DNA of 64,000 nt from the NCBI GenBank assembly GCA_903916755.1, contig CAIWXW010000087.1, forward strand, positions 62,001 through 126,000, in the 5' to 3' direction. Below the pieces are notes generated by a model that was given only the letters and a program-made list of their open reading frames with translations, made no database searches and had not been told where the DNA came from. Origin of the DNA: an uncultured Opitutaceae bacterium (GTDB taxonomy: Bacteria > Verrucomicrobiota > Verrucomicrobiia > Opitutales > Opitutaceae). Shown piece after piece: positions 1 through 64,000 of this stretch; position 1 is the first letter of the stretch; each line of letters starts with the position of its first letter. A program made the position numbers and the translations under genes.

Positions 1-1
1 C

Positions 2-592
2 GGCCGGATCGAGCTGGCCCGCTTGGGCCTCAACCAGACTACCCTGGCGTCAGTCCGCGACCGCTTCACCGGAAGCCAGCTTGCGCCCACGGGTGCATCG
101 GGCCCACTCGGCCCGCTGCCATCGGTCCCGAATGGACCTTTTCGCCTCGCCGTGCTTTTGCCCCAGGGAAGGACCGGGCAAGCCGAGCCGCTGGTTGTAA
201 CCGGTAAAACCGCGAAAGGCGACCTGGTGTACGTGAAATATGTGGACGCGACGCACGTGCAGTTCGGCTACGACCATTGGGGAGTCGGCGGCGGCATCAG
301 CGGGCCCATTGCGATCGACTACAGCCAACCTCACGAGATCGAGGTGGGCCTGGGTTCCCTCTACGCCGAAAGCAAGGACGCCGGCTGGATGAGCCTGCCA
401 CCCGATGTCCGCAAGCGCCTGCACGACCAGGTGGCCGTCAGGATTGACGGCAACGCCGTCTGGCAGGCCCAGAGTCCCGCCTATCCCTCGACCCATGATG
501 ACATCCGGGTCGGGGAAAACCGCATCGGGGCCTCCAGTTGTGGTCCGCGTTTTACCGGAGAGATCCTGGCGGTCGCACGGGCAGATCCCTGA
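2..592 (+). CDS. C-terminal part of a DHWG-module protein (gene starts upstream of window); tail of one module plus one complete module
   Basis: Open frame from base 2; AEPLVVTGKTAKGDLVYVKYVDATHVQFGYDHWG...IGASSCGPRFTGEILAVARADP matches the modules in the neighbouring genes. Confidence 0.75.
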   Translation, partial: GRIELARLGLNQTTLASVRDRFTGSQLAPTGASGPLGPLPSVPNGPFRLAVLLPQGRTGQAEPLVVTGKTAKGDLVYVKYVDATHVQFGYDHWGVGGGISGPIAIDYSQPHEIEVGLGSLYAESKDAGWMSLPPDVRKRLHDQVAVRIDGNAVWQAQSPAYPSTHDDIRVGENRIGASSCGPRFTGEILAVARADP

Positions 593-601
593 ATCGAGGC
601 C

Positions 602-3600
602 TCATGGCCCCGGCGACGGCCGGGTGAGCGAAAGGATTTGACCCGTGTAATTGGCTCCGCAGCTCGACGCCCCCACCCGATTGATGGCAATGTGAATTTG
701 TTCGGCTGAGGTCGGATAATTCGTCGCCGGCTCGGTCCAGACCGCAACCCCGTCGAGGCGCACCTGCACCTGGTGGGCCGGGGGGCGTCCGGACGGAAGC
801 AGCGCATCCATGGTCAGTTCCAGCGTGTGCGATACGCCGTAGTCGACCTCCACGGGTTCGCTCATCGCCGCGGCGGTGCCCCAGTGGTCCAGGCCAAAGC
901 GCACATGATGTTCGTCGTCGTAGCGGACAAAGATCAGGTCCGCCGCTCCGGCCCGGCCCGACTCGACCAGCGGCTCGGACGCATGCGTTAGCCCGCTAGG
1001 GAAAAGGGTTTCCAGCTTGATCGCACCGCGGCCCGACCAGGCCGCGGGCGCCAGGTCAGTCGGCGGCTTTCGCTCGACCGAGAGGATCTTGCCGGTGAAC
1101 GCCGCATCCGAGACCGAGCCCCCTAGCGGATTCGAGCCGAGACGGATCTCATAAGGGGCGGACGGAAAGCACTCGGCGGCTCCCTCGAGGGCGATGACGC
1201 CGTCCAGCGCCACCCGCAACCGGCCGGAAAAGGGGCGTCCGCCCGAGGCCGCGGGATAAAGCGAGTCCATCGTGGCTTCAATTCGGTGCGGTTGCGAATA
1301 GTCGATCTCAATCGGGACGCCGGTGAGGGTGCTGATGCCCCAATGATGAAATCCGAAAGCCACATGGGTTGGATCGACATAGTGCACATAAAGGAGATCT
1401 CCCGCGCCGCTCATTCCCGTGACCACCAGGGGTTCGGTGCTGCCCGACATTCCATCCGGAAAGCGCACCTCAAGTTCAACGGCTCCCGTTTCACCGCCCC
1501 GCTCGGCCGGCGGAAGCGCCGCGAAGTCCCGCGCCGAACCCGCGGCCAGGATCTGGCCCGTGAACCGGGTCAATTCGGAAGAGGCTCCCCATGGGTTCCG
1601 ACCAATCTTAATCGTGTCCGAGGCCGCGGAATAGAAGAGGGCCTCCTCGTCGAAAACCACCACCCCGTCCATCAGAACCACGATGCGCCGCGCCAACGGC
1701 AAAACCGTGGCTGCCTCCGCCACGCGATCGGTCGGTGCCAGCGATCCCATCCAAATCAGCAGGCGATGCGGACGCAGCGGATCGTACGATACAAGTTCGC
1801 TCTGGGGGCCGCCGAAGCCGAAATGGTTGGCCCGAAAGCGAAGGCGCCCTGCCCCCTCGTAGACACACGATAGCACGTCGCTGCGGGATCCGGCTCCCGT
1901 GAGCAGCAACGGCTCGGCGCCGGAACTGCGGTCCGCGGGAAACAGCACCTGCAACTCAACCGGCCGGCGCGCCTGCGGCGCCGCCAGGACCGGCGGTCGG
2001 GCGGCGAGCGGCAGTCGCTTCGCCGCGAGTATGCGGCCGGAAAAGGGCCCGCTGAGTGTCACGGCCGGCCAGCGCACACTGCCGATCCTCAGGTCTTCCG
2101 GCGAGGAAGGGTAACAGCCCAACGAGGCATGAAGCACTTCCGCCCCGTCGGCGAGCAGCAGCAGGTCCCGGCTGGCCGACTCATATTGATCCTGGCTCCA
2201 CGCGGCAAAAGCGGGATGCGCAAAGGGCGGGAGCAGTGAACCTGCATGCAGCTCGACCACAATGCGGCGAGTGGACGGAATGGGGAAGCTCTGCCCCTCC
2301 AGAAAACCTAGCCCCGCGTGGAAAAAAGCCAGCTGAGCCCGGTCGCCCGCCAAATAACGGATCTCCGCCCAATCTCGGCGATCGACCGCCAAGCCGGTTT
2401 CAATGAGCGGTTCGACCCGCCCTTCCGCTCCGGTCGGCAACTCAAGCTCCAGGCGCAGCGCACCCAGCCGAATGGCGTGGGCCACTTCCCATCGGCTCGT
2501 TGGCCAGTTCGCCACGCGTCCCACCGCTCGAACGACATCTTCGCGCGGGGTGCGAGCGGCGAAGACCGCCAGACCGATCGCAACCGAGATGCATCCCGCC
2601 GCGGCTATCCCCAGCCCGGCCGCGGCCCGCGACCACCAGCGCGCCCGGGCGCGAACCCCTAACGCCAGCACCCCCACGCTGCCGAGCCAAAGGCAGGCTG
2701 GCACGTAGTCGCTCAAATAGCGGTCGGTGGTGCCGAAAAAGCACGAAAGCAGCACGAAATTCGCCGCGGCGGCCGTGCCCAGCGTCCGAAGCAGGGCGAG
2801 AAAGCGGCTGGCGCCCGGCTCCGCTTCCATCGGCTGGGCCCTGAACGCAAAGACCAGGAACCAAGTCCAGGGCAGATAGAGGAACATGCCATAGGGCTTC
2901 GCGGTGGGCGGGCTGAAAAAGGGAAAGTACCGCTGCCAAGTCCCGGAGCCGAAGAGGTATTCAAAGCCGTTGGGAATCAGATGCTCGAGCCCCAAGGGTT
3001 GAAAATTCCGGAAACTCTCGCCCGCCAGTTGATAGCGCATGCCAAACTCGAAGGGGGATCCGAAGCGCTGCAGATTGTAGAACGCCAAGCCCGCTCCGCA
3101 GAGGGCGGCGGGCCCCAACGCCGCCACCAGGACGCGACGCCGAAGCCTTCGGCTCGCAGGTGACTGCGCGCCTCCTTCCGGCGACTCGCCCAACTGGCGC
3201 ATCAGCCATGCGGACGGGATCAGCAACGCCAGGCCCGCGAGCAGGTAGTCCGGCCGGGCACCCACCGCCAAGCCAAAGCAGAGGCTCGCAAGCGCAAGCC
3301 AGCACAGGGCGCGCCGCCCGTGCAGCACGCCATAAAGCGCCAGCGCCATCAGGAAAAACAGGGCGAACGCGCAGGCAATCGGCACCTGGTAGAAGTTCGC
3401 TCCGGCAGTCAGGGTGAAGACTGGGTTGGCAAAGGCCAGACAGACACCGGCCAGCGCCAGGGTCCAGCACGCGGCCGTGGGAAAGTAGCGTCGGCGGACC
3501 AGGCCGAGCAGCACCAATCCCGCAACGAGCCCAACCCAGGCAAACACCGCCACCGCACAAGCCTCCGTCGGATACCAGCCGCTCGCCGCCGCGATCGGCC

Positions 3601-3952
3601 AAAAGAAGATCAGCACCGGGGTAACGCCAAAATAGAGATAATACTTTCCACGGAAATAGGTCATGTCATGCACCCGATAGGGAGCATTGGCCACCGGATC
3701 GTATGGATCGGGCAGCGCCAGCAAGGCCGGATGGGGCGCAAGCTTGACCGCTAAATGTCCCTCGCGAAAACCGGCCGTCAGGAGCTCGTAATAGCTCTGC
3801 GGCTGCCGGGAGAAAAGAAAGTTAACCGGTTGGCGGGCGCTCCAGAGGTAAACGCATGCGGCCAACATCGCAACGATCACCCCGATCACAACATCCCCCT
3901 GCCAAAGACGAGGACGGGCGCGCCGAGAATCGGATGCGAGGGGAATCTCCAA
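602..3952 (-). CDS. Polytopic GT-C-like membrane protein with four C-terminal DHWG modules
   Basis: 1116 aa; hydrophobic N-terminal half with HDMTYFRGKYYLYFGVTPVL motif; four recognisable repeats in the C-terminal half. Confidence 0.85.
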   Translation of the reverse strand: MEIPLASDSRRARPRLWQGDVVIGVIVAMLAACVYLWSARQPVNFLFSRQPQSYYELLTAGFREGHLAVKLAPHPALLALPDPYDPVANAPYRVHDMTYFRGKYYLYFGVTPVLIFFWPIAAASGWYPTEACAVAVFAWVGLVAGLVLLGLVRRRYFPTAACWTLALAGVCLAFANPVFTLTAGANFYQVPIACAFALFFLMALALYGVLHGRRALCWLALASLCFGLAVGARPDYLLAGLALLIPSAWLMRQLGESPEGGAQSPASRRLRRRVLVAALGPAALCGAGLAFYNLQRFGSPFEFGMRYQLAGESFRNFQPLGLEHLIPNGFEYLFGSGTWQRYFPFFSPPTAKPYGMFLYLPWTWFLVFAFRAQPMEAEPGASRFLALLRTLGTAAAANFVLLSCFFGTTDRYLSDYVPACLWLGSVGVLALGVRARARWWSRAAAGLGIAAAGCISVAIGLAVFAARTPREDVVRAVGRVANWPTSRWEVAHAIRLGALRLELELPTGAEGRVEPLIETGLAVDRRDWAEIRYLAGDRAQLAFFHAGLGFLEGQSFPIPSTRRIVVELHAGSLLPPFAHPAFAAWSQDQYESASRDLLLLADGAEVLHASLGCYPSSPEDLRIGSVRWPAVTLSGPFSGRILAAKRLPLAARPPVLAAPQARRPVELQVLFPADRSSGAEPLLLTGAGSRSDVLSCVYEGAGRLRFRANHFGFGGPQSELVSYDPLRPHRLLIWMGSLAPTDRVAEAATVLPLARRIVVLMDGVVVFDEEALFYSAASDTIKIGRNPWGASSELTRFTGQILAAGSARDFAALPPAERGGETGAVELEVRFPDGMSGSTEPLVVTGMSGAGDLLYVHYVDPTHVAFGFHHWGISTLTGVPIEIDYSQPHRIEATMDSLYPAASGGRPFSGRLRVALDGVIALEGAAECFPSAPYEIRLGSNPLGGSVSDAAFTGKILSVERKPPTDLAPAAWSGRGAIKLETLFPSGLTHASEPLVESGRAGAADLIFVRYDDEHHVRFGLDHWGTAAAMSEPVEVDYGVSHTLELTMDALLPSGRPPAHQVQVRLDGVAVWTEPATNYPTSAEQIHIAINRVGASSCGANYTGQILSLTRPSPGP
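608..2465 (-). repeat. Array of four DHWG modules encoded in CDS 602-3952 (approximate bounds)
   Basis: Four successive EPL..TG / LDG / IG.N..G / F(T/S)G.IL patterns read from the translation. Confidence 0.75.
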
Positions 3953-4076
3953 GAGGCCGGAGTAAAGCAGCCGTCAGTCGCCGCGCAACCCTGCGATGGA
4001 AGCTTGCGCCCCTGTGGCCGCTTCGCCAGCCGGTGCGGCTCACCGCGAAAGGCTCATCCGCAGCGAAGCGCAATTA

Positions 4077-6920
4077 TCAGGGCGACGCAGGAAGCATTTG
4101 GCCGGTAAAAATCGGCCCAGCCGTGGAACCTCCAATCGGATTTCGACCGATCCAGATCGCCCCCGGCTGGAATGAATAGGCGGCGCTTGTTCCGCTCAGG
4201 ACCACTTGGCCGTCCATCTCGATCCTCACCTCGCCTGGCGCGGGACGACCGGGCCACTGTGGCGGATAGAGGGAGTCCATGGTGAGTTCAAGCCGGTGCG
4301 GTCGGGAGTAGTCGACTTTGACCGGCGGGCCCACCAGCCCGCGATGGCCCCAGTGGTCGAAGCCAAAGCTCACATGCGAGGCGTCCAGGTACCTCACATA
4401 GAGGATATCCCCGGCACCGGGCGATCCGGACACCAAAAGCGGATCCGACCGGCCTACGGCGCTTTCCGGAAACAACACCCGCAACCCCCTTGCTCCGGGG
4501 CCGGCTCCGATCGGTCCAGGCGGCAGGCCCTCGAAGCCCGGCGCCGCGCTCACCGAAAGCGTCAGACCGCTAAACCGGTCCAATGCGGTCGTTGCCCCAA
4601 AGGGATTCGTCCCAATCCTGATTGGCCCGGGGCCCGCCGGATAGAATATTCCGGCCTCGTTTAAGACGGCAATCCCGTCCATCAAGACCACCACGCGCCT
4701 CGACCATGGCATTTCGGCCTTTGGCCCATCCCCCGGTTCCGGACCGGCCAACGCGCCAAGCCAGATCACCAGGTGATGCGACCGCGCCGGGTTGAAAAGC
4801 ACCATCCCGCCCACCAGGGTGGCCGCACCGAAATGATCGAAGACAAAGCGGAGCCGGCCGGGCCCGAGGTAAGTGCAGGCCAAAAGGTCACTTTTCTGGC
4901 CCTGGCCGGTCACCAGGAGCGGTTCCGTGCCCATGGACCTGTCGGCCGGAAAGAACACCTCCAATTCGACCGGGCGGTTGGCCGCTACGATCCGGGTGTT
5001 TGGGCTCACGGGCGGTGGATCCATCGGTAGCCGCAGGCGGGAGAGCACCCTTCCGGCATATGGGCGCGTCGCTCCATCGGAGCGCCAATCGGCTGCTTCA
5101 AGGTGAAGATACTGCGGGGGGGAAGGGTAGCAATCGAGCGCGGCGCGCAATGCCTGTTGTTGATTGACCGTGATCAGAACATCCCGGCGATAATTCCGAT
5201 ATTGATCCGGGCTCCAGCGGGAAAAAATCGGATGCGCGTAGGGAGCCACCAGGAACCCGGCTCTCACCTCGACCGAGATCCGCCGATCGGTCGGGATGAG
5301 GAAAGGGTCGCCTTCAATAAGGCCCAGCCCCGAGTGATAGATTCCCACCCGGGCCCTATTCAATGGCTCGTAGCGCAGCTGAATCCAATCGCGGCGATCG
5401 GGTTGCGAGCCCGCTTCGACCAGAACCTCAGTGACTCCCGGCAGGGCTGGTCCCAGCTCCAGATCGAGATGAAGCGCCCCTTGGGGAAATTCCAGGATCC
5501 GCTGGACTGCTGCCGTCGGTCCGTCGCCCAGGCGGGCCACACCCAGGGGAACGACACCGTCGGGCAGCGAGCTGGCAAATGCCCCCAGTCCAATCATCAC
5601 GGAAATAGCCCCAGCCGCGCCCATGGCCCCCAGCGACAGGAGGCGCCGACGGCGTCCGAGTGAAGCCCGAGCCGCCAGGTTGAATGCGCCCAGCCCGGCC
5701 AGCATCATCCAGGCCGGAACATAGTCTGCAGCGTACCGGTCGTTGACGCCGACAAAGAGCAAAAGCAGCAGGAAATTACCGGCGAGCCCACCGGCGATGG
5801 TTGCAGCCAAAATTCTCTGGTCCTGGCGGGCGCGAACTGCTGCGGGCAGAAAGGCCAGCGCCCCCAGCCAGCACCATGGCGCGTAGCGGAGCAACCCGTA
5901 GGGCATACCCACCACCGCGGAAAAATAGGGGAAATATGGCTGCCAAATTCCAGCTCGAAACAGATAGGCGACGGAATTGGCCGGCACGCGCCGCCAATCA
6001 AACAGCGCATGAAGATTGCGCAGATCCCAACCCATCAGTTGGTAATGCAAGCCGAATTCAAAGATCGAGCCGAACCGCAGCCAGTTGTAGCAGGCCAATC
6101 CGATCCCGCACAGAAAGGCGGGGATAACAGCGGCCCAAACAAGCGTCGGCCGCGCGGCCGGCCGCCGCATCAGCACCCTCAAGGGGATGAGGAGCGCCAA
6201 TCCGCCAAGCAGATAGGTGGGTCTCGCGCCCACGGCCAGACCGAATAGGCTGCTGGCGAGCGCCAGCCATGCCGCCGCGCGCGGGGAATGGAGCGCATGA
6301 TAGACGGCGCCCCACATCAGCACACTGAGGCAGAAGGCGCAGGCAATGGGCACCTCGTAGAAGCTCGAGTGCGCCGTAAGCACCACTACGGAGCTGCCAA
6401 AGACAAAGCACGTTCCGGAGAGAACCAGCCAAATCACGGAAACCGCCGGGAAATAGCGCCGGCGGACCGCGGCGAGGAGGCCCAAACCGGCCATCGCTCC
6501 CACCCAGGCGAAGCAGGCGACCGCACAGGGTTCCGTCGGGAACCAGCCGGTGGCGGCAACAATCGGCCAGAAGAAAACAAGCACCGGGGTGACGCCGAAA
6601 TAGAGGTAATATCTGCCCCGGAAAAGCGACATGTCGTGGGCCCGGAAGGGCGCATTGGCGACGGGGTCGTAAGGATTCGGAAGCGCCAACAGGCGGGGAT
6701 CCGGATCCAGCTTGACCGCAAGTTGCCCGGCCTGAAAACCAGCCGTAAGCAATGGGTAGTAACCCGAGGGCTGGCGGGAAAAAAGAGCACCCCCGGCCTG
6801 GCGGGCGCTCAAGCCATAAAGCCACGCCCCCACCGCCGAAAGCACGACCAGCACCGCGACATCCCACCATCGTGAGCCACGCCCATCCGGCCGAAATTCG
6901 CGGGTTGGGGCAATTTCCAA
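4077..6920 (-). CDS. Polytopic GT-C-like membrane protein with three C-terminal DHWG modules; paralog of CDS 602-3952
   Basis: Same N-terminal motifs (SRQPSGYYPLLTAGF, HDMSLFRGRYYLYFGVTPVL). ORF track starts at 6998, but the TTG at 6918-6920 (LEIAPTRE) aligns with the paralog start MEIPLASD and avoids overlap with the divergent gene. Confidence 0.82.
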   Translation of the reverse strand: MEIAPTREFRPDGRGSRWWDVAVLVVLSAVGAWLYGLSARQAGGALFSRQPSGYYPLLTAGFQAGQLAVKLDPDPRLLALPNPYDPVANAPFRAHDMSLFRGRYYLYFGVTPVLVFFWPIVAATGWFPTEPCAVACFAWVGAMAGLGLLAAVRRRYFPAVSVIWLVLSGTCFVFGSSVVVLTAHSSFYEVPIACAFCLSVLMWGAVYHALHSPRAAAWLALASSLFGLAVGARPTYLLGGLALLIPLRVLMRRPAARPTLVWAAVIPAFLCGIGLACYNWLRFGSIFEFGLHYQLMGWDLRNLHALFDWRRVPANSVAYLFRAGIWQPYFPYFSAVVGMPYGLLRYAPWCWLGALAFLPAAVRARQDQRILAATIAGGLAGNFLLLLLFVGVNDRYAADYVPAWMMLAGLGAFNLAARASLGRRRRLLSLGAMGAAGAISVMIGLGAFASSLPDGVVPLGVARLGDGPTAAVQRILEFPQGALHLDLELGPALPGVTEVLVEAGSQPDRRDWIQLRYEPLNRARVGIYHSGLGLIEGDPFLIPTDRRISVEVRAGFLVAPYAHPIFSRWSPDQYRNYRRDVLITVNQQQALRAALDCYPSPPQYLHLEAADWRSDGATRPYAGRVLSRLRLPMDPPPVSPNTRIVAANRPVELEVFFPADRSMGTEPLLVTGQGQKSDLLACTYLGPGRLRFVFDHFGAATLVGGMVLFNPARSHHLVIWLGALAGPEPGDGPKAEMPWSRRVVVLMDGIAVLNEAGIFYPAGPGPIRIGTNPFGATTALDRFSGLTLSVSAAPGFEGLPPGPIGAGPGARGLRVLFPESAVGRSDPLLVSGSPGAGDILYVRYLDASHVSFGFDHWGHRGLVGPPVKVDYSRPHRLELTMDSLYPPQWPGRPAPGEVRIEMDGQVVLSGTSAAYSFQPGAIWIGRNPIGGSTAGPIFTGQMLPASP
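4080..5487 (-). repeat. Array of three DHWG modules encoded in CDS 4077-6920 (approximate bounds)
   Basis: Repeats GALHLDLELGPALPGVTEVLVEAG..., RPVELEVFFPADRSMGTEPLLVTG..., GLRVLFPESAVGRSDPLLVSG...FGFDHWG...FTGQML. Confidence 0.72.
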
Positions 6921-6978
6921 GGGGAGCCAAATCTGAGCGTTAGCTGGACTGCCTTCAACTCTATGTTGTAGTGAACGG

Positions 6979-7473
6979 ATGAAATGGATGCTTCTCACCG
7001 GTCTCGCGATCCTCGTGGCGGGACTGCTCTTCTGGCACTCTCACTCGGTCAAAACCGCCTATGTCAACGGACTGCCGGCCTATCGCGACCTGCCCGGCCG
7101 GGAATTCATTTTCGAGCGCGAATGCTATATCTTCAAACTTAAGAATCGGGCCACCGACTGGCCCTTGGTGGGCGACCACCTCGTCGTGCCCGAACTCCCG
7201 GCGGAAGTGACGAGCGCGAACATCGGAGCGGACCTGCCAGGTGTGCGCATCCTGGGACTGGCGCACGTGGGCGAGCGGTTCAGGCTCGTTTCAGTCCGGC
7301 AGGAAACGCAGGGGGCCCAGCAGCACCTGTCCTTCGAGATCCTCTTTGATGAAGAGGCCTCCCACCCTTACTCTCGGATGGATGCGGACCTGATCATGGA
7401 TCATGCGCCTGAGGCCCAGGGGCTGGCTCCCGCGCTCCGGCCGGAATATGCCGTCGACAGTCCGCGTCAATGA
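6979..7473 (+). CDS. Hypothetical membrane-anchored protein
   Basis: 164 aa with N-terminal hydrophobic segment MKWMLLTGLAILVAGLLFWHS; stop overlaps the next start by 4 bp. Confidence 0.6.
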   Translation: MKWMLLTGLAILVAGLLFWHSHSVKTAYVNGLPAYRDLPGREFIFERECYIFKLKNRATDWPLVGDHLVVPELPAEVTSANIGADLPGVRILGLAHVGERFRLVSVRQETQGAQQHLSFEILFDEEASHPYSRMDADLIMDHAPEAQGLAPALRPEYAVDSPRQ

Positions 7474-9155
7474 TCCGCATTCGCGGTGACCGCAAAGAGG
7501 CGCGCCGGTCGAACGCGCTGCTGATGGCGCTCATGATCGGGGAGTTTCTCCTTTTCGACCGCATCGGGGCGCATTGGCATACCGGCATCTATCCGCGCTG
7601 GAACGACCAGATACAGTACCTGACCGAGGCCTATACCGGTTACGAGTACCTCCTCGGCCACGGATTCTGGGCGGGGATGTGGCAAACGCTCCTGCATCCC
7701 GCGGCCCAGGGAACACTCGACGATTGCTATGCCGTCCTGCTCTTCTGCCTCGCCGGGCCCTCACGCAGCGCGGCCCTCGCCGTCAACATGTTGGCCTTCC
7801 TCGCCTGGCAAGGGGGATTTTTCTTCGCGATCCGACGGAGGTCCGGCTCGGGGAGCATGGCCTGGGCGTCCGCCGGCCTGTTGCTCTGCCTAGCCGGCCC
7901 TTGGTCGGGCAGCACGGGCTCGGCCACCGACTTCCGACTCGATCATCTGGCGATGTGCACCATGGGGGTCGTGACCGCCGCCGCTTTGATGACGGAGGGA
8001 TTCAGGCGCCTGGGCTGGTCCCTGGCTTTCGGAGCGACGGTCGCCCTGGCCCTGTGCACCCGGTTTTTGACCGGGCCCTATTTTGTCCTCATTTTTGCGG
8101 CGCTGCTGGCCTGGGCGGGATCGGGGCCTGAGCGCCGCAGGCGGGCCACCCACCTGGGGTTCGCCGCGATCGTGGCCCTCGTGCTGGCCGGCCCCTTGGT
8201 CTGGCTGAACCGGCTCTCGGTCTACAACTACTACTGGATCGGGCACTTTTTCGGACCGGAAAGCGCCATCCGCAACCCCCATCTCAACCTCACCCAGTCA
8301 ATCGCGTTTGTTTGGGGCCATTTTGGCGCCGACCACCTAGGCAGCGCATTCGAGGTGCTGGCATTGCTGATATCGCTCGGGCTGGTCGCTGGCGCGCTCG
8401 CCAGCACACGAAGGTCGCGAGCAGCCCCGTCAGGTCCACGCGCCGCCTGGGCGGGTGAAGCCGCCATGATCGGCGGGATCTTCCTGCTGGCGCCGGCGCT
8501 CATTCTCTCCCTGCACAACCTAAAGTCTCCGGTCGTGGAGGGCATCATGACTCCCGGGATCGTGCTGCTGCTGCTGGGGTGCTGGGAAGCGCTCCTGGGG
8601 ATCATCCAGCCCCGACTGTCGGCCACGGCCGCCAAAAGACTGGGGGCCGCGCTGGGCGTTCTCGTCCTCAGCGGTGGCGCAGCCTATTTTGTCGTTCGAC
8701 AGCTCACACCGCCTCATTCGCCCCAGTTTGTCGCTGATGCCCACAAGGTGAATTCCCTGGCCGATGGCATCTTCCTTCGCTCCCGCGCCGCAGGAATCAC
8801 CGCTCCGCGCGTGGCCGTGGACGAAGTGACGGACTGCCTCGACGGCCAGGTCCTGCGGGTGATTTGCTACGAGCGGCATCGCGTGTGGGTCCCTTTCGTC
8901 ATGACCCTCCCCACCGGCATCGGCGAGGAGTCGAAATCGGTGCTGCTGGACCGTCTCGCCCAGAGTGATTTTGTCTTCATCACCGAAGGCGGACCGGTTG
9001 GCGGCTGGCCCTATGATCGCGAAATGCGCGCGCTGGAGCCCACGACGGCCGCCTGGTGCGAGGCCCACTTGTATCCGGTCGACCGGTTTACGCTTTTCGG
9101 GCAAAGCATGGTCCTTTTCCAGCGGCGGGACCTTCCCCTTCCGGCCCGACCATGA
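7470..9155 (+). CDS. Polytopic membrane protein, GT-C-like
   Basis: 561 aa, many hydrophobic segments, acidic first loop RWNDQIQYL; operonic overlaps on both sides. Confidence 0.7.
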   Translation: MIRIRGDRKEARRSNALLMALMIGEFLLFDRIGAHWHTGIYPRWNDQIQYLTEAYTGYEYLLGHGFWAGMWQTLLHPAAQGTLDDCYAVLLFCLAGPSRSAALAVNMLAFLAWQGGFFFAIRRRSGSGSMAWASAGLLLCLAGPWSGSTGSATDFRLDHLAMCTMGVVTAAALMTEGFRRLGWSLAFGATVALALCTRFLTGPYFVLIFAALLAWAGSGPERRRRATHLGFAAIVALVLAGPLVWLNRLSVYNYYWIGHFFGPESAIRNPHLNLTQSIAFVWGHFGADHLGSAFEVLALLISLGLVAGALASTRRSRAAPSGPRAAWAGEAAMIGGIFLLAPALILSLHNLKSPVVEGIMTPGIVLLLLGCWEALLGIIQPRLSATAAKRLGAALGVLVLSGGAAYFVVRQLTPPHSPQFVADAHKVNSLADGIFLRSRAAGITAPRVAVDEVTDCLDGQVLRVICYERHRVWVPFVMTLPTGIGEESKSVLLDRLAQSDFVFITEGGPVGGWPYDREMRALEPTTAAWCEAHLYPVDRFTLFGQSMVLFQRRDLPLPARP

Positions 9156-10198
9156 TTCCGGTCCGCTTCAAGCTCGCGGCGCCGGTGACCGGCCGCCTTC
9201 CGGCCGTCGACGAGCTCAAGGGCATCGCGATCATCCTCGTGATCCTCTATCACGCGGGCGGGATGCTCGCCTGGCAAAACACCCTTCATTTCGACCTGGG
9301 CGTGGACCTCTTCGTCCTCCTCAGCGGGGTCGTCCTCGGCTTCGGGGTCCGCTATTGCGGCGCACTGCCCTTTCTGGCGCGGCGCTTCGTGCGCATCCTG
9401 CCGGCGTATTGGCTGACGCTCACGACCTGCTGGGTCGCCAACACGCTCCTCCTGAAGGACCACTATACTCCCCTCAACCTGGCGGTTCACTACCTGGGCC
9501 TGCAGGGCTTTTTCGGGGACGCCTACGCTTTTGCCATCAACGACTCGTTCTGGTACATCACGCTCGCGCTGGGCCTCTATGCCATTTACTGCCTTTGCCA
9601 TACCCTGGTTCGCTTCCCCGACCGCCTCGTGCTGGCAGGCGCGGCCATCACTGCGATCATAGCGTTCATGTTTCTGCTCAGCTATGGGCCCACGGGATTG
9701 TTTGGGCATTTGGTCATTCGGATTCCAGGTTTTTTCGTGGGCTTGCTGATCGGCAAGTTGCTCAAGGAAGGCCAGTTAGACATACCTCTCAGCCTCCCCT
9801 TGGCCCTGGCCGGCGTTCTCTTGTTCTATATTCCCTATACCCAAGGGGTCGCCTTCTATACCCCCTGGGTCGCCCTCACCCTGGCAGCGATTTACCTGTT
9901 CGTGATCAAGCGCCCCGCCGGGGCGCCCGGACAGTGGCTCACCCGGGGCTTGGGCTTCCTCGGGCGGCATTCGCTGGAAATATTCCTGCTCCATCAACCC
10001 CTGATTCGCACCTACAACGTCTATGTCCTTGCCCAGGGCTTCAATGATTCGTCGCCCAGCGCAGGCATCCTGCTCGCCGGGGCCGCGGCTGGGCTCGTGG
10101 TGACGCTGGTGGTCAGCGTGTGCCTCCACCGGCTCGTTCAGAAGATCCCACTGCCGCCGGCGGGACGCTCCGACGCCGCGGCGCATCCCACCCCATGA
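9152..10198 (+). CDS. Acyltransferase 3 family membrane protein (OafA-like)
   Basis: DELKGIAIILVILYHAGG, LGVDLFVLLSGVVLGF, RRFVRILPAYW, NDSFWY, HQPLIR motifs; ATGA overlap with the previous gene. Confidence 0.85.
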   Translation: MIPVRFKLAAPVTGRLPAVDELKGIAIILVILYHAGGMLAWQNTLHFDLGVDLFVLLSGVVLGFGVRYCGALPFLARRFVRILPAYWLTLTTCWVANTLLLKDHYTPLNLAVHYLGLQGFFGDAYAFAINDSFWYITLALGLYAIYCLCHTLVRFPDRLVLAGAAITAIIAFMFLLSYGPTGLFGHLVIRIPGFFVGLLIGKLLKEGQLDIPLSLPLALAGVLLFYIPYTQGVAFYTPWVALTLAAIYLFVIKRPAGAPGQWLTRGLGFLGRHSLEIFLLHQPLIRTYNVYVLAQGFNDSSPSAGILLAGAAAGLVVTLVVSVCLHRLVQKIPLPPAGRSDAAAHPTP

Positions 10199-11229
10199 CG
10201 CCTCGGACGGGAACCCTGAGTTGCCAACTTGACCTCCAGGCCGACCACCATGCCTCGACCCTGGTCGAGCTGACGGGACTGGCGATCGTCCTCATCGTGC
10301 TCTACTACGTCGGGGGCGTGCTGGGGTGGAGCGCCAACCTCAACCTCCAGATCGGCATCGACCTGCTCTTTTTCGTCTATGGCGCGAGCCTGGCCAGCGA
10401 CAGCTCCCCAGCGACCGCGGGTGGCCTCTTGGCCAGGCATCTCCTGCGCATTCTGCCGTCCTACTGGGTCGTTTTATCGGCCTATTGGCTGTGCAATGTC
10501 CATTTCCTGCAACTGCACTATGCCGCGTCCAATCTTGTCGTTCACTACCTGGGATTGCAGGGCGCCTTCGGCGATGCGTCGGCGCTGAGTTTCGCAGAAC
10601 CGTTTTGCCTCGTCACCATGCTGCTGGCTTTCACGGTGCTTTATGCGGTCGCGTGGGCCCTGCGCGCTTCGCCAGCCGCCCTCCTGTTGACCGCGGCGCT
10701 GTTCTGCGTGCCCTTGATCCTCGTCTTTTCGGCCTATGGCCAAGCCGCCAGCTACAGATACCTCGGCCGACCTTCCGCCGGCTTCTTCATCGGCGTCCTG
10801 GCCGGATGGGTGCTAAAGACTGGCCGGATCGAGCTGAGGCTGGGCCCAACGCTTGCGCTCGCACTTTTTCTTTTGATCTACGTGTCCTACGTCGAAGGTG
10901 TTCAATTTTTGAGCACGGCCGCGGCGATAAGCTTGGCCGGGGCCTATGTTCTGGCCTGGAAACGTCTGGCCCCCCCCGGCCAACGAAAATGGGTTATTTC
11001 CTTTCTGAGTTTTATCGGCGAGCGTTGGCTGGAGATTCTTCTCATCTTCCAGCCATTGATCCGGGAATATAACACCTACCTTTTGGGCCGCTGGTTCAGC
11101 CTGGGAACGCCCGGCGGGGGTGCTCTCCTGCTGGGCGTCGCCGCCGGCTTGCTCGTGGCCATTGCGGCTGGCAGCGCCCTTCGCCTTGCCGTCGGGGCGC
11201 TCAGTTCATTAACTCCCTTCTCCCCATGA
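10195..11229 (+). CDS. Degenerate acyltransferase 3 paralog, probable pseudoenzyme
   Basis: Aligns with 9152-10198 (LVVHYLGLQGAFGDA, FQPLIREYNTYLL) but lacks the conserved His of YHAGG and other signature residues. Confidence 0.8.
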   Translation: MTPRTGTLSCQLDLQADHHASTLVELTGLAIVLIVLYYVGGVLGWSANLNLQIGIDLLFFVYGASLASDSSPATAGGLLARHLLRILPSYWVVLSAYWLCNVHFLQLHYAASNLVVHYLGLQGAFGDASALSFAEPFCLVTMLLAFTVLYAVAWALRASPAALLLTAALFCVPLILVFSAYGQAASYRYLGRPSAGFFIGVLAGWVLKTGRIELRLGPTLALALFLLIYVSYVEGVQFLSTAAAISLAGAYVLAWKRLAPPGQRKWVISFLSFIGERWLEILLIFQPLIREYNTYLLGRWFSLGTPGGGALLLGVAAGLLVAIAAGSALRLAVGALSSLTPFSP

Positions 11230-12050
11230 ACATCGTGATCACCGGCACCAGCACCGGCATCGGCCTCGCCTTGGCCGAGCACCTGCTCGCGGAGGGTCAT
11301 CAAGTGTCAGGCCTGGCTAGATCCAATCAGGCAGAACTCGTACGGCGCCATGGGGGGCGCTTTCGGGGCTTTCGCTGTGACGTGGCGATCTGGGACCAGG
11401 TGGCGAAGGTGGCCGCTGAGATCGGCGGGAGTTGGACCCACGTCGATGCGCTGGTGACCTGCGCCGGTGTCCAGGGAGAAGTGGGCCCCGCGATGGCGGC
11501 CGATCCCAAGCGCTGGGGAGAAACCGTGCGGATCAACCTCGACGGCACCTTCCATTCGATCCGGGCCTTTCATTCGTTGCTGGCCCAAGCGCCCCGCCGG
11601 GCGAAGGTAATTTGCTTTTCCGGCGGCGGTGCCAGCAAGGCTCGACCCAACTTTTCCGCCTATGCCGCCGCGAAAACCGCCGTGGTCCGCCTGGTCGAAA
11701 CCCTCGCCGAGGAACTTCGTGGGCAGCCGATCGACCTCAATGCCGTCGCTCCGGGCGCCATCAATACGCGGATGACCGAAGAGGTGCTCGCCTTGGGCCC
11801 GCAAGTCGTCGGCGAGCAGGAGTATCGGTCGGCGTTGAAGCAAAAGGCCAGCGGGGGCGCCTCCATCGAAACGCTTTTCAAATTTGTCGACTGGCTCCTT
11901 GGACCGGAGAGCGACGGCGTCAGCGGGCGCCTGCTCGCCGCCCTTTGGGATCCCTGGCCCACGCTCGGACAGCACGTTCCGGCCCTGGCCGAGAGCGATG
12001 TCTATCTGCTGCGGCGGATCGTGCCCGAGGAGCGCGAGATGAAATTTTAA
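11226..12050 (+). CDS. SDR family oxidoreductase
   Basis: N-terminal TGTSTGIG nucleotide-binding motif and SAYAAAK active-site region. Confidence 0.88.
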   Translation: MNIVITGTSTGIGLALAEHLLAEGHQVSGLARSNQAELVRRHGGRFRGFRCDVAIWDQVAKVAAEIGGSWTHVDALVTCAGVQGEVGPAMAADPKRWGETVRINLDGTFHSIRAFHSLLAQAPRRAKVICFSGGGASKARPNFSAYAAAKTAVVRLVETLAEELRGQPIDLNAVAPGAINTRMTEEVLALGPQVVGEQEYRSALKQKASGGASIETLFKFVDWLLGPESDGVSGRLLAALWDPWPTLGQHVPALAESDVYLLRRIVPEEREMKF

Positions 12051-12052
12051 GC

Positions 12053-13066
12053 ATGTCCGGCATCGCCATCATCGGTTACGGCTATTGGGGCCCGAAACTC
12101 ACCCGCAATTTCCTGCAGAGCGGCGCCTTCGGGCGTGTCGTGATTTGCGAGGAACAGGCCGCCCGGCGGCAAAGGGGCCTGCGGGAGAATCCCGGCGCGG
12201 AGGCGGTCGCGACCTTCGCCGAGGTCCTCTCCGACCCTTCGCTCACCGCCGTCGCCCTTGCCACCCCCGTCGGCACCCACTACGCGCTAGCCCGGGCCGC
12301 CTTGGAGGCCGGCAAGCACGTCCTGGTTGAGAAGCCCCTGGCCACACGCACCGAGGAGGCGGAACAGCTGGTACGGCTCGCGGCTGAGAGGCGACGCGTG
12401 TTGATGGTCGACCACACGTTCGTCTATCACCCCGCCGTCCAGCACATCCGCACTCTCATCCAGGCCGGCGAACTGGGAAAGCTCAACTACATCGATTCCA
12501 CCCGGATCAACCTGGGCCTGTTTCAGCATGACGTGAACGTGCTCTGGGACCTCGCGGTGCATGACTTGTCGATCGTGAACCTTTTTACGACGGAGCGGCC
12601 CGAACGCGTGCAGGCCATCGGCGCCAGCCATACCTCCAGCCCGCTGGAGAACATCGGCGTGCTTGTGCTGCGCTACGCCTCAGGCCTGTTCGTCCATCTC
12701 AACTGCTCCTGGGTGTCGCCGGTCAAGATTCGGCACATGCTGATCGGTGGTGACCGGAAAATGGTCGTCTACGACGACCTCAATGCGAACGAGCCGGTCA
12801 AAGTCTATGACTCGGGCGTGGTGGCGAGGACCGACGAGGACCGGAACCGTCTGCTCTTCGAATATCGGGCCGGGAATGTCTATTCTCCGCGCATTCAGCA
12901 GCGCGAGGCCCTGGCCAATCTCGTGCAGGACTTCGTCGCCGCGATGGAGGGCCGAGCGGTGCCGCTTTCCGACGGCCGGTTCGGCGCGGATGCCGTCAAG
13001 ATTCTAGAGGCTGCGCAGCATTCGGTCACTCGTGGCGGCCAGGAGGTATCACTCACATGGAAGTGA
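12053..13066 (+). CDS. Gfo/Idh/MocA family oxidoreductase (WbpB/WlbA-like)
   Basis: IAIIGYGYWGPKLTRNF; AGKHVLVEKPLA; DHTFVYHPAV; WDLAVHDLSI. Confidence 0.87.
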   Translation: MSGIAIIGYGYWGPKLTRNFLQSGAFGRVVICEEQAARRQRGLRENPGAEAVATFAEVLSDPSLTAVALATPVGTHYALARAALEAGKHVLVEKPLATRTEEAEQLVRLAAERRRVLMVDHTFVYHPAVQHIRTLIQAGELGKLNYIDSTRINLGLFQHDVNVLWDLAVHDLSIVNLFTTERPERVQAIGASHTSSPLENIGVLVLRYASGLFVHLNCSWVSPVKIRHMLIGGDRKMVVYDDLNANEPVKVYDSGVVARTDEDRNRLLFEYRAGNVYSPRIQQREALANLVQDFVAAMEGRAVPLSDGRFGADAVKILEAAQHSVTRGGQEVSLTWK

Positions 13067-13548
13067 TCAATGAAGACAGCGCCCGTCGATCCCTGGTCAA
13101 TGTCCGGGTGGGCAGCGGCGTGCGCATTTTCAATTTCGTCAACGCCTATGGCTGTGAGATCGGTGACAACACCAAGGTGGGCACTTTCGTCGAAATCCAG
13201 AAGAACGCGCGCATCGGCCGCAACTGCAAGATATCCAGCCACACCTTCATCTGCGAGGGAGTCGAGATCGAGGACGAGGTGTTCATCGGACACAACGTCT
13301 CTTTCATCAACGACAAAGTGCCCCGGGCCGCCAACCCGGACGGATCACCGCAGACGGAGAAGGACTGGGCGGTGATCCCAACCCGGGTAAAGAAAGGCGC
13401 TTCGATCGGAACCGCGGCGACCATCCTGTGCGGTGTGACCATTGGCGAGCGAGCCGTGATCGGCGCGGGCAGCGTCGTCACCCGTGACGTCCCAGACGGG
13501 GCGACGGTGGCCGGCAATCCGGCGCGCCCGCTGCCGCCCCGCCGTTAG
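13057..13548 (+). CDS. Left-handed beta-helix (hexapeptide) N-acyltransferase, WbpD/WlbB-like
   Basis: Hexapeptide repeats (IGDNTKVGTFVEIQKNARIGRNCKISSHTFI ... VIGAGSVVTRDVPDGATVAGNPAR). Confidence 0.87.
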   Translation: MEVINEDSARRSLVNVRVGSGVRIFNFVNAYGCEIGDNTKVGTFVEIQKNARIGRNCKISSHTFICEGVEIEDEVFIGHNVSFINDKVPRAANPDGSPQTEKDWAVIPTRVKKGASIGTAATILCGVTIGERAVIGAGSVVTRDVPDGATVAGNPARPLPPRR

Positions 13549-13568
13549 ACTTGCTCAACCCCTTTGCC

Positions 13569-14672
13569 ATGAATGTCCCCTATTTCGACCTGCCCGCGCA
13601 GATCCGGGCGCTCCGTCCCGAACTTGATGCGGCCATTGCGCGCACACTGGATAATTGCTCGTTCTGCCTTGGGCCGGACGTCACGCAATTCGAGCGTGAT
13701 TTCGCCGCCTATGCGGGCTCGACCCATTGCGTTGGCTTTAACAGCGGCACCTCTGCCCTGCACGTCGCTGCCCGCCTGCTCAATCTCCAGCCGGGTGACG
13801 AGGTCATCACGACGCCCTTCACCTTCATCGCCACCAGTTGGGCGCTCGCCTATGTGGGGGCAAAGCCGGTGTACGTGGACATCGACGAGGCCACCTTCAA
13901 CCTGGATCCCGCATTGATCGAGCGAGCGATCACGCCCCGAACCAAGGCCATTCTGCCGGTGCACCTCTACGGGCAGCCCTGCGATCTGGATGCGATTCTG
14001 GCCATCTGCCGCCGGCACCAGCTGCCGCTGATCGAGGATGCGGCGCAAGCCCATGGCGCCAGATACAAGGGACGGCCCGTCGGCACTTTCGGCGAAGCGG
14101 CGATCTACAGTTTCTACCCCGGTAAGAACCTCGGAGCCTGCGGCGAAGCGGGAGCACTGGTGACCGATCGGGCTGACTTCGCCGAGCGGGCGCGCTCGCT
14201 GCGCGAGCACGGCGCCAAGGTCCGCTACTATCATGACGAAGTGGGGTACAATTACCGCATGGAGGGCATTCAAGGCGCGGTGCTTAACGTGAAGCTCAAG
14301 CACCTGGCCGCCTGGACCGCCGCCCGCCGCCGAAACGCCCATCGTTACCACACCTTGCTGCGCGGCACCCCCCTGCGCCTGCCCCTCGAGGCCACCGGCG
14401 CGGAAAGCGTCTATCATTGTTATGTCGTCCGGCACGTCCAGCGCGATCGCCTGCGCGAGCATCTCGAGAAGAAAGGGGTGGGCACGGCGCTGCATTACCC
14501 TGTGCCGCTCCACTTGCAAAAGTGCTTTGCCGATCTAGGCCACCGGGCGGGCGACTTCCCAGTCGCCGAGCGAGCCGCCCGCGAGTGCCTCAGCCTTCCG
14601 ATCTATCCCGAACTCACCGAAGCGCAGGTCGAATACGCGGCCGCGATGATCAACGAATTCACGGGCTGGTAA
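13569..14672 (+). CDS. DegT/DnrJ/EryC1/StrS family aminotransferase
   Basis: FNSGTSALHVA, EDAAQAHGA, SFYPGKNLGACGEAG, GYNYRMEGIQ motifs. Confidence 0.92.
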   Translation: MNVPYFDLPAQIRALRPELDAAIARTLDNCSFCLGPDVTQFERDFAAYAGSTHCVGFNSGTSALHVAARLLNLQPGDEVITTPFTFIATSWALAYVGAKPVYVDIDEATFNLDPALIERAITPRTKAILPVHLYGQPCDLDAILAICRRHQLPLIEDAAQAHGARYKGRPVGTFGEAAIYSFYPGKNLGACGEAGALVTDRADFAERARSLREHGAKVRYYHDEVGYNYRMEGIQGAVLNVKLKHLAAWTAARRRNAHRYHTLLRGTPLRLPLEATGAESVYHCYVVRHVQRDRLREHLEKKGVGTALHYPVPLHLQKCFADLGHRAGDFPVAERAARECLSLPIYPELTEAQVEYAAAMINEFTGW

Positions 14673-14690
14673 GATCCCCTCAAGCCGAGC

Positions 14691-15704
14691 ATGAAAATCT
14701 TCCAAAGCGAGTGTCGCGTGCTGGTAACAGGCGGCGCTGGTTTCATTGGATCGCATTTGGTGGATACGCTGGCCGCGGCGGGCTGCTGGGTGACCGTGCT
14801 GGATAATTTTCGCAACGGCCGGCCGGAGAACCTGGTGGCCGCCGAGAAGACCGGCCGGGTCGAAGTGATCCGGGGCGACATCACCGAGCGGGCCACCTGC
14901 GACCAGGTGATGCGTGGCATCGAGGTGGTTTTCCACCTGGCCTGCCTGGGCGTGCGCCACTCGCTCCACGATCCGGTCGAAAACCACCAGGTCAACGCCC
15001 TGGGCTCGCTTTACCTGCTCCAGGCGGCCCGCCAGGCCCAGGTCGCCCGCTTTCTCTACATGTCGACCAGCGAGGTGTATGGCGCGGCGCTCGCCTTCCC
15101 CTTGACTGAGCAAGCGACAACCTGGCCGACCACCGTGTACGGCGCCTCGAAGCTGGCGGGAGAGCACTACGCCGCCGCCTTTCACATCTGCCACGGCCTT
15201 CCCGTCGTGCGGGTGCGCCCCTTCAACAACTACGGGCCCCGCGCCCACTTCGCCGGCGATTCCGGCGAGGTAATTCCCCGGTTCATCCTCCGCGCCCTGG
15301 CGGGCCAGCCTCCCGTGATCTTTGGCGACGGTTCCCACACGCGTGATTTCCTCTACGTGAAAGATTGTGCCGAGGCGCTGGTCGCGATCGCCGAATGCGA
15401 CTCCCTGGTGGGCGACCTCGTGAATCTCGGCTATGGCGAGGAGATCCGCGTCGACGAGATCGCCCGCCTGGTCCTAGCCGCCACGGGCCGGGGCCAGCTT
15501 AAGGTCGTCCATGAGGCCGAACGCCCCGGGGATGTGCCCCGGCTGTGGGTTGACGCCGCCAAACTGAGGAGCGCCACTGGTTTCCGGCCGCGCACTTCAC
15601 CCGCTGTTGGGCTGGCGGCGACGATGGACTACTATCGCGCAATCTATGCGGACGATCCCGGCTGTCTCGCGCGCATGCAGACCCGAAACTGGGAGGCGAA
15701 ATGA
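14691..15704 (+). CDS. NAD-dependent epimerase/dehydratase
   Basis: VTGGAGFIGSHLVD; STSEVYG; YGASKLAGE; HTRDFLYVKD. Confidence 0.9.
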   Translation: MKIFQSECRVLVTGGAGFIGSHLVDTLAAAGCWVTVLDNFRNGRPENLVAAEKTGRVEVIRGDITERATCDQVMRGIEVVFHLACLGVRHSLHDPVENHQVNALGSLYLLQAARQAQVARFLYMSTSEVYGAALAFPLTEQATTWPTTVYGASKLAGEHYAAAFHICHGLPVVRVRPFNNYGPRAHFAGDSGEVIPRFILRALAGQPPVIFGDGSHTRDFLYVKDCAEALVAIAECDSLVGDLVNLGYGEEIRVDEIARLVLAATGRGQLKVVHEAERPGDVPRLWVDAAKLRSATGFRPRTSPAVGLAATMDYYRAIYADDPGCLARMQTRNWEAK

Positions 15705-16840
15705 TCCCCTTGGCGAAGCCGGAAATGGGCGACGAGGAGATTGCGTTGGTGGCCGAGACCGTTCGCAGCGGCTGGATCACCCAGGGACCCCGGGTGGCTG
15801 AATTCGAAGCGGCTTTCGCCGCCAGGGTCGGCGCCCGGCATGCGGTGGCGACCTCCAACTGCACGACTGCCCTGCACCTCTCGCTGCTCGTCGCCGGGGT
15901 CGGACCGGGCGACGAGGTCATCGTGACTCCGCACAGCTTCATCGCCTCGGCCAATGCGATAGTGCATTGCGGCGCGTGTCCGGTTTTTGCCGACATCATT
16001 CCGGAGACGCTGAATATGGACCCGCGTTTGGCCGCAGCGGCCATCACCCCGCGGACCAAGGCCATCATGGCCGTCCACCAGGTGGGCCGTCCGGCCGAGC
16101 TGGCGGAACTGGCCGCGCTGGCCGGCGCGCGCCGCATCGCCCTCATTGAGGATGCCGCCTGCGCCATCGGCAGCCGGTATCGGCAAGAGCCGATCGGAAG
16201 CAACGGCTATTCACCCCTGGTCTGTTTCAGCTTTCATCCCCGCAAGATCGTGAGCACGGGCGACGGCGGCATGATCACGACGGGAAACGAATCCTGGGCC
16301 CAGCGCCTGCGCCTGCTCCGGCAGCACGGCATGTCGGTGAACGACCGCCAGCGCCACCAGTCCCGGACCGTCGTCGCAGAAGCCTACCCGATCCTGGGCT
16401 ATAATTACCGGCTGACGGACGTCCAGGCGGCCATCGGCTTGGCCCAGCTGCGGCGTCTGGATGGCATGGTCGCGCGCCGCCGGGAGATTGCCGCACGCTA
16501 TGACGCGGCATTGGCCGGCCACCCCAGAATTGTCCTTTTCGTTGAACCGGCCGATAGCCGGTGGAATCACCAAACCTATCTGATTCGCCTTGCTGGCGTG
16601 GACTCAACGCAACGGGACGGCTTCATGCAGGGATTGCTGGATGAAGGCATTGCCTCCCGCCGCGGGATCATGTCGATCCATCGCGAGGCCTGCTACGAGG
16701 AGCGGTTTGGACCGCAAAGCTTTCCGCGGAGCGAAGCGGCGAGCGACCAGTGCGTTTGTTTGCCGCTTTACACCCAGATGACGGATGTTGATATCGAAGC
16801 GGTGATCGCTGCCGTCCGCCGGCAAGCTGATCGGCTTTGA
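15701..16840 (+). CDS. DegT/DnrJ/EryC1/StrS family aminotransferase
   Basis: TSNCTTALHLSLL; EDAACAIGS; FSFHPRKIVSTGDGGMI; GYNYRLTDVQAAIG. Confidence 0.92.
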   Translation: MIPLAKPEMGDEEIALVAETVRSGWITQGPRVAEFEAAFAARVGARHAVATSNCTTALHLSLLVAGVGPGDEVIVTPHSFIASANAIVHCGACPVFADIIPETLNMDPRLAAAAITPRTKAIMAVHQVGRPAELAELAALAGARRIALIEDAACAIGSRYRQEPIGSNGYSPLVCFSFHPRKIVSTGDGGMITTGNESWAQRLRLLRQHGMSVNDRQRHQSRTVVAEAYPILGYNYRLTDVQAAIGLAQLRRLDGMVARRREIAARYDAALAGHPRIVLFVEPADSRWNHQTYLIRLAGVDSTQRDGFMQGLLDEGIASRRGIMSIHREACYEERFGPQSFPRSEAASDQCVCLPLYTQMTDVDIEAVIAAVRRQADRL

Positions 16841-16844
16841 CCGT

Positions 16845-17306
16845 ATGGAAACACCCGCCGCCCAACCGCTTCCGGCCAACCCCTACAACCCCTGCGCCTG
16901 GATCACGGGGAACCCCCAGATTGGGGCGGATACATGGATCGGCGCGTTCACCCTCATTGACGGCCTCGGCGGCCTGCGGATCGGCCGCGGCTGCAATATC
17001 AGCTGCGGCGCCCAAATTCTCTCGCATTCGACCGTCCGCCGCTGTGTCACGGAAGGGCGGCATCCAACCCCGGACTTCAAGGCTACCACCTTGGGTGATT
17101 TCGTCTTCGTGGGCGCCAACGCCGTGATCCAGATGGGGGCGCTGATCGGCGACCACTCGGTTATCGGCGCCGGCTCGGTGGTGCTGGAGGACACGATCAT
17201 TCCGGCCTACTCTTTGGCCGTTGGCGTCCCCGCCCGGGTGGTGCGTGATTTGCGCCTCGAGGTCGGGGACTGGAGCCGCGCGGCCCGGGAGACCAAGCAG
17301 CCATGA
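16845..17306 (+). CDS. Hexapeptide-repeat acyltransferase
   Basis: Hexapeptide pattern IGADTWIGAFTLIDG...VIGAGSVVLEDTIIPAYSLAVGVPARVV. Confidence 0.85.
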   Translation: METPAAQPLPANPYNPCAWITGNPQIGADTWIGAFTLIDGLGGLRIGRGCNISCGAQILSHSTVRRCVTEGRHPTPDFKATTLGDFVFVGANAVIQMGALIGDHSVIGAGSVVLEDTIIPAYSLAVGVPARVVRDLRLEVGDWSRAARETKQP

Positions 17307-18232
17307 CCCGCCTCTCCATCGTGGTCGCGGCCTACAACGAGGAAACGAACCTTCCTCTGCTGCATCAGCGCGTGCTGGCAGTGAACTGGTCCGGCCTCGG
17401 CCTTGAACCCGAGTTCGTCTACGTCGACGACCACTCCAGTGATGGAACCTCCGATGTCTTGGCCCGATTCGGCGCGCAGGATCCGCGGGTTAAGGTCCTG
17501 CGCTTCTCTCGAAATTTCGGCAGCCACAAGGCCTTCACCGCCGGCCTTGAGCATTGCACGGGCGACGCCGCGGTCATCCTCGCCGCCGACCTGCAGGATC
17601 CGCCTGAGACCATCCCCCTCCTGGTGGAAAAATGGCAGCATGGCGCGCGTGTAGTCTGGGCCCAACGCAGCGACCGCGAAGGCGAGTCGCTGACGACCCG
17701 GCTCTTTTCCCGGTTATATTACCACCTGATGCGCCGTTTCGCCGAGGTGCGCCCGCCGCCGAAGGGCGCGGACTTCCTGCTGGTGGACCGCCAGGTGATC
17801 AATGCCCTCAAGGCCGCGCCGGAAAAGCATACGTCGCTGCTTTCCCTGATCCAATGGATGGGATTCGACCAGGATTACATTGAATACACCAAGGTGGCCC
17901 GCCACAGCGGACGATCAAAGTGGACGCTGCGAAAGAAGTTCAAACTCGCGGTCGATTCCTTCGTCAGTTTCTCCTACGCGCCGGTGAGGCTGATGTCCGC
18001 CGTGGGATTGGTCTTTGCCTTGAGCGGCTTTCTCTACGCGACCGTCATCATCGCACGCTCAATGATCCACGGCATTCCCGTGCAGGGATGGGCTTCGCTG
18101 ATGTGCGTGCTGTTGATCGTCTCGGGCGTGCAATTGGTGATGCTCGGAGTCCTGGGCGAATATCTGTGGCGCGCTTTCGACGAGATCCGCGGACGCCCGC
18201 GGTATATCGTGGAGCGACGGATCAATCTTTAA
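17303..18232 (+). CDS. GT2 glycosyltransferase of the GtrB/DPM1-like type with C-terminal transmembrane pair
   Basis: SIVVAAYNEETNLPLLHQRV, DDHSSDGTSDVL, ADLQDPPETIP; C-terminal hydrophobic pair ending LGEYLWRAFDEIRGRPRYIVE. Confidence 0.88.
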   Translation: MTRLSIVVAAYNEETNLPLLHQRVLAVNWSGLGLEPEFVYVDDHSSDGTSDVLARFGAQDPRVKVLRFSRNFGSHKAFTAGLEHCTGDAAVILAADLQDPPETIPLLVEKWQHGARVVWAQRSDREGESLTTRLFSRLYYHLMRRFAEVRPPPKGADFLLVDRQVINALKAAPEKHTSLLSLIQWMGFDQDYIEYTKVARHSGRSKWTLRKKFKLAVDSFVSFSYAPVRLMSAVGLVFALSGFLYATVIIARSMIHGIPVQGWASLMCVLLIVSGVQLVMLGVLGEYLWRAFDEIRGRPRYIVERRINL

Positions 18233-19406
18233 GCAGACCCGCCGCCGGCAGCGTGGCGAGCATCGCGGGAGTCACCGCGGCCACGGCCGTGATTTGGCCG
18301 CGAAACTCAGGTCCGGTGGTCGACCCCCCGATGAGGTTGTACCCCAGGATTATCTCGGAGGCGTTGGTGGGATGGCATGGGCTGCGGCCGGCCAGCGCCA
18401 GGCGGCCATCCAGCCAGATCGCGACGGAATCCCGCCAGCGCGATTCCGTCGCCGCAGCCTGGCCGGGCCGGTAAAGCGATCCCATGGTCAGGACCAGGTC
18501 ATGCGCGACTTTCAGGTCGATTTCAATCGGTGGGGAAACCAATCCGCCTACGGCCCAATGGTCGAAACCGAAACGAACATGATGGGCGTCGACAATCTGC
18601 GCATAGAGAAAATCGCCCTTGCCCGTGTGGCCAGTGACAATCAGCGGATCGGCCGCCGCATCGGGCACCACCGGAAAATGCACCTGCAGGCCCACCGCCC
18701 CGGGAAAGCGGGCGGCGGCCTCCGGCAAGGCGGAGCTCCACCGGCCGACCTGCAGGGCTTCAGCCAGGGCCAGACCGGGCTCCACCGGCCGGGCCGCGAC
18801 AATCTTCCCGGTAAAGAAGGGGTGCAGCAGGGCCGAGCCGATTTGGTTGGCGCCAATAAACGCGACCCCGCCCGCACCGGCATCTTGGAACACACCGCGG
18901 ACAAAAAACACCGTTTGCCCATCCAGTTCCACGAACAACAGGCGGCGCATCAGTTCAACGTCGGATGTGGCCCTTTTAGGGGCGGAGGACACCAGCGAGC
19001 CAGCGCCGATGAGAAGATGATGCGGCTTCTCCCGGTCAACCGCCACCGGCGCTGAATACACCACCCCATCCGCCGTGCTCTGCCAGCCGATCCGGATGCG
19101 GTCTAAGGCGGCATAGAAGATGAACACGCTGTCGCCATGGCCGGGCGACCCGGTCGCGACCAGCGGTTCAGCCCATCCGAGCGGACGCGCCGGCAAGACC
19201 AGCTCCATCCGAATCGGACCCGTAGCCGGCACGACGTGGGGTGCGCCCGCGGCGCGGCTCGCGGAAAGCAACATCAGGCTGAGCGGGAAGATCCCGATCC
19301 ACCGGAAGGATCCAGCCCAGCGGCACAGAGGGCGAACCGAGCTCGGTTGCCCCCGCCCTATGCAACGCTCCAGGCAGAGTCTCAGCATAGCAACGCATGC
19401 GGCCAT
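18222..19406 (-). CDS. Secreted module-only protein with two DHWG modules
   Basis: Candidate start at 19406 or 19388 gives a hydrophobic leader (FRWIGIFPLSLMLLSASRAAGA) followed by two modules (AEPLVATGSPGHGDSVFIFY..., ADPLIVTGHTGKGDFLYAQIVDAHHVRFGFDHWA...IGGSTTGPEFRGQI). Confidence 0.72.
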   Translation of the reverse strand: MAACVAMLRLCLERCIGRGQPSSVRPLCRWAGSFRWIGIFPLSLMLLSASRAAGAPHVVPATGPIRMELVLPARPLGWAEPLVATGSPGHGDSVFIFYAALDRIRIGWQSTADGVVYSAPVAVDREKPHHLLIGAGSLVSSAPKRATSDVELMRRLLFVELDGQTVFFVRGVFQDAGAGGVAFIGANQIGSALLHPFFTGKIVAARPVEPGLALAEALQVGRWSSALPEAAARFPGAVGLQVHFPVVPDAAADPLIVTGHTGKGDFLYAQIVDAHHVRFGFDHWAVGGLVSPPIEIDLKVAHDLVLTMGSLYRPGQAAATESRWRDSVAIWLDGRLALAGRSPCHPTNASEIILGYNLIGGSTTGPEFRGQITAVAAVTPAMLATLPAAGLLKD

Positions 19407-19557
19407 CTGCGTGACTGCGAAAGGCTCCCGACTAATCCCTCCATAGGACGCCGTCCCGGCTGCTTGCGAGCGGCATATTCCAACGTCGGAGGCCGGACGC
19501 CCAAGCCGAGAGCGCCACCGGGGCCGCGATCCCGGCGCTTCACCCTCGGCGTTTCCG

Positions 19558-22536
19558 TCAATTACCGGCCCCATCTTCAATTGGAAACAGTCGCCCGGTA
19601 AATTCGGGATCGCTCGTCGAAAGGCCAATCTGGTTTCGACCAATCGTTAGCTCCTTCGGGTCGGAAGGATAGAAGTCACTCGTCTCGCTTAAGATCGACT
19701 TTCCATTGAGCCAGACCTGGATTTTGCCGCCGTCGGGGTGGGTCCAGGTCCCCTTTCCAAATTCGACGTCAATCGTCTGGTATCCGGCGCTGACCGGCAA
19801 TGGATCGCTCACCGGCCCGCCCTCCCCCCAATGGTCAAATCCAAGGCGAATCTGCCCCGGTCCCTCGTAATGCACGAAAACGCTGTCAGCCGCCCCCGCG
19901 TGGCCCGCCGTGAGCAAGGGCTCGCTTCGATTTGGCCGCGCGGTGGGAAACAGCGCCGCAAGATGGACGCGGCGACTGGGAGGCGTCCCTCCGGGCGCCG
20001 GCAGCAAGAGGGCCGGGACCGGGTCGAGCGGATAGCTTTGGCCTCCGAAAACCGGGGCGACGATCTTGTCCGGCGGCCCGTAATCGCGCCAGGCAACGAT
20101 GCGCTCGACCGCCGCGTCAAAGTACTCCGGGTGCAGATGCGGAACGATCACGCGATCAAGCATGACCAGACAAGCCTCACGCCGACGCTGGCCCTGTCCG
20201 GGGGTAGTCGACCCTGCATCCGGGCGCGCCCATTGCATCACGAGCGTATGGCGACCCGAGGCCGACACGGGCAAAGGATCAGTCCATGACCAGCCCGCCG
20301 CATCCCGCCAACCCAATGCCAGACCCTGGTCTGACCCTCGTATCGCCAGCAACCCGTGCTGGCCATCAGAACGGACCAGCGAAAGCAGGGGTTGCGCCCG
20401 GGCCGCGGCTTCGGATCCCGGAAGCCTGAAACGCAGGCCCACCACATGTTCACTGCGACCCGGCAAATCACGCTGTCCGGGTGGCGAGGCGTCGGCCGAG
20501 TTCAAGTGCGACGCGGGAGGGCCGAGGGCCGCGCGCGCCCAGGAATTCTCGACGAGGGCTCCCAGCACTGGCGATCGCATTGCTCCGCTGACCTCGTTGA
20601 GCGCCGCGGGAGCGAGGCCCAGCACCCGCCCGGAAAAACTCAGCTGCGCGGCCGTTCCACCAATGAGGTTTATCCCGAAGAAAATGTCGCGGGACGTGGC
20701 GGGCCACGCTTCCTGCTGCCAGTGAAAGACCACGCCGCCGTCGAGCACCACCAGGACCTGGTTTCGCCATCGATCGCGGGCCGGATCCTCCCTGGACCAA
20801 GCGCTATCCGGGCTCGGCAGAAGCGATCCCAACGATATCACCACCTCGTGCGTCTTGGCATAATCAATCTCGATGGGCGCGGAGATTGCGGCTCCGCTGC
20901 CCCAGTGATCGAGCCCGAAGGCGATGTGGCGTTGATCGATGTAGCGGACGAAAAGGAAATCAGCCCGGCCGGTGCGGCCGGTCGTCACGAGCGGTTCGGC
21001 GGTACCCGCCCGGTCGGACGGAAACACCAGCGACCAACGCACGGGGCCGGGGAACTGCGTGCCCGGCGCCGAATCGCGGTCCAAATCCACGGGGATCCGA
21101 TACAGCCGCATCGTCACATCATGCCGATTGATCTCGGCCCGTTGCGCCGTGTCATAGCCCTCGTATTGATAAGGTCGAAACTGGAGCGGGTGCCGATCAT
21201 GGAGCAGCGGTCGACTGGAGGGGAGCATCGGATCCAGCGGCAAACCCCATAGCGATTCGGCAAATGCCAGGCGGTAGGCATCATAGGAGTTTCCCGCGCG
21301 AACCACGCGGTCGGCCCGCCGCTGGAACTGGTCCGGGAAGACCTGCCGCAGGGGCCCGGAGAAATTTACGGCGGCCAGCAGCAAGACCATCCCGATGAAG
21401 GCCGCCGTCCAGCCACGGCGCGCATGAGAGCGCCGGGCAATGAAGCGCTCGATCCCGTAACCGGCGCAAAGGCATAGGAACGGGACGACACAGCGGACCC
21501 GCCGGCCCTGGACGGCAAAAAGGGGTATCACATCCGACAGCACGAGGAGCCCGGCCGTGACTAGCCCAAGGCCGCCGGCATACCAGGCCAGACGCCCAAA
21601 ACGCCGTTCGCGGCAGGCAGTCCAGAGCGCATACGCCAAAGCGGCCAGCCAAACCAGGAGGAGCCCGCCCTCCCCGTACCAAAGATATCCCCCCATCACC
21701 CGATGCCCGAACGGGAAATCTCCCTTGGCGATCACGCCCCACTTGTAATCCTCCGCCACCAGATCGATCCCAAGCAGGTGCCCCGCCGCCACAATGGGGA
21801 GAATCGAACCCACCAGACCGGTGCCCGACCAGAAGGCGCGGCTCCAGAAGCGGGATCCATTCCCCGCACCCAGCAGGGTGTAGAGGATCAGCATGCAGCC
21901 GCCGAGCAGCCAGTAACCGTTATAGACGAGGAAGCCCACGCCCGCGGCCGCCCCGACCAGGAGTGAATTGCGGACGGTGGCCTTTCCCAGGGCCAGCAGC
22001 AGCGCGGCCAGCATCGCGCAAAGGGCGATATCATACGGAAAAAAGTGTCGGGAGTAATAGAAGAGGCTGTTGGCTCCCGCTGCCAGGAAGGCGCACCACA
22101 GCGCCTCCGCCTCCCCAGCCCCGGCCTTTCGGGCCACGCGCCAGAGGAGATAGATCGCCAGCACGGAAAAGAGGCCAAAGTAGGCGGCGACCACCGCCGG
22201 GCGCGGGCCCGCCCATTCCTCATACAGGCCTGGCGGCACGCTGAACCACCGAAAGAGAATGTGGTCAGGATGGCCGAGGAGTTCTTCTCCGGCTTCGTGC
22301 CATTGGCCATGCAGAAGGTACCGGGCGGCGAGCCGACCGTCCGTATAGCGATCCTCGTCCGGCCAAAAGCCCTGCCCGCCCAGACTGGCCAGCCAGACCC
22401 GCAATGCGAACGAGACAAGTAACAACGCGGCCAGGAAGCGTCGATAGGATCGCGAACTGCTTACTCCAGGGGAAGAGGACTCAGGGTGCCGGCTAGTCAA
22501 GGCCATGAAGAAGGATCGCTTCGCTCCCGTTGGCAA
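19558..22536 (-). CDS. GT-C-like (ArnT/PMT-like, second N-terminal family) membrane protein with three DHWG modules
   Basis: WLASLGGQGFWPDEDRYTDGRLAARYLL; hydrophobic N-terminal half; C-terminal modules. Start could also be 22506 (MALTSRHPES). Confidence 0.83.
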   Translation of the reverse strand: MPTGAKRSFFMALTSRHPESSSPGVSSSRSYRRFLAALLLVSFALRVWLASLGGQGFWPDEDRYTDGRLAARYLLHGQWHEAGEELLGHPDHILFRWFSVPPGLYEEWAGPRPAVVAAYFGLFSVLAIYLLWRVARKAGAGEAEALWCAFLAAGANSLFYYSRHFFPYDIALCAMLAALLLALGKATVRNSLLVGAAAGVGFLVYNGYWLLGGCMLILYTLLGAGNGSRFWSRAFWSGTGLVGSILPIVAAGHLLGIDLVAEDYKWGVIAKGDFPFGHRVMGGYLWYGEGGLLLVWLAALAYALWTACRERRFGRLAWYAGGLGLVTAGLLVLSDVIPLFAVQGRRVRCVVPFLCLCAGYGIERFIARRSHARRGWTAAFIGMVLLLAAVNFSGPLRQVFPDQFQRRADRVVRAGNSYDAYRLAFAESLWGLPLDPMLPSSRPLLHDRHPLQFRPYQYEGYDTAQRAEINRHDVTMRLYRIPVDLDRDSAPGTQFPGPVRWSLVFPSDRAGTAEPLVTTGRTGRADFLFVRYIDQRHIAFGLDHWGSGAAISAPIEIDYAKTHEVVISLGSLLPSPDSAWSREDPARDRWRNQVLVVLDGGVVFHWQQEAWPATSRDIFFGINLIGGTAAQLSFSGRVLGLAPAALNEVSGAMRSPVLGALVENSWARAALGPPASHLNSADASPPGQRDLPGRSEHVVGLRFRLPGSEAAARAQPLLSLVRSDGQHGLLAIRGSDQGLALGWRDAAGWSWTDPLPVSASGRHTLVMQWARPDAGSTTPGQGQRRREACLVMLDRVIVPHLHPEYFDAAVERIVAWRDYGPPDKIVAPVFGGQSYPLDPVPALLLPAPGGTPPSRRVHLAALFPTARPNRSEPLLTAGHAGAADSVFVHYEGPGQIRLGFDHWGEGGPVSDPLPVSAGYQTIDVEFGKGTWTHPDGGKIQVWLNGKSILSETSDFYPSDPKELTIGRNQIGLSTSDPEFTGRLFPIEDGAGN
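19565..21050 (-). repeat. Array of three DHWG modules encoded in CDS 19558-22536 (approximate bounds)
   Basis: AEPLVTTGRTGRADFLFVRYIDQRHIAFGLDHWG; divergent AQPLLSLVRSDGQHGLLAIRG; SEPLLTAGHAGAADSVFVHYEGPGQIRLGFDHWG. Confidence 0.72.
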
Positions 22537-22542
22537 TCGGGA

Positions 22543-24972
22543 TCATGCACCGCCGGCCGGCTTGGCGTCGCTTGAAACTCGGCTGATCGCTTCGGGGAAT
22601 TCCTGCTCACAGGATGATGCCCCGATGCCGTTCTGCCCGATGTAAATATCCCGAGGATCGGCCGGATAGGCGGGGACCCGGGCGGTCCATACCCTTTTGC
22701 CGTCGAGGTCGACATCCAGCTCGGCCTTCGCGCCCGGTTCGGGCCCAAAGGGGGCCAGCGACGGCATCAGGATTCGCAGGCGATGACCGGCGCCCTCGGC
22801 GACCGGAACGTCCCCGCTCTCCCATAGGCCAATCCCCCAGTGGTCATAACAGAAATGCACCACTCCCGGCCGCACGAATCGCAAGAACAGGACATCACCC
22901 CGCCCGGTTTCCCCGGTGACGAGCAAAGGCAAACCGCGGTTGATCACGCCGCTCGGAAAAGACAGCTTCAGTTGCACCACTCCATCGCCGGTCGTCCCTT
23001 CGGGCGGCGGGGTATATGGCATGCGGCGGACTGACAGGATTGTGCCGGAAAATGGGGGAAAGGGGGCGCCGGCCCGGTGGTCGGCAACGTGCAGGCTGCC
23101 CGGCGATCCATCGTAGAAATAGCGGCGCGCATCGAAGGCAGTTTGCCCGTCGAGCGAGATCCGCAAACCCCGTGAGATGTCCGCCACCGCCGCATGGCTC
23201 TTGCCATCGAAGTACGGGTGGCCCAGCGGCGGGAACAAGGACCCCATCTGCACCTGCAGCCGATGAACCGTCCCAAAATCGACCGGAAGGAGGGGGCTCC
23301 AGTCCACGGCATAGTTCGTGTGGTGAAAACCCAGCTTCACATGCTGTCGGTCGATATAGTTCACCAGCACGTAGTCAGACTCATAGTCCCAGCCGGTGGT
23401 CAGCAGGAGCTGAAGCTTGCCGTCGAGGCCACGGGGAAAGCGCAGCGCAATCTCCAACGGCCCGAATTGGGTGCCTCCTAGCCGTTCAGCCGCGTAAACC
23501 GGCAGATCGAATCCATGGGACAGACGCCGATACAAAGCGGAATTCGACTGCCGGAGCAGATCATGCACCTGGAAGTTGAGCATCACGCCCACGAACACGC
23601 TGAAGGCGGCGGCCAGGCCGCCGACCCAGCGCAGGCCGGTTCGCCACGGGGATGCGACCAGCCTCTCCGCTCCCAGCAGACCGATGCAGGCCAGGAGCAT
23701 GAGGGTCGGCGTGAAGTCGACCATGTACCGGCCGGTCGCCGATACGAACGTCAGCAGCAGGCCGCAGACGGAGGCAAAGAAAAGCGCGGTCGTGCCGACA
23801 AAGGCCCGCAGGTCCCGCGCCTGCGCCTCCGATCGCCGCTGCCAGGCCAGCGGCGCCAGGAACGCCAGCCACGCAAAGGGGAAATTGGCGAACAGGCCAT
23901 AGACGTATTCGATTCCCGAATAGGCCGCGGGCACCGGCGGCGGGTGAATCATCTTGGCAAAGGGGAAATAGCGGCTCCATTGCGCAGGGGCAAAAAAGTA
24001 GACGATGGCGTTGAACTTCACCAAGCGCAGGCTGAATAGCTTGCCGACCGCGCCGTAGGGGTTGGTGAACTGGTAGGTGGTCCCGAACTCAAAAGGGTCG
24101 CCGAATCGCGCGAAATTATACCAGGCGAGCCCGGCCATGACCAAGGCGAAGCCTCCCCCCAGGGCGGCGGCCCGCCCCCACCATTGCCGGTTCGGGATCC
24201 ACCGCCAGTGACCTTCCCGTCGCCCGCGCCACCAAAGGGCGCACCCGGGAACCGCGAATGCTGCCACCCCCGCCACATAGTTGGCCCGCGCCCCCACCGC
24301 GAGTCCGAGGCAGAGTCCCGCGGCGAACAGCCACGCGGCCATCCGCCGGGAATGCCAGGCCCGATAGATGCAACCCAGCATGAGCATCGCCAGGCAATAG
24401 CCCGCGGCGATCGGCTCCTCCCACAAACTCGGACGTCGCAGCACCGCATGGGTCATCGCCGCCAGTCCGAGGACCGAAATTCCCGCCACCAGCACGACCG
24501 CGCCCGAGTCGGGAAAATAGCGCCGCCGCAATGCCAGCCACAGCACGGCCGAGGCCACAAAGCCGCCGCCGGTAAAAATCAGGACCGCGTAATTCTGGGG
24601 CAAGTCGTGCCGGGTCAGCCACCGCCATGGCAGCCGCAACACGACGACCGGGGTTACGCCGTAATTGATGTAGATGTGGCCATGATAGAGAGAGGTGTCG
24701 TGCGGCAGTTCCGCGCCGTTACGCTGGCGCGGATCGAAGGGATCCTTGGCCGCGAGCAACCGGGGATCGGGCGCAATCGGCAGGTAGAGGTGGCCATGGA
24801 GGAATCCGTCCGTCAGCAGCTGGTAGTAGTCTCCTTGCGCCTCCGACGGGAACAGCGGCTGCGCGTCCGTGGTGTTGCTCGTGACCGTCCAGCGGTAAAA
24901 GAGCAGGATGGCCGTCACCAGGCAGAGCGCGAGCACCTGATCCCGCCGGGTCGCGGCGATTTCCGGTTTCAA
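22543..24972 (-). CDS. GT-C-like membrane protein (same N-terminal family as 602-3952) with two DHWG modules
   Basis: GDYYQLLTDGFLHGHLYL, HDTSLYHGHIYINYGVTPVV; modules ending in LGFHHTNY and FCYDHWGIG. Confidence 0.82.
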   Translation of the reverse strand: MKPEIAATRRDQVLALCLVTAILLFYRWTVTSNTTDAQPLFPSEAQGDYYQLLTDGFLHGHLYLPIAPDPRLLAAKDPFDPRQRNGAELPHDTSLYHGHIYINYGVTPVVVLRLPWRWLTRHDLPQNYAVLIFTGGGFVASAVLWLALRRRYFPDSGAVVLVAGISVLGLAAMTHAVLRRPSLWEEPIAAGYCLAMLMLGCIYRAWHSRRMAAWLFAAGLCLGLAVGARANYVAGVAAFAVPGCALWWRGRREGHWRWIPNRQWWGRAAALGGGFALVMAGLAWYNFARFGDPFEFGTTYQFTNPYGAVGKLFSLRLVKFNAIVYFFAPAQWSRYFPFAKMIHPPPVPAAYSGIEYVYGLFANFPFAWLAFLAPLAWQRRSEAQARDLRAFVGTTALFFASVCGLLLTFVSATGRYMVDFTPTLMLLACIGLLGAERLVASPWRTGLRWVGGLAAAFSVFVGVMLNFQVHDLLRQSNSALYRRLSHGFDLPVYAAERLGGTQFGPLEIALRFPRGLDGKLQLLLTTGWDYESDYVLVNYIDRQHVKLGFHHTNYAVDWSPLLPVDFGTVHRLQVQMGSLFPPLGHPYFDGKSHAAVADISRGLRISLDGQTAFDARRYFYDGSPGSLHVADHRAGAPFPPFSGTILSVRRMPYTPPPEGTTGDGVVQLKLSFPSGVINRGLPLLVTGETGRGDVLFLRFVRPGVVHFCYDHWGIGLWESGDVPVAEGAGHRLRILMPSLAPFGPEPGAKAELDVDLDGKRVWTARVPAYPADPRDIYIGQNGIGASSCEQEFPEAISRVSSDAKPAGGA
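22550..23465 (-). repeat. Array of two DHWG modules encoded in CDS 22543-24972 (approximate bounds)
   Basis: GPLEIALRFPRGL...LLLTTGWDYESDYVLVNYIDRQHVKLGFHH; GVVQLKLSFPSGV...LPLLVTGETGRGDVLFLRF...FCYDHWG. Confidence 0.7.
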
Positions 24973-25088
24973 GATCTGCCAGCAGAGGCATCAGCGATTG
25001 TCCTGACAAGTACCAAACCTGACCCCATACCGCGCCGCTCACAGTACTCGACATGCCGGCGTCGAAACGATCAATTCGGAGCCCGCTG

Positions 25089-27626
25089 ATGCCTATCCCG
25101 CTCATCCGCCGCCTGGCCTTGGCGACCGAACAGGAAAAATTTGACGCGCCGCTGCTGCTCGGCGAAGTCGCCATCGTATTTTGGGTCACCCAGGTCTGCA
25201 TCATCTTTGGAGGGATGAACCTACCCTGGTGGCCGGAGGCATTCTGGCTGGCGCTGGTGGGCTCCGCCATCTCATGGCGACTCGGCCTGCACCAGCGAAG
25301 CCGGGCCGGGGCCGCCTTCATCCTCCGTTCGCTCGCGGTGGCTCCCTTGCTCGCCCTGGTTATCTTTGCCGGCCTGGCCCTGGTTGGCTTCGAGGTCAGC
25401 CCCGCCACCGCCTTCTGGATTGGCTCGGCCATCGCCCTGCTGTTCCTGGCTTTCCATCTGTGCTTTGGGGCGGCGCGGGCGCGCTGGCCGGATGCGCCCC
25501 TCGAGATCTTTCGATGGCTGGCGATGGCCGCCGCTGCCATCGCGCTCTTGCTCCCCTTCTATGGCCGCCACGGCTTCGGCTCCGGGGATGTCAATTGGTA
25601 CGTCGCCATGCTGGCCGACGTAATCGTGCAGATTCGCCATGGCGTCTTCCCGGTATGGGTCGGCCAAAGCGAGTACGCCTTCAATGGTGCCATGTCGCCG
25701 CTGCGGCTCGCCCCTTTATTCCAATATGCGGGAGGCCTGCTCGACCTGCTTACGTGCCATGTCCTCGATCCCCTGACGCTGGCCAATGCCGTGGTCAGCG
25801 CCTTCGGTCTTTTGACCGCTGCCAGCGCGTACGCGGCCATCCGGCTGGCGCTGCCGAAGCGACCAAACTTGGCCTGCCTTCTCGCACTGCTCTGGCTGGC
25901 CTGCCCGGGTGTGCTGGCTCCGCTCTATGCCGGGTTTCAATATATGGAATGGATCGCGATGCCGTTCCTTCCGATCATGGCGTATGGCTGCTGGCGGCTA
26001 TGGGTCCACGATGACCGCCCGGCCCGGCTGGCGATCGTCGCCGGGCTCGCTGGAATGATGCTCGCCCATACCCCCACGGCGCTCTGGGGCGGCTTGTTTG
26101 CGGCCGGAATCTACCTCGCCCACGCCGTCGTCCGGAAGAACTGGCGCGCGCAGGCGGTACAGATCGCCGGCATGGCCGCCGTTTTCGCGATTCTCGGGGG
26201 TTTTCCGATCGGGTCGGTATTCGCCATCGACAATCGGGCCAGCATGGCCGGCTCGGGCCATCCCGCCTCGGTCGGCCTGGAGGCTATTTTCCCGGATAAT
26301 TTCCGCCCGATCAACCTCAACGACATGGGGCTCAAAAGCTACCAGCTCGGCTACGCGCTGATCGCGGTCGCTCTGCTCGCGCTCATCCTGCTCGCATGGC
26401 TGCGGCCCCGCGGTGGCCTGGTCTTCATCGGGACCATCCTGGTGGTCATACCCCTGACCACGCCGGTGCCGGGGCTCACGAATTGGATTTGGGCCCACGT
26501 CCCGGGCATCGTCATCACCATCACCAATTCACCGCCGCAGCGGCTATTCGAATTTTGGGCCATTTTCATCGTGTTCGCCTTTGTTCTGGCGATGAGCGAC
26601 TCCCGCCTGGTGCGTCGCCGGGGCCTCGAAGCCGGAATTCTGCTCTCCCTCGCGCTGGGCGGCCTCTGGTCGGCCCGCGAGGCCGCGAAGATGGTGGGCG
26701 GGCTCGCGCCAACCTTTGTCGGGGCCGCCGACGCCGCCATCGGCCTGCGGCCGGAAAACCTCCAACTGGCACGCTACGCCTATGCCACCTTCGCCCACGC
26801 GCCGGGATATGCCAGCCACGGGCACGTCGATCCCCTGCTGGAAAACCGGCTGCTGGATGCCTCGGGCCGCACGGTGCTGGCCGCCAACGCCGACGCGGCT
26901 GCACCCCAGTTGCGCGCCGACAGTGACATCGCAAACGTGCCGCGGCTCATCCAGGCCGGCCGTTGGCTGGCCACCAGCGACAACCACCGTCCGATTTACA
27001 AATTGGCCCCGTCGCTTCGCCTCGAGTCGGGACAGGCCTATGCCCTTCGCCTGGAATTCATCCATCCGGAAAAGGAAGGCGTGCTGCAGATCGTCACCCC
27101 CGAAATGTTCCGGGAATACCTGCTGCCGGACTCGGGCATCGGTCTAGCCCCTTCGTCCCTCGCCTTTGGTGCGCTGCCGACCAGCAGCCCGGTGGTCTCG
27201 CTTCAGCAGGGAGCGGGCAAGGCCGCCACGCCCGAGGCGCGGTTCGTGGCCCCGATTTCGTATGGCGAAGAGTTTGAATTCGCACGGTTTTGGCTCTTCA
27301 CCTACGACTTGGCAGACCTGCCGGTGCGCGTTTCGTCCTGGATTCCCTATCGGGCGGAAACCGAAACCGCGTTGCCCGCTTTTCTGGAAACTCCGCGCAT
27401 TTGGCAACGCGGCTGGGAAGCGAAGGTCAACGGCCGGCGGGTAGTCACCCGAGAGTCCGCGCAGCATCTCGTCATGGTGCCGCTCGCGCCGGGCACCAGT
27501 GAGGTGGAGTTGCGCTATCGTCCGCCCCTGTGGCTGGCGGGATGGTTCTGGCTCGCCGTGCTCGGCTGGATCCTTCTGCTGGGAGGCACCGTTCGCCAAA
27601 TCAGTCGCCCGACCGCTACCGCCTAG
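25089..27626 (+). CDS. Large polytopic membrane protein, YfhO-like (tentative)
   Basis: ~846 aa, many hydrophobic segments, C-terminal WQRGWEAKVNGRRVVTRESAQHLVMVPLAPGTSEVELRYRPPLW. Confidence 0.65.
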   Translation: MPIPLIRRLALATEQEKFDAPLLLGEVAIVFWVTQVCIIFGGMNLPWWPEAFWLALVGSAISWRLGLHQRSRAGAAFILRSLAVAPLLALVIFAGLALVGFEVSPATAFWIGSAIALLFLAFHLCFGAARARWPDAPLEIFRWLAMAAAAIALLLPFYGRHGFGSGDVNWYVAMLADVIVQIRHGVFPVWVGQSEYAFNGAMSPLRLAPLFQYAGGLLDLLTCHVLDPLTLANAVVSAFGLLTAASAYAAIRLALPKRPNLACLLALLWLACPGVLAPLYAGFQYMEWIAMPFLPIMAYGCWRLWVHDDRPARLAIVAGLAGMMLAHTPTALWGGLFAAGIYLAHAVVRKNWRAQAVQIAGMAAVFAILGGFPIGSVFAIDNRASMAGSGHPASVGLEAIFPDNFRPINLNDMGLKSYQLGYALIAVALLALILLAWLRPRGGLVFIGTILVVIPLTTPVPGLTNWIWAHVPGIVITITNSPPQRLFEFWAIFIVFAFVLAMSDSRLVRRRGLEAGILLSLALGGLWSAREAAKMVGGLAPTFVGAADAAIGLRPENLQLARYAYATFAHAPGYASHGHVDPLLENRLLDASGRTVLAANADAAAPQLRADSDIANVPRLIQAGRWLATSDNHRPIYKLAPSLRLESGQAYALRLEFIHPEKEGVLQIVTPEMFREYLLPDSGIGLAPSSLAFGALPTSSPVVSLQQGAGKAATPEARFVAPISYGEEFEFARFWLFTYDLADLPVRVSSWIPYRAETETALPAFLETPRIWQRGWEAKVNGRRVVTRESAQHLVMVPLAPGTSEVELRYRPPLWLAGWFWLAVLGWILLLGGTVRQISRPTATA

Positions 27627-29256
27627 CTTCGGGTGCCACCCGGTCGCCGAGCGATTCGATCCGAATAATCCGGCCCGTAAACCGCGGCCCGCTCGTCGAG
27701 CCCCCGGCTAAATTAATCCCGTAGGCAATCTGACCTGGACTGACGTGACTCGGAGGCTGTCGGCCGGCCAGTACCGTCCTGCCATCCAAATCCACTCGCA
27801 CCGCTTCCGGCTGGGTGGCGAGGGCCGGACGGCCGCTATAAAACGAAGAACCCTCCGGGGGAAAGAGGGCGCCCATGCTGATGGTCAACACGTGCCGGCT
27901 GCCCGGAGCGATCGCCAGGGAAGGCGAGACCAGCGCACTCCATCCCCAGCGATCCATGCTGATGCGGAGCCGCCCGTCTTCCTCGTAACTGACGTAGACC
28001 ATGTCGGCCACACCCGTCGTACCGGCCACGACGAGGGGATCGCCGGTGCCCGGCAGCCAGTGCGTGGGAAAGGTCACCTCGAGTCGGACCGCCCCGGGAT
28101 AACCGGCCCACGAGCCATCCGGCGACGGCAGGTGCGGAAACGCAGCGGCAACCGCCGCCGCCCCGGTCCGTCCCGGATCCAGCCGCGCCACTCGGCTGAA
28201 GAGTCCGCCAAACGCGGGTTCGATCCAATTCCAGCCGAGAACATTCTGCCCCAAGACCAGATCCCCGGGCGCGACCGAGGGCGAGGGCGCCGTCGTGGCC
28301 AGCACGGCCCGTCCCGCCCATTCAACCCAGAGTATGAACGGCAGCAGGCGGGGAGCAGGCTCCCCGGCTTGGGGCGCCGCCCCCACAGGCGGATAGAGAA
28401 AGCCGGCGCTCAGTCGCAGGGAGTACGCGGCTCCGGGTTGGTATTCGATGGCTTCCGACAATATTCCTTCCCAGCCCCAGGCGGCATATCCAATCCGCAT
28501 ATGGCGCTCACCATCATAATGAACATAGAAAAGTGCGGCCGCTCCCGGCCGGCCGCCCGAAATCAAAGGTTCGCTGTGTCCGGCCACGCCCTGGGGCAGA
28601 CTCACGGTGAGTTCGATCGGACCAGGGTGCGCCCCGAGGCCCTGGGGAAGTTCCGGCAGGAAGTCGGTCAGATGCATCACCGCTTGGCGCGCCTGGTTGG
28701 CGTCGCCACGCTCGGCCATTGCCACGGTTCCGTTGAAGAACGGCGCGGAGGTGCCGCTTCCGATCACGTTGGCGCCGAATACCACCTGTTGCGTCCGGAG
28801 CGGAAAGGCCTGCTTGCGATAGAGCAGCCTTCGGCCATCAACCGAAACCCACAGGAGGTCGCGAAGCTGGGCGGGAAGACCCGGAACCGTCAAAGCCCCC
28901 AGCGGGGCCAGCGCCCCCCAAACGATCTCAAGCTGGTGGGGCTCATCGACCGCTGCCGAAAAGGGTGGTGAATAGGAAAGTCCCTGCCCGATGTCGTCCA
29001 CGCCTATCCGGGCTTGGCCGTCGGCGTCCCACAGCCAGAAAATAAGCGAGCCCTGTCCGGGTCCACCGATGGCCAGCAACGGCTGGCCCCGACCGCGGTC
29101 ATACGACAGGCGCACCGTGAGCCGCAGGGGACCGGCCAGCAACCCGGGCTCGATGGCTTGGCCGGGACGCAACATCCCGTTCCCCGCGGCGAACGCCATC
29201 ACGCCCGAGGCGACGATGATGACCGCCATGCAAAAACCCCTCGTTGACGGTCTCAT
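27616..29256 (-). CDS. Secreted module-only protein with three DHWG-type modules
   Basis: Start at 29256 overlaps the GtrA stop (ATGA); hydrophobic leader MRPSTRGFCMAVIIVASGVMAFAAG; three modules incl. GDPLVVAGTTGVADMVYVSYEEDGRLRISMDRWGW...LAGGSTSGPRFTGRI. Confidence 0.75.
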   Translation of the reverse strand: MRPSTRGFCMAVIIVASGVMAFAAGNGMLRPGQAIEPGLLAGPLRLTVRLSYDRGRGQPLLAIGGPGQGSLIFWLWDADGQARIGVDDIGQGLSYSPPFSAAVDEPHQLEIVWGALAPLGALTVPGLPAQLRDLLWVSVDGRRLLYRKQAFPLRTQQVVFGANVIGSGTSAPFFNGTVAMAERGDANQARQAVMHLTDFLPELPQGLGAHPGPIELTVSLPQGVAGHSEPLISGGRPGAAALFYVHYDGERHMRIGYAAWGWEGILSEAIEYQPGAAYSLRLSAGFLYPPVGAAPQAGEPAPRLLPFILWVEWAGRAVLATTAPSPSVAPGDLVLGQNVLGWNWIEPAFGGLFSRVARLDPGRTGAAAVAAAFPHLPSPDGSWAGYPGAVRLEVTFPTHWLPGTGDPLVVAGTTGVADMVYVSYEEDGRLRISMDRWGWSALVSPSLAIAPGSRHVLTISMGALFPPEGSSFYSGRPALATQPEAVRVDLDGRTVLAGRQPPSHVSPGQIAYGINLAGGSTSGPRFTGRIIRIESLGDRVAPEARR

Positions 29257-29648
29257 GCGGGCGACGGCCCGCGGAAGATCCGCGCCTGCATGAACAGGTA
29301 ACTGATGGCAGTCTGCGCGACGTTGGCCAAGCCCGCTTCCAACCAAGCGGGAAAGGTGGTCCAGCGGGCCAGCGCCGTAAATACAATCCACTGAAGGGAA
29401 AAGGTGATTCCGACCATGACCAGGTATTCCCCGACCTGGCGTCCCGTGACGGACTGCTGGTTACCGAACGTCCACCATTTGTTCAGGCAAAAATGCACCC
29501 CCAAGGCGGGCGGGTAAGACAAGAGAAACGCCACCTGCCGCCCCACCAGATGCCCCCAAGCCCAGTTGAGGCCCATGAAGATCCCGGCCACGATGACACC
29601 CACCACGGCGAAGCGCACCAGGCGGCGGACCAAGGATCGGGAGAGCAT
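29253..29648 (-). CDS. GtrA family membrane protein (putative polyprenyl-phosphate-sugar flippase)
   Basis: ~131 aa with four hydrophobic segments; RFAVVGVIVAGIFMGLNW ... FLLSYPPALGVHFCLNKWWTF ... YLVMVGITFSLQWIVF ... ANVAQTAISYLFMQARIF. Confidence 0.82.
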   Translation of the reverse strand: MLSRSLVRRLVRFAVVGVIVAGIFMGLNWAWGHLVGRQVAFLLSYPPALGVHFCLNKWWTFGNQQSVTGRQVGEYLVMVGITFSLQWIVFTALARWTTFPAWLEAGLANVAQTAISYLFMQARIFRGPSPA

Positions 29649-29745
29649 CGTTCCAAAAACGCTATTGGAACCGTCGCGACAAGCCGCAAAAGAACCGAGG
29701 CCGCGCCCCTTCAGGGCGGCGGCGGAGGCACCCGCGCCATTGATT

Positions 29746-31665
29746 CTACTCCCGGCCAGTCGCCCTCGCGGCAGGACCAAAAGCCATGATCGCCCCAGAA
29801 AATTGGGCTTCGGCCGTCGAACCGCCAATAAAGTTAACCCCAAAGGAGATGTCGCTGCGACCGACGGGATAAAATGACTCCGCCATCGAAAAAACGAGGT
29901 GTCCGTCAAGCCTGACCCAAAGCTGGTCGCGCCGATCGGAGCCGGGCGGATTCGCCCCTGCGGTCCCCTTCTTCTCCGGCGGCAAAAGAAAGCCGGCAAA
30001 AAAGATGATCTCGTGGGGCTGACCGTAGTCGATGGCAACGGGGGAGGAAATCGTCGCTCTCACTCCCCAGTGATCCAACCCAAAGCTCACGTGGCCGCTG
30101 TCAATGTAGTGAATATAAAAAATGTCCCCGCGACCCGTGCGACCCGTCACCACGAGCGGCTCGGAATGGCCCGCTACCGAGCTCGGCAATCGCAGCACAA
30201 ACCGGACCGGGCCGGGATAGCCGTCCCAGCGCGATGCCTGACGGTCAAATCCTCCCGGCCACGCGACCAGCCGCATCGCTACGTCATGGGCGTTGATGGC
30301 ATTCCGCTGCGGAGCCCCGTAGCCCTCATACTGGTATGGGCGAAACTGCAGAGGATGCGGCCGACGCAGTATGGCGGGGGCAAGCGGCAGGCCGTCGTCC
30401 AGACTGCGCCCCAGCAAACTCCCGACAAAGGCCAGCCGATACGCATGGTAGCCCGGTTGCCGCGCCGCGGCGGCCGCCGCCAGCCGCTGAAATTGTCCCG
30501 GGAAAACCTGGCGCAACGGAATCGAGAAATTCCAGGCCGCGCAGCCGGCCGCCAGAAGCGCTATCGCCGCGGCCCAAACCCGGCCCCTGGCCCTGCGGGC
30601 GCGAATGAAACGCGCAATGCCCAAGGCGGCGCCCAAGCATAGGAACGGCACCAATTGGCGCACCCGGCGGCCCTGGACGGTAAACACGGGGAACACATCG
30701 GAGAGGACAATCAGCCCAACCCACCCCAGAGCCACGCCGCCCGCATACCAGGCCAGCCGTCCTGCGCGCTCCGCACCCCGGGCGACCCAGGCGGCATAGC
30801 CAAAGGCCACCAGCCACACGATCAGCAATCCGCCCTCGGCATACCAAAGGTAACCCGTGACCACCTCGCGGCCATAGGGAAAATCTCCCTGGGCGATGGA
30901 AGCGATATTGGCATCCTGGGCGACCAGATGAAACCCCAGCGCCCGGCTCAGGCTGACGACCGGCAGGAGCGCGGTGAGGAGCCCCAGGAGCGCGAACAGA
31001 CCGCGCGCGGCAAATCGACGCCAACCGCCCGCCCCCAGGATGACGTGCAAGGCCAGCACGCATCCTCCCAGCAGCCAATAGCCATTGTAGATGAGGAAGC
31101 CCAAAGCGGCGAGGATGCCGGCGATCCACGAATTTCGCGCGGAGGGGGGGCCAAGCGCAAAACAGAGGGACCCCAGCATCGCACAGAGCGAGATGTCGTA
31201 GGGGAAGAAATGCCGCGAATAGTAAAAAAGGCTGTTGGCGCATGCGGCCATATAAGCCGCCCACCACGCTTCCGTCTCGTCCGCGCCCGCCCGCCGTGCG
31301 ACCCGCCAGACCAGGTAGATCGCCAGGACGGAAAATAGCCCGAAGTACGCGGCAGTCAGCGGCAGGTTAAGGCCGATCACGTGCTCGAGCAGGGCCGGCG
31401 GCAGGCAGCAGAACGGGAAAAGGGTATGAATGGGCTGGCCGAAGAGCGCCACCGCCGCTGCCTTCCATCGGGCGTGCACGAGTTCGTCAGCGGCGACTTC
31501 GGCAATCGCATATCGGCCCTCATCGTCCCAGAACATCTGCCCGCCCAGCCAAGCGAGCCAAAGGCGAAGGGCGAAGGCCGCCGACAGCAGGATCGCCAGG
31601 TTGAGCCGAACCCGCCGGGAGCCGACCGGAGTGCCTGATTCATCAGAGTAGGAGCCGTCGCTCAT
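29746..31665 (-). CDS. GT-C-like membrane protein (same N-terminal family as 19558-22536) with one DHWG module
   Basis: LAWLGGQMFWDDEGRYAIAEVAADELVH; HPLQFRPYQYEGYGAPQRNAINAHDV shared with the paralog; SEPLVVTGRTGRGDIFYIHYIDSGHVSFGLDHWG. Confidence 0.83.
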   Translation of the reverse strand: MSDGSYSDESGTPVGSRRVRLNLAILLSAAFALRLWLAWLGGQMFWDDEGRYAIAEVAADELVHARWKAAAVALFGQPIHTLFPFCCLPPALLEHVIGLNLPLTAAYFGLFSVLAIYLVWRVARRAGADETEAWWAAYMAACANSLFYYSRHFFPYDISLCAMLGSLCFALGPPSARNSWIAGILAALGFLIYNGYWLLGGCVLALHVILGAGGWRRFAARGLFALLGLLTALLPVVSLSRALGFHLVAQDANIASIAQGDFPYGREVVTGYLWYAEGGLLIVWLVAFGYAAWVARGAERAGRLAWYAGGVALGWVGLIVLSDVFPVFTVQGRRVRQLVPFLCLGAALGIARFIRARRARGRVWAAAIALLAAGCAAWNFSIPLRQVFPGQFQRLAAAAAARQPGYHAYRLAFVGSLLGRSLDDGLPLAPAILRRPHPLQFRPYQYEGYGAPQRNAINAHDVAMRLVAWPGGFDRQASRWDGYPGPVRFVLRLPSSVAGHSEPLVVTGRTGRGDIFYIHYIDSGHVSFGLDHWGVRATISSPVAIDYGQPHEIIFFAGFLLPPEKKGTAGANPPGSDRRDQLWVRLDGHLVFSMAESFYPVGRSDISFGVNFIGGSTAEAQFSGAIMAFGPAARATGRE

Positions 31666-34600
31666 GGGGCGGCCGGATTGGAAACCGCTTGCGGCTCAAA
31701 ATCCTCCATGGGCACGATTTCCCCGCCAAATCCCAATCCGCTGGTCGACAGCCCGACCGGGTTGGCTCCCACCTTTACCGCGTTGCTCAGGGTCGCGTAG
31801 AAGACCGCCGGGGCATCCAGCAGCCGTTCACCATTGAGACTGACCACAATTCGATCCTGGCCACCGGTCGTCCAAGCACCCCGGCCAAACTCCACCTCCA
31901 TTTGATTAAATCCATCCGCTGCCACCGGTACGGCTCGGGATACCGGACCACCCACGCCCCAATGGTCGAATCCGATCCTCACCCGGCCGTTCTGCTCGTA
32001 GCGCACGTACAGTCCGTCGGCTCTTCCGCGCTGGCCGGCCGTGACCAGCGGTTCATTCCGGCCGACGCGGTCTGAAGGAAACCGCACGGCGAGCCGGAAA
32101 TGGCGCAAAGGAAGGTCGGCCGCATCCATCGCCAGCAGGGTGCGAATTTCCGGCGCAGGTTCAATGGCGCCGGCAAAATGCGCGGCAATTTCGGAATCAG
32201 GCCAGGGACTGCTCCAAGCCGTGACGTCGGTGACGGGAGCCGCGAAAAAATCCGCCCTGGTCAGCGGGCAGATGGTCCCGTCCACCAGGATCACGGTCGT
32301 AATGGCCCGGTTCTGCGCGCGCGGGCCAGCGCCCTGGCCTGCGGCCAGCCGCCACTGCAGCCCAATCGTGTGAACCATTGCGTTCGCACCGCCGACCTCG
32401 CGGCTCCACCAGCCGGCCGCGTCAAGCCAGCCGATCAGGATTCCCGTTCCCCTCCGGCGGATCGCCAGCAGGCCCCGCTCTCCATCGGCCCGGCTGAAGT
32501 TCAGCAGCGGCTGCCAGCGCGAAGCATCCGGCGGGAGCCGGAACCGGACTGCGACGGCACTTTCGCCATGCGCGGGCGAGTAGCTCCGGCTCACGTTCGC
32601 GCCATCAGTCCGCGCCAGCGCCAGCACGGCGCCCCCAAACGTATCACGAGCCAGCGACGACTGAATGACGCTCGCCCCCAGCGCTTCCTGCCCATATGAG
32701 AACGGCTGCAGCGGAGCCGGATCCAGCAATATGGGCTTCCCTTCAAGGAAGAGGGAGAGGCGATAGCGCGGCAGTCCCCCTCGCTCCGTCACGGGATCGA
32801 ACCAGAGATCAAGGGTCTGCGGCTGCGCATAATCCACCGGGATTTCGGTCGAACCGATCAGGCCACCGCCGATCTCATCGTGTAAAAGGACAACGGTATG
32901 GGGATCGCGGTATTGCAGAAGAAAGGCGTCACCGACCGGCCAGGTTCCAGTGGTCACCAGGGGCTCGGCCAGGCCAAAACGGTCGGCGGGCAGCCGCAGG
33001 ACGAGCCGATACCCCCAGCCGGCGCCCGGCCGGGGGCGGAGTCCGGTCAAGTCAGGCACGGTTTCAGCGAGCGGCCGAAGCCGACCGGTGAATCGCTCGA
33101 ACCCAGCCCCCGCCCAAGGATGGCGCCGACCGACCAGAGTCTGTCCGGGGGAAGCTGGATGCGCGAGCGAGCTCAGGCGGAAAACATCGATGCCGTCCAG
33201 CAAGACGCGGTTGGACGTCGAGAGGCGCTGCATATCCGCCGTGCTCGCGTCGCCGTACCAAGGATGCCCGATGGGCGGATAGAAAGCCCCCAGCTGCACC
33301 GTCAACCGGCGGGTTTCACCCGGAACGACGGCAAAGGCGGGCCCTTGGGGCCCGCTCACCTGGTCGTCGCTGATCTGGTTGTTGGTGAGCACGAGCTGGG
33401 CCCGGCCGGGCTCAAGGTAGTGCACCATGAGCGCGATGCCATCCAGCGGCGGCCCGGCGCTGATCAACGGCTCCGAGGCGCCGGGCCGCGCGGCGGGAAA
33501 GGTGACGGCGAAGATGCGGGGGCCGAACCGCGGCGCGGTGAGCCTAAAGACCGGCCAGACCAACCGATTCACGGTGCGTTCCAAGCGCGCATAGCCGATT
33601 GGATTGACGCGGCGCATGAATCCCATCGTCTCAATGCTGATGCCGAGGTTGAAGACCGCGACGACTGCGGCGCCCGCCACGCCGACAACCAGGAACGCTC
33701 GGCGCCAAAACGGCCGCGAAAGGGCCGAGCCCTCGATCAGGAGGCCGCCCGTTGCAAGTACCAGCGCCGGGTGAAAATCCAACAGGTATCGGTTAGCCCT
33801 GACGGAAATGCAGGCCAGCGCCAAAAAATTGGCGGTAAACCACCAGCCCAGGAGAATGGCGATGCCCAACCGCCGGGAGTCGCCTTCGGCGCGGCTTTCA
33901 CGCCCGGCCAGCGCCAACAAAACAAGGGCGCCGAACCAAAGCAGGCAGAAGCACTGGCCATGCACCGGTTCGATGCCGATGTAGCCGGGCGGGCGGCCCG
34001 TCTCGGAGCCCTCGGCGAAGAAAGGAAATAGCCAACCGGTCGCCGGGAAGGTAAGGTAGTAAAGCTGGAGGTTGTGCCAGAAGTACCGGAAACCAAAAAA
34101 GGCGGCGGCGCTGCTGCCCATTTGGTAGCTGTGCCCGAACTCGAGGGCGTTGCCGAAGCGCCGATAATTATAAAGGAGCAAACCGGCGCCACAGACTGCG
34201 GCGGGCGCGAGCGCAGCCAAGATCCAAGACCAAGCCGGCGCGGCAGAACCGCCGGCCCGTGACCTGGTCCTGGCCAGGGCCCAGCCAAGCACGAAGAGCA
34301 GCACGGTCGCTCCAACCAGCAGATCTGGCCGCGAACCGACCGCGAGGCCCGCGCACAAGCTGGCCAGGGCCAGCCATCCTCGCGTGCGGTTCGGCCGCAG
34401 GATCGCAAGGGCGGCGAAAAGGAGGAAGGCCGTGCTCCAGGCCATGCCGGCGGTCACCGCCACCTCGTACATCTGAGGTTTGCGGAGCGTCACCGGCAGC
34501 GCCGAACCAAAACCCCACGCCACGGCCGCTGCCAGCAGGGCCACGCGACTGGCGCCCTGAGACAAATGCCGGCGCCACGCGAGCAACAGCACCAAGCCGG

Positions 34601-35039
34601 CCCCGAATCCCATGACACCCTGCACCGCCACCACCACCAGCTGATTCAGCTCCCAGCCGGTGAGCAGCTGGAAAGGAAGAAAGAACGTCAGCGCCGGCGT
34701 AACCCCAAAATAAAGGTAGTAGTGGTTTCGAAAGCGGCTGGCATCGAGGAGGAAGTCATGACTTGCCTGAGCTCCCGCCATCGGGTGCGCCTCGGGCGGC
34801 CCCACCGCGGCATTGAGGTAGAGATGGCCGCGCGCCATCCCTTCGGCCAAGAGGTTATAATAGTCACCTTGGTGCCGCGCGACCCATGGTTCGGACCCGT
34901 TTGAATCCACCGTCCATGCATAGAATGCAATCACGGCCAGCACCACTGGCAGGACGGCCCAGAAATCGCTGGCAAGCGAAGGGCGAGACGCAGCCATGGC
35001 ACTCGGCTTGGGGTCCATCCGACGGGGCGGCGCGGTCAC
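31662..35039 (-). CDS. GT-C-like membrane protein with four DHWG modules
   Basis: QGDYYNLLAEGMARGHLYLNAAVG, HDFLLDASRFRNHYYLYFGVTPALTFFLPF; four C-terminal modules; start overlaps... stop of 31662-35039 overlaps start of 29746-31665 by 4 bp. Confidence 0.83.
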   Translation of the reverse strand: MTAPPRRMDPKPSAMAASRPSLASDFWAVLPVVLAVIAFYAWTVDSNGSEPWVARHQGDYYNLLAEGMARGHLYLNAAVGPPEAHPMAGAQASHDFLLDASRFRNHYYLYFGVTPALTFFLPFQLLTGWELNQLVVVAVQGVMGFGAGLVLLLAWRRHLSQGASRVALLAAAVAWGFGSALPVTLRKPQMYEVAVTAGMAWSTAFLLFAALAILRPNRTRGWLALASLCAGLAVGSRPDLLVGATVLLFVLGWALARTRSRAGGSAAPAWSWILAALAPAAVCGAGLLLYNYRRFGNALEFGHSYQMGSSAAAFFGFRYFWHNLQLYYLTFPATGWLFPFFAEGSETGRPPGYIGIEPVHGQCFCLLWFGALVLLALAGRESRAEGDSRRLGIAILLGWWFTANFLALACISVRANRYLLDFHPALVLATGGLLIEGSALSRPFWRRAFLVVGVAGAAVVAVFNLGISIETMGFMRRVNPIGYARLERTVNRLVWPVFRLTAPRFGPRIFAVTFPAARPGASEPLISAGPPLDGIALMVHYLEPGRAQLVLTNNQISDDQVSGPQGPAFAVVPGETRRLTVQLGAFYPPIGHPWYGDASTADMQRLSTSNRVLLDGIDVFRLSSLAHPASPGQTLVGRRHPWAGAGFERFTGRLRPLAETVPDLTGLRPRPGAGWGYRLVLRLPADRFGLAEPLVTTGTWPVGDAFLLQYRDPHTVVLLHDEIGGGLIGSTEIPVDYAQPQTLDLWFDPVTERGGLPRYRLSLFLEGKPILLDPAPLQPFSYGQEALGASVIQSSLARDTFGGAVLALARTDGANVSRSYSPAHGESAVAVRFRLPPDASRWQPLLNFSRADGERGLLAIRRRGTGILIGWLDAAGWWSREVGGANAMVHTIGLQWRLAAGQGAGPRAQNRAITTVILVDGTICPLTRADFFAAPVTDVTAWSSPWPDSEIAAHFAGAIEPAPEIRTLLAMDAADLPLRHFRLAVRFPSDRVGRNEPLVTAGQRGRADGLYVRYEQNGRVRIGFDHWGVGGPVSRAVPVAADGFNQMEVEFGRGAWTTGGQDRIVVSLNGERLLDAPAVFYATLSNAVKVGANPVGLSTSGLGFGGEIVPMEDFEPQAVSNPAAP
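31680..33525 (-). repeat. Array of four DHWG modules encoded in CDS 31662-35039 (approximate bounds)
   Basis: SEPLISAGPPLDG..., AEPLVTTGTWPVGD..., WQPLLNFSRADGERGLLAIRR..., NEPLVTAGQRGRADGLYVRYEQNGRVRIGFDHWG. Confidence 0.72.
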
Positions 35040-35187
35040 CTTCGATCACCAGGACGGCGATTCTGCCCAGTCAGCCGCCACCTTGGCCGAGGCTCGCTCG
35101 ATCGCTGCATAAAGGTCATCGGACGAGAAGGGCTGCGATTAAGGTGTTGCTTGCCACAGGCTCACAGCGACAAAAGGCTCCGTTTCC

Positions 35188-36210
35188 ATGGGTGACAACT
35201 CCCAAACTTCCCTAGGCTTCGCCATCGTCGGTTGTGGCCTCATCGGCCGCAAGCGGGCCACGGCGCTCGCCGGCATTCCCGGCGCAGCCTTGCGGCAGGT
35301 CTGCGATCTCGACCCGATGCGTGCCGCTGATCTGGCGAAATTGACCCCGGGGTGCACGCCGGCCACGGACTACAGGACGGTCCTCGCCGATCCCGCAATC
35401 TCCGCCGTCATCGTTTCCACGTTGAACGGTTCGCTGGCTCCCATTGCCCTCGCGGCCGCGGAGGCGGGCAAGCACGTACTGGTCGAAAAGCCCGGAGCCC
35501 TCAATGCGGCGGAACTTCGGAAAGTCCAGCAGGCTGCCGTGTCGAGCGGCGTGCGGGTGCGCCTTGGGTACAACCATCGCTTTCATCCGGCCCTGCAGAA
35601 GGCGCGCGAACTGATTGATTCCGGCGTGCTCGGCCCGCTGATGTTCCTCCGCGGCCGGTATGGCCATGGGGGCCGCAAGGGTTACGACCGCGAATGGCGG
35701 GCCGATCCGGAGCTCTCCGGAGGCGGCGAGCTGATCGACCAGGGCGTCCATCTGATCGATCTGGCCGGCTGGTTCCTGGGCGACCTGCCGGTCGTCGAAG
35801 GCCATGCCACCACCTCCTTCTGGGACATGAAGGTGGACGACAACGCCTTTCTGAGCCTGCGGACCGCCGCTGGCCAAACCGCATGGCTGCACGTCAGCTG
35901 CACGGAGTGGAAGAACCTGTTCAGCCTCGAGATCTACGGTCGCGACGCCAAGCTGGCGCTCGACGGCCTCGGCGGAAGTTATGGCGTCGAGCGCCTTGTC
36001 TACTACAAGATGCTGCCGCAGATGGGTCCGCCTGATATTTTTCCCTTTGAGTATCCCGGCAGCGATGCCTCCTGGCGCCTGGAGACCGAGGCCTTCATCG
36101 ACGACATCCAGCTCGGGCGGGAGCCCTCCCCCGGCCTGAAAGAGGGCATTCGCACGCTGGAAATCGTTGAGGCCATCTATAAAAAGAGCGGCTACCTTCC
36201 AAATCCATGA
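35188..36210 (+). CDS. Gfo/Idh/MocA family oxidoreductase
   Basis: FAIVGCGLIGRKRATAL; AGKHVLVEKPGA; YNHRFHPAL; GGGELIDQGVHLIDLAGWFLG. Confidence 0.9.
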   Translation: MGDNSQTSLGFAIVGCGLIGRKRATALAGIPGAALRQVCDLDPMRAADLAKLTPGCTPATDYRTVLADPAISAVIVSTLNGSLAPIALAAAEAGKHVLVEKPGALNAAELRKVQQAAVSSGVRVRLGYNHRFHPALQKARELIDSGVLGPLMFLRGRYGHGGRKGYDREWRADPELSGGGELIDQGVHLIDLAGWFLGDLPVVEGHATTSFWDMKVDDNAFLSLRTAAGQTAWLHVSCTEWKNLFSLEIYGRDAKLALDGLGGSYGVERLVYYKMLPQMGPPDIFPFEYPGSDASWRLETEAFIDDIQLGREPSPGLKEGIRTLEIVEAIYKKSGYLPNP

Positions 36211-37187
36211 TCATCACCCGTTCACCCCTGCGCGTTTCCCTTGGCGGCGGCGGCACCGACCTGCCGTCCTACTACCGGGAGCATGGCGGCTTCCTGGTGG
36301 CGGCGGCCATCGACAAGTACGTCTACATCACGCAGCATCGCACCTTCCAGCAGGAGATCATCATCAAGTACTCCAAGCTCGAGCGGGTCGCGAGCGTCGA
36401 CGAAATCGAGCACCCCATCGTCCGCGAAGCCCTCAAGATGACCGGGGTGACCGACCCGCATCTCGAGCTCACTTCGATGGCAGACATACCGGGCGGAACC
36501 GGCCTGGGCTCGTCGGGCAGCTTCACCACGGGGCTGCTCAAGGCGCTGCATGCCTACCGCAAGCATCCGATCTCGGCCGCCGACTTGGCGGAGCAGGCCT
36601 GCGAAATCGAGCTGAACAAGCTGGGTGAGCCGATCGGCAAGCAGGATCAGTACATTGCGGCGGTCGGCGGCATCACCGCCTTCACCTTCCACCCTGATGG
36701 GCGGGTCGAATATCGCCCGTGCAAGATTTCGGAGGAGACGCTCTTCAACCTCGAGGACAACCTGCTGCTCTTCTTCACCGGCTACAGCCGCAGCGCCTCG
36801 AAAATCCTGAAGGACCAGAACGACCGCTCGCAGAAGCAGGACCAGACGATGCTCGACAACCTGCACTTCACCAAGGAGCTCGGCTACAAGTCGCTGGCGG
36901 CCCTGGAAGGCGGCCAGCTCGAGGAATTCGGCCGGCTGATGGACGTGCATTGGCAGCGGAAAAAGGCGCGCAGCGCCGGAATGAGCAATGACAAGATCAA
37001 TGAGTGGTACGAGCATGCGATGGCCAGCGGCGCCCTCGGCGGCAAGGTGATCGGCGCCGGCGGCGGCGGCTTCCTGATGTTCTACGCGGGCGATAAGCAG
37101 CGGCTGCGGCATGCGATGCGTGAGCGGGGGCTGCAGGAGGTGCGGTTCCGCTTTGACTTCGAGGGCACCAAGATCCTGGCGCAGTAA
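36207..37187 (+). CDS. hddA: GHMP kinase, D-glycero-alpha-D-manno-heptose-7-phosphate kinase-like
   Basis: MIITRSPLRVSLGGGGTDLPSYY; GGTGLGSSGSFTTGLL; GGKVIGAGGGGFLMFY. Confidence 0.87.
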   Translation: MIITRSPLRVSLGGGGTDLPSYYREHGGFLVAAAIDKYVYITQHRTFQQEIIIKYSKLERVASVDEIEHPIVREALKMTGVTDPHLELTSMADIPGGTGLGSSGSFTTGLLKALHAYRKHPISAADLAEQACEIELNKLGEPIGKQDQYIAAVGGITAFTFHPDGRVEYRPCKISEETLFNLEDNLLLFFTGYSRSASKILKDQNDRSQKQDQTMLDNLHFTKELGYKSLAALEGGQLEEFGRLMDVHWQRKKARSAGMSNDKINEWYEHAMASGALGGKVIGAGGGGFLMFYAGDKQRLRHAMRERGLQEVRFRFDFEGTKILAQ

Positions 37188-37197
37188 GGCGCGCGGC

Positions 37198-38232
37198 ATG
37201 GCGGCGAAGATCGTCCAGCTCGCACCGGGCCTGCCCCCCGGATCGCGCCTGCCCGAGATCGACCGCCTGAAGGGCTTCGCCCTGATTCTCGTGGTGATCA
37301 ACCACGCCAGCGGCGCCCTGGGCATGACCGATTGGGTTCATGGGGAGGTCGGGGTCGACATTTTCCTGATCCTCAGCGGATTCACGCTCGCGCTGAACAG
37401 CGGCGCGCTGTCGGCGCGGCAATTCTTCTTGCGCCGCTTTCTCCGGATCTACCCTGCGTACTGGATCGCGTTGGCCGTCTTCCTCTACTGCAACGCCCGC
37501 ACCTTTGCAGATCACCGTCCCGCGGCGGACATCTGGCTGCATGTCATCGGGTTGCATGGCTTCGCCCGTACCCAGTTCTTCTCGTCGATCAACGATTCGT
37601 TCTGGTTCATCTCCATCATCGTCCTCCTCTATGTCGTCGTTTTCTTCCTCCGCCGCCAGATGCACGACCTGGCCCTCGTCGCCGGCACCGGCGCCTTCCT
37701 GACCGCGGCCATCTGCGGGTTCTACCTGTGGACCGGCAACCTCGGTGCCTTGCTCCACCTCGGCGTGCGCCTGCCCGACCTGTTCATCGGGCTCATCGCC
37801 GGCCAATTGGCGAGCGGGCGAAAGACGGAGCTCAAATTGGGCCCCCTGCTCGCCGCGGGCCTGCTGGCCCTCGGCTACCTGACGGTGTACATCGGGGTCA
37901 ACTATGGCGACTGCGTCGGCGGCCTGGCTTGGATCGCCTTATTCCTCTGCGCGGATCGGCTGCTGCTGAAATCGGCGCTGGCCGCGCCGTTCGTCAGGGG
38001 TTTCGGCTTCCTCGGGCTGTACTCCTACGAAATCTACCTGCTGCACCAGCCCCTGATCCGGGACTACAATCGACGAGCCCTCGCCGACTGGTGGCAAGTG
38101 CTGCAACCTTCACGGGCTGAACTCGCGGTCAGCATCGCCGCCGCCCTCGTCCTGGTCGTTTTCCTCAGCGTCTGGCTGCACCGGACGACGGAATTCATCC
38201 TGCGCCCGCTCCGCCAAATTTCCGCCCGATGA
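37198..38232 (+). CDS. Acyltransferase 3 family membrane protein
   Basis: DRLKGFALILVVINHASG; GVDIFLILSGFTLAL; RRFLRIYPAYW; NDSFWF; HQPLIRDYN. Confidence 0.86.
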   Translation: MAAKIVQLAPGLPPGSRLPEIDRLKGFALILVVINHASGALGMTDWVHGEVGVDIFLILSGFTLALNSGALSARQFFLRRFLRIYPAYWIALAVFLYCNARTFADHRPAADIWLHVIGLHGFARTQFFSSINDSFWFISIIVLLYVVVFFLRRQMHDLALVAGTGAFLTAAICGFYLWTGNLGALLHLGVRLPDLFIGLIAGQLASGRKTELKLGPLLAAGLLALGYLTVYIGVNYGDCVGGLAWIALFLCADRLLLKSALAAPFVRGFGFLGLYSYEIYLLHQPLIRDYNRRALADWWQVLQPSRAELAVSIAAALVLVVFLSVWLHRTTEFILRPLRQISAR

Positions 38233-38948
38233 ACACCTCCGATCTCCCCGTGGCCATTCTTGCCGGCGGGCTGGCCACCCGGCTTCGCCCCATCACCGAA
38301 AAGGTGCCCAAGCTGCTGATCGAGGTGGCCGGCGAGCCCTTCTTCACCCACCAGATCCGACTGCTCAAGGCCGCGGGCCTCACCCGTCTGGTCCTCTGTG
38401 TCGGGTATCTGGGGGAGAAGGTCGTCGAGCAGTATGGCGACGGGTCCCGGTTCGGGGTCCGAATCGACTATTCCTTCGATGGACCGAAGTTGCTCGGAAC
38501 CGGGGGAGCCCTGATTCAGGCGCTGCCGCTCCTCGGAGACGCCTTCTACACTCTTTACGGCGACAGCTACCTGCCGATCGACTATCATGCCGTCGGGCAG
38601 TACTTCCTGGATTCCGGCCGGCAGGGTCTCATGACCGTCTTCGAGAACTCCGAGCGATACGACGCCAGCAATGTCTGGTTCGAAGGCGGGACAATCCGTC
38701 GCTACGACAAGAAGTACAAGGTCCCGGAGATGCGGCACATCGATTACGGGCTAGGTCTGTTTCGCTCGACCGCCTTTGCCTCTTTTCCCCGCGATGCGGT
38801 GGTCGACCTCCAAGAGGTCCAAAAGGCGCTGCTCGCCCGGGGAGAACTGGCGGGATACGAGATCTTCGAGCGTTTTTACGAAATCGGTTCCCATGCCGGG
38901 CTAAAGGAGCTCGATGCCTTGCTGCAGCCACCGGGCGGCCCGGCTTGA
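38229..38948 (+). CDS. hddC: Nucleotidyltransferase, D-glycero-alpha-D-manno-heptose 1-phosphate guanylyltransferase-like
   Basis: VAILAGGLATRLRPITEKVPKLLIEVAGEPF; YGDSYLP. Confidence 0.82.
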   Translation: MNTSDLPVAILAGGLATRLRPITEKVPKLLIEVAGEPFFTHQIRLLKAAGLTRLVLCVGYLGEKVVEQYGDGSRFGVRIDYSFDGPKLLGTGGALIQALPLLGDAFYTLYGDSYLPIDYHAVGQYFLDSGRQGLMTVFENSERYDASNVWFEGGTIRRYDKKYKVPEMRHIDYGLGLFRSTAFASFPRDAVVDLQEVQKALLARGELAGYEIFERFYEIGSHAGLKELDALLQPPGGPA

Positions 38949-38955
38949 GGGCAGA

Positions 38956-38976
38956 GGCAGTCGTGCCGTTTTTTCA
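38956..38976 (+). terminator. Weak candidate intrinsic terminator
   Basis: GGCA-GTCG-TGCC hairpin followed by GTTTTTTC, just after the hddC stop. Confidence 0.35.
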
Positions 38977-39013
38977 TTTTTCCACCGACAGCTCGCCACC
39001 AGCAAACCCAGGT

Positions 39014-40606
39014 TCAGGCCAGATAGTAGCGATTCACTACCGCCCAGAGGCAGACGCCGGCTCCCACCCCCGCGGCCAGCGTCGCCGCGATGCCGAGGCC
39101 CCGACGGCCCTTGAGCTGAGGCAATTGGGGAAACGCCAGCACCAGGAGGGGCATCAATGGCAGAAAATAACGGCCTTCAATGCCCTCGATGAGCGCATGG
39201 GAACGCGGGGGATTCCAGGCGGCATATTGCGCGACAAAGATCAGGAGGATACCGGCCAACGCACTGCCGAGAAAGAGGAGACGCTGCTTGCCAGAAATTA
39301 CCTTCGCCTCACCGGATTCCACCGCCACGCAGCCCAGGAGGGCGCAGCCAAAGAAAGAGTAAAACCAGGCTGGGAGCGCCGTGTCGCCCCAGCCCAGCAC
39401 CCCGACCATCCAGCGATAATAAAAATCCCACTGGGCGCCGATCGTCCTGAACATCAGCCCGAGGAAGGCTCCGGGAGCATGTTGGATATAGGCAAACTGG
39501 GCCACCGGATCGAGCGGGACATCGGTCCGGAATGGGACATAGATCGCCACGATGGCCCGGCTCCAGAGCAAGCCGGGGATCACGCACAGCACCAACCCGC
39601 CCAGGAGGAACCGCAGTTTCGCGGAGACGGAATCTAAGCGGGGCCAGACGAAAATCAGGACCAGCAGGGCCAAGGGGCAATAGACGAACTTGGAGATGGA
39701 AAAAAGGCCAGCGAGGAGCACGAGCGCCCATTTTTCGCCAGTCCGGAGGGCCCGGTCCGGTTCGGCCATCAAACGCAGCAACAGCGCCAAGAGCAGGAAG
39801 GCCGCGCCGACCAGGACCCCATCTGGGGCGACCGAACCCGTGAGATACAGGCTCATCGGGGACAAAAGGATCATGAGCATGGACCAGCGGTAGACGGGGC
39901 AGCAGCGCAGCGCCGCATAACCGAGAGCCAGGGAGGCGCCGAAGGCGAACAGGCGGGCCAGATAGAGCAACGGGAGGGGGCCCAGCCCGAGGGCGCGGCC
40001 GAGCGCGAGCGCGAGCGTCTGGGGCAGATAGCTCGTGGGCGGCGCCACCACCGTATTGGCAAAGGGAAAGAAGCCGCGACGGGGCCCCGCCCACCAGTTC
40101 ACGAGGAGGTGATCCGTTTTCGCGCGGTAGAACGCCCAAGTCATCTTGTTCTCCGCGTGGAAGGCGATGTTCCCCGTGTCGGACGTCGTGACGATTACGG
40201 CCGGCAACTGGCCGCCGGCCCGGGCCCCATCCCTTTCTCCGAGCAGGGTCCCCTCGCTCAACTGGAAGGCTCGAAAGAAATGGGATCCTTCGTCGGGCGC
40301 CTGCGCCGGCGGATTAGCCGCCAAGATGAGCAGCCCGAACGAGAGGCCCAGCCCTAGGTAGACCCGGGAAGGCTGGAGCGCAGAGGCCCAAAGCGCAGCC
40401 AGGCGCCGGCGGACCGAGCGAATGGGATCGCCACGGATTGCGGAAGAAAGAGACAGGTGTCCACCGTGGCTCTTTTCCCCCTTCGTCGAAAGCCAATTCC
40501 CGAGACCCTGCGCAAATTTGGTAGCCAAAGCACGGAGTTTTGGCTTTCTCTGGATTCCCGACTCCAACCCCACCCGCTCTCCCGCATGTCCTACTCCGAA
40601 CAACAC
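39014..40606 (-). CDS. DUF2142-like polytopic membrane protein (start uncertain, likely downstream of 40606)
   Basis: LAANPPAQAPDEGSHFFRAFQLSEGTLLGE; VPFRTDVPLDPVAQ; IEGIEGRYFLPLMPLLVL; overlap with divergent gmhA start suggests a later start. Confidence 0.82.
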   Translation of the reverse strand: MLFGVGHAGERVGLESGIQRKPKLRALATKFAQGLGNWLSTKGEKSHGGHLSLSSAIRGDPIRSVRRRLAALWASALQPSRVYLGLGLSFGLLILAANPPAQAPDEGSHFFRAFQLSEGTLLGERDGARAGGQLPAVIVTTSDTGNIAFHAENKMTWAFYRAKTDHLLVNWWAGPRRGFFPFANTVVAPPTSYLPQTLALALGRALGLGPLPLLYLARLFAFGASLALGYAALRCCPVYRWSMLMILLSPMSLYLTGSVAPDGVLVGAAFLLLALLLRLMAEPDRALRTGEKWALVLLAGLFSISKFVYCPLALLVLIFVWPRLDSVSAKLRFLLGGLVLCVIPGLLWSRAIVAIYVPFRTDVPLDPVAQFAYIQHAPGAFLGLMFRTIGAQWDFYYRWMVGVLGWGDTALPAWFYSFFGCALLGCVAVESGEAKVISGKQRLLFLGSALAGILLIFVAQYAAWNPPRSHALIEGIEGRYFLPLMPLLVLAFPQLPQLKGRRGLGIAATLAAGVGAGVCLWAVVNRYYLA

Positions 40607-41191
40607 CTGAAAGAGACCGCCGAAATCACGTCCAAGATCAACCCCGCCGATTGCGAAAAATGCGTGGCTGAGCTCAAGGGCGTGCGCGACCGCGGCGGCC
40701 GGCTATTCATCCTCGGCGTGGGCGGCAGCGCGGCCAACGCCTCGCACGCGGTGAACGATTTCCGCAAGATCGCCGGCATCGAGGTCTACGCGCCGACGGA
40801 CAATGTCTCCGAACTGACCGCCCGGACCAACGACGACGGCTGGGCCAGCATCTTTGTCGGCTACCTGCGCGGCAGCCGGCTGAACGCCAAGGACTGCCTC
40901 TTCATCCTCTCGGTCGGTGGAGGCAATCTCGAGAAGAACGTCTCCCCCAATCTCGTCTCGGCCATCCAGCTCGCGAAGGAAGTCGGCGCCCGCGTAATCG
41001 GCATCGTCGGCAAGGACGGCGGCTACACGGCCAAAGAGGCTGATGCCTGCGTCATCGTCCCGACCGTCAACCCGAACAACGTCACGCCCCACAGCGAGGC
41101 CTTCCAGGCAGTCATCTGGCATCTGTTTGTCTCCCATCCGGATTTGAAGATCAACCAGACCAAGTGGGAATCAGTGGCCGCGAAGCCCTGA
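40586..41191 (+). CDS. gmhA: SIS-domain protein, sedoheptulose-7-phosphate isomerase-like
   Basis: LFILGVGGSAANASHAVNDFRK; SVGGGNLEKNVSPNLVSAI; heptose-gene neighbourhood. Confidence 0.8.
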   Translation: MSYSEQHLKETAEITSKINPADCEKCVAELKGVRDRGGRLFILGVGGSAANASHAVNDFRKIAGIEVYAPTDNVSELTARTNDDGWASIFVGYLRGSRLNAKDCLFILSVGGGNLEKNVSPNLVSAIQLAKEVGARVIGIVGKDGGYTAKEADACVIVPTVNPNNVTPHSEAFQAVIWHLFVSHPDLKINQTKWESVAAKP

Positions 41192-41748
41192 TGCCGGACG
41201 GACGGCACGCCGGCCGGCCGGCCGTTTTTCTCGACCGGGACGGGACCCTCAACGTGCAGGTCGTACGGGAGGGCAAACCCTACCCTCCCGCCTCGCTCGC
41301 CGAATTTGAGCTTTTTCCGGATGCTCCGGCGGCTTGCCGGGCGCTCAAAGCGGCGGGCTATGTCCTCGTCGTGGCCACCAACCAGCCCGACGTCGGCCGG
41401 GGTGATCAGCCGCAGGCCGAGGTGGAGGCGATGAACGACCGCCTTTGCCAGTTGCTCCCCGAGATCGAACGGGTCGAGGTCTGCTACGACCCCGGACGGG
41501 GTGAAACGTCGCGCCGGCGCAAGCCGGAGCCAGGGATGCTGCTGGATGCCGCGGCCGCCCTGGACCTGGACCTCGCCCGCTCGTGGATGGTGGGCGACCG
41601 GTGGCGGGATATCGACTGCGGACAGCGGGCGGGCGTCCGCACCGTCTTCATCGATTTTAGCTACGCGGAGGACCTGCGCAGCCCACCCGATTTCACCGTC
41701 AAAACGCTCGCCGCCGCCGCCGAGGTAATCCTTGCAAACCGCTCTTAG
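41191..41748 (+). CDS. gmhB: HAD hydrolase, D-glycero-D-manno-heptose-1,7-bisphosphate phosphatase-like
   Basis: AVFLDRDGTLNV; VVATNQPDVGRG; RRKPEPGMLLDAA; MVGDRWRDIDCGQRAG. Confidence 0.88.
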   Translation: MPDGRHAGRPAVFLDRDGTLNVQVVREGKPYPPASLAEFELFPDAPAACRALKAAGYVLVVATNQPDVGRGDQPQAEVEAMNDRLCQLLPEIERVEVCYDPGRGETSRRRKPEPGMLLDAAAALDLDLARSWMVGDRWRDIDCGQRAGVRTVFIDFSYAEDLRSPPDFTVKTLAAAAEVILANRS

Positions 41749-41767
41749 CCGGGCATCAGTTTTCCCA

Positions 41768-42484
41768 ATGAAACTTACCGACCTCACCATCCAGCTGTAC
41801 GCCGACGGGGCCGACAAGGCCGGCATTCTCGACCTCTACGCCAAGCCGTACATCAAGGGATTGACGACCAACCCCACCCTGATGAACAAGGTCGGGATCA
41901 AGGACTACGAGGCCTTCGCGAAGGACATCCTCCAGACGGTGACGGCCAAGCCGATCTCGCTCGAGGTCTTCACCGACGATTTTCCGGACATGAAGCGCCA
42001 GGCCCTCAAGATTTCGGCGCTGGGCAAGAACGTCTACACCAAGATCCCGATCACCAACTCCCGCGGCGAGTCGTCGCTGCCCCTGATCAAGGAATTGGCC
42101 CAGCAGGGCGTGAAGCTGAACATCACCGCCATCCTGACCCTGGCCCAGGTCGCGGGCGTCGCCGAGGTGCTCAATCCCGCCGTGCCCTCCGTCGTTTCCA
42201 TCTTTGCCGGGCGCATTGCCGACACGGGTGTCGATCCGATGCCGATCATGCAGGCTGCGGGCGCCCTGCTGGCGGCCCATCCGAAGGCCGAACTCCTCTG
42301 GGCCAGCACCCGCGAGGTGCTCAATATCTTCCAGGCCCAGGCCGCCGGCTGCGCCATCATCACCGTTCCCCACGATATTCTGGGCAAGGCCGCCAAGATG
42401 ATCGGAATGGATCTGACGGAGCTTTCGCTGGATACCGTCAAACTATTCGCAAAGGACGCTGCGGCAGCGGGTTTTAAACTCTAA
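41768..42484 (+). CDS. Transaldolase family protein
   Basis: GLTTNPTLM; KIPITNSRGE; LNITAILTLAQ; SIFAGRIADTGVDP; WASTREVLN. Confidence 0.9.
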   Translation: MKLTDLTIQLYADGADKAGILDLYAKPYIKGLTTNPTLMNKVGIKDYEAFAKDILQTVTAKPISLEVFTDDFPDMKRQALKISALGKNVYTKIPITNSRGESSLPLIKELAQQGVKLNITAILTLAQVAGVAEVLNPAVPSVVSIFAGRIADTGVDPMPIMQAAGALLAAHPKAELLWASTREVLNIFQAQAAGCAIITVPHDILGKAAKMIGMDLTELSLDTVKLFAKDAAAAGFKL

Positions 42485-42524
42485 CCTCCGGGCGGACCCG
42501 CCGAAATTCCGCATTTACCTTCCA

Positions 42525-42562
42525 GGCAGACTCTCGCAGCGTCGAGCGTCTGCCTTTTTATT
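42525..42562 (+). terminator. Rho-independent terminator
   Basis: GGCAGAC-t-CTCG-cagcgt-CGAG-c-GTCTGCC hairpin followed by TTTTTATT, immediately before ATG 42563. Confidence 0.85.
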
Positions 42563-43987
42563 ATGTCTTCGTGGATCCGCCCTTCGTCCTGCGCACTCGC
42601 TGCGCTGCTAATTCTTGCCCCGCTCCGGGCCGAAAACGTCGACGGATCCCCGCCAGAAGTGGGCAATGCCGAGGCCGCCCGCCTCTACCAGGACGCTGAT
42701 GCTTATGTGACCAAGGTGACGGAGGGAACATACTCCTACCTCTACATGCAGTTCTTCTGGAAGCGGGCCGAATCGTTCGTGGAGCGCGCGCAGCGGGTCT
42801 ATCCAGATTCCCCCACCGGCCGGGCGCTGCGGTCCGGCCAGCTCAAGGTCGGGCCCTATAGCCTCGATTATTTCAAGGGCCGGGTGCTGCCGAAACTGGA
42901 AGAAAAGCGCACCTACACGGTCGACGCAGTCAGCTGCGCGATCTTCCTGTACAACCGCGACCCGCAACGCTGGGACGACGGGCGCCGGGCCGCCCTTGAG
43001 GGCATCCTGGAAGTGCTGGCGCGCCAGCAACGCTGGGGTGAGGCGCTGGCGTTTCCCGTCGGCGCGCATCGTGATGTCCTGCTCCACAGCATTTTTCAGG
43101 TGGCCGCCCGCTACGATGAACAAAAGGAAATCACCCTGCTGCTGAACCAAACCAAAAAAACCGAACAGGCAGCAGCTGGCTTCGCGCCCGTCCAGGGCGA
43201 GGCCATGGCCCTGCTGGGCAAGCCCCGCAGCGAGATCGTGCGGTTCCTGCGCGCCCATCCCGAGGACGAGGTGAAACTGGCGGTCCTCCACGGCATGATA
43301 GAGCGCGAGGTGCGCATCCGCCGCTCGGCTGCGCTCAAGGTGGCGATTCAGAACACGATCGCCACCACGCACTATGACCTTCGCAACCTCAAGGTCCGTG
43401 ACGACGTCGAGGCCGTCTCGCGCCAGTTCTTTCCCGACGGGGACGCTCGGGCCCATGACCTAATTCTCTCCTACCGTGCCGCCCTCGGCACCCCGCCAAC
43501 CGCGGATGCCCCGCTGGAAGTCCATCTCGCTTACCTCGAATATCTTGCCGCGTTCGAGCACTTCGACGAGGTCGAAAACTATGCGACAGTGCTCGATGAA
43601 CGCCTGAGTCCGGCGGTCAATCTCAAGGCGATCGAGTTGCTGGCGGCCGGGGACCGCGTGCCAGAGGCCGAGCGGCGCCGCGGCCTCTATGCCAACGGCG
43701 ACCAGGCGCGCAGTGACGCGGCCGTTTTCGCCCAGTTTAGCGGGCAGATCGAATCGAATGTCCATGTGCTGACGGTGCATGAGAAGACGTTCGCCGAACT
43801 CCCGATCAAGGATCCCTGCATCCTGGCCCAGGCCATCACCGAAGAGGCCCTTGAGCCGAACCAGTCCATCCGCGGCGCCACGCCTTGGGACGCAGTCGTA
43901 TTCAAGTTTGACCCCGGCTTCGATCACCTCGCGGCGCCCAAGTCCAAGGCGGTCGGCGCCGCCGCCAGTGCCACCAATCCCTATTGA
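42563..43987 (+). CDS. Hypothetical secreted/periplasmic protein
   Basis: 474 aa, signal-peptide-like MSSWIRPSSCALAALLILAPLRAENV. Confidence 0.7.
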   Translation: MSSWIRPSSCALAALLILAPLRAENVDGSPPEVGNAEAARLYQDADAYVTKVTEGTYSYLYMQFFWKRAESFVERAQRVYPDSPTGRALRSGQLKVGPYSLDYFKGRVLPKLEEKRTYTVDAVSCAIFLYNRDPQRWDDGRRAALEGILEVLARQQRWGEALAFPVGAHRDVLLHSIFQVAARYDEQKEITLLLNQTKKTEQAAAGFAPVQGEAMALLGKPRSEIVRFLRAHPEDEVKLAVLHGMIEREVRIRRSAALKVAIQNTIATTHYDLRNLKVRDDVEAVSRQFFPDGDARAHDLILSYRAALGTPPTADAPLEVHLAYLEYLAAFEHFDEVENYATVLDERLSPAVNLKAIELLAAGDRVPEAERRRGLYANGDQARSDAAVFAQFSGQIESNVHVLTVHEKTFAELPIKDPCILAQAITEEALEPNQSIRGATPWDAVVFKFDPGFDHLAAPKSKAVGAAASATNPY

Positions 43988-44014
43988 GGGACCCGGGGCC
44001 GTCCCCTTGTTTCG

Positions 44015-47000
44015 GTGAACATCCTCTTCGTCAACTATGGCGATTTCACCACCAATAGCCTGAACCATATTGGGGGCTTTGCCCGCGAGCTTGGCGCCGC
44101 GGGCCACGCCTGCGCCGTGGCGGTTCCAGCCAACCGCGAGACGATTCGGGTCGTGGCGGACCCGGCCTTCATCCCGGTGACCTATGCCGAGGCGCTGGCG
44201 CGGCCAACCCTGTTTCCCGACGGCCGTCCCGCCGACCTGATTCACGCCTGGACGCCGCGGGAGGGCGTGCGAAAGTTCGTTCTGGCCTACCAGCGGCAGG
44301 CTCGTGCCCGGCTGATATTTCACCTCGAGGACAACGAGGACTTCCTTCTCGCGTCCTGGCTGGGGCGCCCGCTGGAGGATGTCCGCCAACTGACCGAGGC
44401 CGAGCTCGCTGAGCGGACCGTGGACGCGCTTTCGCATCCCCGCCGCTATCGGCAGCTCCTCCGGGCCGCCGACGGCGTAACGGTGATTGTCGACACGCTC
44501 CGGGCGTTTGTGCCCGCCGGCGTGCCCTCGGCCCTCCTCGAGCCGGGCATTGATTTCAGCCAAGCCCCGCCGACACCCGACCCGGGATGGCGCCGGGAGC
44601 TCGGGCTGCGCGATGACGAACGGGTGATCGCGTTCACGGGGAGCAACACTTTCGTCAACGAGCCCGAGATGCGGGAGCTTTATCTCGCGGTGGAACTGCT
44701 GAACCGCCGGGGGATCCCCACCCGCCTTGTGCGGACCGGATTCAACTCGCCCGCGTTCGAGGCCTCCCTGCCCGCTGCCGTCAAAGCCTGTGTCCTTGAC
44801 CTCGGCTTTATCGAGAAACCCCGGCTCCGCCGCCTGCTGGCCCTGGCCGATGTCCTCGTCCAGCCGGGTCACACCGGGCCATTCAACGATTACCGGCTGC
44901 CTTCCAAGCTGCCGGAGTTCCTCGCCGCGGGCCGGCCGGTGGTCCTTCCTCCTGCCAACCTCGGTCGTGAGCTCCGGGACGGCGTCGATGCGGTCATCCT
45001 CCACCGCGGCGATCCCGAGGACATCGCCGACGCCTGCGCGAGGATATTAGGTGATCCCACCCTGGCCCGGGAATTGGGCCGGAATGCCGCCCAATTTGCC
45101 CGGCGGCGCTTCGACCTCGCGGCCAACACCCGGGGCTTGGCCGCCTTTTACGACGATATCTGCGCCCTCCCGACAGCCCGTGGCTCGACGGCTTCGCTGG
45201 CCGACTCGAGGACGGAGATTTCCCTGTCGGTCGAGGCTCTGGTGGAGAAGATCCGCGAGCCGGCCGACAAGGCCCTGGCCGCTGATTTGATTGCGCTGGT
45301 TGCCGGCCTGGAAACCGGGACCGCGACCGCCGGAGAGACCCGGCGCCTGGAAAAGGAGCGGGACGAATGGCGGCTGAAGCACGATCTGACCCGGCAGCAT
45401 GGCTCCAATCTCGAGGAACGGCTGAAGCTGACCGAGCGGCACGGCAAGACCCTCGTCCGTGAGCTCACCGAGAGCCGGACCGGCCTGCGCCGCCTTGAGG
45501 GACAAATGGCTCTCAACGAGAAACTGCTCGCCGCCACCCGGCTCCAGGCCATCCAGCTGAGCGATCAGCTCGACGCCGCCAAACGTGCCCTGGCTGAAAC
45601 GGGGGAGCGACTGCGCCAACGCGACGCCAAGGTCCGGACCATGCAGGAAGCCTTTTCCTGGCGGGCAACCGCGCCCCTCCGCCTTCTGCGCCGCAAGCTG
45701 ATCGACCCCTGGCGCCGGCCGGCCGCCCCGGCGCCCAGCCCCGTGCCGCCCCCGTCGGCCCCTCTCCCGGTCGGAAAGACCGCCGCAGCCGCTCCGCCGC
45801 CGGTCGAGATCTGGCACAGCGTGGACAATCCGCAGAGCTGGAGCCTGCCACCCCGGCGCACCCTCCTGCGCGGCTGGGCGTTTGCCACCGACGGGAGCAA
45901 GCTGACCGGGATCCGTGCGGTCCTGGCCAACCGCATCGTGAACGGCTCCTACGGCTTCAAGCGGCTCGACGTCCTCGCCTCAACCCGGGGTAAGGCCCAG
46001 GCCGAATACTCCGGCTGGAAGATCGAGGTCGATCTGGTCGAGACTGACACCTTCCTCAACATCGAGGCGGCCGATGAAGGTGGCACCTGGCACCATTTCT
46101 TCCACACCGCCCTCCAGGTCGGCGAAGGGCTCGGCCCCCTGGACTTCACGTCCTATGAGAAGTGGCTCGAGGTCTACGACCGTGCCACGCCCGAGGCGCT
46201 GCGCGAGCAGGCCGACCGCGCCGGCATCCTGGTCCGGCAGCCGGTCATCTCGGTCATCATGCCGACCTACAACACCCCGGAACGGTGGCTCCGGCGGGCG
46301 ATCGCCTCACTGCAGGAGCAGTCCTATCCGCGCTGGGAGCTCTGCATCGCCGACGACGGGTCGACCGCCGCGCACGTGCGTCCGATCCTGGAGGAGGCGC
46401 GGCGGGCCGACGTCCGGATCAAGGTCGATTTCCGAGAAAAGAACGGCCACATCTCCGCCGCCTCCAATTCCGCACTGGCCCTCGCCACGGGCGAGTTTGT
46501 CGCCCTGCTCGATCACGACGACGAGCTGGCCCCTAATGCCCTCTTCGAGGTGGTCGCTGCCATCAATCTGCGGCCCGAGGTCGACTACTTCTATTCCGAC
46601 GAGGACAAGATCGACGAGAACGGACGGCGGCATGAACCTTACTTCAAGCCAGACTGGCTCCCGGACCTGTTTCTCGGCCAGAACTACACCTCCCATTTCT
46701 CGGTCTTCCAGGCCGCGCGCATGCGCATGATCGGCGGTTTCCGCGTCGGCTACGAGGGCAGCCAGGATTGGGACCTGACGCTCCGCTTCACCGAGGGGCT
46801 CGCTTCGGACCGGATCCTCCACATTCCAAAGATCCTTTACCACTGGCGGGCGATTCCCGGCTCAACCGCGCTGCAGCTCTCAGAGAAGAACTACCCGGTC
46901 GAAGCCGCCCGCCGCGCGCTGGTCGATCACCTGGCACGCACGGGTGAAAAGGCGGAATTGCTGCCGGTGCCGGGCGATCACTGGCGGGTGCGCTATCTCC

Positions 47001-47908
47001 TCCCCGAGGCTCCGCCGCTCGTCTCGCTGATCATTCCGACCCGCAACGGATTCGAGCTGGTCCGCCGTTGCATCGATAGCCTGCTGGAGAAGACCACCTA
47101 TCCGAACTTCGAGATCCTCCTGGTCGACAATGGCTCGGACGATCCGGCGTCGCTGGCCTATTTTGCGACGTTGGCCGATGGCAGTCATCCGCGCCTCACG
47201 CCGCAGCACACCGCCCGCGTGCTGCGGTACGATGCGCCCTTCAACTACTCGGCGCTCAACAATTTCGCGGTCAAGCAGGCCGGTGGCACCCTGATCGGGC
47301 TCCTCAACAACGACCTCGAGGTCATCACCCCGGACTGGCTCGAGGAGATGGCGGCTCAGGCCCTGCGGCCGGCCATCGGCTGCGTCGGGGCGATGCTCTA
47401 TTATCCCAACGACACGATCCAACACGCCGGCACGGTCCTGGGCCTCGGAGGGGTGGCCGGCCACGCGTTCCGCGACTTTGCGCGTGGCAGCGAGGGGAAA
47501 TTCAACCGGGCGCGCCTGGTGCAGAACTACACGGCGGTGACGGCGGCCTGCCTCATCGTGCGGAAAGCCGTTTACGAGCAGGTCGGAGGCCTGGACGAAG
47601 GGACGCTTGCCGTGGCGTTCAACGACGTCGATTTCTGCCTCAAGGTCCGCGCCGCCGGCTATCGCAATCTCTGGACCCCCTTCGCGGAGTTTTACCACCA
47701 CGAGTCCGCGAGCCGCGGGGCCGACGATACTCCAGAAAAGGAAAGCCGCTTCCGCCACGAGGTGGAGACCATGCTCCGCCGCTGGGGCGAGGCGCTCCAG
47801 CGTGACCCCGCGTACAATCCCAACCTGACCCTCGAGCTGAACGACTTCTCGCTGGCCTCGCCCCCCCAGCCCTGGTCGCCCCTGCTCACCGAGCCGGTTC
47901 CGGCCTAG
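44015..47908 (+). CDS. Multidomain glycosyltransferase: N-terminal GT4-like domain, coiled-coil-like linker, two GT2 domains
   Basis: 1297 aa; MNILFVNYGDFTTNSLNHIGGFARELGAAGHACAVA; GT2 motifs ISVIMPTYNTPERWLRRAIASL...DDGST...DHDDEL and VSLIIPTRNGFELVRRCIDSLL...DNGSDD...LNNDLEV. Confidence 0.88.
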   Translation: MNILFVNYGDFTTNSLNHIGGFARELGAAGHACAVAVPANRETIRVVADPAFIPVTYAEALARPTLFPDGRPADLIHAWTPREGVRKFVLAYQRQARARLIFHLEDNEDFLLASWLGRPLEDVRQLTEAELAERTVDALSHPRRYRQLLRAADGVTVIVDTLRAFVPAGVPSALLEPGIDFSQAPPTPDPGWRRELGLRDDERVIAFTGSNTFVNEPEMRELYLAVELLNRRGIPTRLVRTGFNSPAFEASLPAAVKACVLDLGFIEKPRLRRLLALADVLVQPGHTGPFNDYRLPSKLPEFLAAGRPVVLPPANLGRELRDGVDAVILHRGDPEDIADACARILGDPTLARELGRNAAQFARRRFDLAANTRGLAAFYDDICALPTARGSTASLADSRTEISLSVEALVEKIREPADKALAADLIALVAGLETGTATAGETRRLEKERDEWRLKHDLTRQHGSNLEERLKLTERHGKTLVRELTESRTGLRRLEGQMALNEKLLAATRLQAIQLSDQLDAAKRALAETGERLRQRDAKVRTMQEAFSWRATAPLRLLRRKLIDPWRRPAAPAPSPVPPPSAPLPVGKTAAAAPPPVEIWHSVDNPQSWSLPPRRTLLRGWAFATDGSKLTGIRAVLANRIVNGSYGFKRLDVLASTRGKAQAEYSGWKIEVDLVETDTFLNIEAADEGGTWHHFFHTALQVGEGLGPLDFTSYEKWLEVYDRATPEALREQADRAGILVRQPVISVIMPTYNTPERWLRRAIASLQEQSYPRWELCIADDGSTAAHVRPILEEARRADVRIKVDFREKNGHISAASNSALALATGEFVALLDHDDELAPNALFEVVAAINLRPEVDYFYSDEDKIDENGRRHEPYFKPDWLPDLFLGQNYTSHFSVFQAARMRMIGGFRVGYEGSQDWDLTLRFTEGLASDRILHIPKILYHWRAIPGSTALQLSEKNYPVEAARRALVDHLARTGEKAELLPVPGDHWRVRYLLPEAPPLVSLIIPTRNGFELVRRCIDSLLEKTTYPNFEILLVDNGSDDPASLAYFATLADGSHPRLTPQHTARVLRYDAPFNYSALNNFAVKQAGGTLIGLLNNDLEVITPDWLEEMAAQALRPAIGCVGAMLYYPNDTIQHAGTVLGLGGVAGHAFRDFARGSEGKFNRARLVQNYTAVTAACLIVRKAVYEQVGGLDEGTLAVAFNDVDFCLKVRAAGYRNLWTPFAEFYHHESASRGADDTPEKESRFRHEVETMLRRWGEALQRDPAYNPNLTLELNDFSLASPPQPWSPLLTEPVPA

Positions 47909-47915
47909 GATCGCT

Positions 47916-49817
47916 GTGCGCGAACCCTCGTACCCACCGGCCACGGCGGACCGCCGCCGCTTGGCCCGCTGGCTGGTCCTGGCCGCGCTATTGTGCGCCA
48001 TCCTCGCGGGAAAGTTTCAGCTGATCGACCGATACGGGAGCGACCTGCCCTATTGGGACCAATGGGACGCGGAAGGGGACAACCTGCTCCGTCCCTATAA
48101 CGAGGGGCGCCTGCATCTCGCCCACCTGTTCGCGGCTCATGCCGAGCACCGCATCTTCTTCACCCGCGTCGAGGTCCTCTCCCTCTTTCTGGCCAATTCC
48201 CACCAATGGGACGCCCGCCTGGAGATGGTGGTGAATGCCGGCCTGCACACGGTGTTCGCGCTGCTGCTGGCCGCACTCGCCGTCCGGCTCCTGCCGCTGC
48301 CGGCGGCCGCCGCCTATGCCGGGGTCCTGGCCTACCTGTGCACCGCCCCGGCGGCCTGGGAAAATATTCTGGGCGGCTTTCAGTCCCAATTCTATTTTTT
48401 ACTGCTGCTTACCTCGGCGCACTTGGCCGGCACGCTCCTCGCCCGCCCCACCTGGCGCAACCGCCTCCTGGCGACGCTGGCCGGCGCCGCGGCGCTCGTC
48501 TGCATGGGCTCGGGCCTGATGTCGGCCCTCGCGATCATCGTCGTGCTGGCCCTCGAGTGGCTGCGTAAGCGGCGGCTCAGCCGCCTGCAAATCGCCATGA
48601 TCGCCCTCAACCTCGCCCTGTGCGTTGTCGCGGTGCTCATCCGCAGTGATTCGACCGCCAACAACTGGGCCCGGGCGGCGAGCTTTCCCGCCTGGGCTGC
48701 CGCAGTATGGCACGAATTCAAGTGGCCGGTCAACCAGCCCTGGATGGTCCTCCTGAACCTGGGCCCAGCCCTCCTGCTCGGCGCGGCCTGGTGGCGCGGG
48801 CGCGTCCGCTCGCCGGCCGCACCTCTCCTGCTCGCCGGCTGGCTCTGGTACCTGTTTCAGTCGATCGCGCTCGCCTATGCGCGCGGCGTGGTCGAGCACG
48901 CCTCCTTTTCTTACCGGTACACCGACCTGCGTGCCATCGGCTTCCTGACCGATGCGCTCGCGCTGGGCGTTCTGGCGGCGGAGGCCGGATCGGCCCGGGT
49001 CCGCCGAGCCTGGCTCGCCGGCGCCGGCCTGGTGGCCGTCGTCGCCTTGGCCGGCCTGCTGCAGCAGTCCCAGAAGGGCAAGGTCGACTTCCTCTCCCGC
49101 TTTCCCGTGATCAACGAGGCACGGATCGAGTCGGTCCGGCAATACGTCACCCATCACGACGCGGCCTTTTTCGAGCGCGAGCCTTGGACCCAGCTGCCCT
49201 ATCCTAACGTGCAGCGGCTCGCCATGCTCCTGGACCTGCCGTCGCTCCGCGTCACGCTGCCCACCTCGGTGCGGCCCCCGATCCCGTGGGAGATCGAACC
49301 CGTGCCCGCAGGAGCCAACGCTTCAATCGACTATCCGGCGGAAGGTCCGGCTGGTGCGGTCCCCCTGGGATTGGAAGCGCGTTATTTCAAGGAGGGCGAG
49401 GGCATCGCCAGCCGGGTCCAGTTGATCACCGAGCCCTTTGCCACCGACCAGCGGCTGGTCAGCCTCTATGTCGCCGGCGATCCGGCGTCCGGGTTGAAAC
49501 TCGCCCTCCTCGGCGCGGCCGGCGACCGCCACTGGAGTTCCGACCACCTGGATATGCAGCCGGCCCGCTGGACCCGGGTGAATTTCTATGTCACCCCCGG
49601 CCTCTATCGCCTTGAGGCCGTCGCGCAGGCGGATGGCTGGGCCGCCCTGTCCCAGCCCTTTACTGAAACCTTCCTCTCCCACGGGGCAGAAATCGCCGTG
49701 CGATCAGGACCTCGGCTGGGCGCAACGCTGGCCGCCGTCCTGGGCCTTGCCGCGCTGGCAGTGATGGCCTCCAGCCGCGACGCCGGCCGCTGGCCCCAGC
49801 CGGCGCCGGACCTGTAG
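47916..49817 (+). CDS. Polytopic membrane protein, GT-C-like, with C-terminal extracytoplasmic region
   Basis: 633 aa; DLPYWDQWDAEGDNLLRPYNEGRL acidic loop; multiple hydrophobic segments. Confidence 0.65.
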   Translation: MREPSYPPATADRRRLARWLVLAALLCAILAGKFQLIDRYGSDLPYWDQWDAEGDNLLRPYNEGRLHLAHLFAAHAEHRIFFTRVEVLSLFLANSHQWDARLEMVVNAGLHTVFALLLAALAVRLLPLPAAAAYAGVLAYLCTAPAAWENILGGFQSQFYFLLLLTSAHLAGTLLARPTWRNRLLATLAGAAALVCMGSGLMSALAIIVVLALEWLRKRRLSRLQIAMIALNLALCVVAVLIRSDSTANNWARAASFPAWAAAVWHEFKWPVNQPWMVLLNLGPALLLGAAWWRGRVRSPAAPLLLAGWLWYLFQSIALAYARGVVEHASFSYRYTDLRAIGFLTDALALGVLAAEAGSARVRRAWLAGAGLVAVVALAGLLQQSQKGKVDFLSRFPVINEARIESVRQYVTHHDAAFFEREPWTQLPYPNVQRLAMLLDLPSLRVTLPTSVRPPIPWEIEPVPAGANASIDYPAEGPAGAVPLGLEARYFKEGEGIASRVQLITEPFATDQRLVSLYVAGDPASGLKLALLGAAGDRHWSSDHLDMQPARWTRVNFYVTPGLYRLEAVAQADGWAALSQPFTETFLSHGAEIAVRSGPRLGATLAAVLGLAALAVMASSRDAGRWPQPAPDL

Positions 49818-49863
49818 CCAAAGCTTGGCCACGCCCGGATCTTCCCTACGCTCCCCCCCCCCG

Positions 49864-50601
49864 ATGCCTCCCCGCGTCCTCAAGCTTTCCGTCATCGTTC
49901 CCGTCTTCAACGAGCGGGCAACCGTGCGCGAGGCGCTCGATGCGATCGTGGCCAAGGATATCGCGAATTTTGAGCTCGAAATCATCGTCATCGAGAGCAA
50001 CTCGACCGATGGCTCGCGGGAGATCGTGCAATACTACCAGGGTCATCCGCGCGTGCAGATCATCCTCGAGGAGCAGCCCCGCGGCAAGGGGCACGCGGTG
50101 CGGCAGGGGCTGGCACGTGCGTCCGGCGACATCATCCTGATCCAGGACGCCGACCTGGAGTACAACCTGGACGACTATGAGGAGCTCTTGTCGCCGATCG
50201 TGACCGGCCGGCAGACCTTCGTCCTCGGCTCGCGCCACGGCCAAGGCGGCTGGGCAATCCGCAAGTTTAGCGACCAGCCGCTGCATGCGCTGGTGCTCAA
50301 TCTCGCCCACTGGACCTTCACTCTCATGATCAACGCGTCCCTGGGCATCTGGCTCAAGGACCCTTTCACGATGTACAAGGTCTTCCACCGCCGCTGCCTC
50401 GAGGGCCTGACCTTCGAATGCAACCGGTTCGATTTCGACTGGGAGCTCCTGATCAAGCTGGTGCGGAAAGGCCACCGGCCGATCGAGATCCCGATCAGCT
50501 ACGAGTCGCGGTCGTTCAAGGAGGGAAAGAAGATCTCCATGTTCCGCGATCCAATCACGTGGGTGCGGGCGCTCGTCAAGTACCGCTTCGTGAAGCTCTA
50601 G
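49864..50601 (+). CDS. GT2 family glycosyltransferase
   Basis: LSVIVPVFNERATVREALDAI; ESNSTDGSREIV; IQDADLEYNLDDYEELL. Confidence 0.9.
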   Translation: MPPRVLKLSVIVPVFNERATVREALDAIVAKDIANFELEIIVIESNSTDGSREIVQYYQGHPRVQIILEEQPRGKGHAVRQGLARASGDIILIQDADLEYNLDDYEELLSPIVTGRQTFVLGSRHGQGGWAIRKFSDQPLHALVLNLAHWTFTLMINASLGIWLKDPFTMYKVFHRRCLEGLTFECNRFDFDWELLIKLVRKGHRPIEIPISYESRSFKEGKKISMFRDPITWVRALVKYRFVKL

Positions 50602-50626
50602 GCCCGGCGCCCCGCCCTTTCCGCCC

Positions 50627-52052
50627 ATGTCCCCGTCCCCTGCGGTTCGGCCAACCCCGCCCGCTCGCCCTTGGTACGCGCGGCTGCCGCGACAGCCGCA
50701 CGCCGTTTTCCTCTGCCTGGCGCTGACATTCGGTCTGGGTGTGCTGGCGGCCAATCCGCCGTTCCAGGCACCGGACGAGTGGGAGAATTTCTACCGGGCC
50801 TTCCAGGTCAGCGAGGGCACAATCGTGGGCGAGAAATCGGAAACGGGGGCCGGCGGCATGCTGCCGGGCTCGCTGGGCTTCGCCGCCGCCCCCATGGGCA
50901 TCGCCTTCCATCCTGAGCGGAAGATGAGCGGCGCGATCTTCCGGCAGATGCTGTACCCAATCTTCACCGACTGGCACGGGGCACCGAGGGGGTTCATGGA
51001 TTTCCGCCACACCGTCATCTACGCGCCGGTCGGTTACGCGCCGCAGGCGCTGGGCATCGACCTCGGGAAGCTGCTCACGCTCGGCGACCTGGGTGTCATG
51101 TACCTGGCCCGCCTCGCCGGCTTCGCCGCCTGCGTGGGCCTCGGCTACACCGCGCTGCGCCGGATGCCCTTCTACCGTTGGAGCCTGATGCTCCTCCTCT
51201 TGGCGCCCATGGGGTTCTATCTCATGGGCTCGATCGCCCAGGATGGCGTCCTGATCGGCGAGGGCGCCCTCTTCGTCGCCGTGCTCGCCGGCCTGGCGGC
51301 GAACCCTGGCCGGGCGCCCACGCGGGGGGAATGCGCCCAGCTGCTGGTGCTGGCGGCGCTGATGCCGATTGCCAAGTTTGTCTATTTGCCGATGGCTTGC
51401 CTGGCGCTCGTGGCCGTGCTGCCCCCGCCTGTCGGGGTGGGCGGCCCGAATCGGCTTCGCCGCCGCGTTCGCCCTGGTTTGCTTGCTGCCCGTCTGGGGC
51501 TGGGGCCACGTAATTTCCTCCCTCTATATCCCGGGACGTACGGACATTCCACTCGACCCGGTGGCCCAGCTGCACGGGGTCGCCCGTGCGCCGTGGGCCT
51601 TCGTCGCGCTGGTGGGGCGGACGCTGGCCGCGCGCGGTGGCGACATCTACCGCATGGCAGTCGGCGATCTCGGCTGGGTCGACACCGCCCTCCCCGGCTG
51701 GTTCTACCCCACGTACGGGATCGGCCTGCTGGCCTGCATCGCGGTGGAATCCGGCGGCGCGCCGCGAATGGCTTGGTGGCAGCGACTGCTCCTGCCTGCG
51801 GCCGCCCTTGCCTGCGCGCTCCTCGTCTTTCTCGCGATGTACGCCAACTGGAACGCCCCCGGCTCGCGCACGCCGATCGACGGGATCCAGGGGCGTTACT
51901 TTCTGCCGCTGGCTCCGCTGGTCCTGATCGCCGGTCCGCGCTGGGGCGCCTGGCGCGCTCCGGCCTGGGCTCCCGCCGCGCTGGGCGGGCTACTCGGGGT
52001 GATCAGTGCGGCCGTGTGCCTGTGGGCGGTGGTTACACGCTATTATCTCTAA
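50627..52052 (+). pseudogene. DUF2142-like membrane protein interrupted by a +1 frameshift (or sequencing error) near 51422-51426
   Basis: Frame of 50627 encodes LAANPPFQAPDEWENFYRAFQVSEGT...ALVAVLP; the matching C-terminus (RLSGWAARIGFAAAF...IPGRTDIPLDPVAQ...CLWAVVTRYYL) continues in the frame of ORF 51369-52052; paralog 39014-40606 is intact. Confidence 0.82.
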
Positions 52053-52088
52053 CCTTTAGCGGAGGGGAGGCATAGGACGTGGCTCCCA

Positions 52089-52907
52089 CTAGGCATGCAG
52101 GCTGATATTGCTCTCTGCAACCCGCCCCATCACCGGCTCGGTCTGGAGGAGATAGGGGGCCGCTTTGTCGCGATCGAGATAGACCGGAACGGAAAGGCCC
52201 ATCCGGCCGCGGGCCCGGGCCAGGCTGACCCCCAGGACGCCAAGGCCGTATTTCAGGCTGCGACGGAAATTGATGGAGGAGGCCTCGGGGAAATACTTGG
52301 TCGGACAGGATATCTCGGCGATCCGGTAGCCCCAATGGTGGCACTGGACCAGCATCTGGTTATCGAACACGAAGTCATCCGAGTTGGCCAGGAGCGGCAG
52401 GGACGACAACACCTTCCGCGAAAAGGCCCGGTAACCCGTATGGTACTCGGACAGCTTCTGGCCGATGAGAAGGTTCTGTGCCAGGGTAAGGAATCGGTTG
52501 GAGATGTACTTGTAGAGCGGCATGCCGCCCCCCAGGGCACCCCGGCCCAGGATCCGGGAACCAATCGCCACATCGTATACGCCTGACGCAACCATTTGGG
52601 CCATAGCAGGAAGCAGGCGGGGATCGTACTGATAGTCAGGGTGGAGCATCACCACGATATCCGCCCCCGTCGCCAGAGCCAGGGCGTAGCACGTCTTCTG
52701 GTTGCCTCCATATCCGTGGTTCCGGCGGTGGAAGGCGTAGCGCAGGCCCAGGCGCACGGTGATTTCCCTCGTTGCATCCGTGCTGTTGTCGTCCACCACG
52801 ATGATGTCATCCACCACCGACCGGTCGATCTCGGCGACGGTCTTTTCCAGCGTGGAGGCCGCGTTGTAGGCCGGCAGCACGGCGCAGACTTTGTAGTGGT
52901 TGATCAT
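52089..52907 (-). CDS. GT2 family glycosyltransferase (DPM1-like)
   Basis: [54 protein letters not shown] at 52907. Confidence 0.88.
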
Positions 52908-52983
52908 CGGGGGAGGGGAACACCCATAGGCGGTCGAAATACCGTTGGCAAGTAACCCATTTCCGGCCAGAAACTTCCTTTTC

Positions 52984-54050
<1,067 letters not shown>

Positions 54051-54054
<4 letters not shown>

Positions 54055-54521
54055 AGCCGGCTCTGGCCGCCCTGGCTTTCATGGCTGTCGTCGCCGCCGC
54101 CGCGCGGGCCCAAAGCCCGACCGCGCTGGCCAAGGATTCTCCCTTTTCAGGGCCGGCCAGTCCGGCGGCCACCGCCGCGCGCCCGACCGAGCCGGTGCAA
54201 TTGACCGGAGTCAGCGCGAGCGCGGCAGGCGTCCGGCTTTGCCTCTATGACCTGGCGACCCGGCACAGCCGCTGGCTCGGGGTCGGCGCCGCCGCCGATG
54301 GCATTCAGGTCGTCAGCTATGACGAGAACCGCCAGGCGGCGGTGATTTCCCTGGGCGGCGTCCAGCATACCGTGACCTTGCAGGAATGGCAGACGGCCTC
54401 CCTGGCCGCGGCCAGCCCGGAAGCGAAGGCGCGGGAAGCGCGGCTGCTGAGCGGCGACCTGCTGGATATCGGGCTGCAGCAGCGCAAGGCCGCTGCGGCG
54501 CAAAAATCCGCGGGCAACTAG
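54051..54521 (+). CDS. Small secreted/periplasmic protein of unknown function
   Basis: Signal-like [26 protein letters not shown] overlap with the upstream gene. Confidence 0.65.
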
Positions 54522-54530
54522 GAAGCCGTC

Positions 54531-55607
54531 ATGCGCATCCTCATCTCCGGAGCCTGCGGCTTTGTCGGCAGCACCCTCGCCCGGGAACTGGCCCAGCGGC
54601 CGAGACCACCCGAACTCGTCGGCTTCGACAATTTCGTCCGGCCCGGCAGCGAGATGAACCGGGCGGAATTGCGGAAACTCGGCGTAAAGCTTTTTCACGG
54701 CGACCTGCGGCTGGCCAGCGACCTCGAGACCCTGCCGCCCTGCGACTGGGTGATTGATGCCGCCGCCAATCCCAGCGTCCTGGCCGGGGTCGACGGGCGC
54801 ACCAGCTCCCGGCAGGTGGTGGAGCACAACCTCGTTGGTACCGTCAATCTCCTGGAATACTGCAAGCTGCACCGGGCCGGACTGGTGCTCCTCAGCACCA
54901 GCCGCGTCTACAGCATCGCACCTCTGGCCCGCCTGCCGGTGACTATCGCCGACCGGGCGTTCCGGCCGAATCTACCGGTGATCGGATCGATGCCCGGGCT
55001 CTCCGCGGCCGGCGTGAGCGAGGCGTTTCCGACCGCCGCTCCCGTCTCGCTCTACGGCGCCACCAAGCTCGCCAGCGAGGCGCTCGCGCTGGAGTACGGC
55101 GAAGCCTTCAACCTGCCGGTCTTCATCAACCGCTGCGGAGTCCTCGCCGGCGCCGGCCAGTTCGGCCGGCCAGACCAGGGCATTTTCGCGTTTTGGATCA
55201 ATCGCTGGCTCCGGGACCGTCCGCTCGAGTACATCGGTTTCGACGGACAGGGCCATCAGGTGCGCGACTGCCTGCATCCTCGCGACCTCGTCCCCCTGCT
55301 GGATCGGCAGTTCGCGGCCCCCGGTCTTCCTAGCGGCGACCGGATCTGCAATGTCGGGGGCGGCGTGGCTTCCGCCTATTCGCTGCGGCAGCTGAGCGAC
55401 TGGTGCGCCGGCCGGTTCGGCCCGCGGAGTGTGACTGCCGCGACGGCCCCTCGGGCCTTCGACCTGCCCTGGATGGTGCTCGACGCGGGCCAAGCCCAGC
55501 GGCTATGGCAATGGCGCCCGCAGACCCCCGTGGCGGCGATCTTGGACGAGATCGCAGTGCACGCGCAGGGCCATCCCGACTGGCTCGATGTTTCGGCCCC
55601 CCTGTGA
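54531..55607 (+). CDS. NAD-dependent epimerase/dehydratase, CDP-paratose-epimerase-like
   Basis: ILISGACGFVGSTLARELA; DAAANPSVLAGVDG; LLSTSRVYSIAPL; INRCGVLAGAGQFGRPDQGIFAFW. Confidence 0.85.
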   Translation: MRILISGACGFVGSTLARELAQRPRPPELVGFDNFVRPGSEMNRAELRKLGVKLFHGDLRLASDLETLPPCDWVIDAAANPSVLAGVDGRTSSRQVVEHNLVGTVNLLEYCKLHRAGLVLLSTSRVYSIAPLARLPVTIADRAFRPNLPVIGSMPGLSAAGVSEAFPTAAPVSLYGATKLASEALALEYGEAFNLPVFINRCGVLAGAGQFGRPDQGIFAFWINRWLRDRPLEYIGFDGQGHQVRDCLHPRDLVPLLDRQFAAPGLPSGDRICNVGGGVASAYSLRQLSDWCAGRFGPRSVTAATAPRAFDLPWMVLDAGQAQRLWQWRPQTPVAAILDEIAVHAQGHPDWLDVSAPL

Positions 55608-56380
55608 CGCCCGCCCCGGACCAGACCCTGCCGGCGCTGACCCTCTTTTCGGTCGTTATCCCGGCCCGCGACGAAGAGGCGTCCCTGCCCGCCACCCTGC
55701 GGGCGCTGCACGCGGAATTCACGCGCGAGGGAATCCCGCACGAACTCATCGTGGTGGACGACGGCAGCACGGACGGAACTTGGGCGATTCTGGAGGGACT
55801 GCAGGGCGATATCCCGACCCTGGCGCCCGTGCGCAACCCCGGGCCGCATGGCTTCGGGCGGGCCATCGTCCGCGGCTTCGACCGCATCAGGGGAGATGCA
55901 GTCGTCATCGTGATGGCGGACGCCTCCGATTCGCCGGCCGACGCGGTGCGGTACTGGCGTCTGCTCAACGCGGGCTACGAATGTGTCTTCGGCAGCCGCT
56001 TTGTGCGGGGGGGCCAGGTGGTGGACTATCCGCGGGTGAAGCTCTTCGTCAACCGACTCGCCAACCTCTTCATCCGCGTCCTCTTCGCTGTGCCGCTCAA
56101 TGACACGACCAACGCCTTCAAGGCCTACCGGCGGGGCGTGATCGAGGGCTGCCGGCCGTATTTGGCGCCGCACTTCAACCTCACCGTCGAGATCCCCCTC
56201 AAGGCGATTGCGCGCGGCTATACCTGGACCGTGACGCCCATCTCCTGGCAGAACCGGAAGCACGGAATCGCCAAACTCAAAATCAAGGAAATGGGAAGCC
56301 GGTATTTTTTCATCTGCATGTATGTGTGGCTGGAAAAATACTTCAGTCGGGGTGACTATCGGAAAAAGAACTCTCTATGA
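55604..56380 (+). CDS. GT2 family glycosyltransferase
   Basis: FSVVIPARDEEASLPATLRAL; VVDDGSTDGTWAIL; MADASDSPADAVRYW; GTG start overlaps previous stop. Confidence 0.88.
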   Translation: MTPAPDQTLPALTLFSVVIPARDEEASLPATLRALHAEFTREGIPHELIVVDDGSTDGTWAILEGLQGDIPTLAPVRNPGPHGFGRAIVRGFDRIRGDAVVIVMADASDSPADAVRYWRLLNAGYECVFGSRFVRGGQVVDYPRVKLFVNRLANLFIRVLFAVPLNDTTNAFKAYRRGVIEGCRPYLAPHFNLTVEIPLKAIARGYTWTVTPISWQNRKHGIAKLKIKEMGSRYFFICMYVWLEKYFSRGDYRKKNSL

Positions 56381-57252
56381 TCTATCTTCTCGGAGGCTCC
56401 GGTTATGTGGGCCAGGCCTATCAAACGCTGCTCACGCGCAAGGGCATTCCCTTTCGCAACCTGCGCCGGGCGGAGGTGGACTACACCAACCCCGCCGTGC
56501 TGCGCGCCGCCCTGGAACGGGACCGGCCGAGCTTCCTGATCAACGCCGCGGGTTACACCGGCAAGCCCAACGTGGATGCCTGCGAGCTCCACAAGACCGA
56601 CTGCCTCTTCGGCAACGCCGTCCTGCCGGGCATCATCGCCGAGGCCTGCGGCGCGGCCGGCGTCCCCTGGGGGCACGTGTCGTCCGGTTGCATCTACAAT
56701 GGCAGCCGGGCCGACGGAAAGGGTTTTACCGAGGACGACACCCCCAATTTCTCCTTTCGCGCCAACCACTGCTCGTTCTACAGCGGCTGCAAGGCCCTGG
56801 GCGAGGAGGTGCTGTCCGGCCAGCCCCAGGTCTACGTGTGGCGCCTGCGCATCCCCTTTGACCAGCACGAGAACCCGCGCAACTACCTGACCAAGCTGAT
56901 GCGCTACGCCCGCCTCCTCGCCGCCGCCAATTCCCTCTCGGAACTGCAGGAGTTCGTGGCCGCGACGTTCGCCTGCTGGGAGCAGCACGTCCCCTTCGGC
57001 ACCTACAACGTGACCAATCCCGGCGCCATCACGACGCATTAGGTGGTCGACATGATCCGCCAGAGCAAGGTGTGCGAGAAGGAGTTCAGCTTCTTCAAGG
57101 ACGAAGACGAGTTCATGCTGACGGCAGCCAAGACGCCGCGCTCGAACTGTGTCCTGGACGCCTCGAAGCTGGCCCGCGCCGGCATTCCCATGACCGAGGT
57201 CCACGATTCAGTCGCCCGCGCCCTCAAGAACTGGGTGCCCGCCAAGTCATGA
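56377..57252 (+). pseudogene. RmlD-like sugar-nucleotide reductase/epimerase interrupted by in-frame TAG at 57040-57042
   Basis: MIYLLGGSGYVGQAYQTLL...NAAGYTGKPNVDAC...[14 protein letters not shown] continues in the same frame as [48 protein letters not shown]. Confidence 0.8.
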
Positions 57253-58325
57253 ACTTCCTGGTCACCGGCGGCTGCGGCTTCATCGGCAGCAATTTCATCC
57301 GGCAGCGCCTGACGGAGCAGGGCTCGGCCCTGACCCGGCTGGTGAACCTGGACAAGCTGACCTATGCGGGGAACCCGGCCAACCTGGCCGACCTCGCCGG
57401 CGATCCGCGGTATGTGTTCTCCCATGGCGACATCGGGGATGAGGCGCTGACCGCCCGCCTGTTGTCCGAACATGCCATTGACGCCGTCGTGAATTTCGCC
57501 GCCGAGTCGCATGTGGACCGTTCGATCGATTCGCCCGAGCCCTTCTTCGAGACCAATGTCGTCGGCACGCTCCGGCTGCTCAACGCGGCCCGCCGCCACT
57601 GGGCGTCGCTGGCGCCCGAAAAGAAGGCGGCTTTCCGCTTCCTCCACGTCTCGACCGATGAAGTCTACGGCACGCTGGAGCCGGCCGACCCCGCCTTCAC
57701 GGAAAAGACCCCCTTCGCCCCGAACAGCCCCTATGCCGCCTCGAAGGCCGCCAGCGACCACACCGTCCGGTCCTTCCAGCATACCTACAAGCTGCCGACC
57801 CTGACGACCAACTGCTCGAACAACTACGGCCCCTACCATTTTCCGGAAAAGCTGATCCCGCTCGTCATCCTCAATGCCATCGACGGCAAGCCCCTTCCGA
57901 TTTACGGGGACGGCCAGCAGATCCGCGACTGGCTCTATGTCGAGGACCACGCCCGGGCGATCTGGGAGGTCCTGCGGCGCGGCCGGGTCGGCGAGACTTA
58001 CAACGTGGGCGGCTTGAACGAGCGGCCCAATCTCGAGGTGGTCCAGCGCATTTGCAGCCTGCTCGACGCCAAGTCCCCCCGGGCCGACGGAAAATCCTAC
58101 GCGACCCAGATCACCTACGTCACCGACCGTCCCGGCCATGACCGCCGCTACGCGATCGACTGCGCCAAGATCCAGGGCGAGCTCGGCTGGCAGCCCCGCG
58201 AATCCTTCGAGACGGGCCTGGCGAAGACGGTGGATTGGTATTTGGCGAACCGCAGCTGGTGCCACGACATCACCACCAGCCGCTACCAGCGACAAAGGCT
58301 CGGCAGCGGCGGCAAAACCGCCTAA
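57249..58325 (+). CDS. rfbB: dTDP-glucose 4,6-dehydratase
   Basis: [72 protein letters not shown]. Confidence 0.95.
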
Positions 58326-58343
58326 GCAGGCAGGCGACCCCCC

Positions 58344-59228
58344 ATGCAGCGCAAAGGCATCATCCTCGCCGGCGGCTCCGGCACCCGGCTCTATCCGCTG
58401 ACAATCGCCGTGAGCAAGCAGCTCATGCCGATCTACGACAAACCGATGGTGTACTATCCCCTGTCGGTGCTGATGCAGTCCGGCATCCGGGACATCCTGG
58501 TGATTTCGACCCCCCAGGACCTGCCCCTCTTCCGGCGGCTGCTGGGCGACGGCGCCGCCATGGGCCTGCGGCTGAGCTACGCCGAACAGCCCAATCCCGA
58601 GGGCCTGGCGCAGGCCTTCGTCATCGGGGCGGACTTTGTGGGCGACGCGCCCTCGGCGCTGATCCTCGGCGACAATCTCTTCTATGGCCAGGACCTGGCC
58701 AAGTCCCTGGAACGCGCCGCCGCGCGCGAGACGGGGGCCACGATCTTCGGCTACCATGTCGCCGATCCGACCTCGTACGGCGTGGTCGAGTTCGCCCCGG
58801 ACGGCAAGGTCGTCTCGCTCGAGGAAAAGCCCGTCCAGCCGAAGTCCAATTTCGCCATCCCCGGCATTTATTTCTACGATCGCGACGTCGTGCGCCTGGC
58901 GCGGGCGCTGAAACCGTCCAAACGCGGGGAACTCGAGATCACCGACCTCAACCGGCTCTATCTCGAGGCCGGCCGGCTGCACGTGGAGCTGCTGGGCCGC
59001 GGCACCGCCTGGCTCGACACCGGCACCCACGATTCACTCCTCGAGGCCGCGCAATTCGTCCACGTGATCGAGCACCGGCAGGGCCTGAAGATCGCCTGTC
59101 CCGAGGAGATCGCCTGGAGCAAGGGCTGGATCGACCGTCCCCGCCTCGAAGCCGGCGTGGCCCGGATGGGCAAGTCGGCCTACGGGCAGTACCTGCGGCG
59201 CCTCCTCGCGGAAACGTCCCGCGGCTGA
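58344..59228 (+). CDS. rfbA: Glucose-1-phosphate thymidylyltransferase
   Basis: [70 protein letters not shown]. Confidence 0.96.
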
Positions 59229-59241
59229 ACCGGTTGGCCGG

Positions 59242-60213
59242 ATGCCCGCGCGCCCTCCCCTTCCGGTCACCTCGCCCGCGCCGGATCCGCGGTTGAGCGT
59301 GGTGATCTCCCTCTTCAATTGCCTGCCGCTGACGCAGGCGATCCTGGCGGCCCTCCCGGCCACCCTGCCGGCGGGCCTCAGCTACGAGATCATCCTGGTC
59401 GATGATGGCAGCACGGACGGCACCCGGGAATGGCTGACGACCTTGGCGGCTCCCTGTGTGGTTATCCTCAATCCGGAGAACTTGGGCTATGGCGCGGCCA
59501 ACAACCGGGGCGCGGCCCGGGCACGGGGGGAATACCTGGCCCTGATCAATAATGACCTGGTCCTTTCGCCCGGGTGGCTCGAGCCGATGCTGGCCGTGCA
59601 CGCCGCCTTGGGGGAGCGGGCCGGGATCGTCGGCAATATCCAGACGAATGCCCACACCGGCGAGGTGGACCACGCCGGCATCGTGTTCAATCACCAGGGC
59701 AAGCCGGAGCATGACCGCGCCGCCCCCTCCCGGCTGGCCCGCTGGCTCCGACCGACGCGACGGGTCGCGGCGACGACCGGCGCCTGCCTGCTCCTCAGCA
59801 CAGCCCTGTGGCGCGAATTAGGCGGCTTTGACGAGGGTTACATGAACGGATGCGAGGATGTAGACCTGTGCCTGCGCGCGCGCCTGGCCGGCCGGATCAG
59901 CGCGGTGGCGCTGCGCAGCGTGGTCGGTCACCACATCAGCTCCTCGCCGGGGCGCAAAAAGCGGGATGAGGCGAACACCCAGCGGCTGGCCCTCCGGTGG
60001 CGCGACACCTTGATCCAGCTGGGTGTGCCCGCCTGGTGCCGGCATTATCTCCGGGGCGACCCTGCCACGCTGCCCGACCGCGCCCTGGCCCGGGAATGCG
60101 TGGCCTTTCTCCTCGGCCTGCGCCGGACCCCGCCCACGGGGGCGTGCGCGGGCCTCCAAGCCGCCCTCGAGCTCGAATTGCAGCGCTGGCAGGCCCTGGG
60201 CGGCCCGCGCTGA
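59242..60213 (+). CDS. GT2 family glycosyltransferase (rhamnosyltransferase-like)
   Basis: LSVVISLFNCLPLTQAIL; VDDGSTDGTREW; NLGYGAANNRGA; LINNDLVLSPGWL; GCEDVDLCLRARL. Confidence 0.9.
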   Translation: MPARPPLPVTSPAPDPRLSVVISLFNCLPLTQAILAALPATLPAGLSYEIILVDDGSTDGTREWLTTLAAPCVVILNPENLGYGAANNRGAARARGEYLALINNDLVLSPGWLEPMLAVHAALGERAGIVGNIQTNAHTGEVDHAGIVFNHQGKPEHDRAAPSRLARWLRPTRRVAATTGACLLLSTALWRELGGFDEGYMNGCEDVDLCLRARLAGRISAVALRSVVGHHISSSPGRKKRDEANTQRLALRWRDTLIQLGVPAWCRHYLRGDPATLPDRALARECVAFLLGLRRTPPTGACAGLQAALELELQRWQALGGPR

Positions 60214-60223
60214 CCCCAGGGCC

Positions 60224-61114
60224 ATGACCGCTCGCTTTCGCTGGTTTTGCGCTGGAGTCGCCGCCGCCCTGCTCTGCACCAGCGGTGCCCGGGCCGCTCC
60301 GCTGCGCGTCGTCACCCTTTCGCCCCTCCTCACCGAAATCGCCCAGGCCATTGGCGGACCGGAAGTCGTGGTCACGAGCCTCCTGCCGCCGGGGGTGGAC
60401 CCCCACACCTTCGAGCCGGCTCCCGCCGATATGCGGGGCCTGGAACAGGCCGAACTGGTGCTGGCCTCCGGCCTCGGCCTCGAGAACTACCTCGACAAGC
60501 TGGCGGCCAATTCCGGCACGCGGGCCCGGATCCTCGCGGTCGGCGACGCCCTTCGCGACCCGGTGCGGATTCCCGCTCGGGCGGGCCGGGAAGAGGCGGA
60601 TCCCCATTGGTGGAACAGCGTGGCCGCCACGGAGGAGGTTTCCCGCGAGATCAGCCGCGAGCTGACGGCCCAGCGGCCGGAAGCGGCCGCCGGGATCGCC
60701 CTCCGGACCACGGCCTGGCTCGGGCGGCTCGCCGCCCTCGAATCCTGGACGCAGGCGGAGTTTGCCACCCTGCCCCGCGCGCGGCGGCAGCTGGTCACCA
60801 GCCACGACGCCTTTGCGTGGCTCGCGCGCGACTACGGCTTCATCGTCCATCCCGTGGCGGGCGTGAGCCCGGGGGCCGAGCCCAACGCGCGGAATCTCGC
60901 CCGCCTGGTCGACTTGATCCGCCGGGAGCACATTCCGGCGGTGTTCATCGAGAACTCTGAGAGTTCGAAACTGGCCGACGCGCTCGCCCGGGAAACCGGC
61001 GCCCGCATTGGCGGCACCCTCTATCCCGACGGCCTGGTCGCGGAACCCGACGGCGGAACCTATGAGGCGCTCTTTCGTCATAATGTGCTGACGATCGTCG
61101 CCGCCCTGAAGTGA
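60224..61114 (+). CDS. Metal ABC transporter substrate-binding protein (ZnuA-like)
   Basis: Signal-like N-terminus; [76 protein letters not shown]. Confidence 0.88.
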
Positions 61115-61205
61115 TCGTAGCTGGCGGACCCGTGCCCGGGCGCGGGGCGGCGGGTCGCTCCGTTGGGTTGCCAGCGGTCCGTTCCTGCCTACGGTCTTCC
61201 TTCCT

Positions 61206-62594
61206 ATGATTCCCGTCACCGTCCTCACCGGCTTCCTGGGCGCCGGCAAAACCACCCTGCTGAATCGCATTCTGACGGAACAGCACGGCAAGAAGCTGGC
61301 GGTCATCGAGAACGAGTTCGGCGAGGTGGGGGTCGACCATCAGCTGGTGGTCTCGGGCGAAGAGGAGCTGTTCGAAATGAACAACGGCTGCATCTGCTGC
61401 TCGGTGCGGGGCGACCTGATCCGGATCCTCGGCCGCCTCCTCAAGCGCAAGGACAAGCTCGACGGCATCCTGATCGAGACCACCGGCCTGGCCAACCCGG
61501 CCCCGGTCGCGCAGACTTTCTTCACCGACGACGAGATCAAGGCCGCCTTTAAGCTCGATGCCATCGTCACCGTGGTGGACGCGAAGCACATCCTGCAGCA
61601 CCTCGATGCCGGCGACGAGTCCGTCAAGCAGATCGCGTTCGCGGATGTGATCGTCCTCAACAAGACTGACCTGGTCTCCGCCGCCGAGCTGGACCAGCTC
61701 GAGGCCCGGATCCACGCGATCAATGCGGTCGCCCGCATCCACCGCACCCAGAACTGCGCCCTGCCCCTGGACCAGGTGCTCGACGTCGGCGGCTTCAACC
61801 TGGAGCGCGCCACGGAACTCGACGCCAAGTTCCTGCAGCCGGAGTATCCCTTCGAGTGGGCCGGAGCCTACCTCTTGCCCGCCGGCGCCCACGCGCTCAC
61901 CATCGGCCATGACGAGGACGAGCCCGGCCATGACCATGACCACGGGGACCCGGCGCACCACCACCATCATCACCACGGCAATGAGAATGAGCTCGATCTG
62001 GTCATCCTGCCGGTGAAGTCGCTCGCGGAGGCCGAGCTGGCCCGCGCCCGGGAACGGGCCGCGGTCATCTTCGCCGACGACGAGGCGCGCGCCCAGCCCG
62101 GGACGGAGGTGCCCCCGGGCCCCATCCGGCACCGCCTCCTGCTGGAGAAGGGCCATGGGCGATTCACGCTGCCGGTCTCCGTCCCCGGTCCCTACGTGGT
62201 CTTCGAGGAATGCGGGGAAGTCGCGCTCCACCTCGAGGCGGACGGGGCCCTCGTCAAGCCGCAGTGGCAGCAGGACTTCCATGCCGCCCACGAGCACAAC
62301 GACGACGTGACTTCCGTCGGCATCCGGCAGGCGGGGGACCTGGACGGCAAGCGGGTCAACGAATGGATGGGGGAACTCCTTCGGACCAAGGGCGGCGACA
62401 TCTACCGGATGAAGGGGATTCTCAGCATCAAGGGCAGCGACAAGCGGATGGTCTTCCAGGGGGTGCACATGCTCTTCGACGGCCGCTTCGACCGGCCCTG
62501 GGGGGCGGAGCCACGGACCAACACGCTGGTCGTGATCGGCAAGAACCTGGACCGGGCCGCCCTGACGGCTGCGTTCCACCGCTGCCTCGCCTAA
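61206..62594 (+). CDS. COG0523 (CobW/ZigA-type) GTP-binding metallochaperone-like protein
   Basis: [50 protein letters not shown]; His-rich [18 protein letters not shown]. Confidence 0.94.
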
Positions 62595-62602
62595 GACCGC
62601 GC

Positions 62603-63604
62603 ATGGAGCTGACCAAGTATTGGGCCTCCGCGCTCGACGACTATGTGATCGACCTGGCGTGGTCGCCCGATGGCGCGCTCCTGGCCGCGGCGTCCGGCGC
62701 CGGGCCGGTCCGGCTCCTGGCCTCCGCCGATGGCGCGCTGCGCCACGAACTCACCGGCCACGAGGGCGGCACCAATGCGATCGCCTGGAATCCGGGGAGC
62801 CAGCTCCTCGCCACCGGCGGCCAGGACGGGGCGGTCAAGTTCTGGGACGGAGCGGCGGGCCAGCATACCGCGACGGCCCGGGTCGGCCCGGGGTGGGTGG
62901 AGCACCTGGCCTGGCGCAAGAACTGCCTGGCCGCCGCCGCGGGCCGGAAATTGTCCCTGTTCAATCCGGATGGGGCCGTCCGCCAGCATCTGCCGGACGC
63001 GGCCAAGACCGTCACCGCCCTCGCCTGGCGCGAGGCTCCGTCGCCGCTCCTCGCCGCCGCTTTTTTCGGCGGCGTCCGCCTGATCGAGGCGGCCGACGGC
63101 GCGCTGCGGAAGGAATTTCCCTACGGCAACGGCATCCAGTCCCTCCTCTGGTCGCCGGACGGCCGGTGGCTGATCTCCGGCAACCAGGATCCGAGCGTGC
63201 ACCTCTGGGTGCCCGACGAGGACAATGAGCTGCAGATGAGCGGCTATGAAAGCAAGGTCCGGCATCTGGCGTTCGACCACACCAGCCGCTGGCTGGCCAC
63301 GGCGGGCGGCCAGGATGCCTGCATCTGGGACTGCGCCGGCGCGGGCCCGGAGGGCCGGACGCCCGTCATGCTGCCGCACGACAGCCCCGTGTGCGGGGTC
63401 GCCTTCCAGCATGCGCACAGCCTCCTGGCGACGGCGGCGCTGGATGGCACGGTCAAATTGTGGAGTCTCGAGCGCAAGCAGCCGCTTCGGGCGACGGTGC
63501 GGATGCCGCACGCGCCCTCCCGCCTCGCCTGGTCGGGCGATGACCGCCTCCTCGCGATCGGTTCCGAAAAGGGCGTGGTCTACGTGCTCAAGACCGAGGC
63601 TTAG
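62603..63604 (+). CDS. WD40 repeat protein
   Basis: Repeated pattern IDLAWSPDGALLAAAS / LTGHEGGTNAIAWNPGSQLLATGGQDGAVKFWD / VRHLAFDHTSRWLATAGGQDACIWD / LLATAALDGTVKLWSLE. Confidence 0.9.
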   Translation: MELTKYWASALDDYVIDLAWSPDGALLAAASGAGPVRLLASADGALRHELTGHEGGTNAIAWNPGSQLLATGGQDGAVKFWDGAAGQHTATARVGPGWVEHLAWRKNCLAAAAGRKLSLFNPDGAVRQHLPDAAKTVTALAWREAPSPLLAAAFFGGVRLIEAADGALRKEFPYGNGIQSLLWSPDGRWLISGNQDPSVHLWVPDEDNELQMSGYESKVRHLAFDHTSRWLATAGGQDACIWDCAGAGPEGRTPVMLPHDSPVCGVAFQHAHSLLATAALDGTVKLWSLERKQPLRATVRMPHAPSRLAWSGDDRLLAIGSEKGVVYVLKTEA

Positions 63605-64000
63605 GCCGAAGGGAGTACCTGCAGCATTTCCGCGGCGGCCCGCAGGCCGCTGCCAAAGGCGCCGTGGACCGTCCCGAGCTCCGCGGTGTCGGCCGTGGCC
63701 TCGCCGGCAAAAAAAAGCGTGCCGGCCAGCGAGCGCCGCAACCGCTCGGGAGCATCCTCGAAGCCCGCGTTGGAGAAGCTGTAGGCGCCCCGCGCGAAGG
63801 GATCCGCCGACCAGTGGTGGATGCGCGCGTCGAGCAGGCCCGCCCGCAGCTGCTCGGGATCCGCTCCGGTCAGCGCCCGCAGGGAGCCCAGCATCTCCTC
63901 CATCATGGCGGCGGGCGCGAGCGCGTTGAGCGCCTGGGCCCGCGGGCCGCCGGCCCAGGCGACCAGGGTGGGAGAAGAGGTCAGCGACCACCAGACCGGG
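63601..64000 (-). CDS. C-terminus of flavin-containing amine oxidase-like protein (runs off the right edge)
   Basis: RRSLAGTLFFAGEATADTAELGTVHGAFGSGLRAAAEML, typical FAD amine-oxidase C-terminal motif; frame open to window edge. Confidence 0.8.
   Translation of the reverse strand, partial: PVWWSLTSSPTLVAWAGGPRAQALNALAPAAMMEEMLGSLRALTGADPEQLRAGLLDARIHHWSADPFARGAYSFSNAGFEDAPERLRRSLAGTLFFAGEATADTAELGTVHGAFGSGLRAAAEMLQVLPSA

Follow-up and report, generated by a model that had tools for sequence, protein, structure and literature searches.

Three-component glycosylation systems are the closest described counterparts of the locus analyzed here. The gtrA-gtrB-gtrC loci for O-antigen modification in Shigella and Salmonella encode together a GT2 that loads polyprenyl phosphate, a GtrA protein and a periplasmic GT-C. 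To our knowledge, direct flippase activity has not been demonstrated even for the GtrA prototypes. The CsbB-GtcA-YfhO system and the Csd/CflA system of L. lactis join a PgfS/CsbB-like GT2 to YfhO-like or PMT_2-like GT-Cs, and provide precedent for a single GtrA-type flippase common to several GT-Cs (PMC8035078, PMC7389260). In mycobacteria, EmbA/B/C and AftD are GT-Cs with C-terminal lectin-like tails, several of which use one lipid-phosphate sugar, the DPA donor, alongside the GtrA-like protein Rv3789 (PMC3044687, PMC11127046), and the carbohydrate-binding (CBM) tail of EmbC binds the acceptor (PMC3044687). ORF12 (GT136) of Citrobacter youngae O1, the GT-C of a three-component system, likewise ends in a CBM that binds the unmodified O-polysaccharide acceptor; under the assay conditions catalysis did not depend on this CBM, whose role has been called unclear (PMC11127046). 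A 2021 review speculates that some three-component GT-Cs need a separate acceptor-binding protein (PMC8035078). Since systems of GT2, GtrA and GT-C, a common flippase and CBM tails are already established, the parts list of such a locus is not new.

The window is a stretch of 64,000 nucleotides at positions 62001-126000 of contig C87 (144,528 bp) in a draft genome of 3.35 Mb. As initially annotated, it holds a GT2, a GtrA and polytopic proteins bearing modules marked by the motif DHWG. The Shigella and Salmonella Gtr loci have one GT-C and no lectin arrays, whereas the window encodes several unrelated, module-bearing candidate GT-Cs in dispersed order and its relatives encode GtrA-GT-C fusions. 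In the CsbB-GtcA-YfhO and Csd/CflA systems each GT-C has, as a rule, its own GT2 partner; the modules of the window belong to a different, unnamed family and stand in arrays. No sequence relation to the mycobacterial Emb and AftD proteins was shown, and a module family common to unrelated GT-Cs, with secreted versions, is undescribed there. The C. youngae system differs in its one GT-C, one immunoglobulin-like CBM, MATE flippase and pentofuranose donor. The features of the window are as follows.

1..592, plus strand: C-terminal end of a 1541-aa YfhO-like protein with 3 modules that starts left of the window (C87:57967-62592)
602..3889, minus strand: predicted type A GT-C with 4 modules
4077..6920, minus strand: predicted type A GT-C with 3 modules
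11226..17306, plus strand: putative amino-sugar pathway, upstream of gtrB
17303..18232, plus strand: GtrB/PgfS/ArnC-like GT2 (Pfam GT2, NCBIfam PgfS/ArnC), predicted polyprenyl-phosphate sugar transferase
18222..19274, minus strand: module-only predicted secreted protein, 2 modules (start uncertain, open frame to 19643)
19558..22404, minus strand: predicted type B GT-C with 2 clear modules plus a degenerate stretch resembling a module (PMT_2, E 1e-5)
22543..24972, minus strand: predicted type A GT-C with 2 modules, the modelled protein
25089..27626, plus strand: YfhO-like candidate GT-C without modules (PF09586, 24.3 bits, under cut-off)
27616..29229, minus strand: module-only predicted secreted protein, 3 modules, in convergent orientation to the YfhO-like gene
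29253..29648, minus strand: GtrA, putative polyprenyl-P-sugar flippase (PF04138, E 3.7e-11, above cut-off)
29746..31665, minus strand: predicted type B GT-C with 1 DHWG module (53% identity to 19558-22404)
31662..34997, minus strand: predicted type A GT-C with 3 clear modules (start possibly 35039)
35188..38948, plus strand: conserved right flank with MocA oxidoreductase, HddA-like heptose-7-P kinase, acyltransferase and nucleotidyltransferase

The GT2 at 17303-18232 matches Pfam Glycos_transf_2 (E 3e-27) and carries two C-terminal TM helices; its top NCBIfam match is PgfS (225.9 bits), followed by ArnC (168.4 bits), both under their equivalog cut-offs. The GtrB-like GT2 with a C-terminal TM pair and the GtrA reported in the initial annotation both stand. 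The gtrB gene, which overlaps the preceding acetyltransferase gene by 4 nt, is the final gene of the amino-sugar operon and has orthologues of 75-79% identity in the cassettes of relatives; gtrA shares the locus but not that operon. The operon encodes an SDR, a MocA-type dehydrogenase, an acetyltransferase, a DegT aminotransferase, a LegB-like dehydratase, a PseC/LegC-like aminotransferase and an acetyltransferase, with UDP-GlcNAc 3-dehydrogenase-like and NeuD-like acetyltransferase families among them, in a gene order before gtrB identical to that of three related loci (L058, L086, L087). These dehydrogenase-, aminotransferase-, dehydratase- and acetyltransferase-like families point to an N-acetylated amino sugar as the donor. 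Beyond the module genes, the HddA-like kinase of the right flank is 77-88% identical to kinases beside gtrA in relatives; this D-glycero-D-manno-heptose 7-phosphate kinase-like protein, the oxidoreductase and the nucleotidyltransferase at 35188-38948 form a heptose-nucleotide block that anchors the cassette family-wide.

Two gtrB-like genes occur in the island. The second PgfS/GtrB-like gene, left of the window at C87:51814-55550 (L026), overlaps by 4 nt a gene for a YfhO-like candidate GT-C with one module. Farther left, in a single frame cut by the contig end (C87:3-2528; L002, L024), a GtrA domain precedes a polytopic type D domain, with a Nudix-like stretch recognized by eye between them. 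With this second GtrB-like gene and this GtrA-containing fusion on the contig, the single gtrA/gtrB pair proposed for the locus is possibly non-exclusive.

At least six DHWG-bearing GT-C-like proteins had been claimed for the interval 17303-35039. Six proteins with a polytopic N-terminus and modules do occur in the window, four of them in that interval, with those at 602-3889 and 4077-6920 outside it; the protein ending at 592 is a seventh polytopic protein which, like the module-less YfhO-like protein and the two module-only proteins, had escaped the initial annotation. Their description as GtrC-like transferases held for the predicted GT-C fold of the N-termini and failed for a single GtrC family, because three unrelated N-terminal families (type A, type B and YfhO-like) occur in the window and two more (types D and E) on the contig. 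All-against-all comparison of N-termini across contig C87 gave seven proteins of type A, two of type B and three YfhO-like (two with modules), plus type D and type E. Pfam and NCBIfam scans returned no Gtr-type (serotype-specific) name for the candidate GT-Cs. Among 17 type A members scanned against Pfam there was no credible match, a lone Rnf-Nqr match in one of the 17 being taken as spurious, and the NCBIfam scan gave type A no name; PMT_2 was reached at threshold in one of six type B members, and PF09586 was matched by 7 of 11 YfhO-like members. In the window, the type A gene at 31662-34997 and the type B gene at 29746-31665 overlap by 4 nt. The stretches 18222-24972 and 27616-34997 each run from type A through type B (and gtrA) to a module-only protein, and this repeated order together with the identity of the type B pair suggests an old segmental duplication. 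Elsewhere, a 1934-aa frame at L048:10843-16647 places two candidate GT-Cs, one YfhO-like and one of type B, in one polypeptide along with three modules, and a 561-aa polytopic protein at window positions 7470-9155, with no Pfam match and 45-53% identity to proteins in the islands of several relatives, is possibly a further GT-C.

An AlphaFold model of the type A protein at 22543-24972, built from 17 sequences, reached pLDDT 85.8 and pTM 0.87, and Foldseek matched its membrane part to the oligosaccharyltransferase AglB (5.6e-4), ArnT (2.1e-3) and EmbA-EmbB (2.6e-3). The type B model (29746-31665, six sequences) is weak, and matches STT3, Pmt4, PglB and ALG9. A GT-C fold for the N-termini is supported by these models, more firmly for type A than for type B, with caution called for by Foldseek E values of 5e-4 to 3e-3 and by the type B pLDDT of 61; the YfhO-like protein is a candidate through its Pfam match under cut-off. 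The likeness to ArnT and PMT enzymes expected in the initial annotation was thus recovered (ArnT by type A, Pmt4 by type B), and N-termini of another fold were not what the models gave. Alignment of type B identified an invariant D48-E49 (DE) in the first outer loop. The invariant residues of type A (D92, R289, E295 and R415-Y416) are all placed outside by a topology of 11 helices that was fitted by hand after the first result was seen, and that has 14 K/R per 52 residues of short inner loops vs 3 per 26 of short outer loops. A 12-TM-helix topology, also drawn by hand, was dropped because charged loops fell outside.

To assess whether these genes keep company with gtrA and gtrB, we analyzed their neighborhoods in relatives. 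Of 20 gtrA genes, 13 have a module no more than 2.5 kb away, against 0.51 expected at random placement (P about 1e-17), a figure that describes linkage and not independent events since the genomes are akin. Such proximity is found in 12 of the 15 genomes holding both features, and in the window the distance is 156 positions. The gtrA gene overlaps a gene for type B with four modules by 1 nt in L057 and L059 and by 4 nt in L061, and in L049 a type A gene starts 6 nt after the end of gtrA. In G006 (L060:7469-11146, 1225 aa) GtrA is fused to type A and three modules, and G228, from a second genus, encodes such a fusion as well (L073:12765-16061, 1098 aa). The predicted co-occurrence of DHWG genes with gtrA/gtrB was therefore seen as proximity, gene overlap and fusion, and these genes did not prove normally to occur without gtrA/gtrB. 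The flanks of the cassette are constant, with amino-sugar genes and gtrB on the left and MocA oxidoreductase, HddA-like kinase and nucleotidyltransferase on the right, and the middle varies. The minimal version, in G007 (L058), consists of gtrB, a YfhO-like gene with three modules and gtrA. That of G008 (L061) has type B with four modules, gtrA and type A with three, with gtrB cut at the contig end. G002 and G003 (L057, L059) carry YfhO-like genes with three and with one module, type B with four and gtrA, G002 adding one module-less YfhO-like gene. With two type B, two type A, one YfhO-like and two secreted module protein genes plus gtrA, the window is an enlarged version of this cassette between the same flanks, and one to five candidate GT-Cs accompany one gtrA and one gtrB across the series. 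In G009 (L063:3471-6647), the GT-Cs between gtrB and gtrA give way to a protein of 1058 aa that bears the endosialidase chaperone domain Peptidase_S74. The gtrA gene is not confined at this site to genomes with modules, as G010, G012 and G027 have it beside the same right block without strong modules; the Gtr core thus looks older than the module tails, which would have been added to it.

Conserved linkage within a polysaccharide island argues for a common pathway and is not proof of a common donor. In our reading, the interval is probably a cassette of variable content that belongs to a three-component, Gtr-type system for periplasmic glycosylation, in which the GT-Cs recognize a shared acceptor through swappable lectin-like tails. 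The upstream operon would make an N-acetylated amino-sugar nucleotide, the GtrB-like GT2 would load that amino sugar onto polyprenyl phosphate, and GtrA would flip the polyprenyl-P-sugar. GT-Cs of the type A, type B and YfhO-like families would then take the sugar from the flipped donor at the periplasmic face and transfer it to different positions or acceptors, with the periplasmic C-terminal laminin-G/galectin-like arrays and the two secreted module-only proteins holding the acceptor glycan. We infer catalysis, flipping, the sugar and lectin activity from protein families and modelled folds. The earlier interpretation is thereby retained for the GT-C fold, the lectin-like fold and the gtrA/gtrB linkage, and is revised for the GT-Cs of the interval (four, not one GtrC family) and for the extra GtrB-like gene and GtrA domain on the contig; its suggestion that the arrays measure the acceptor glycan found no support.

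The island could instead house separate pathways, with gtrA/gtrB feeding one GT-C, for example the YfhO-like protein, and types A and B using other donors (the product of the other GtrB-like protein, or lipid-diphosphate units), perhaps to polymerize or ligate the same surface polysaccharide. The position of gtrB immediately upstream of the YfhO-like gene with three modules in L045, L051, L057 and L058, the pairing of the second gtrB-like gene with another YfhO-like gene, and the resemblance of type B to oligosaccharyltransferases are consistent with such a division. We nevertheless consider it unlikely, because the gtrA fusions and overlaps involve type A and type B genes and not YfhO-like genes, and because the G008 cassette, made of types A and B, has no YfhO-like gene.

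The DHWG motif is the signature of an approximately 145-aa repeat whose family is unnamed in Pfam. Searching with an iterated HMM gave 21 modules in the window, spread over nine frames and all at E < 1e-34, which rules out chance or low complexity as their source, and 40 modules genome-wide, mostly on contig C87 between 2.6 and 95.5 kb. Pfam Laminin_G_3 was not matched above cut-off (one of 19 modules matches, at E 0.018), and sequence searches of the PDB with the modules gave no convincing match; likeness to solved lectins is visible in the fold alone. Against the PDB, Foldseek matched the type A tail to laminin LG4-5 (best E 2.6e-8), neurexin LNS and tandem galectins and the type B tail to galectin and CBM66, with CBM40 also among the lectin matches of module tails, which supports a jelly-roll beta-sandwich of the laminin-G/galectin, lectin-like fold. 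A phylum-wide sample of 388 genomes, each with few candidates scored, yielded modules in five, all from one family; among 57 nearer relatives, 15 carried them. When a collection of 84,980 species was queried with five DHWG modules, in a search that reaches close relatives only, 12 loci were recovered, all in Opitutaceae/Opitutia, so the host of the window is most likely an Opitutaceae bacterium of Verrucomicrobiota. Two other genera (L053:14970-17126 and L054:12226-14391) place the module behind TM helix 1 rather than C-terminally, in a gene directly downstream of a gtrB-like gene.

Laminin-G and neurexin LNS, the best Foldseek matches, are folds that often bind protein, and with arrays of up to four and secreted module-only proteins the modules might serve as spacers or docking domains joining GT-Cs and secreted proteins in one periplasmic complex. 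Galectins, CBM40 and CBM66 match as well, however, and the sole experimentally tested GT-C tails bind acceptor glycan (PMC3044687, PMC11127046), which makes a non-lectin role improbable.

The distribution of modules along the arrays is consistent with the proposed acceptor-binding role. In the 50 type A, type B and YfhO-like proteins with at least two modules, the DHWG-type motif occurs in 3 proximal and 41 distal modules. A tree of 177 modules requires a minimum of two changes of GT-C type among proximal modules (about 14.9 when shuffled) and of seven among distal ones (about 14.8 when shuffled), and module position changes 4 times vs 33.6 shuffled. The tree is a quick one without a mixture model, and the identity table is sturdier: distal modules are as similar within as between GT-C types (33.1 vs 33.0%), whereas proximal modules are more similar within types (30.7 vs 24.8%). 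The proximal module thus appears to descend with its enzyme, and the distal DHWG module to have been exchanged between unrelated GT-C families, or homogenised. Under the proposed mechanism, the proximal module would be fixed to its enzyme and the distal one interchangeable between enzymes, as expected if the feature it binds is common to the acceptors.

Modules may also be supplied in trans. The YfhO-like protein at 25089-27626 is the orthologue of the relatives' YfhO-like proteins with three modules (reciprocal best hits, 42-46% identity) and stops before the modules, as does its orthologue in L048. In both loci the convergent neighbor of the module-less gene encodes a module protein with a signal peptide, the signal peptides of the two module-only proteins of the window being called by eye, and in L043 a less related module-less YfhO-like gene adjoins a secreted module protein. 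The cassettes with the fused version (L057, L058, L059) have no secreted module protein; the numbers are small throughout this comparison. The neighborhood would fit an origin of the protein at 27616-29229 as a split-off tail of the adjacent YfhO-like enzyme, but the modules of that protein do not clearly have YfhO-like tails as their nearest matches, and we retain the idea in its functional form alone. We tentatively suggest, as a possibility on the lesser side of even, that unrelated GT-Cs depend on one gtrA/gtrB pair and share an interchangeable distal lectin module, in cis when fused or in trans as secreted arrays beside module-less YfhO-like proteins, so that acceptor recognition may be passed on independently of the catalytic part. 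A protein acceptor, as with PgfS/PgfM of Streptococcus mutans, is similarly improbable: PgfS is the top curated GT2 match and the YfhO-like protein weakly matches the C-termini of PgfM1/M2 (E 2-3e-3), but the PgfS score of 226 bits is far below the equivalog cut-off of 500, sugar-nucleotide and polysaccharide genes dominate the island, and lectin-like tails suit a glycan acceptor.

In the literature searched we did not meet the module family, its arrays, its spread over at least five GT-C families, its secreted forms, the GtrA-GT-C-module fusions or the cassette series, which is not proof of their absence. The analysis provides a module family unnamed in Pfam, whose DHWG modules may serve as a marker for GT-Cs that Pfam misses, such as type A. 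The cassette bears on how three-component GT-Cs choose their acceptor. Nature offers matched sets here: the same YfhO-like protein with three fused modules or, next to a secreted module protein, with none; one to five candidate GT-Cs per gtrA/gtrB between constant flanks; GtrA-GT-C fusions; and the spread of a single module family over at least five GT-C families. Such sets would make recognition in cis versus in trans, and the service of several transferases by one flippase, directly testable.
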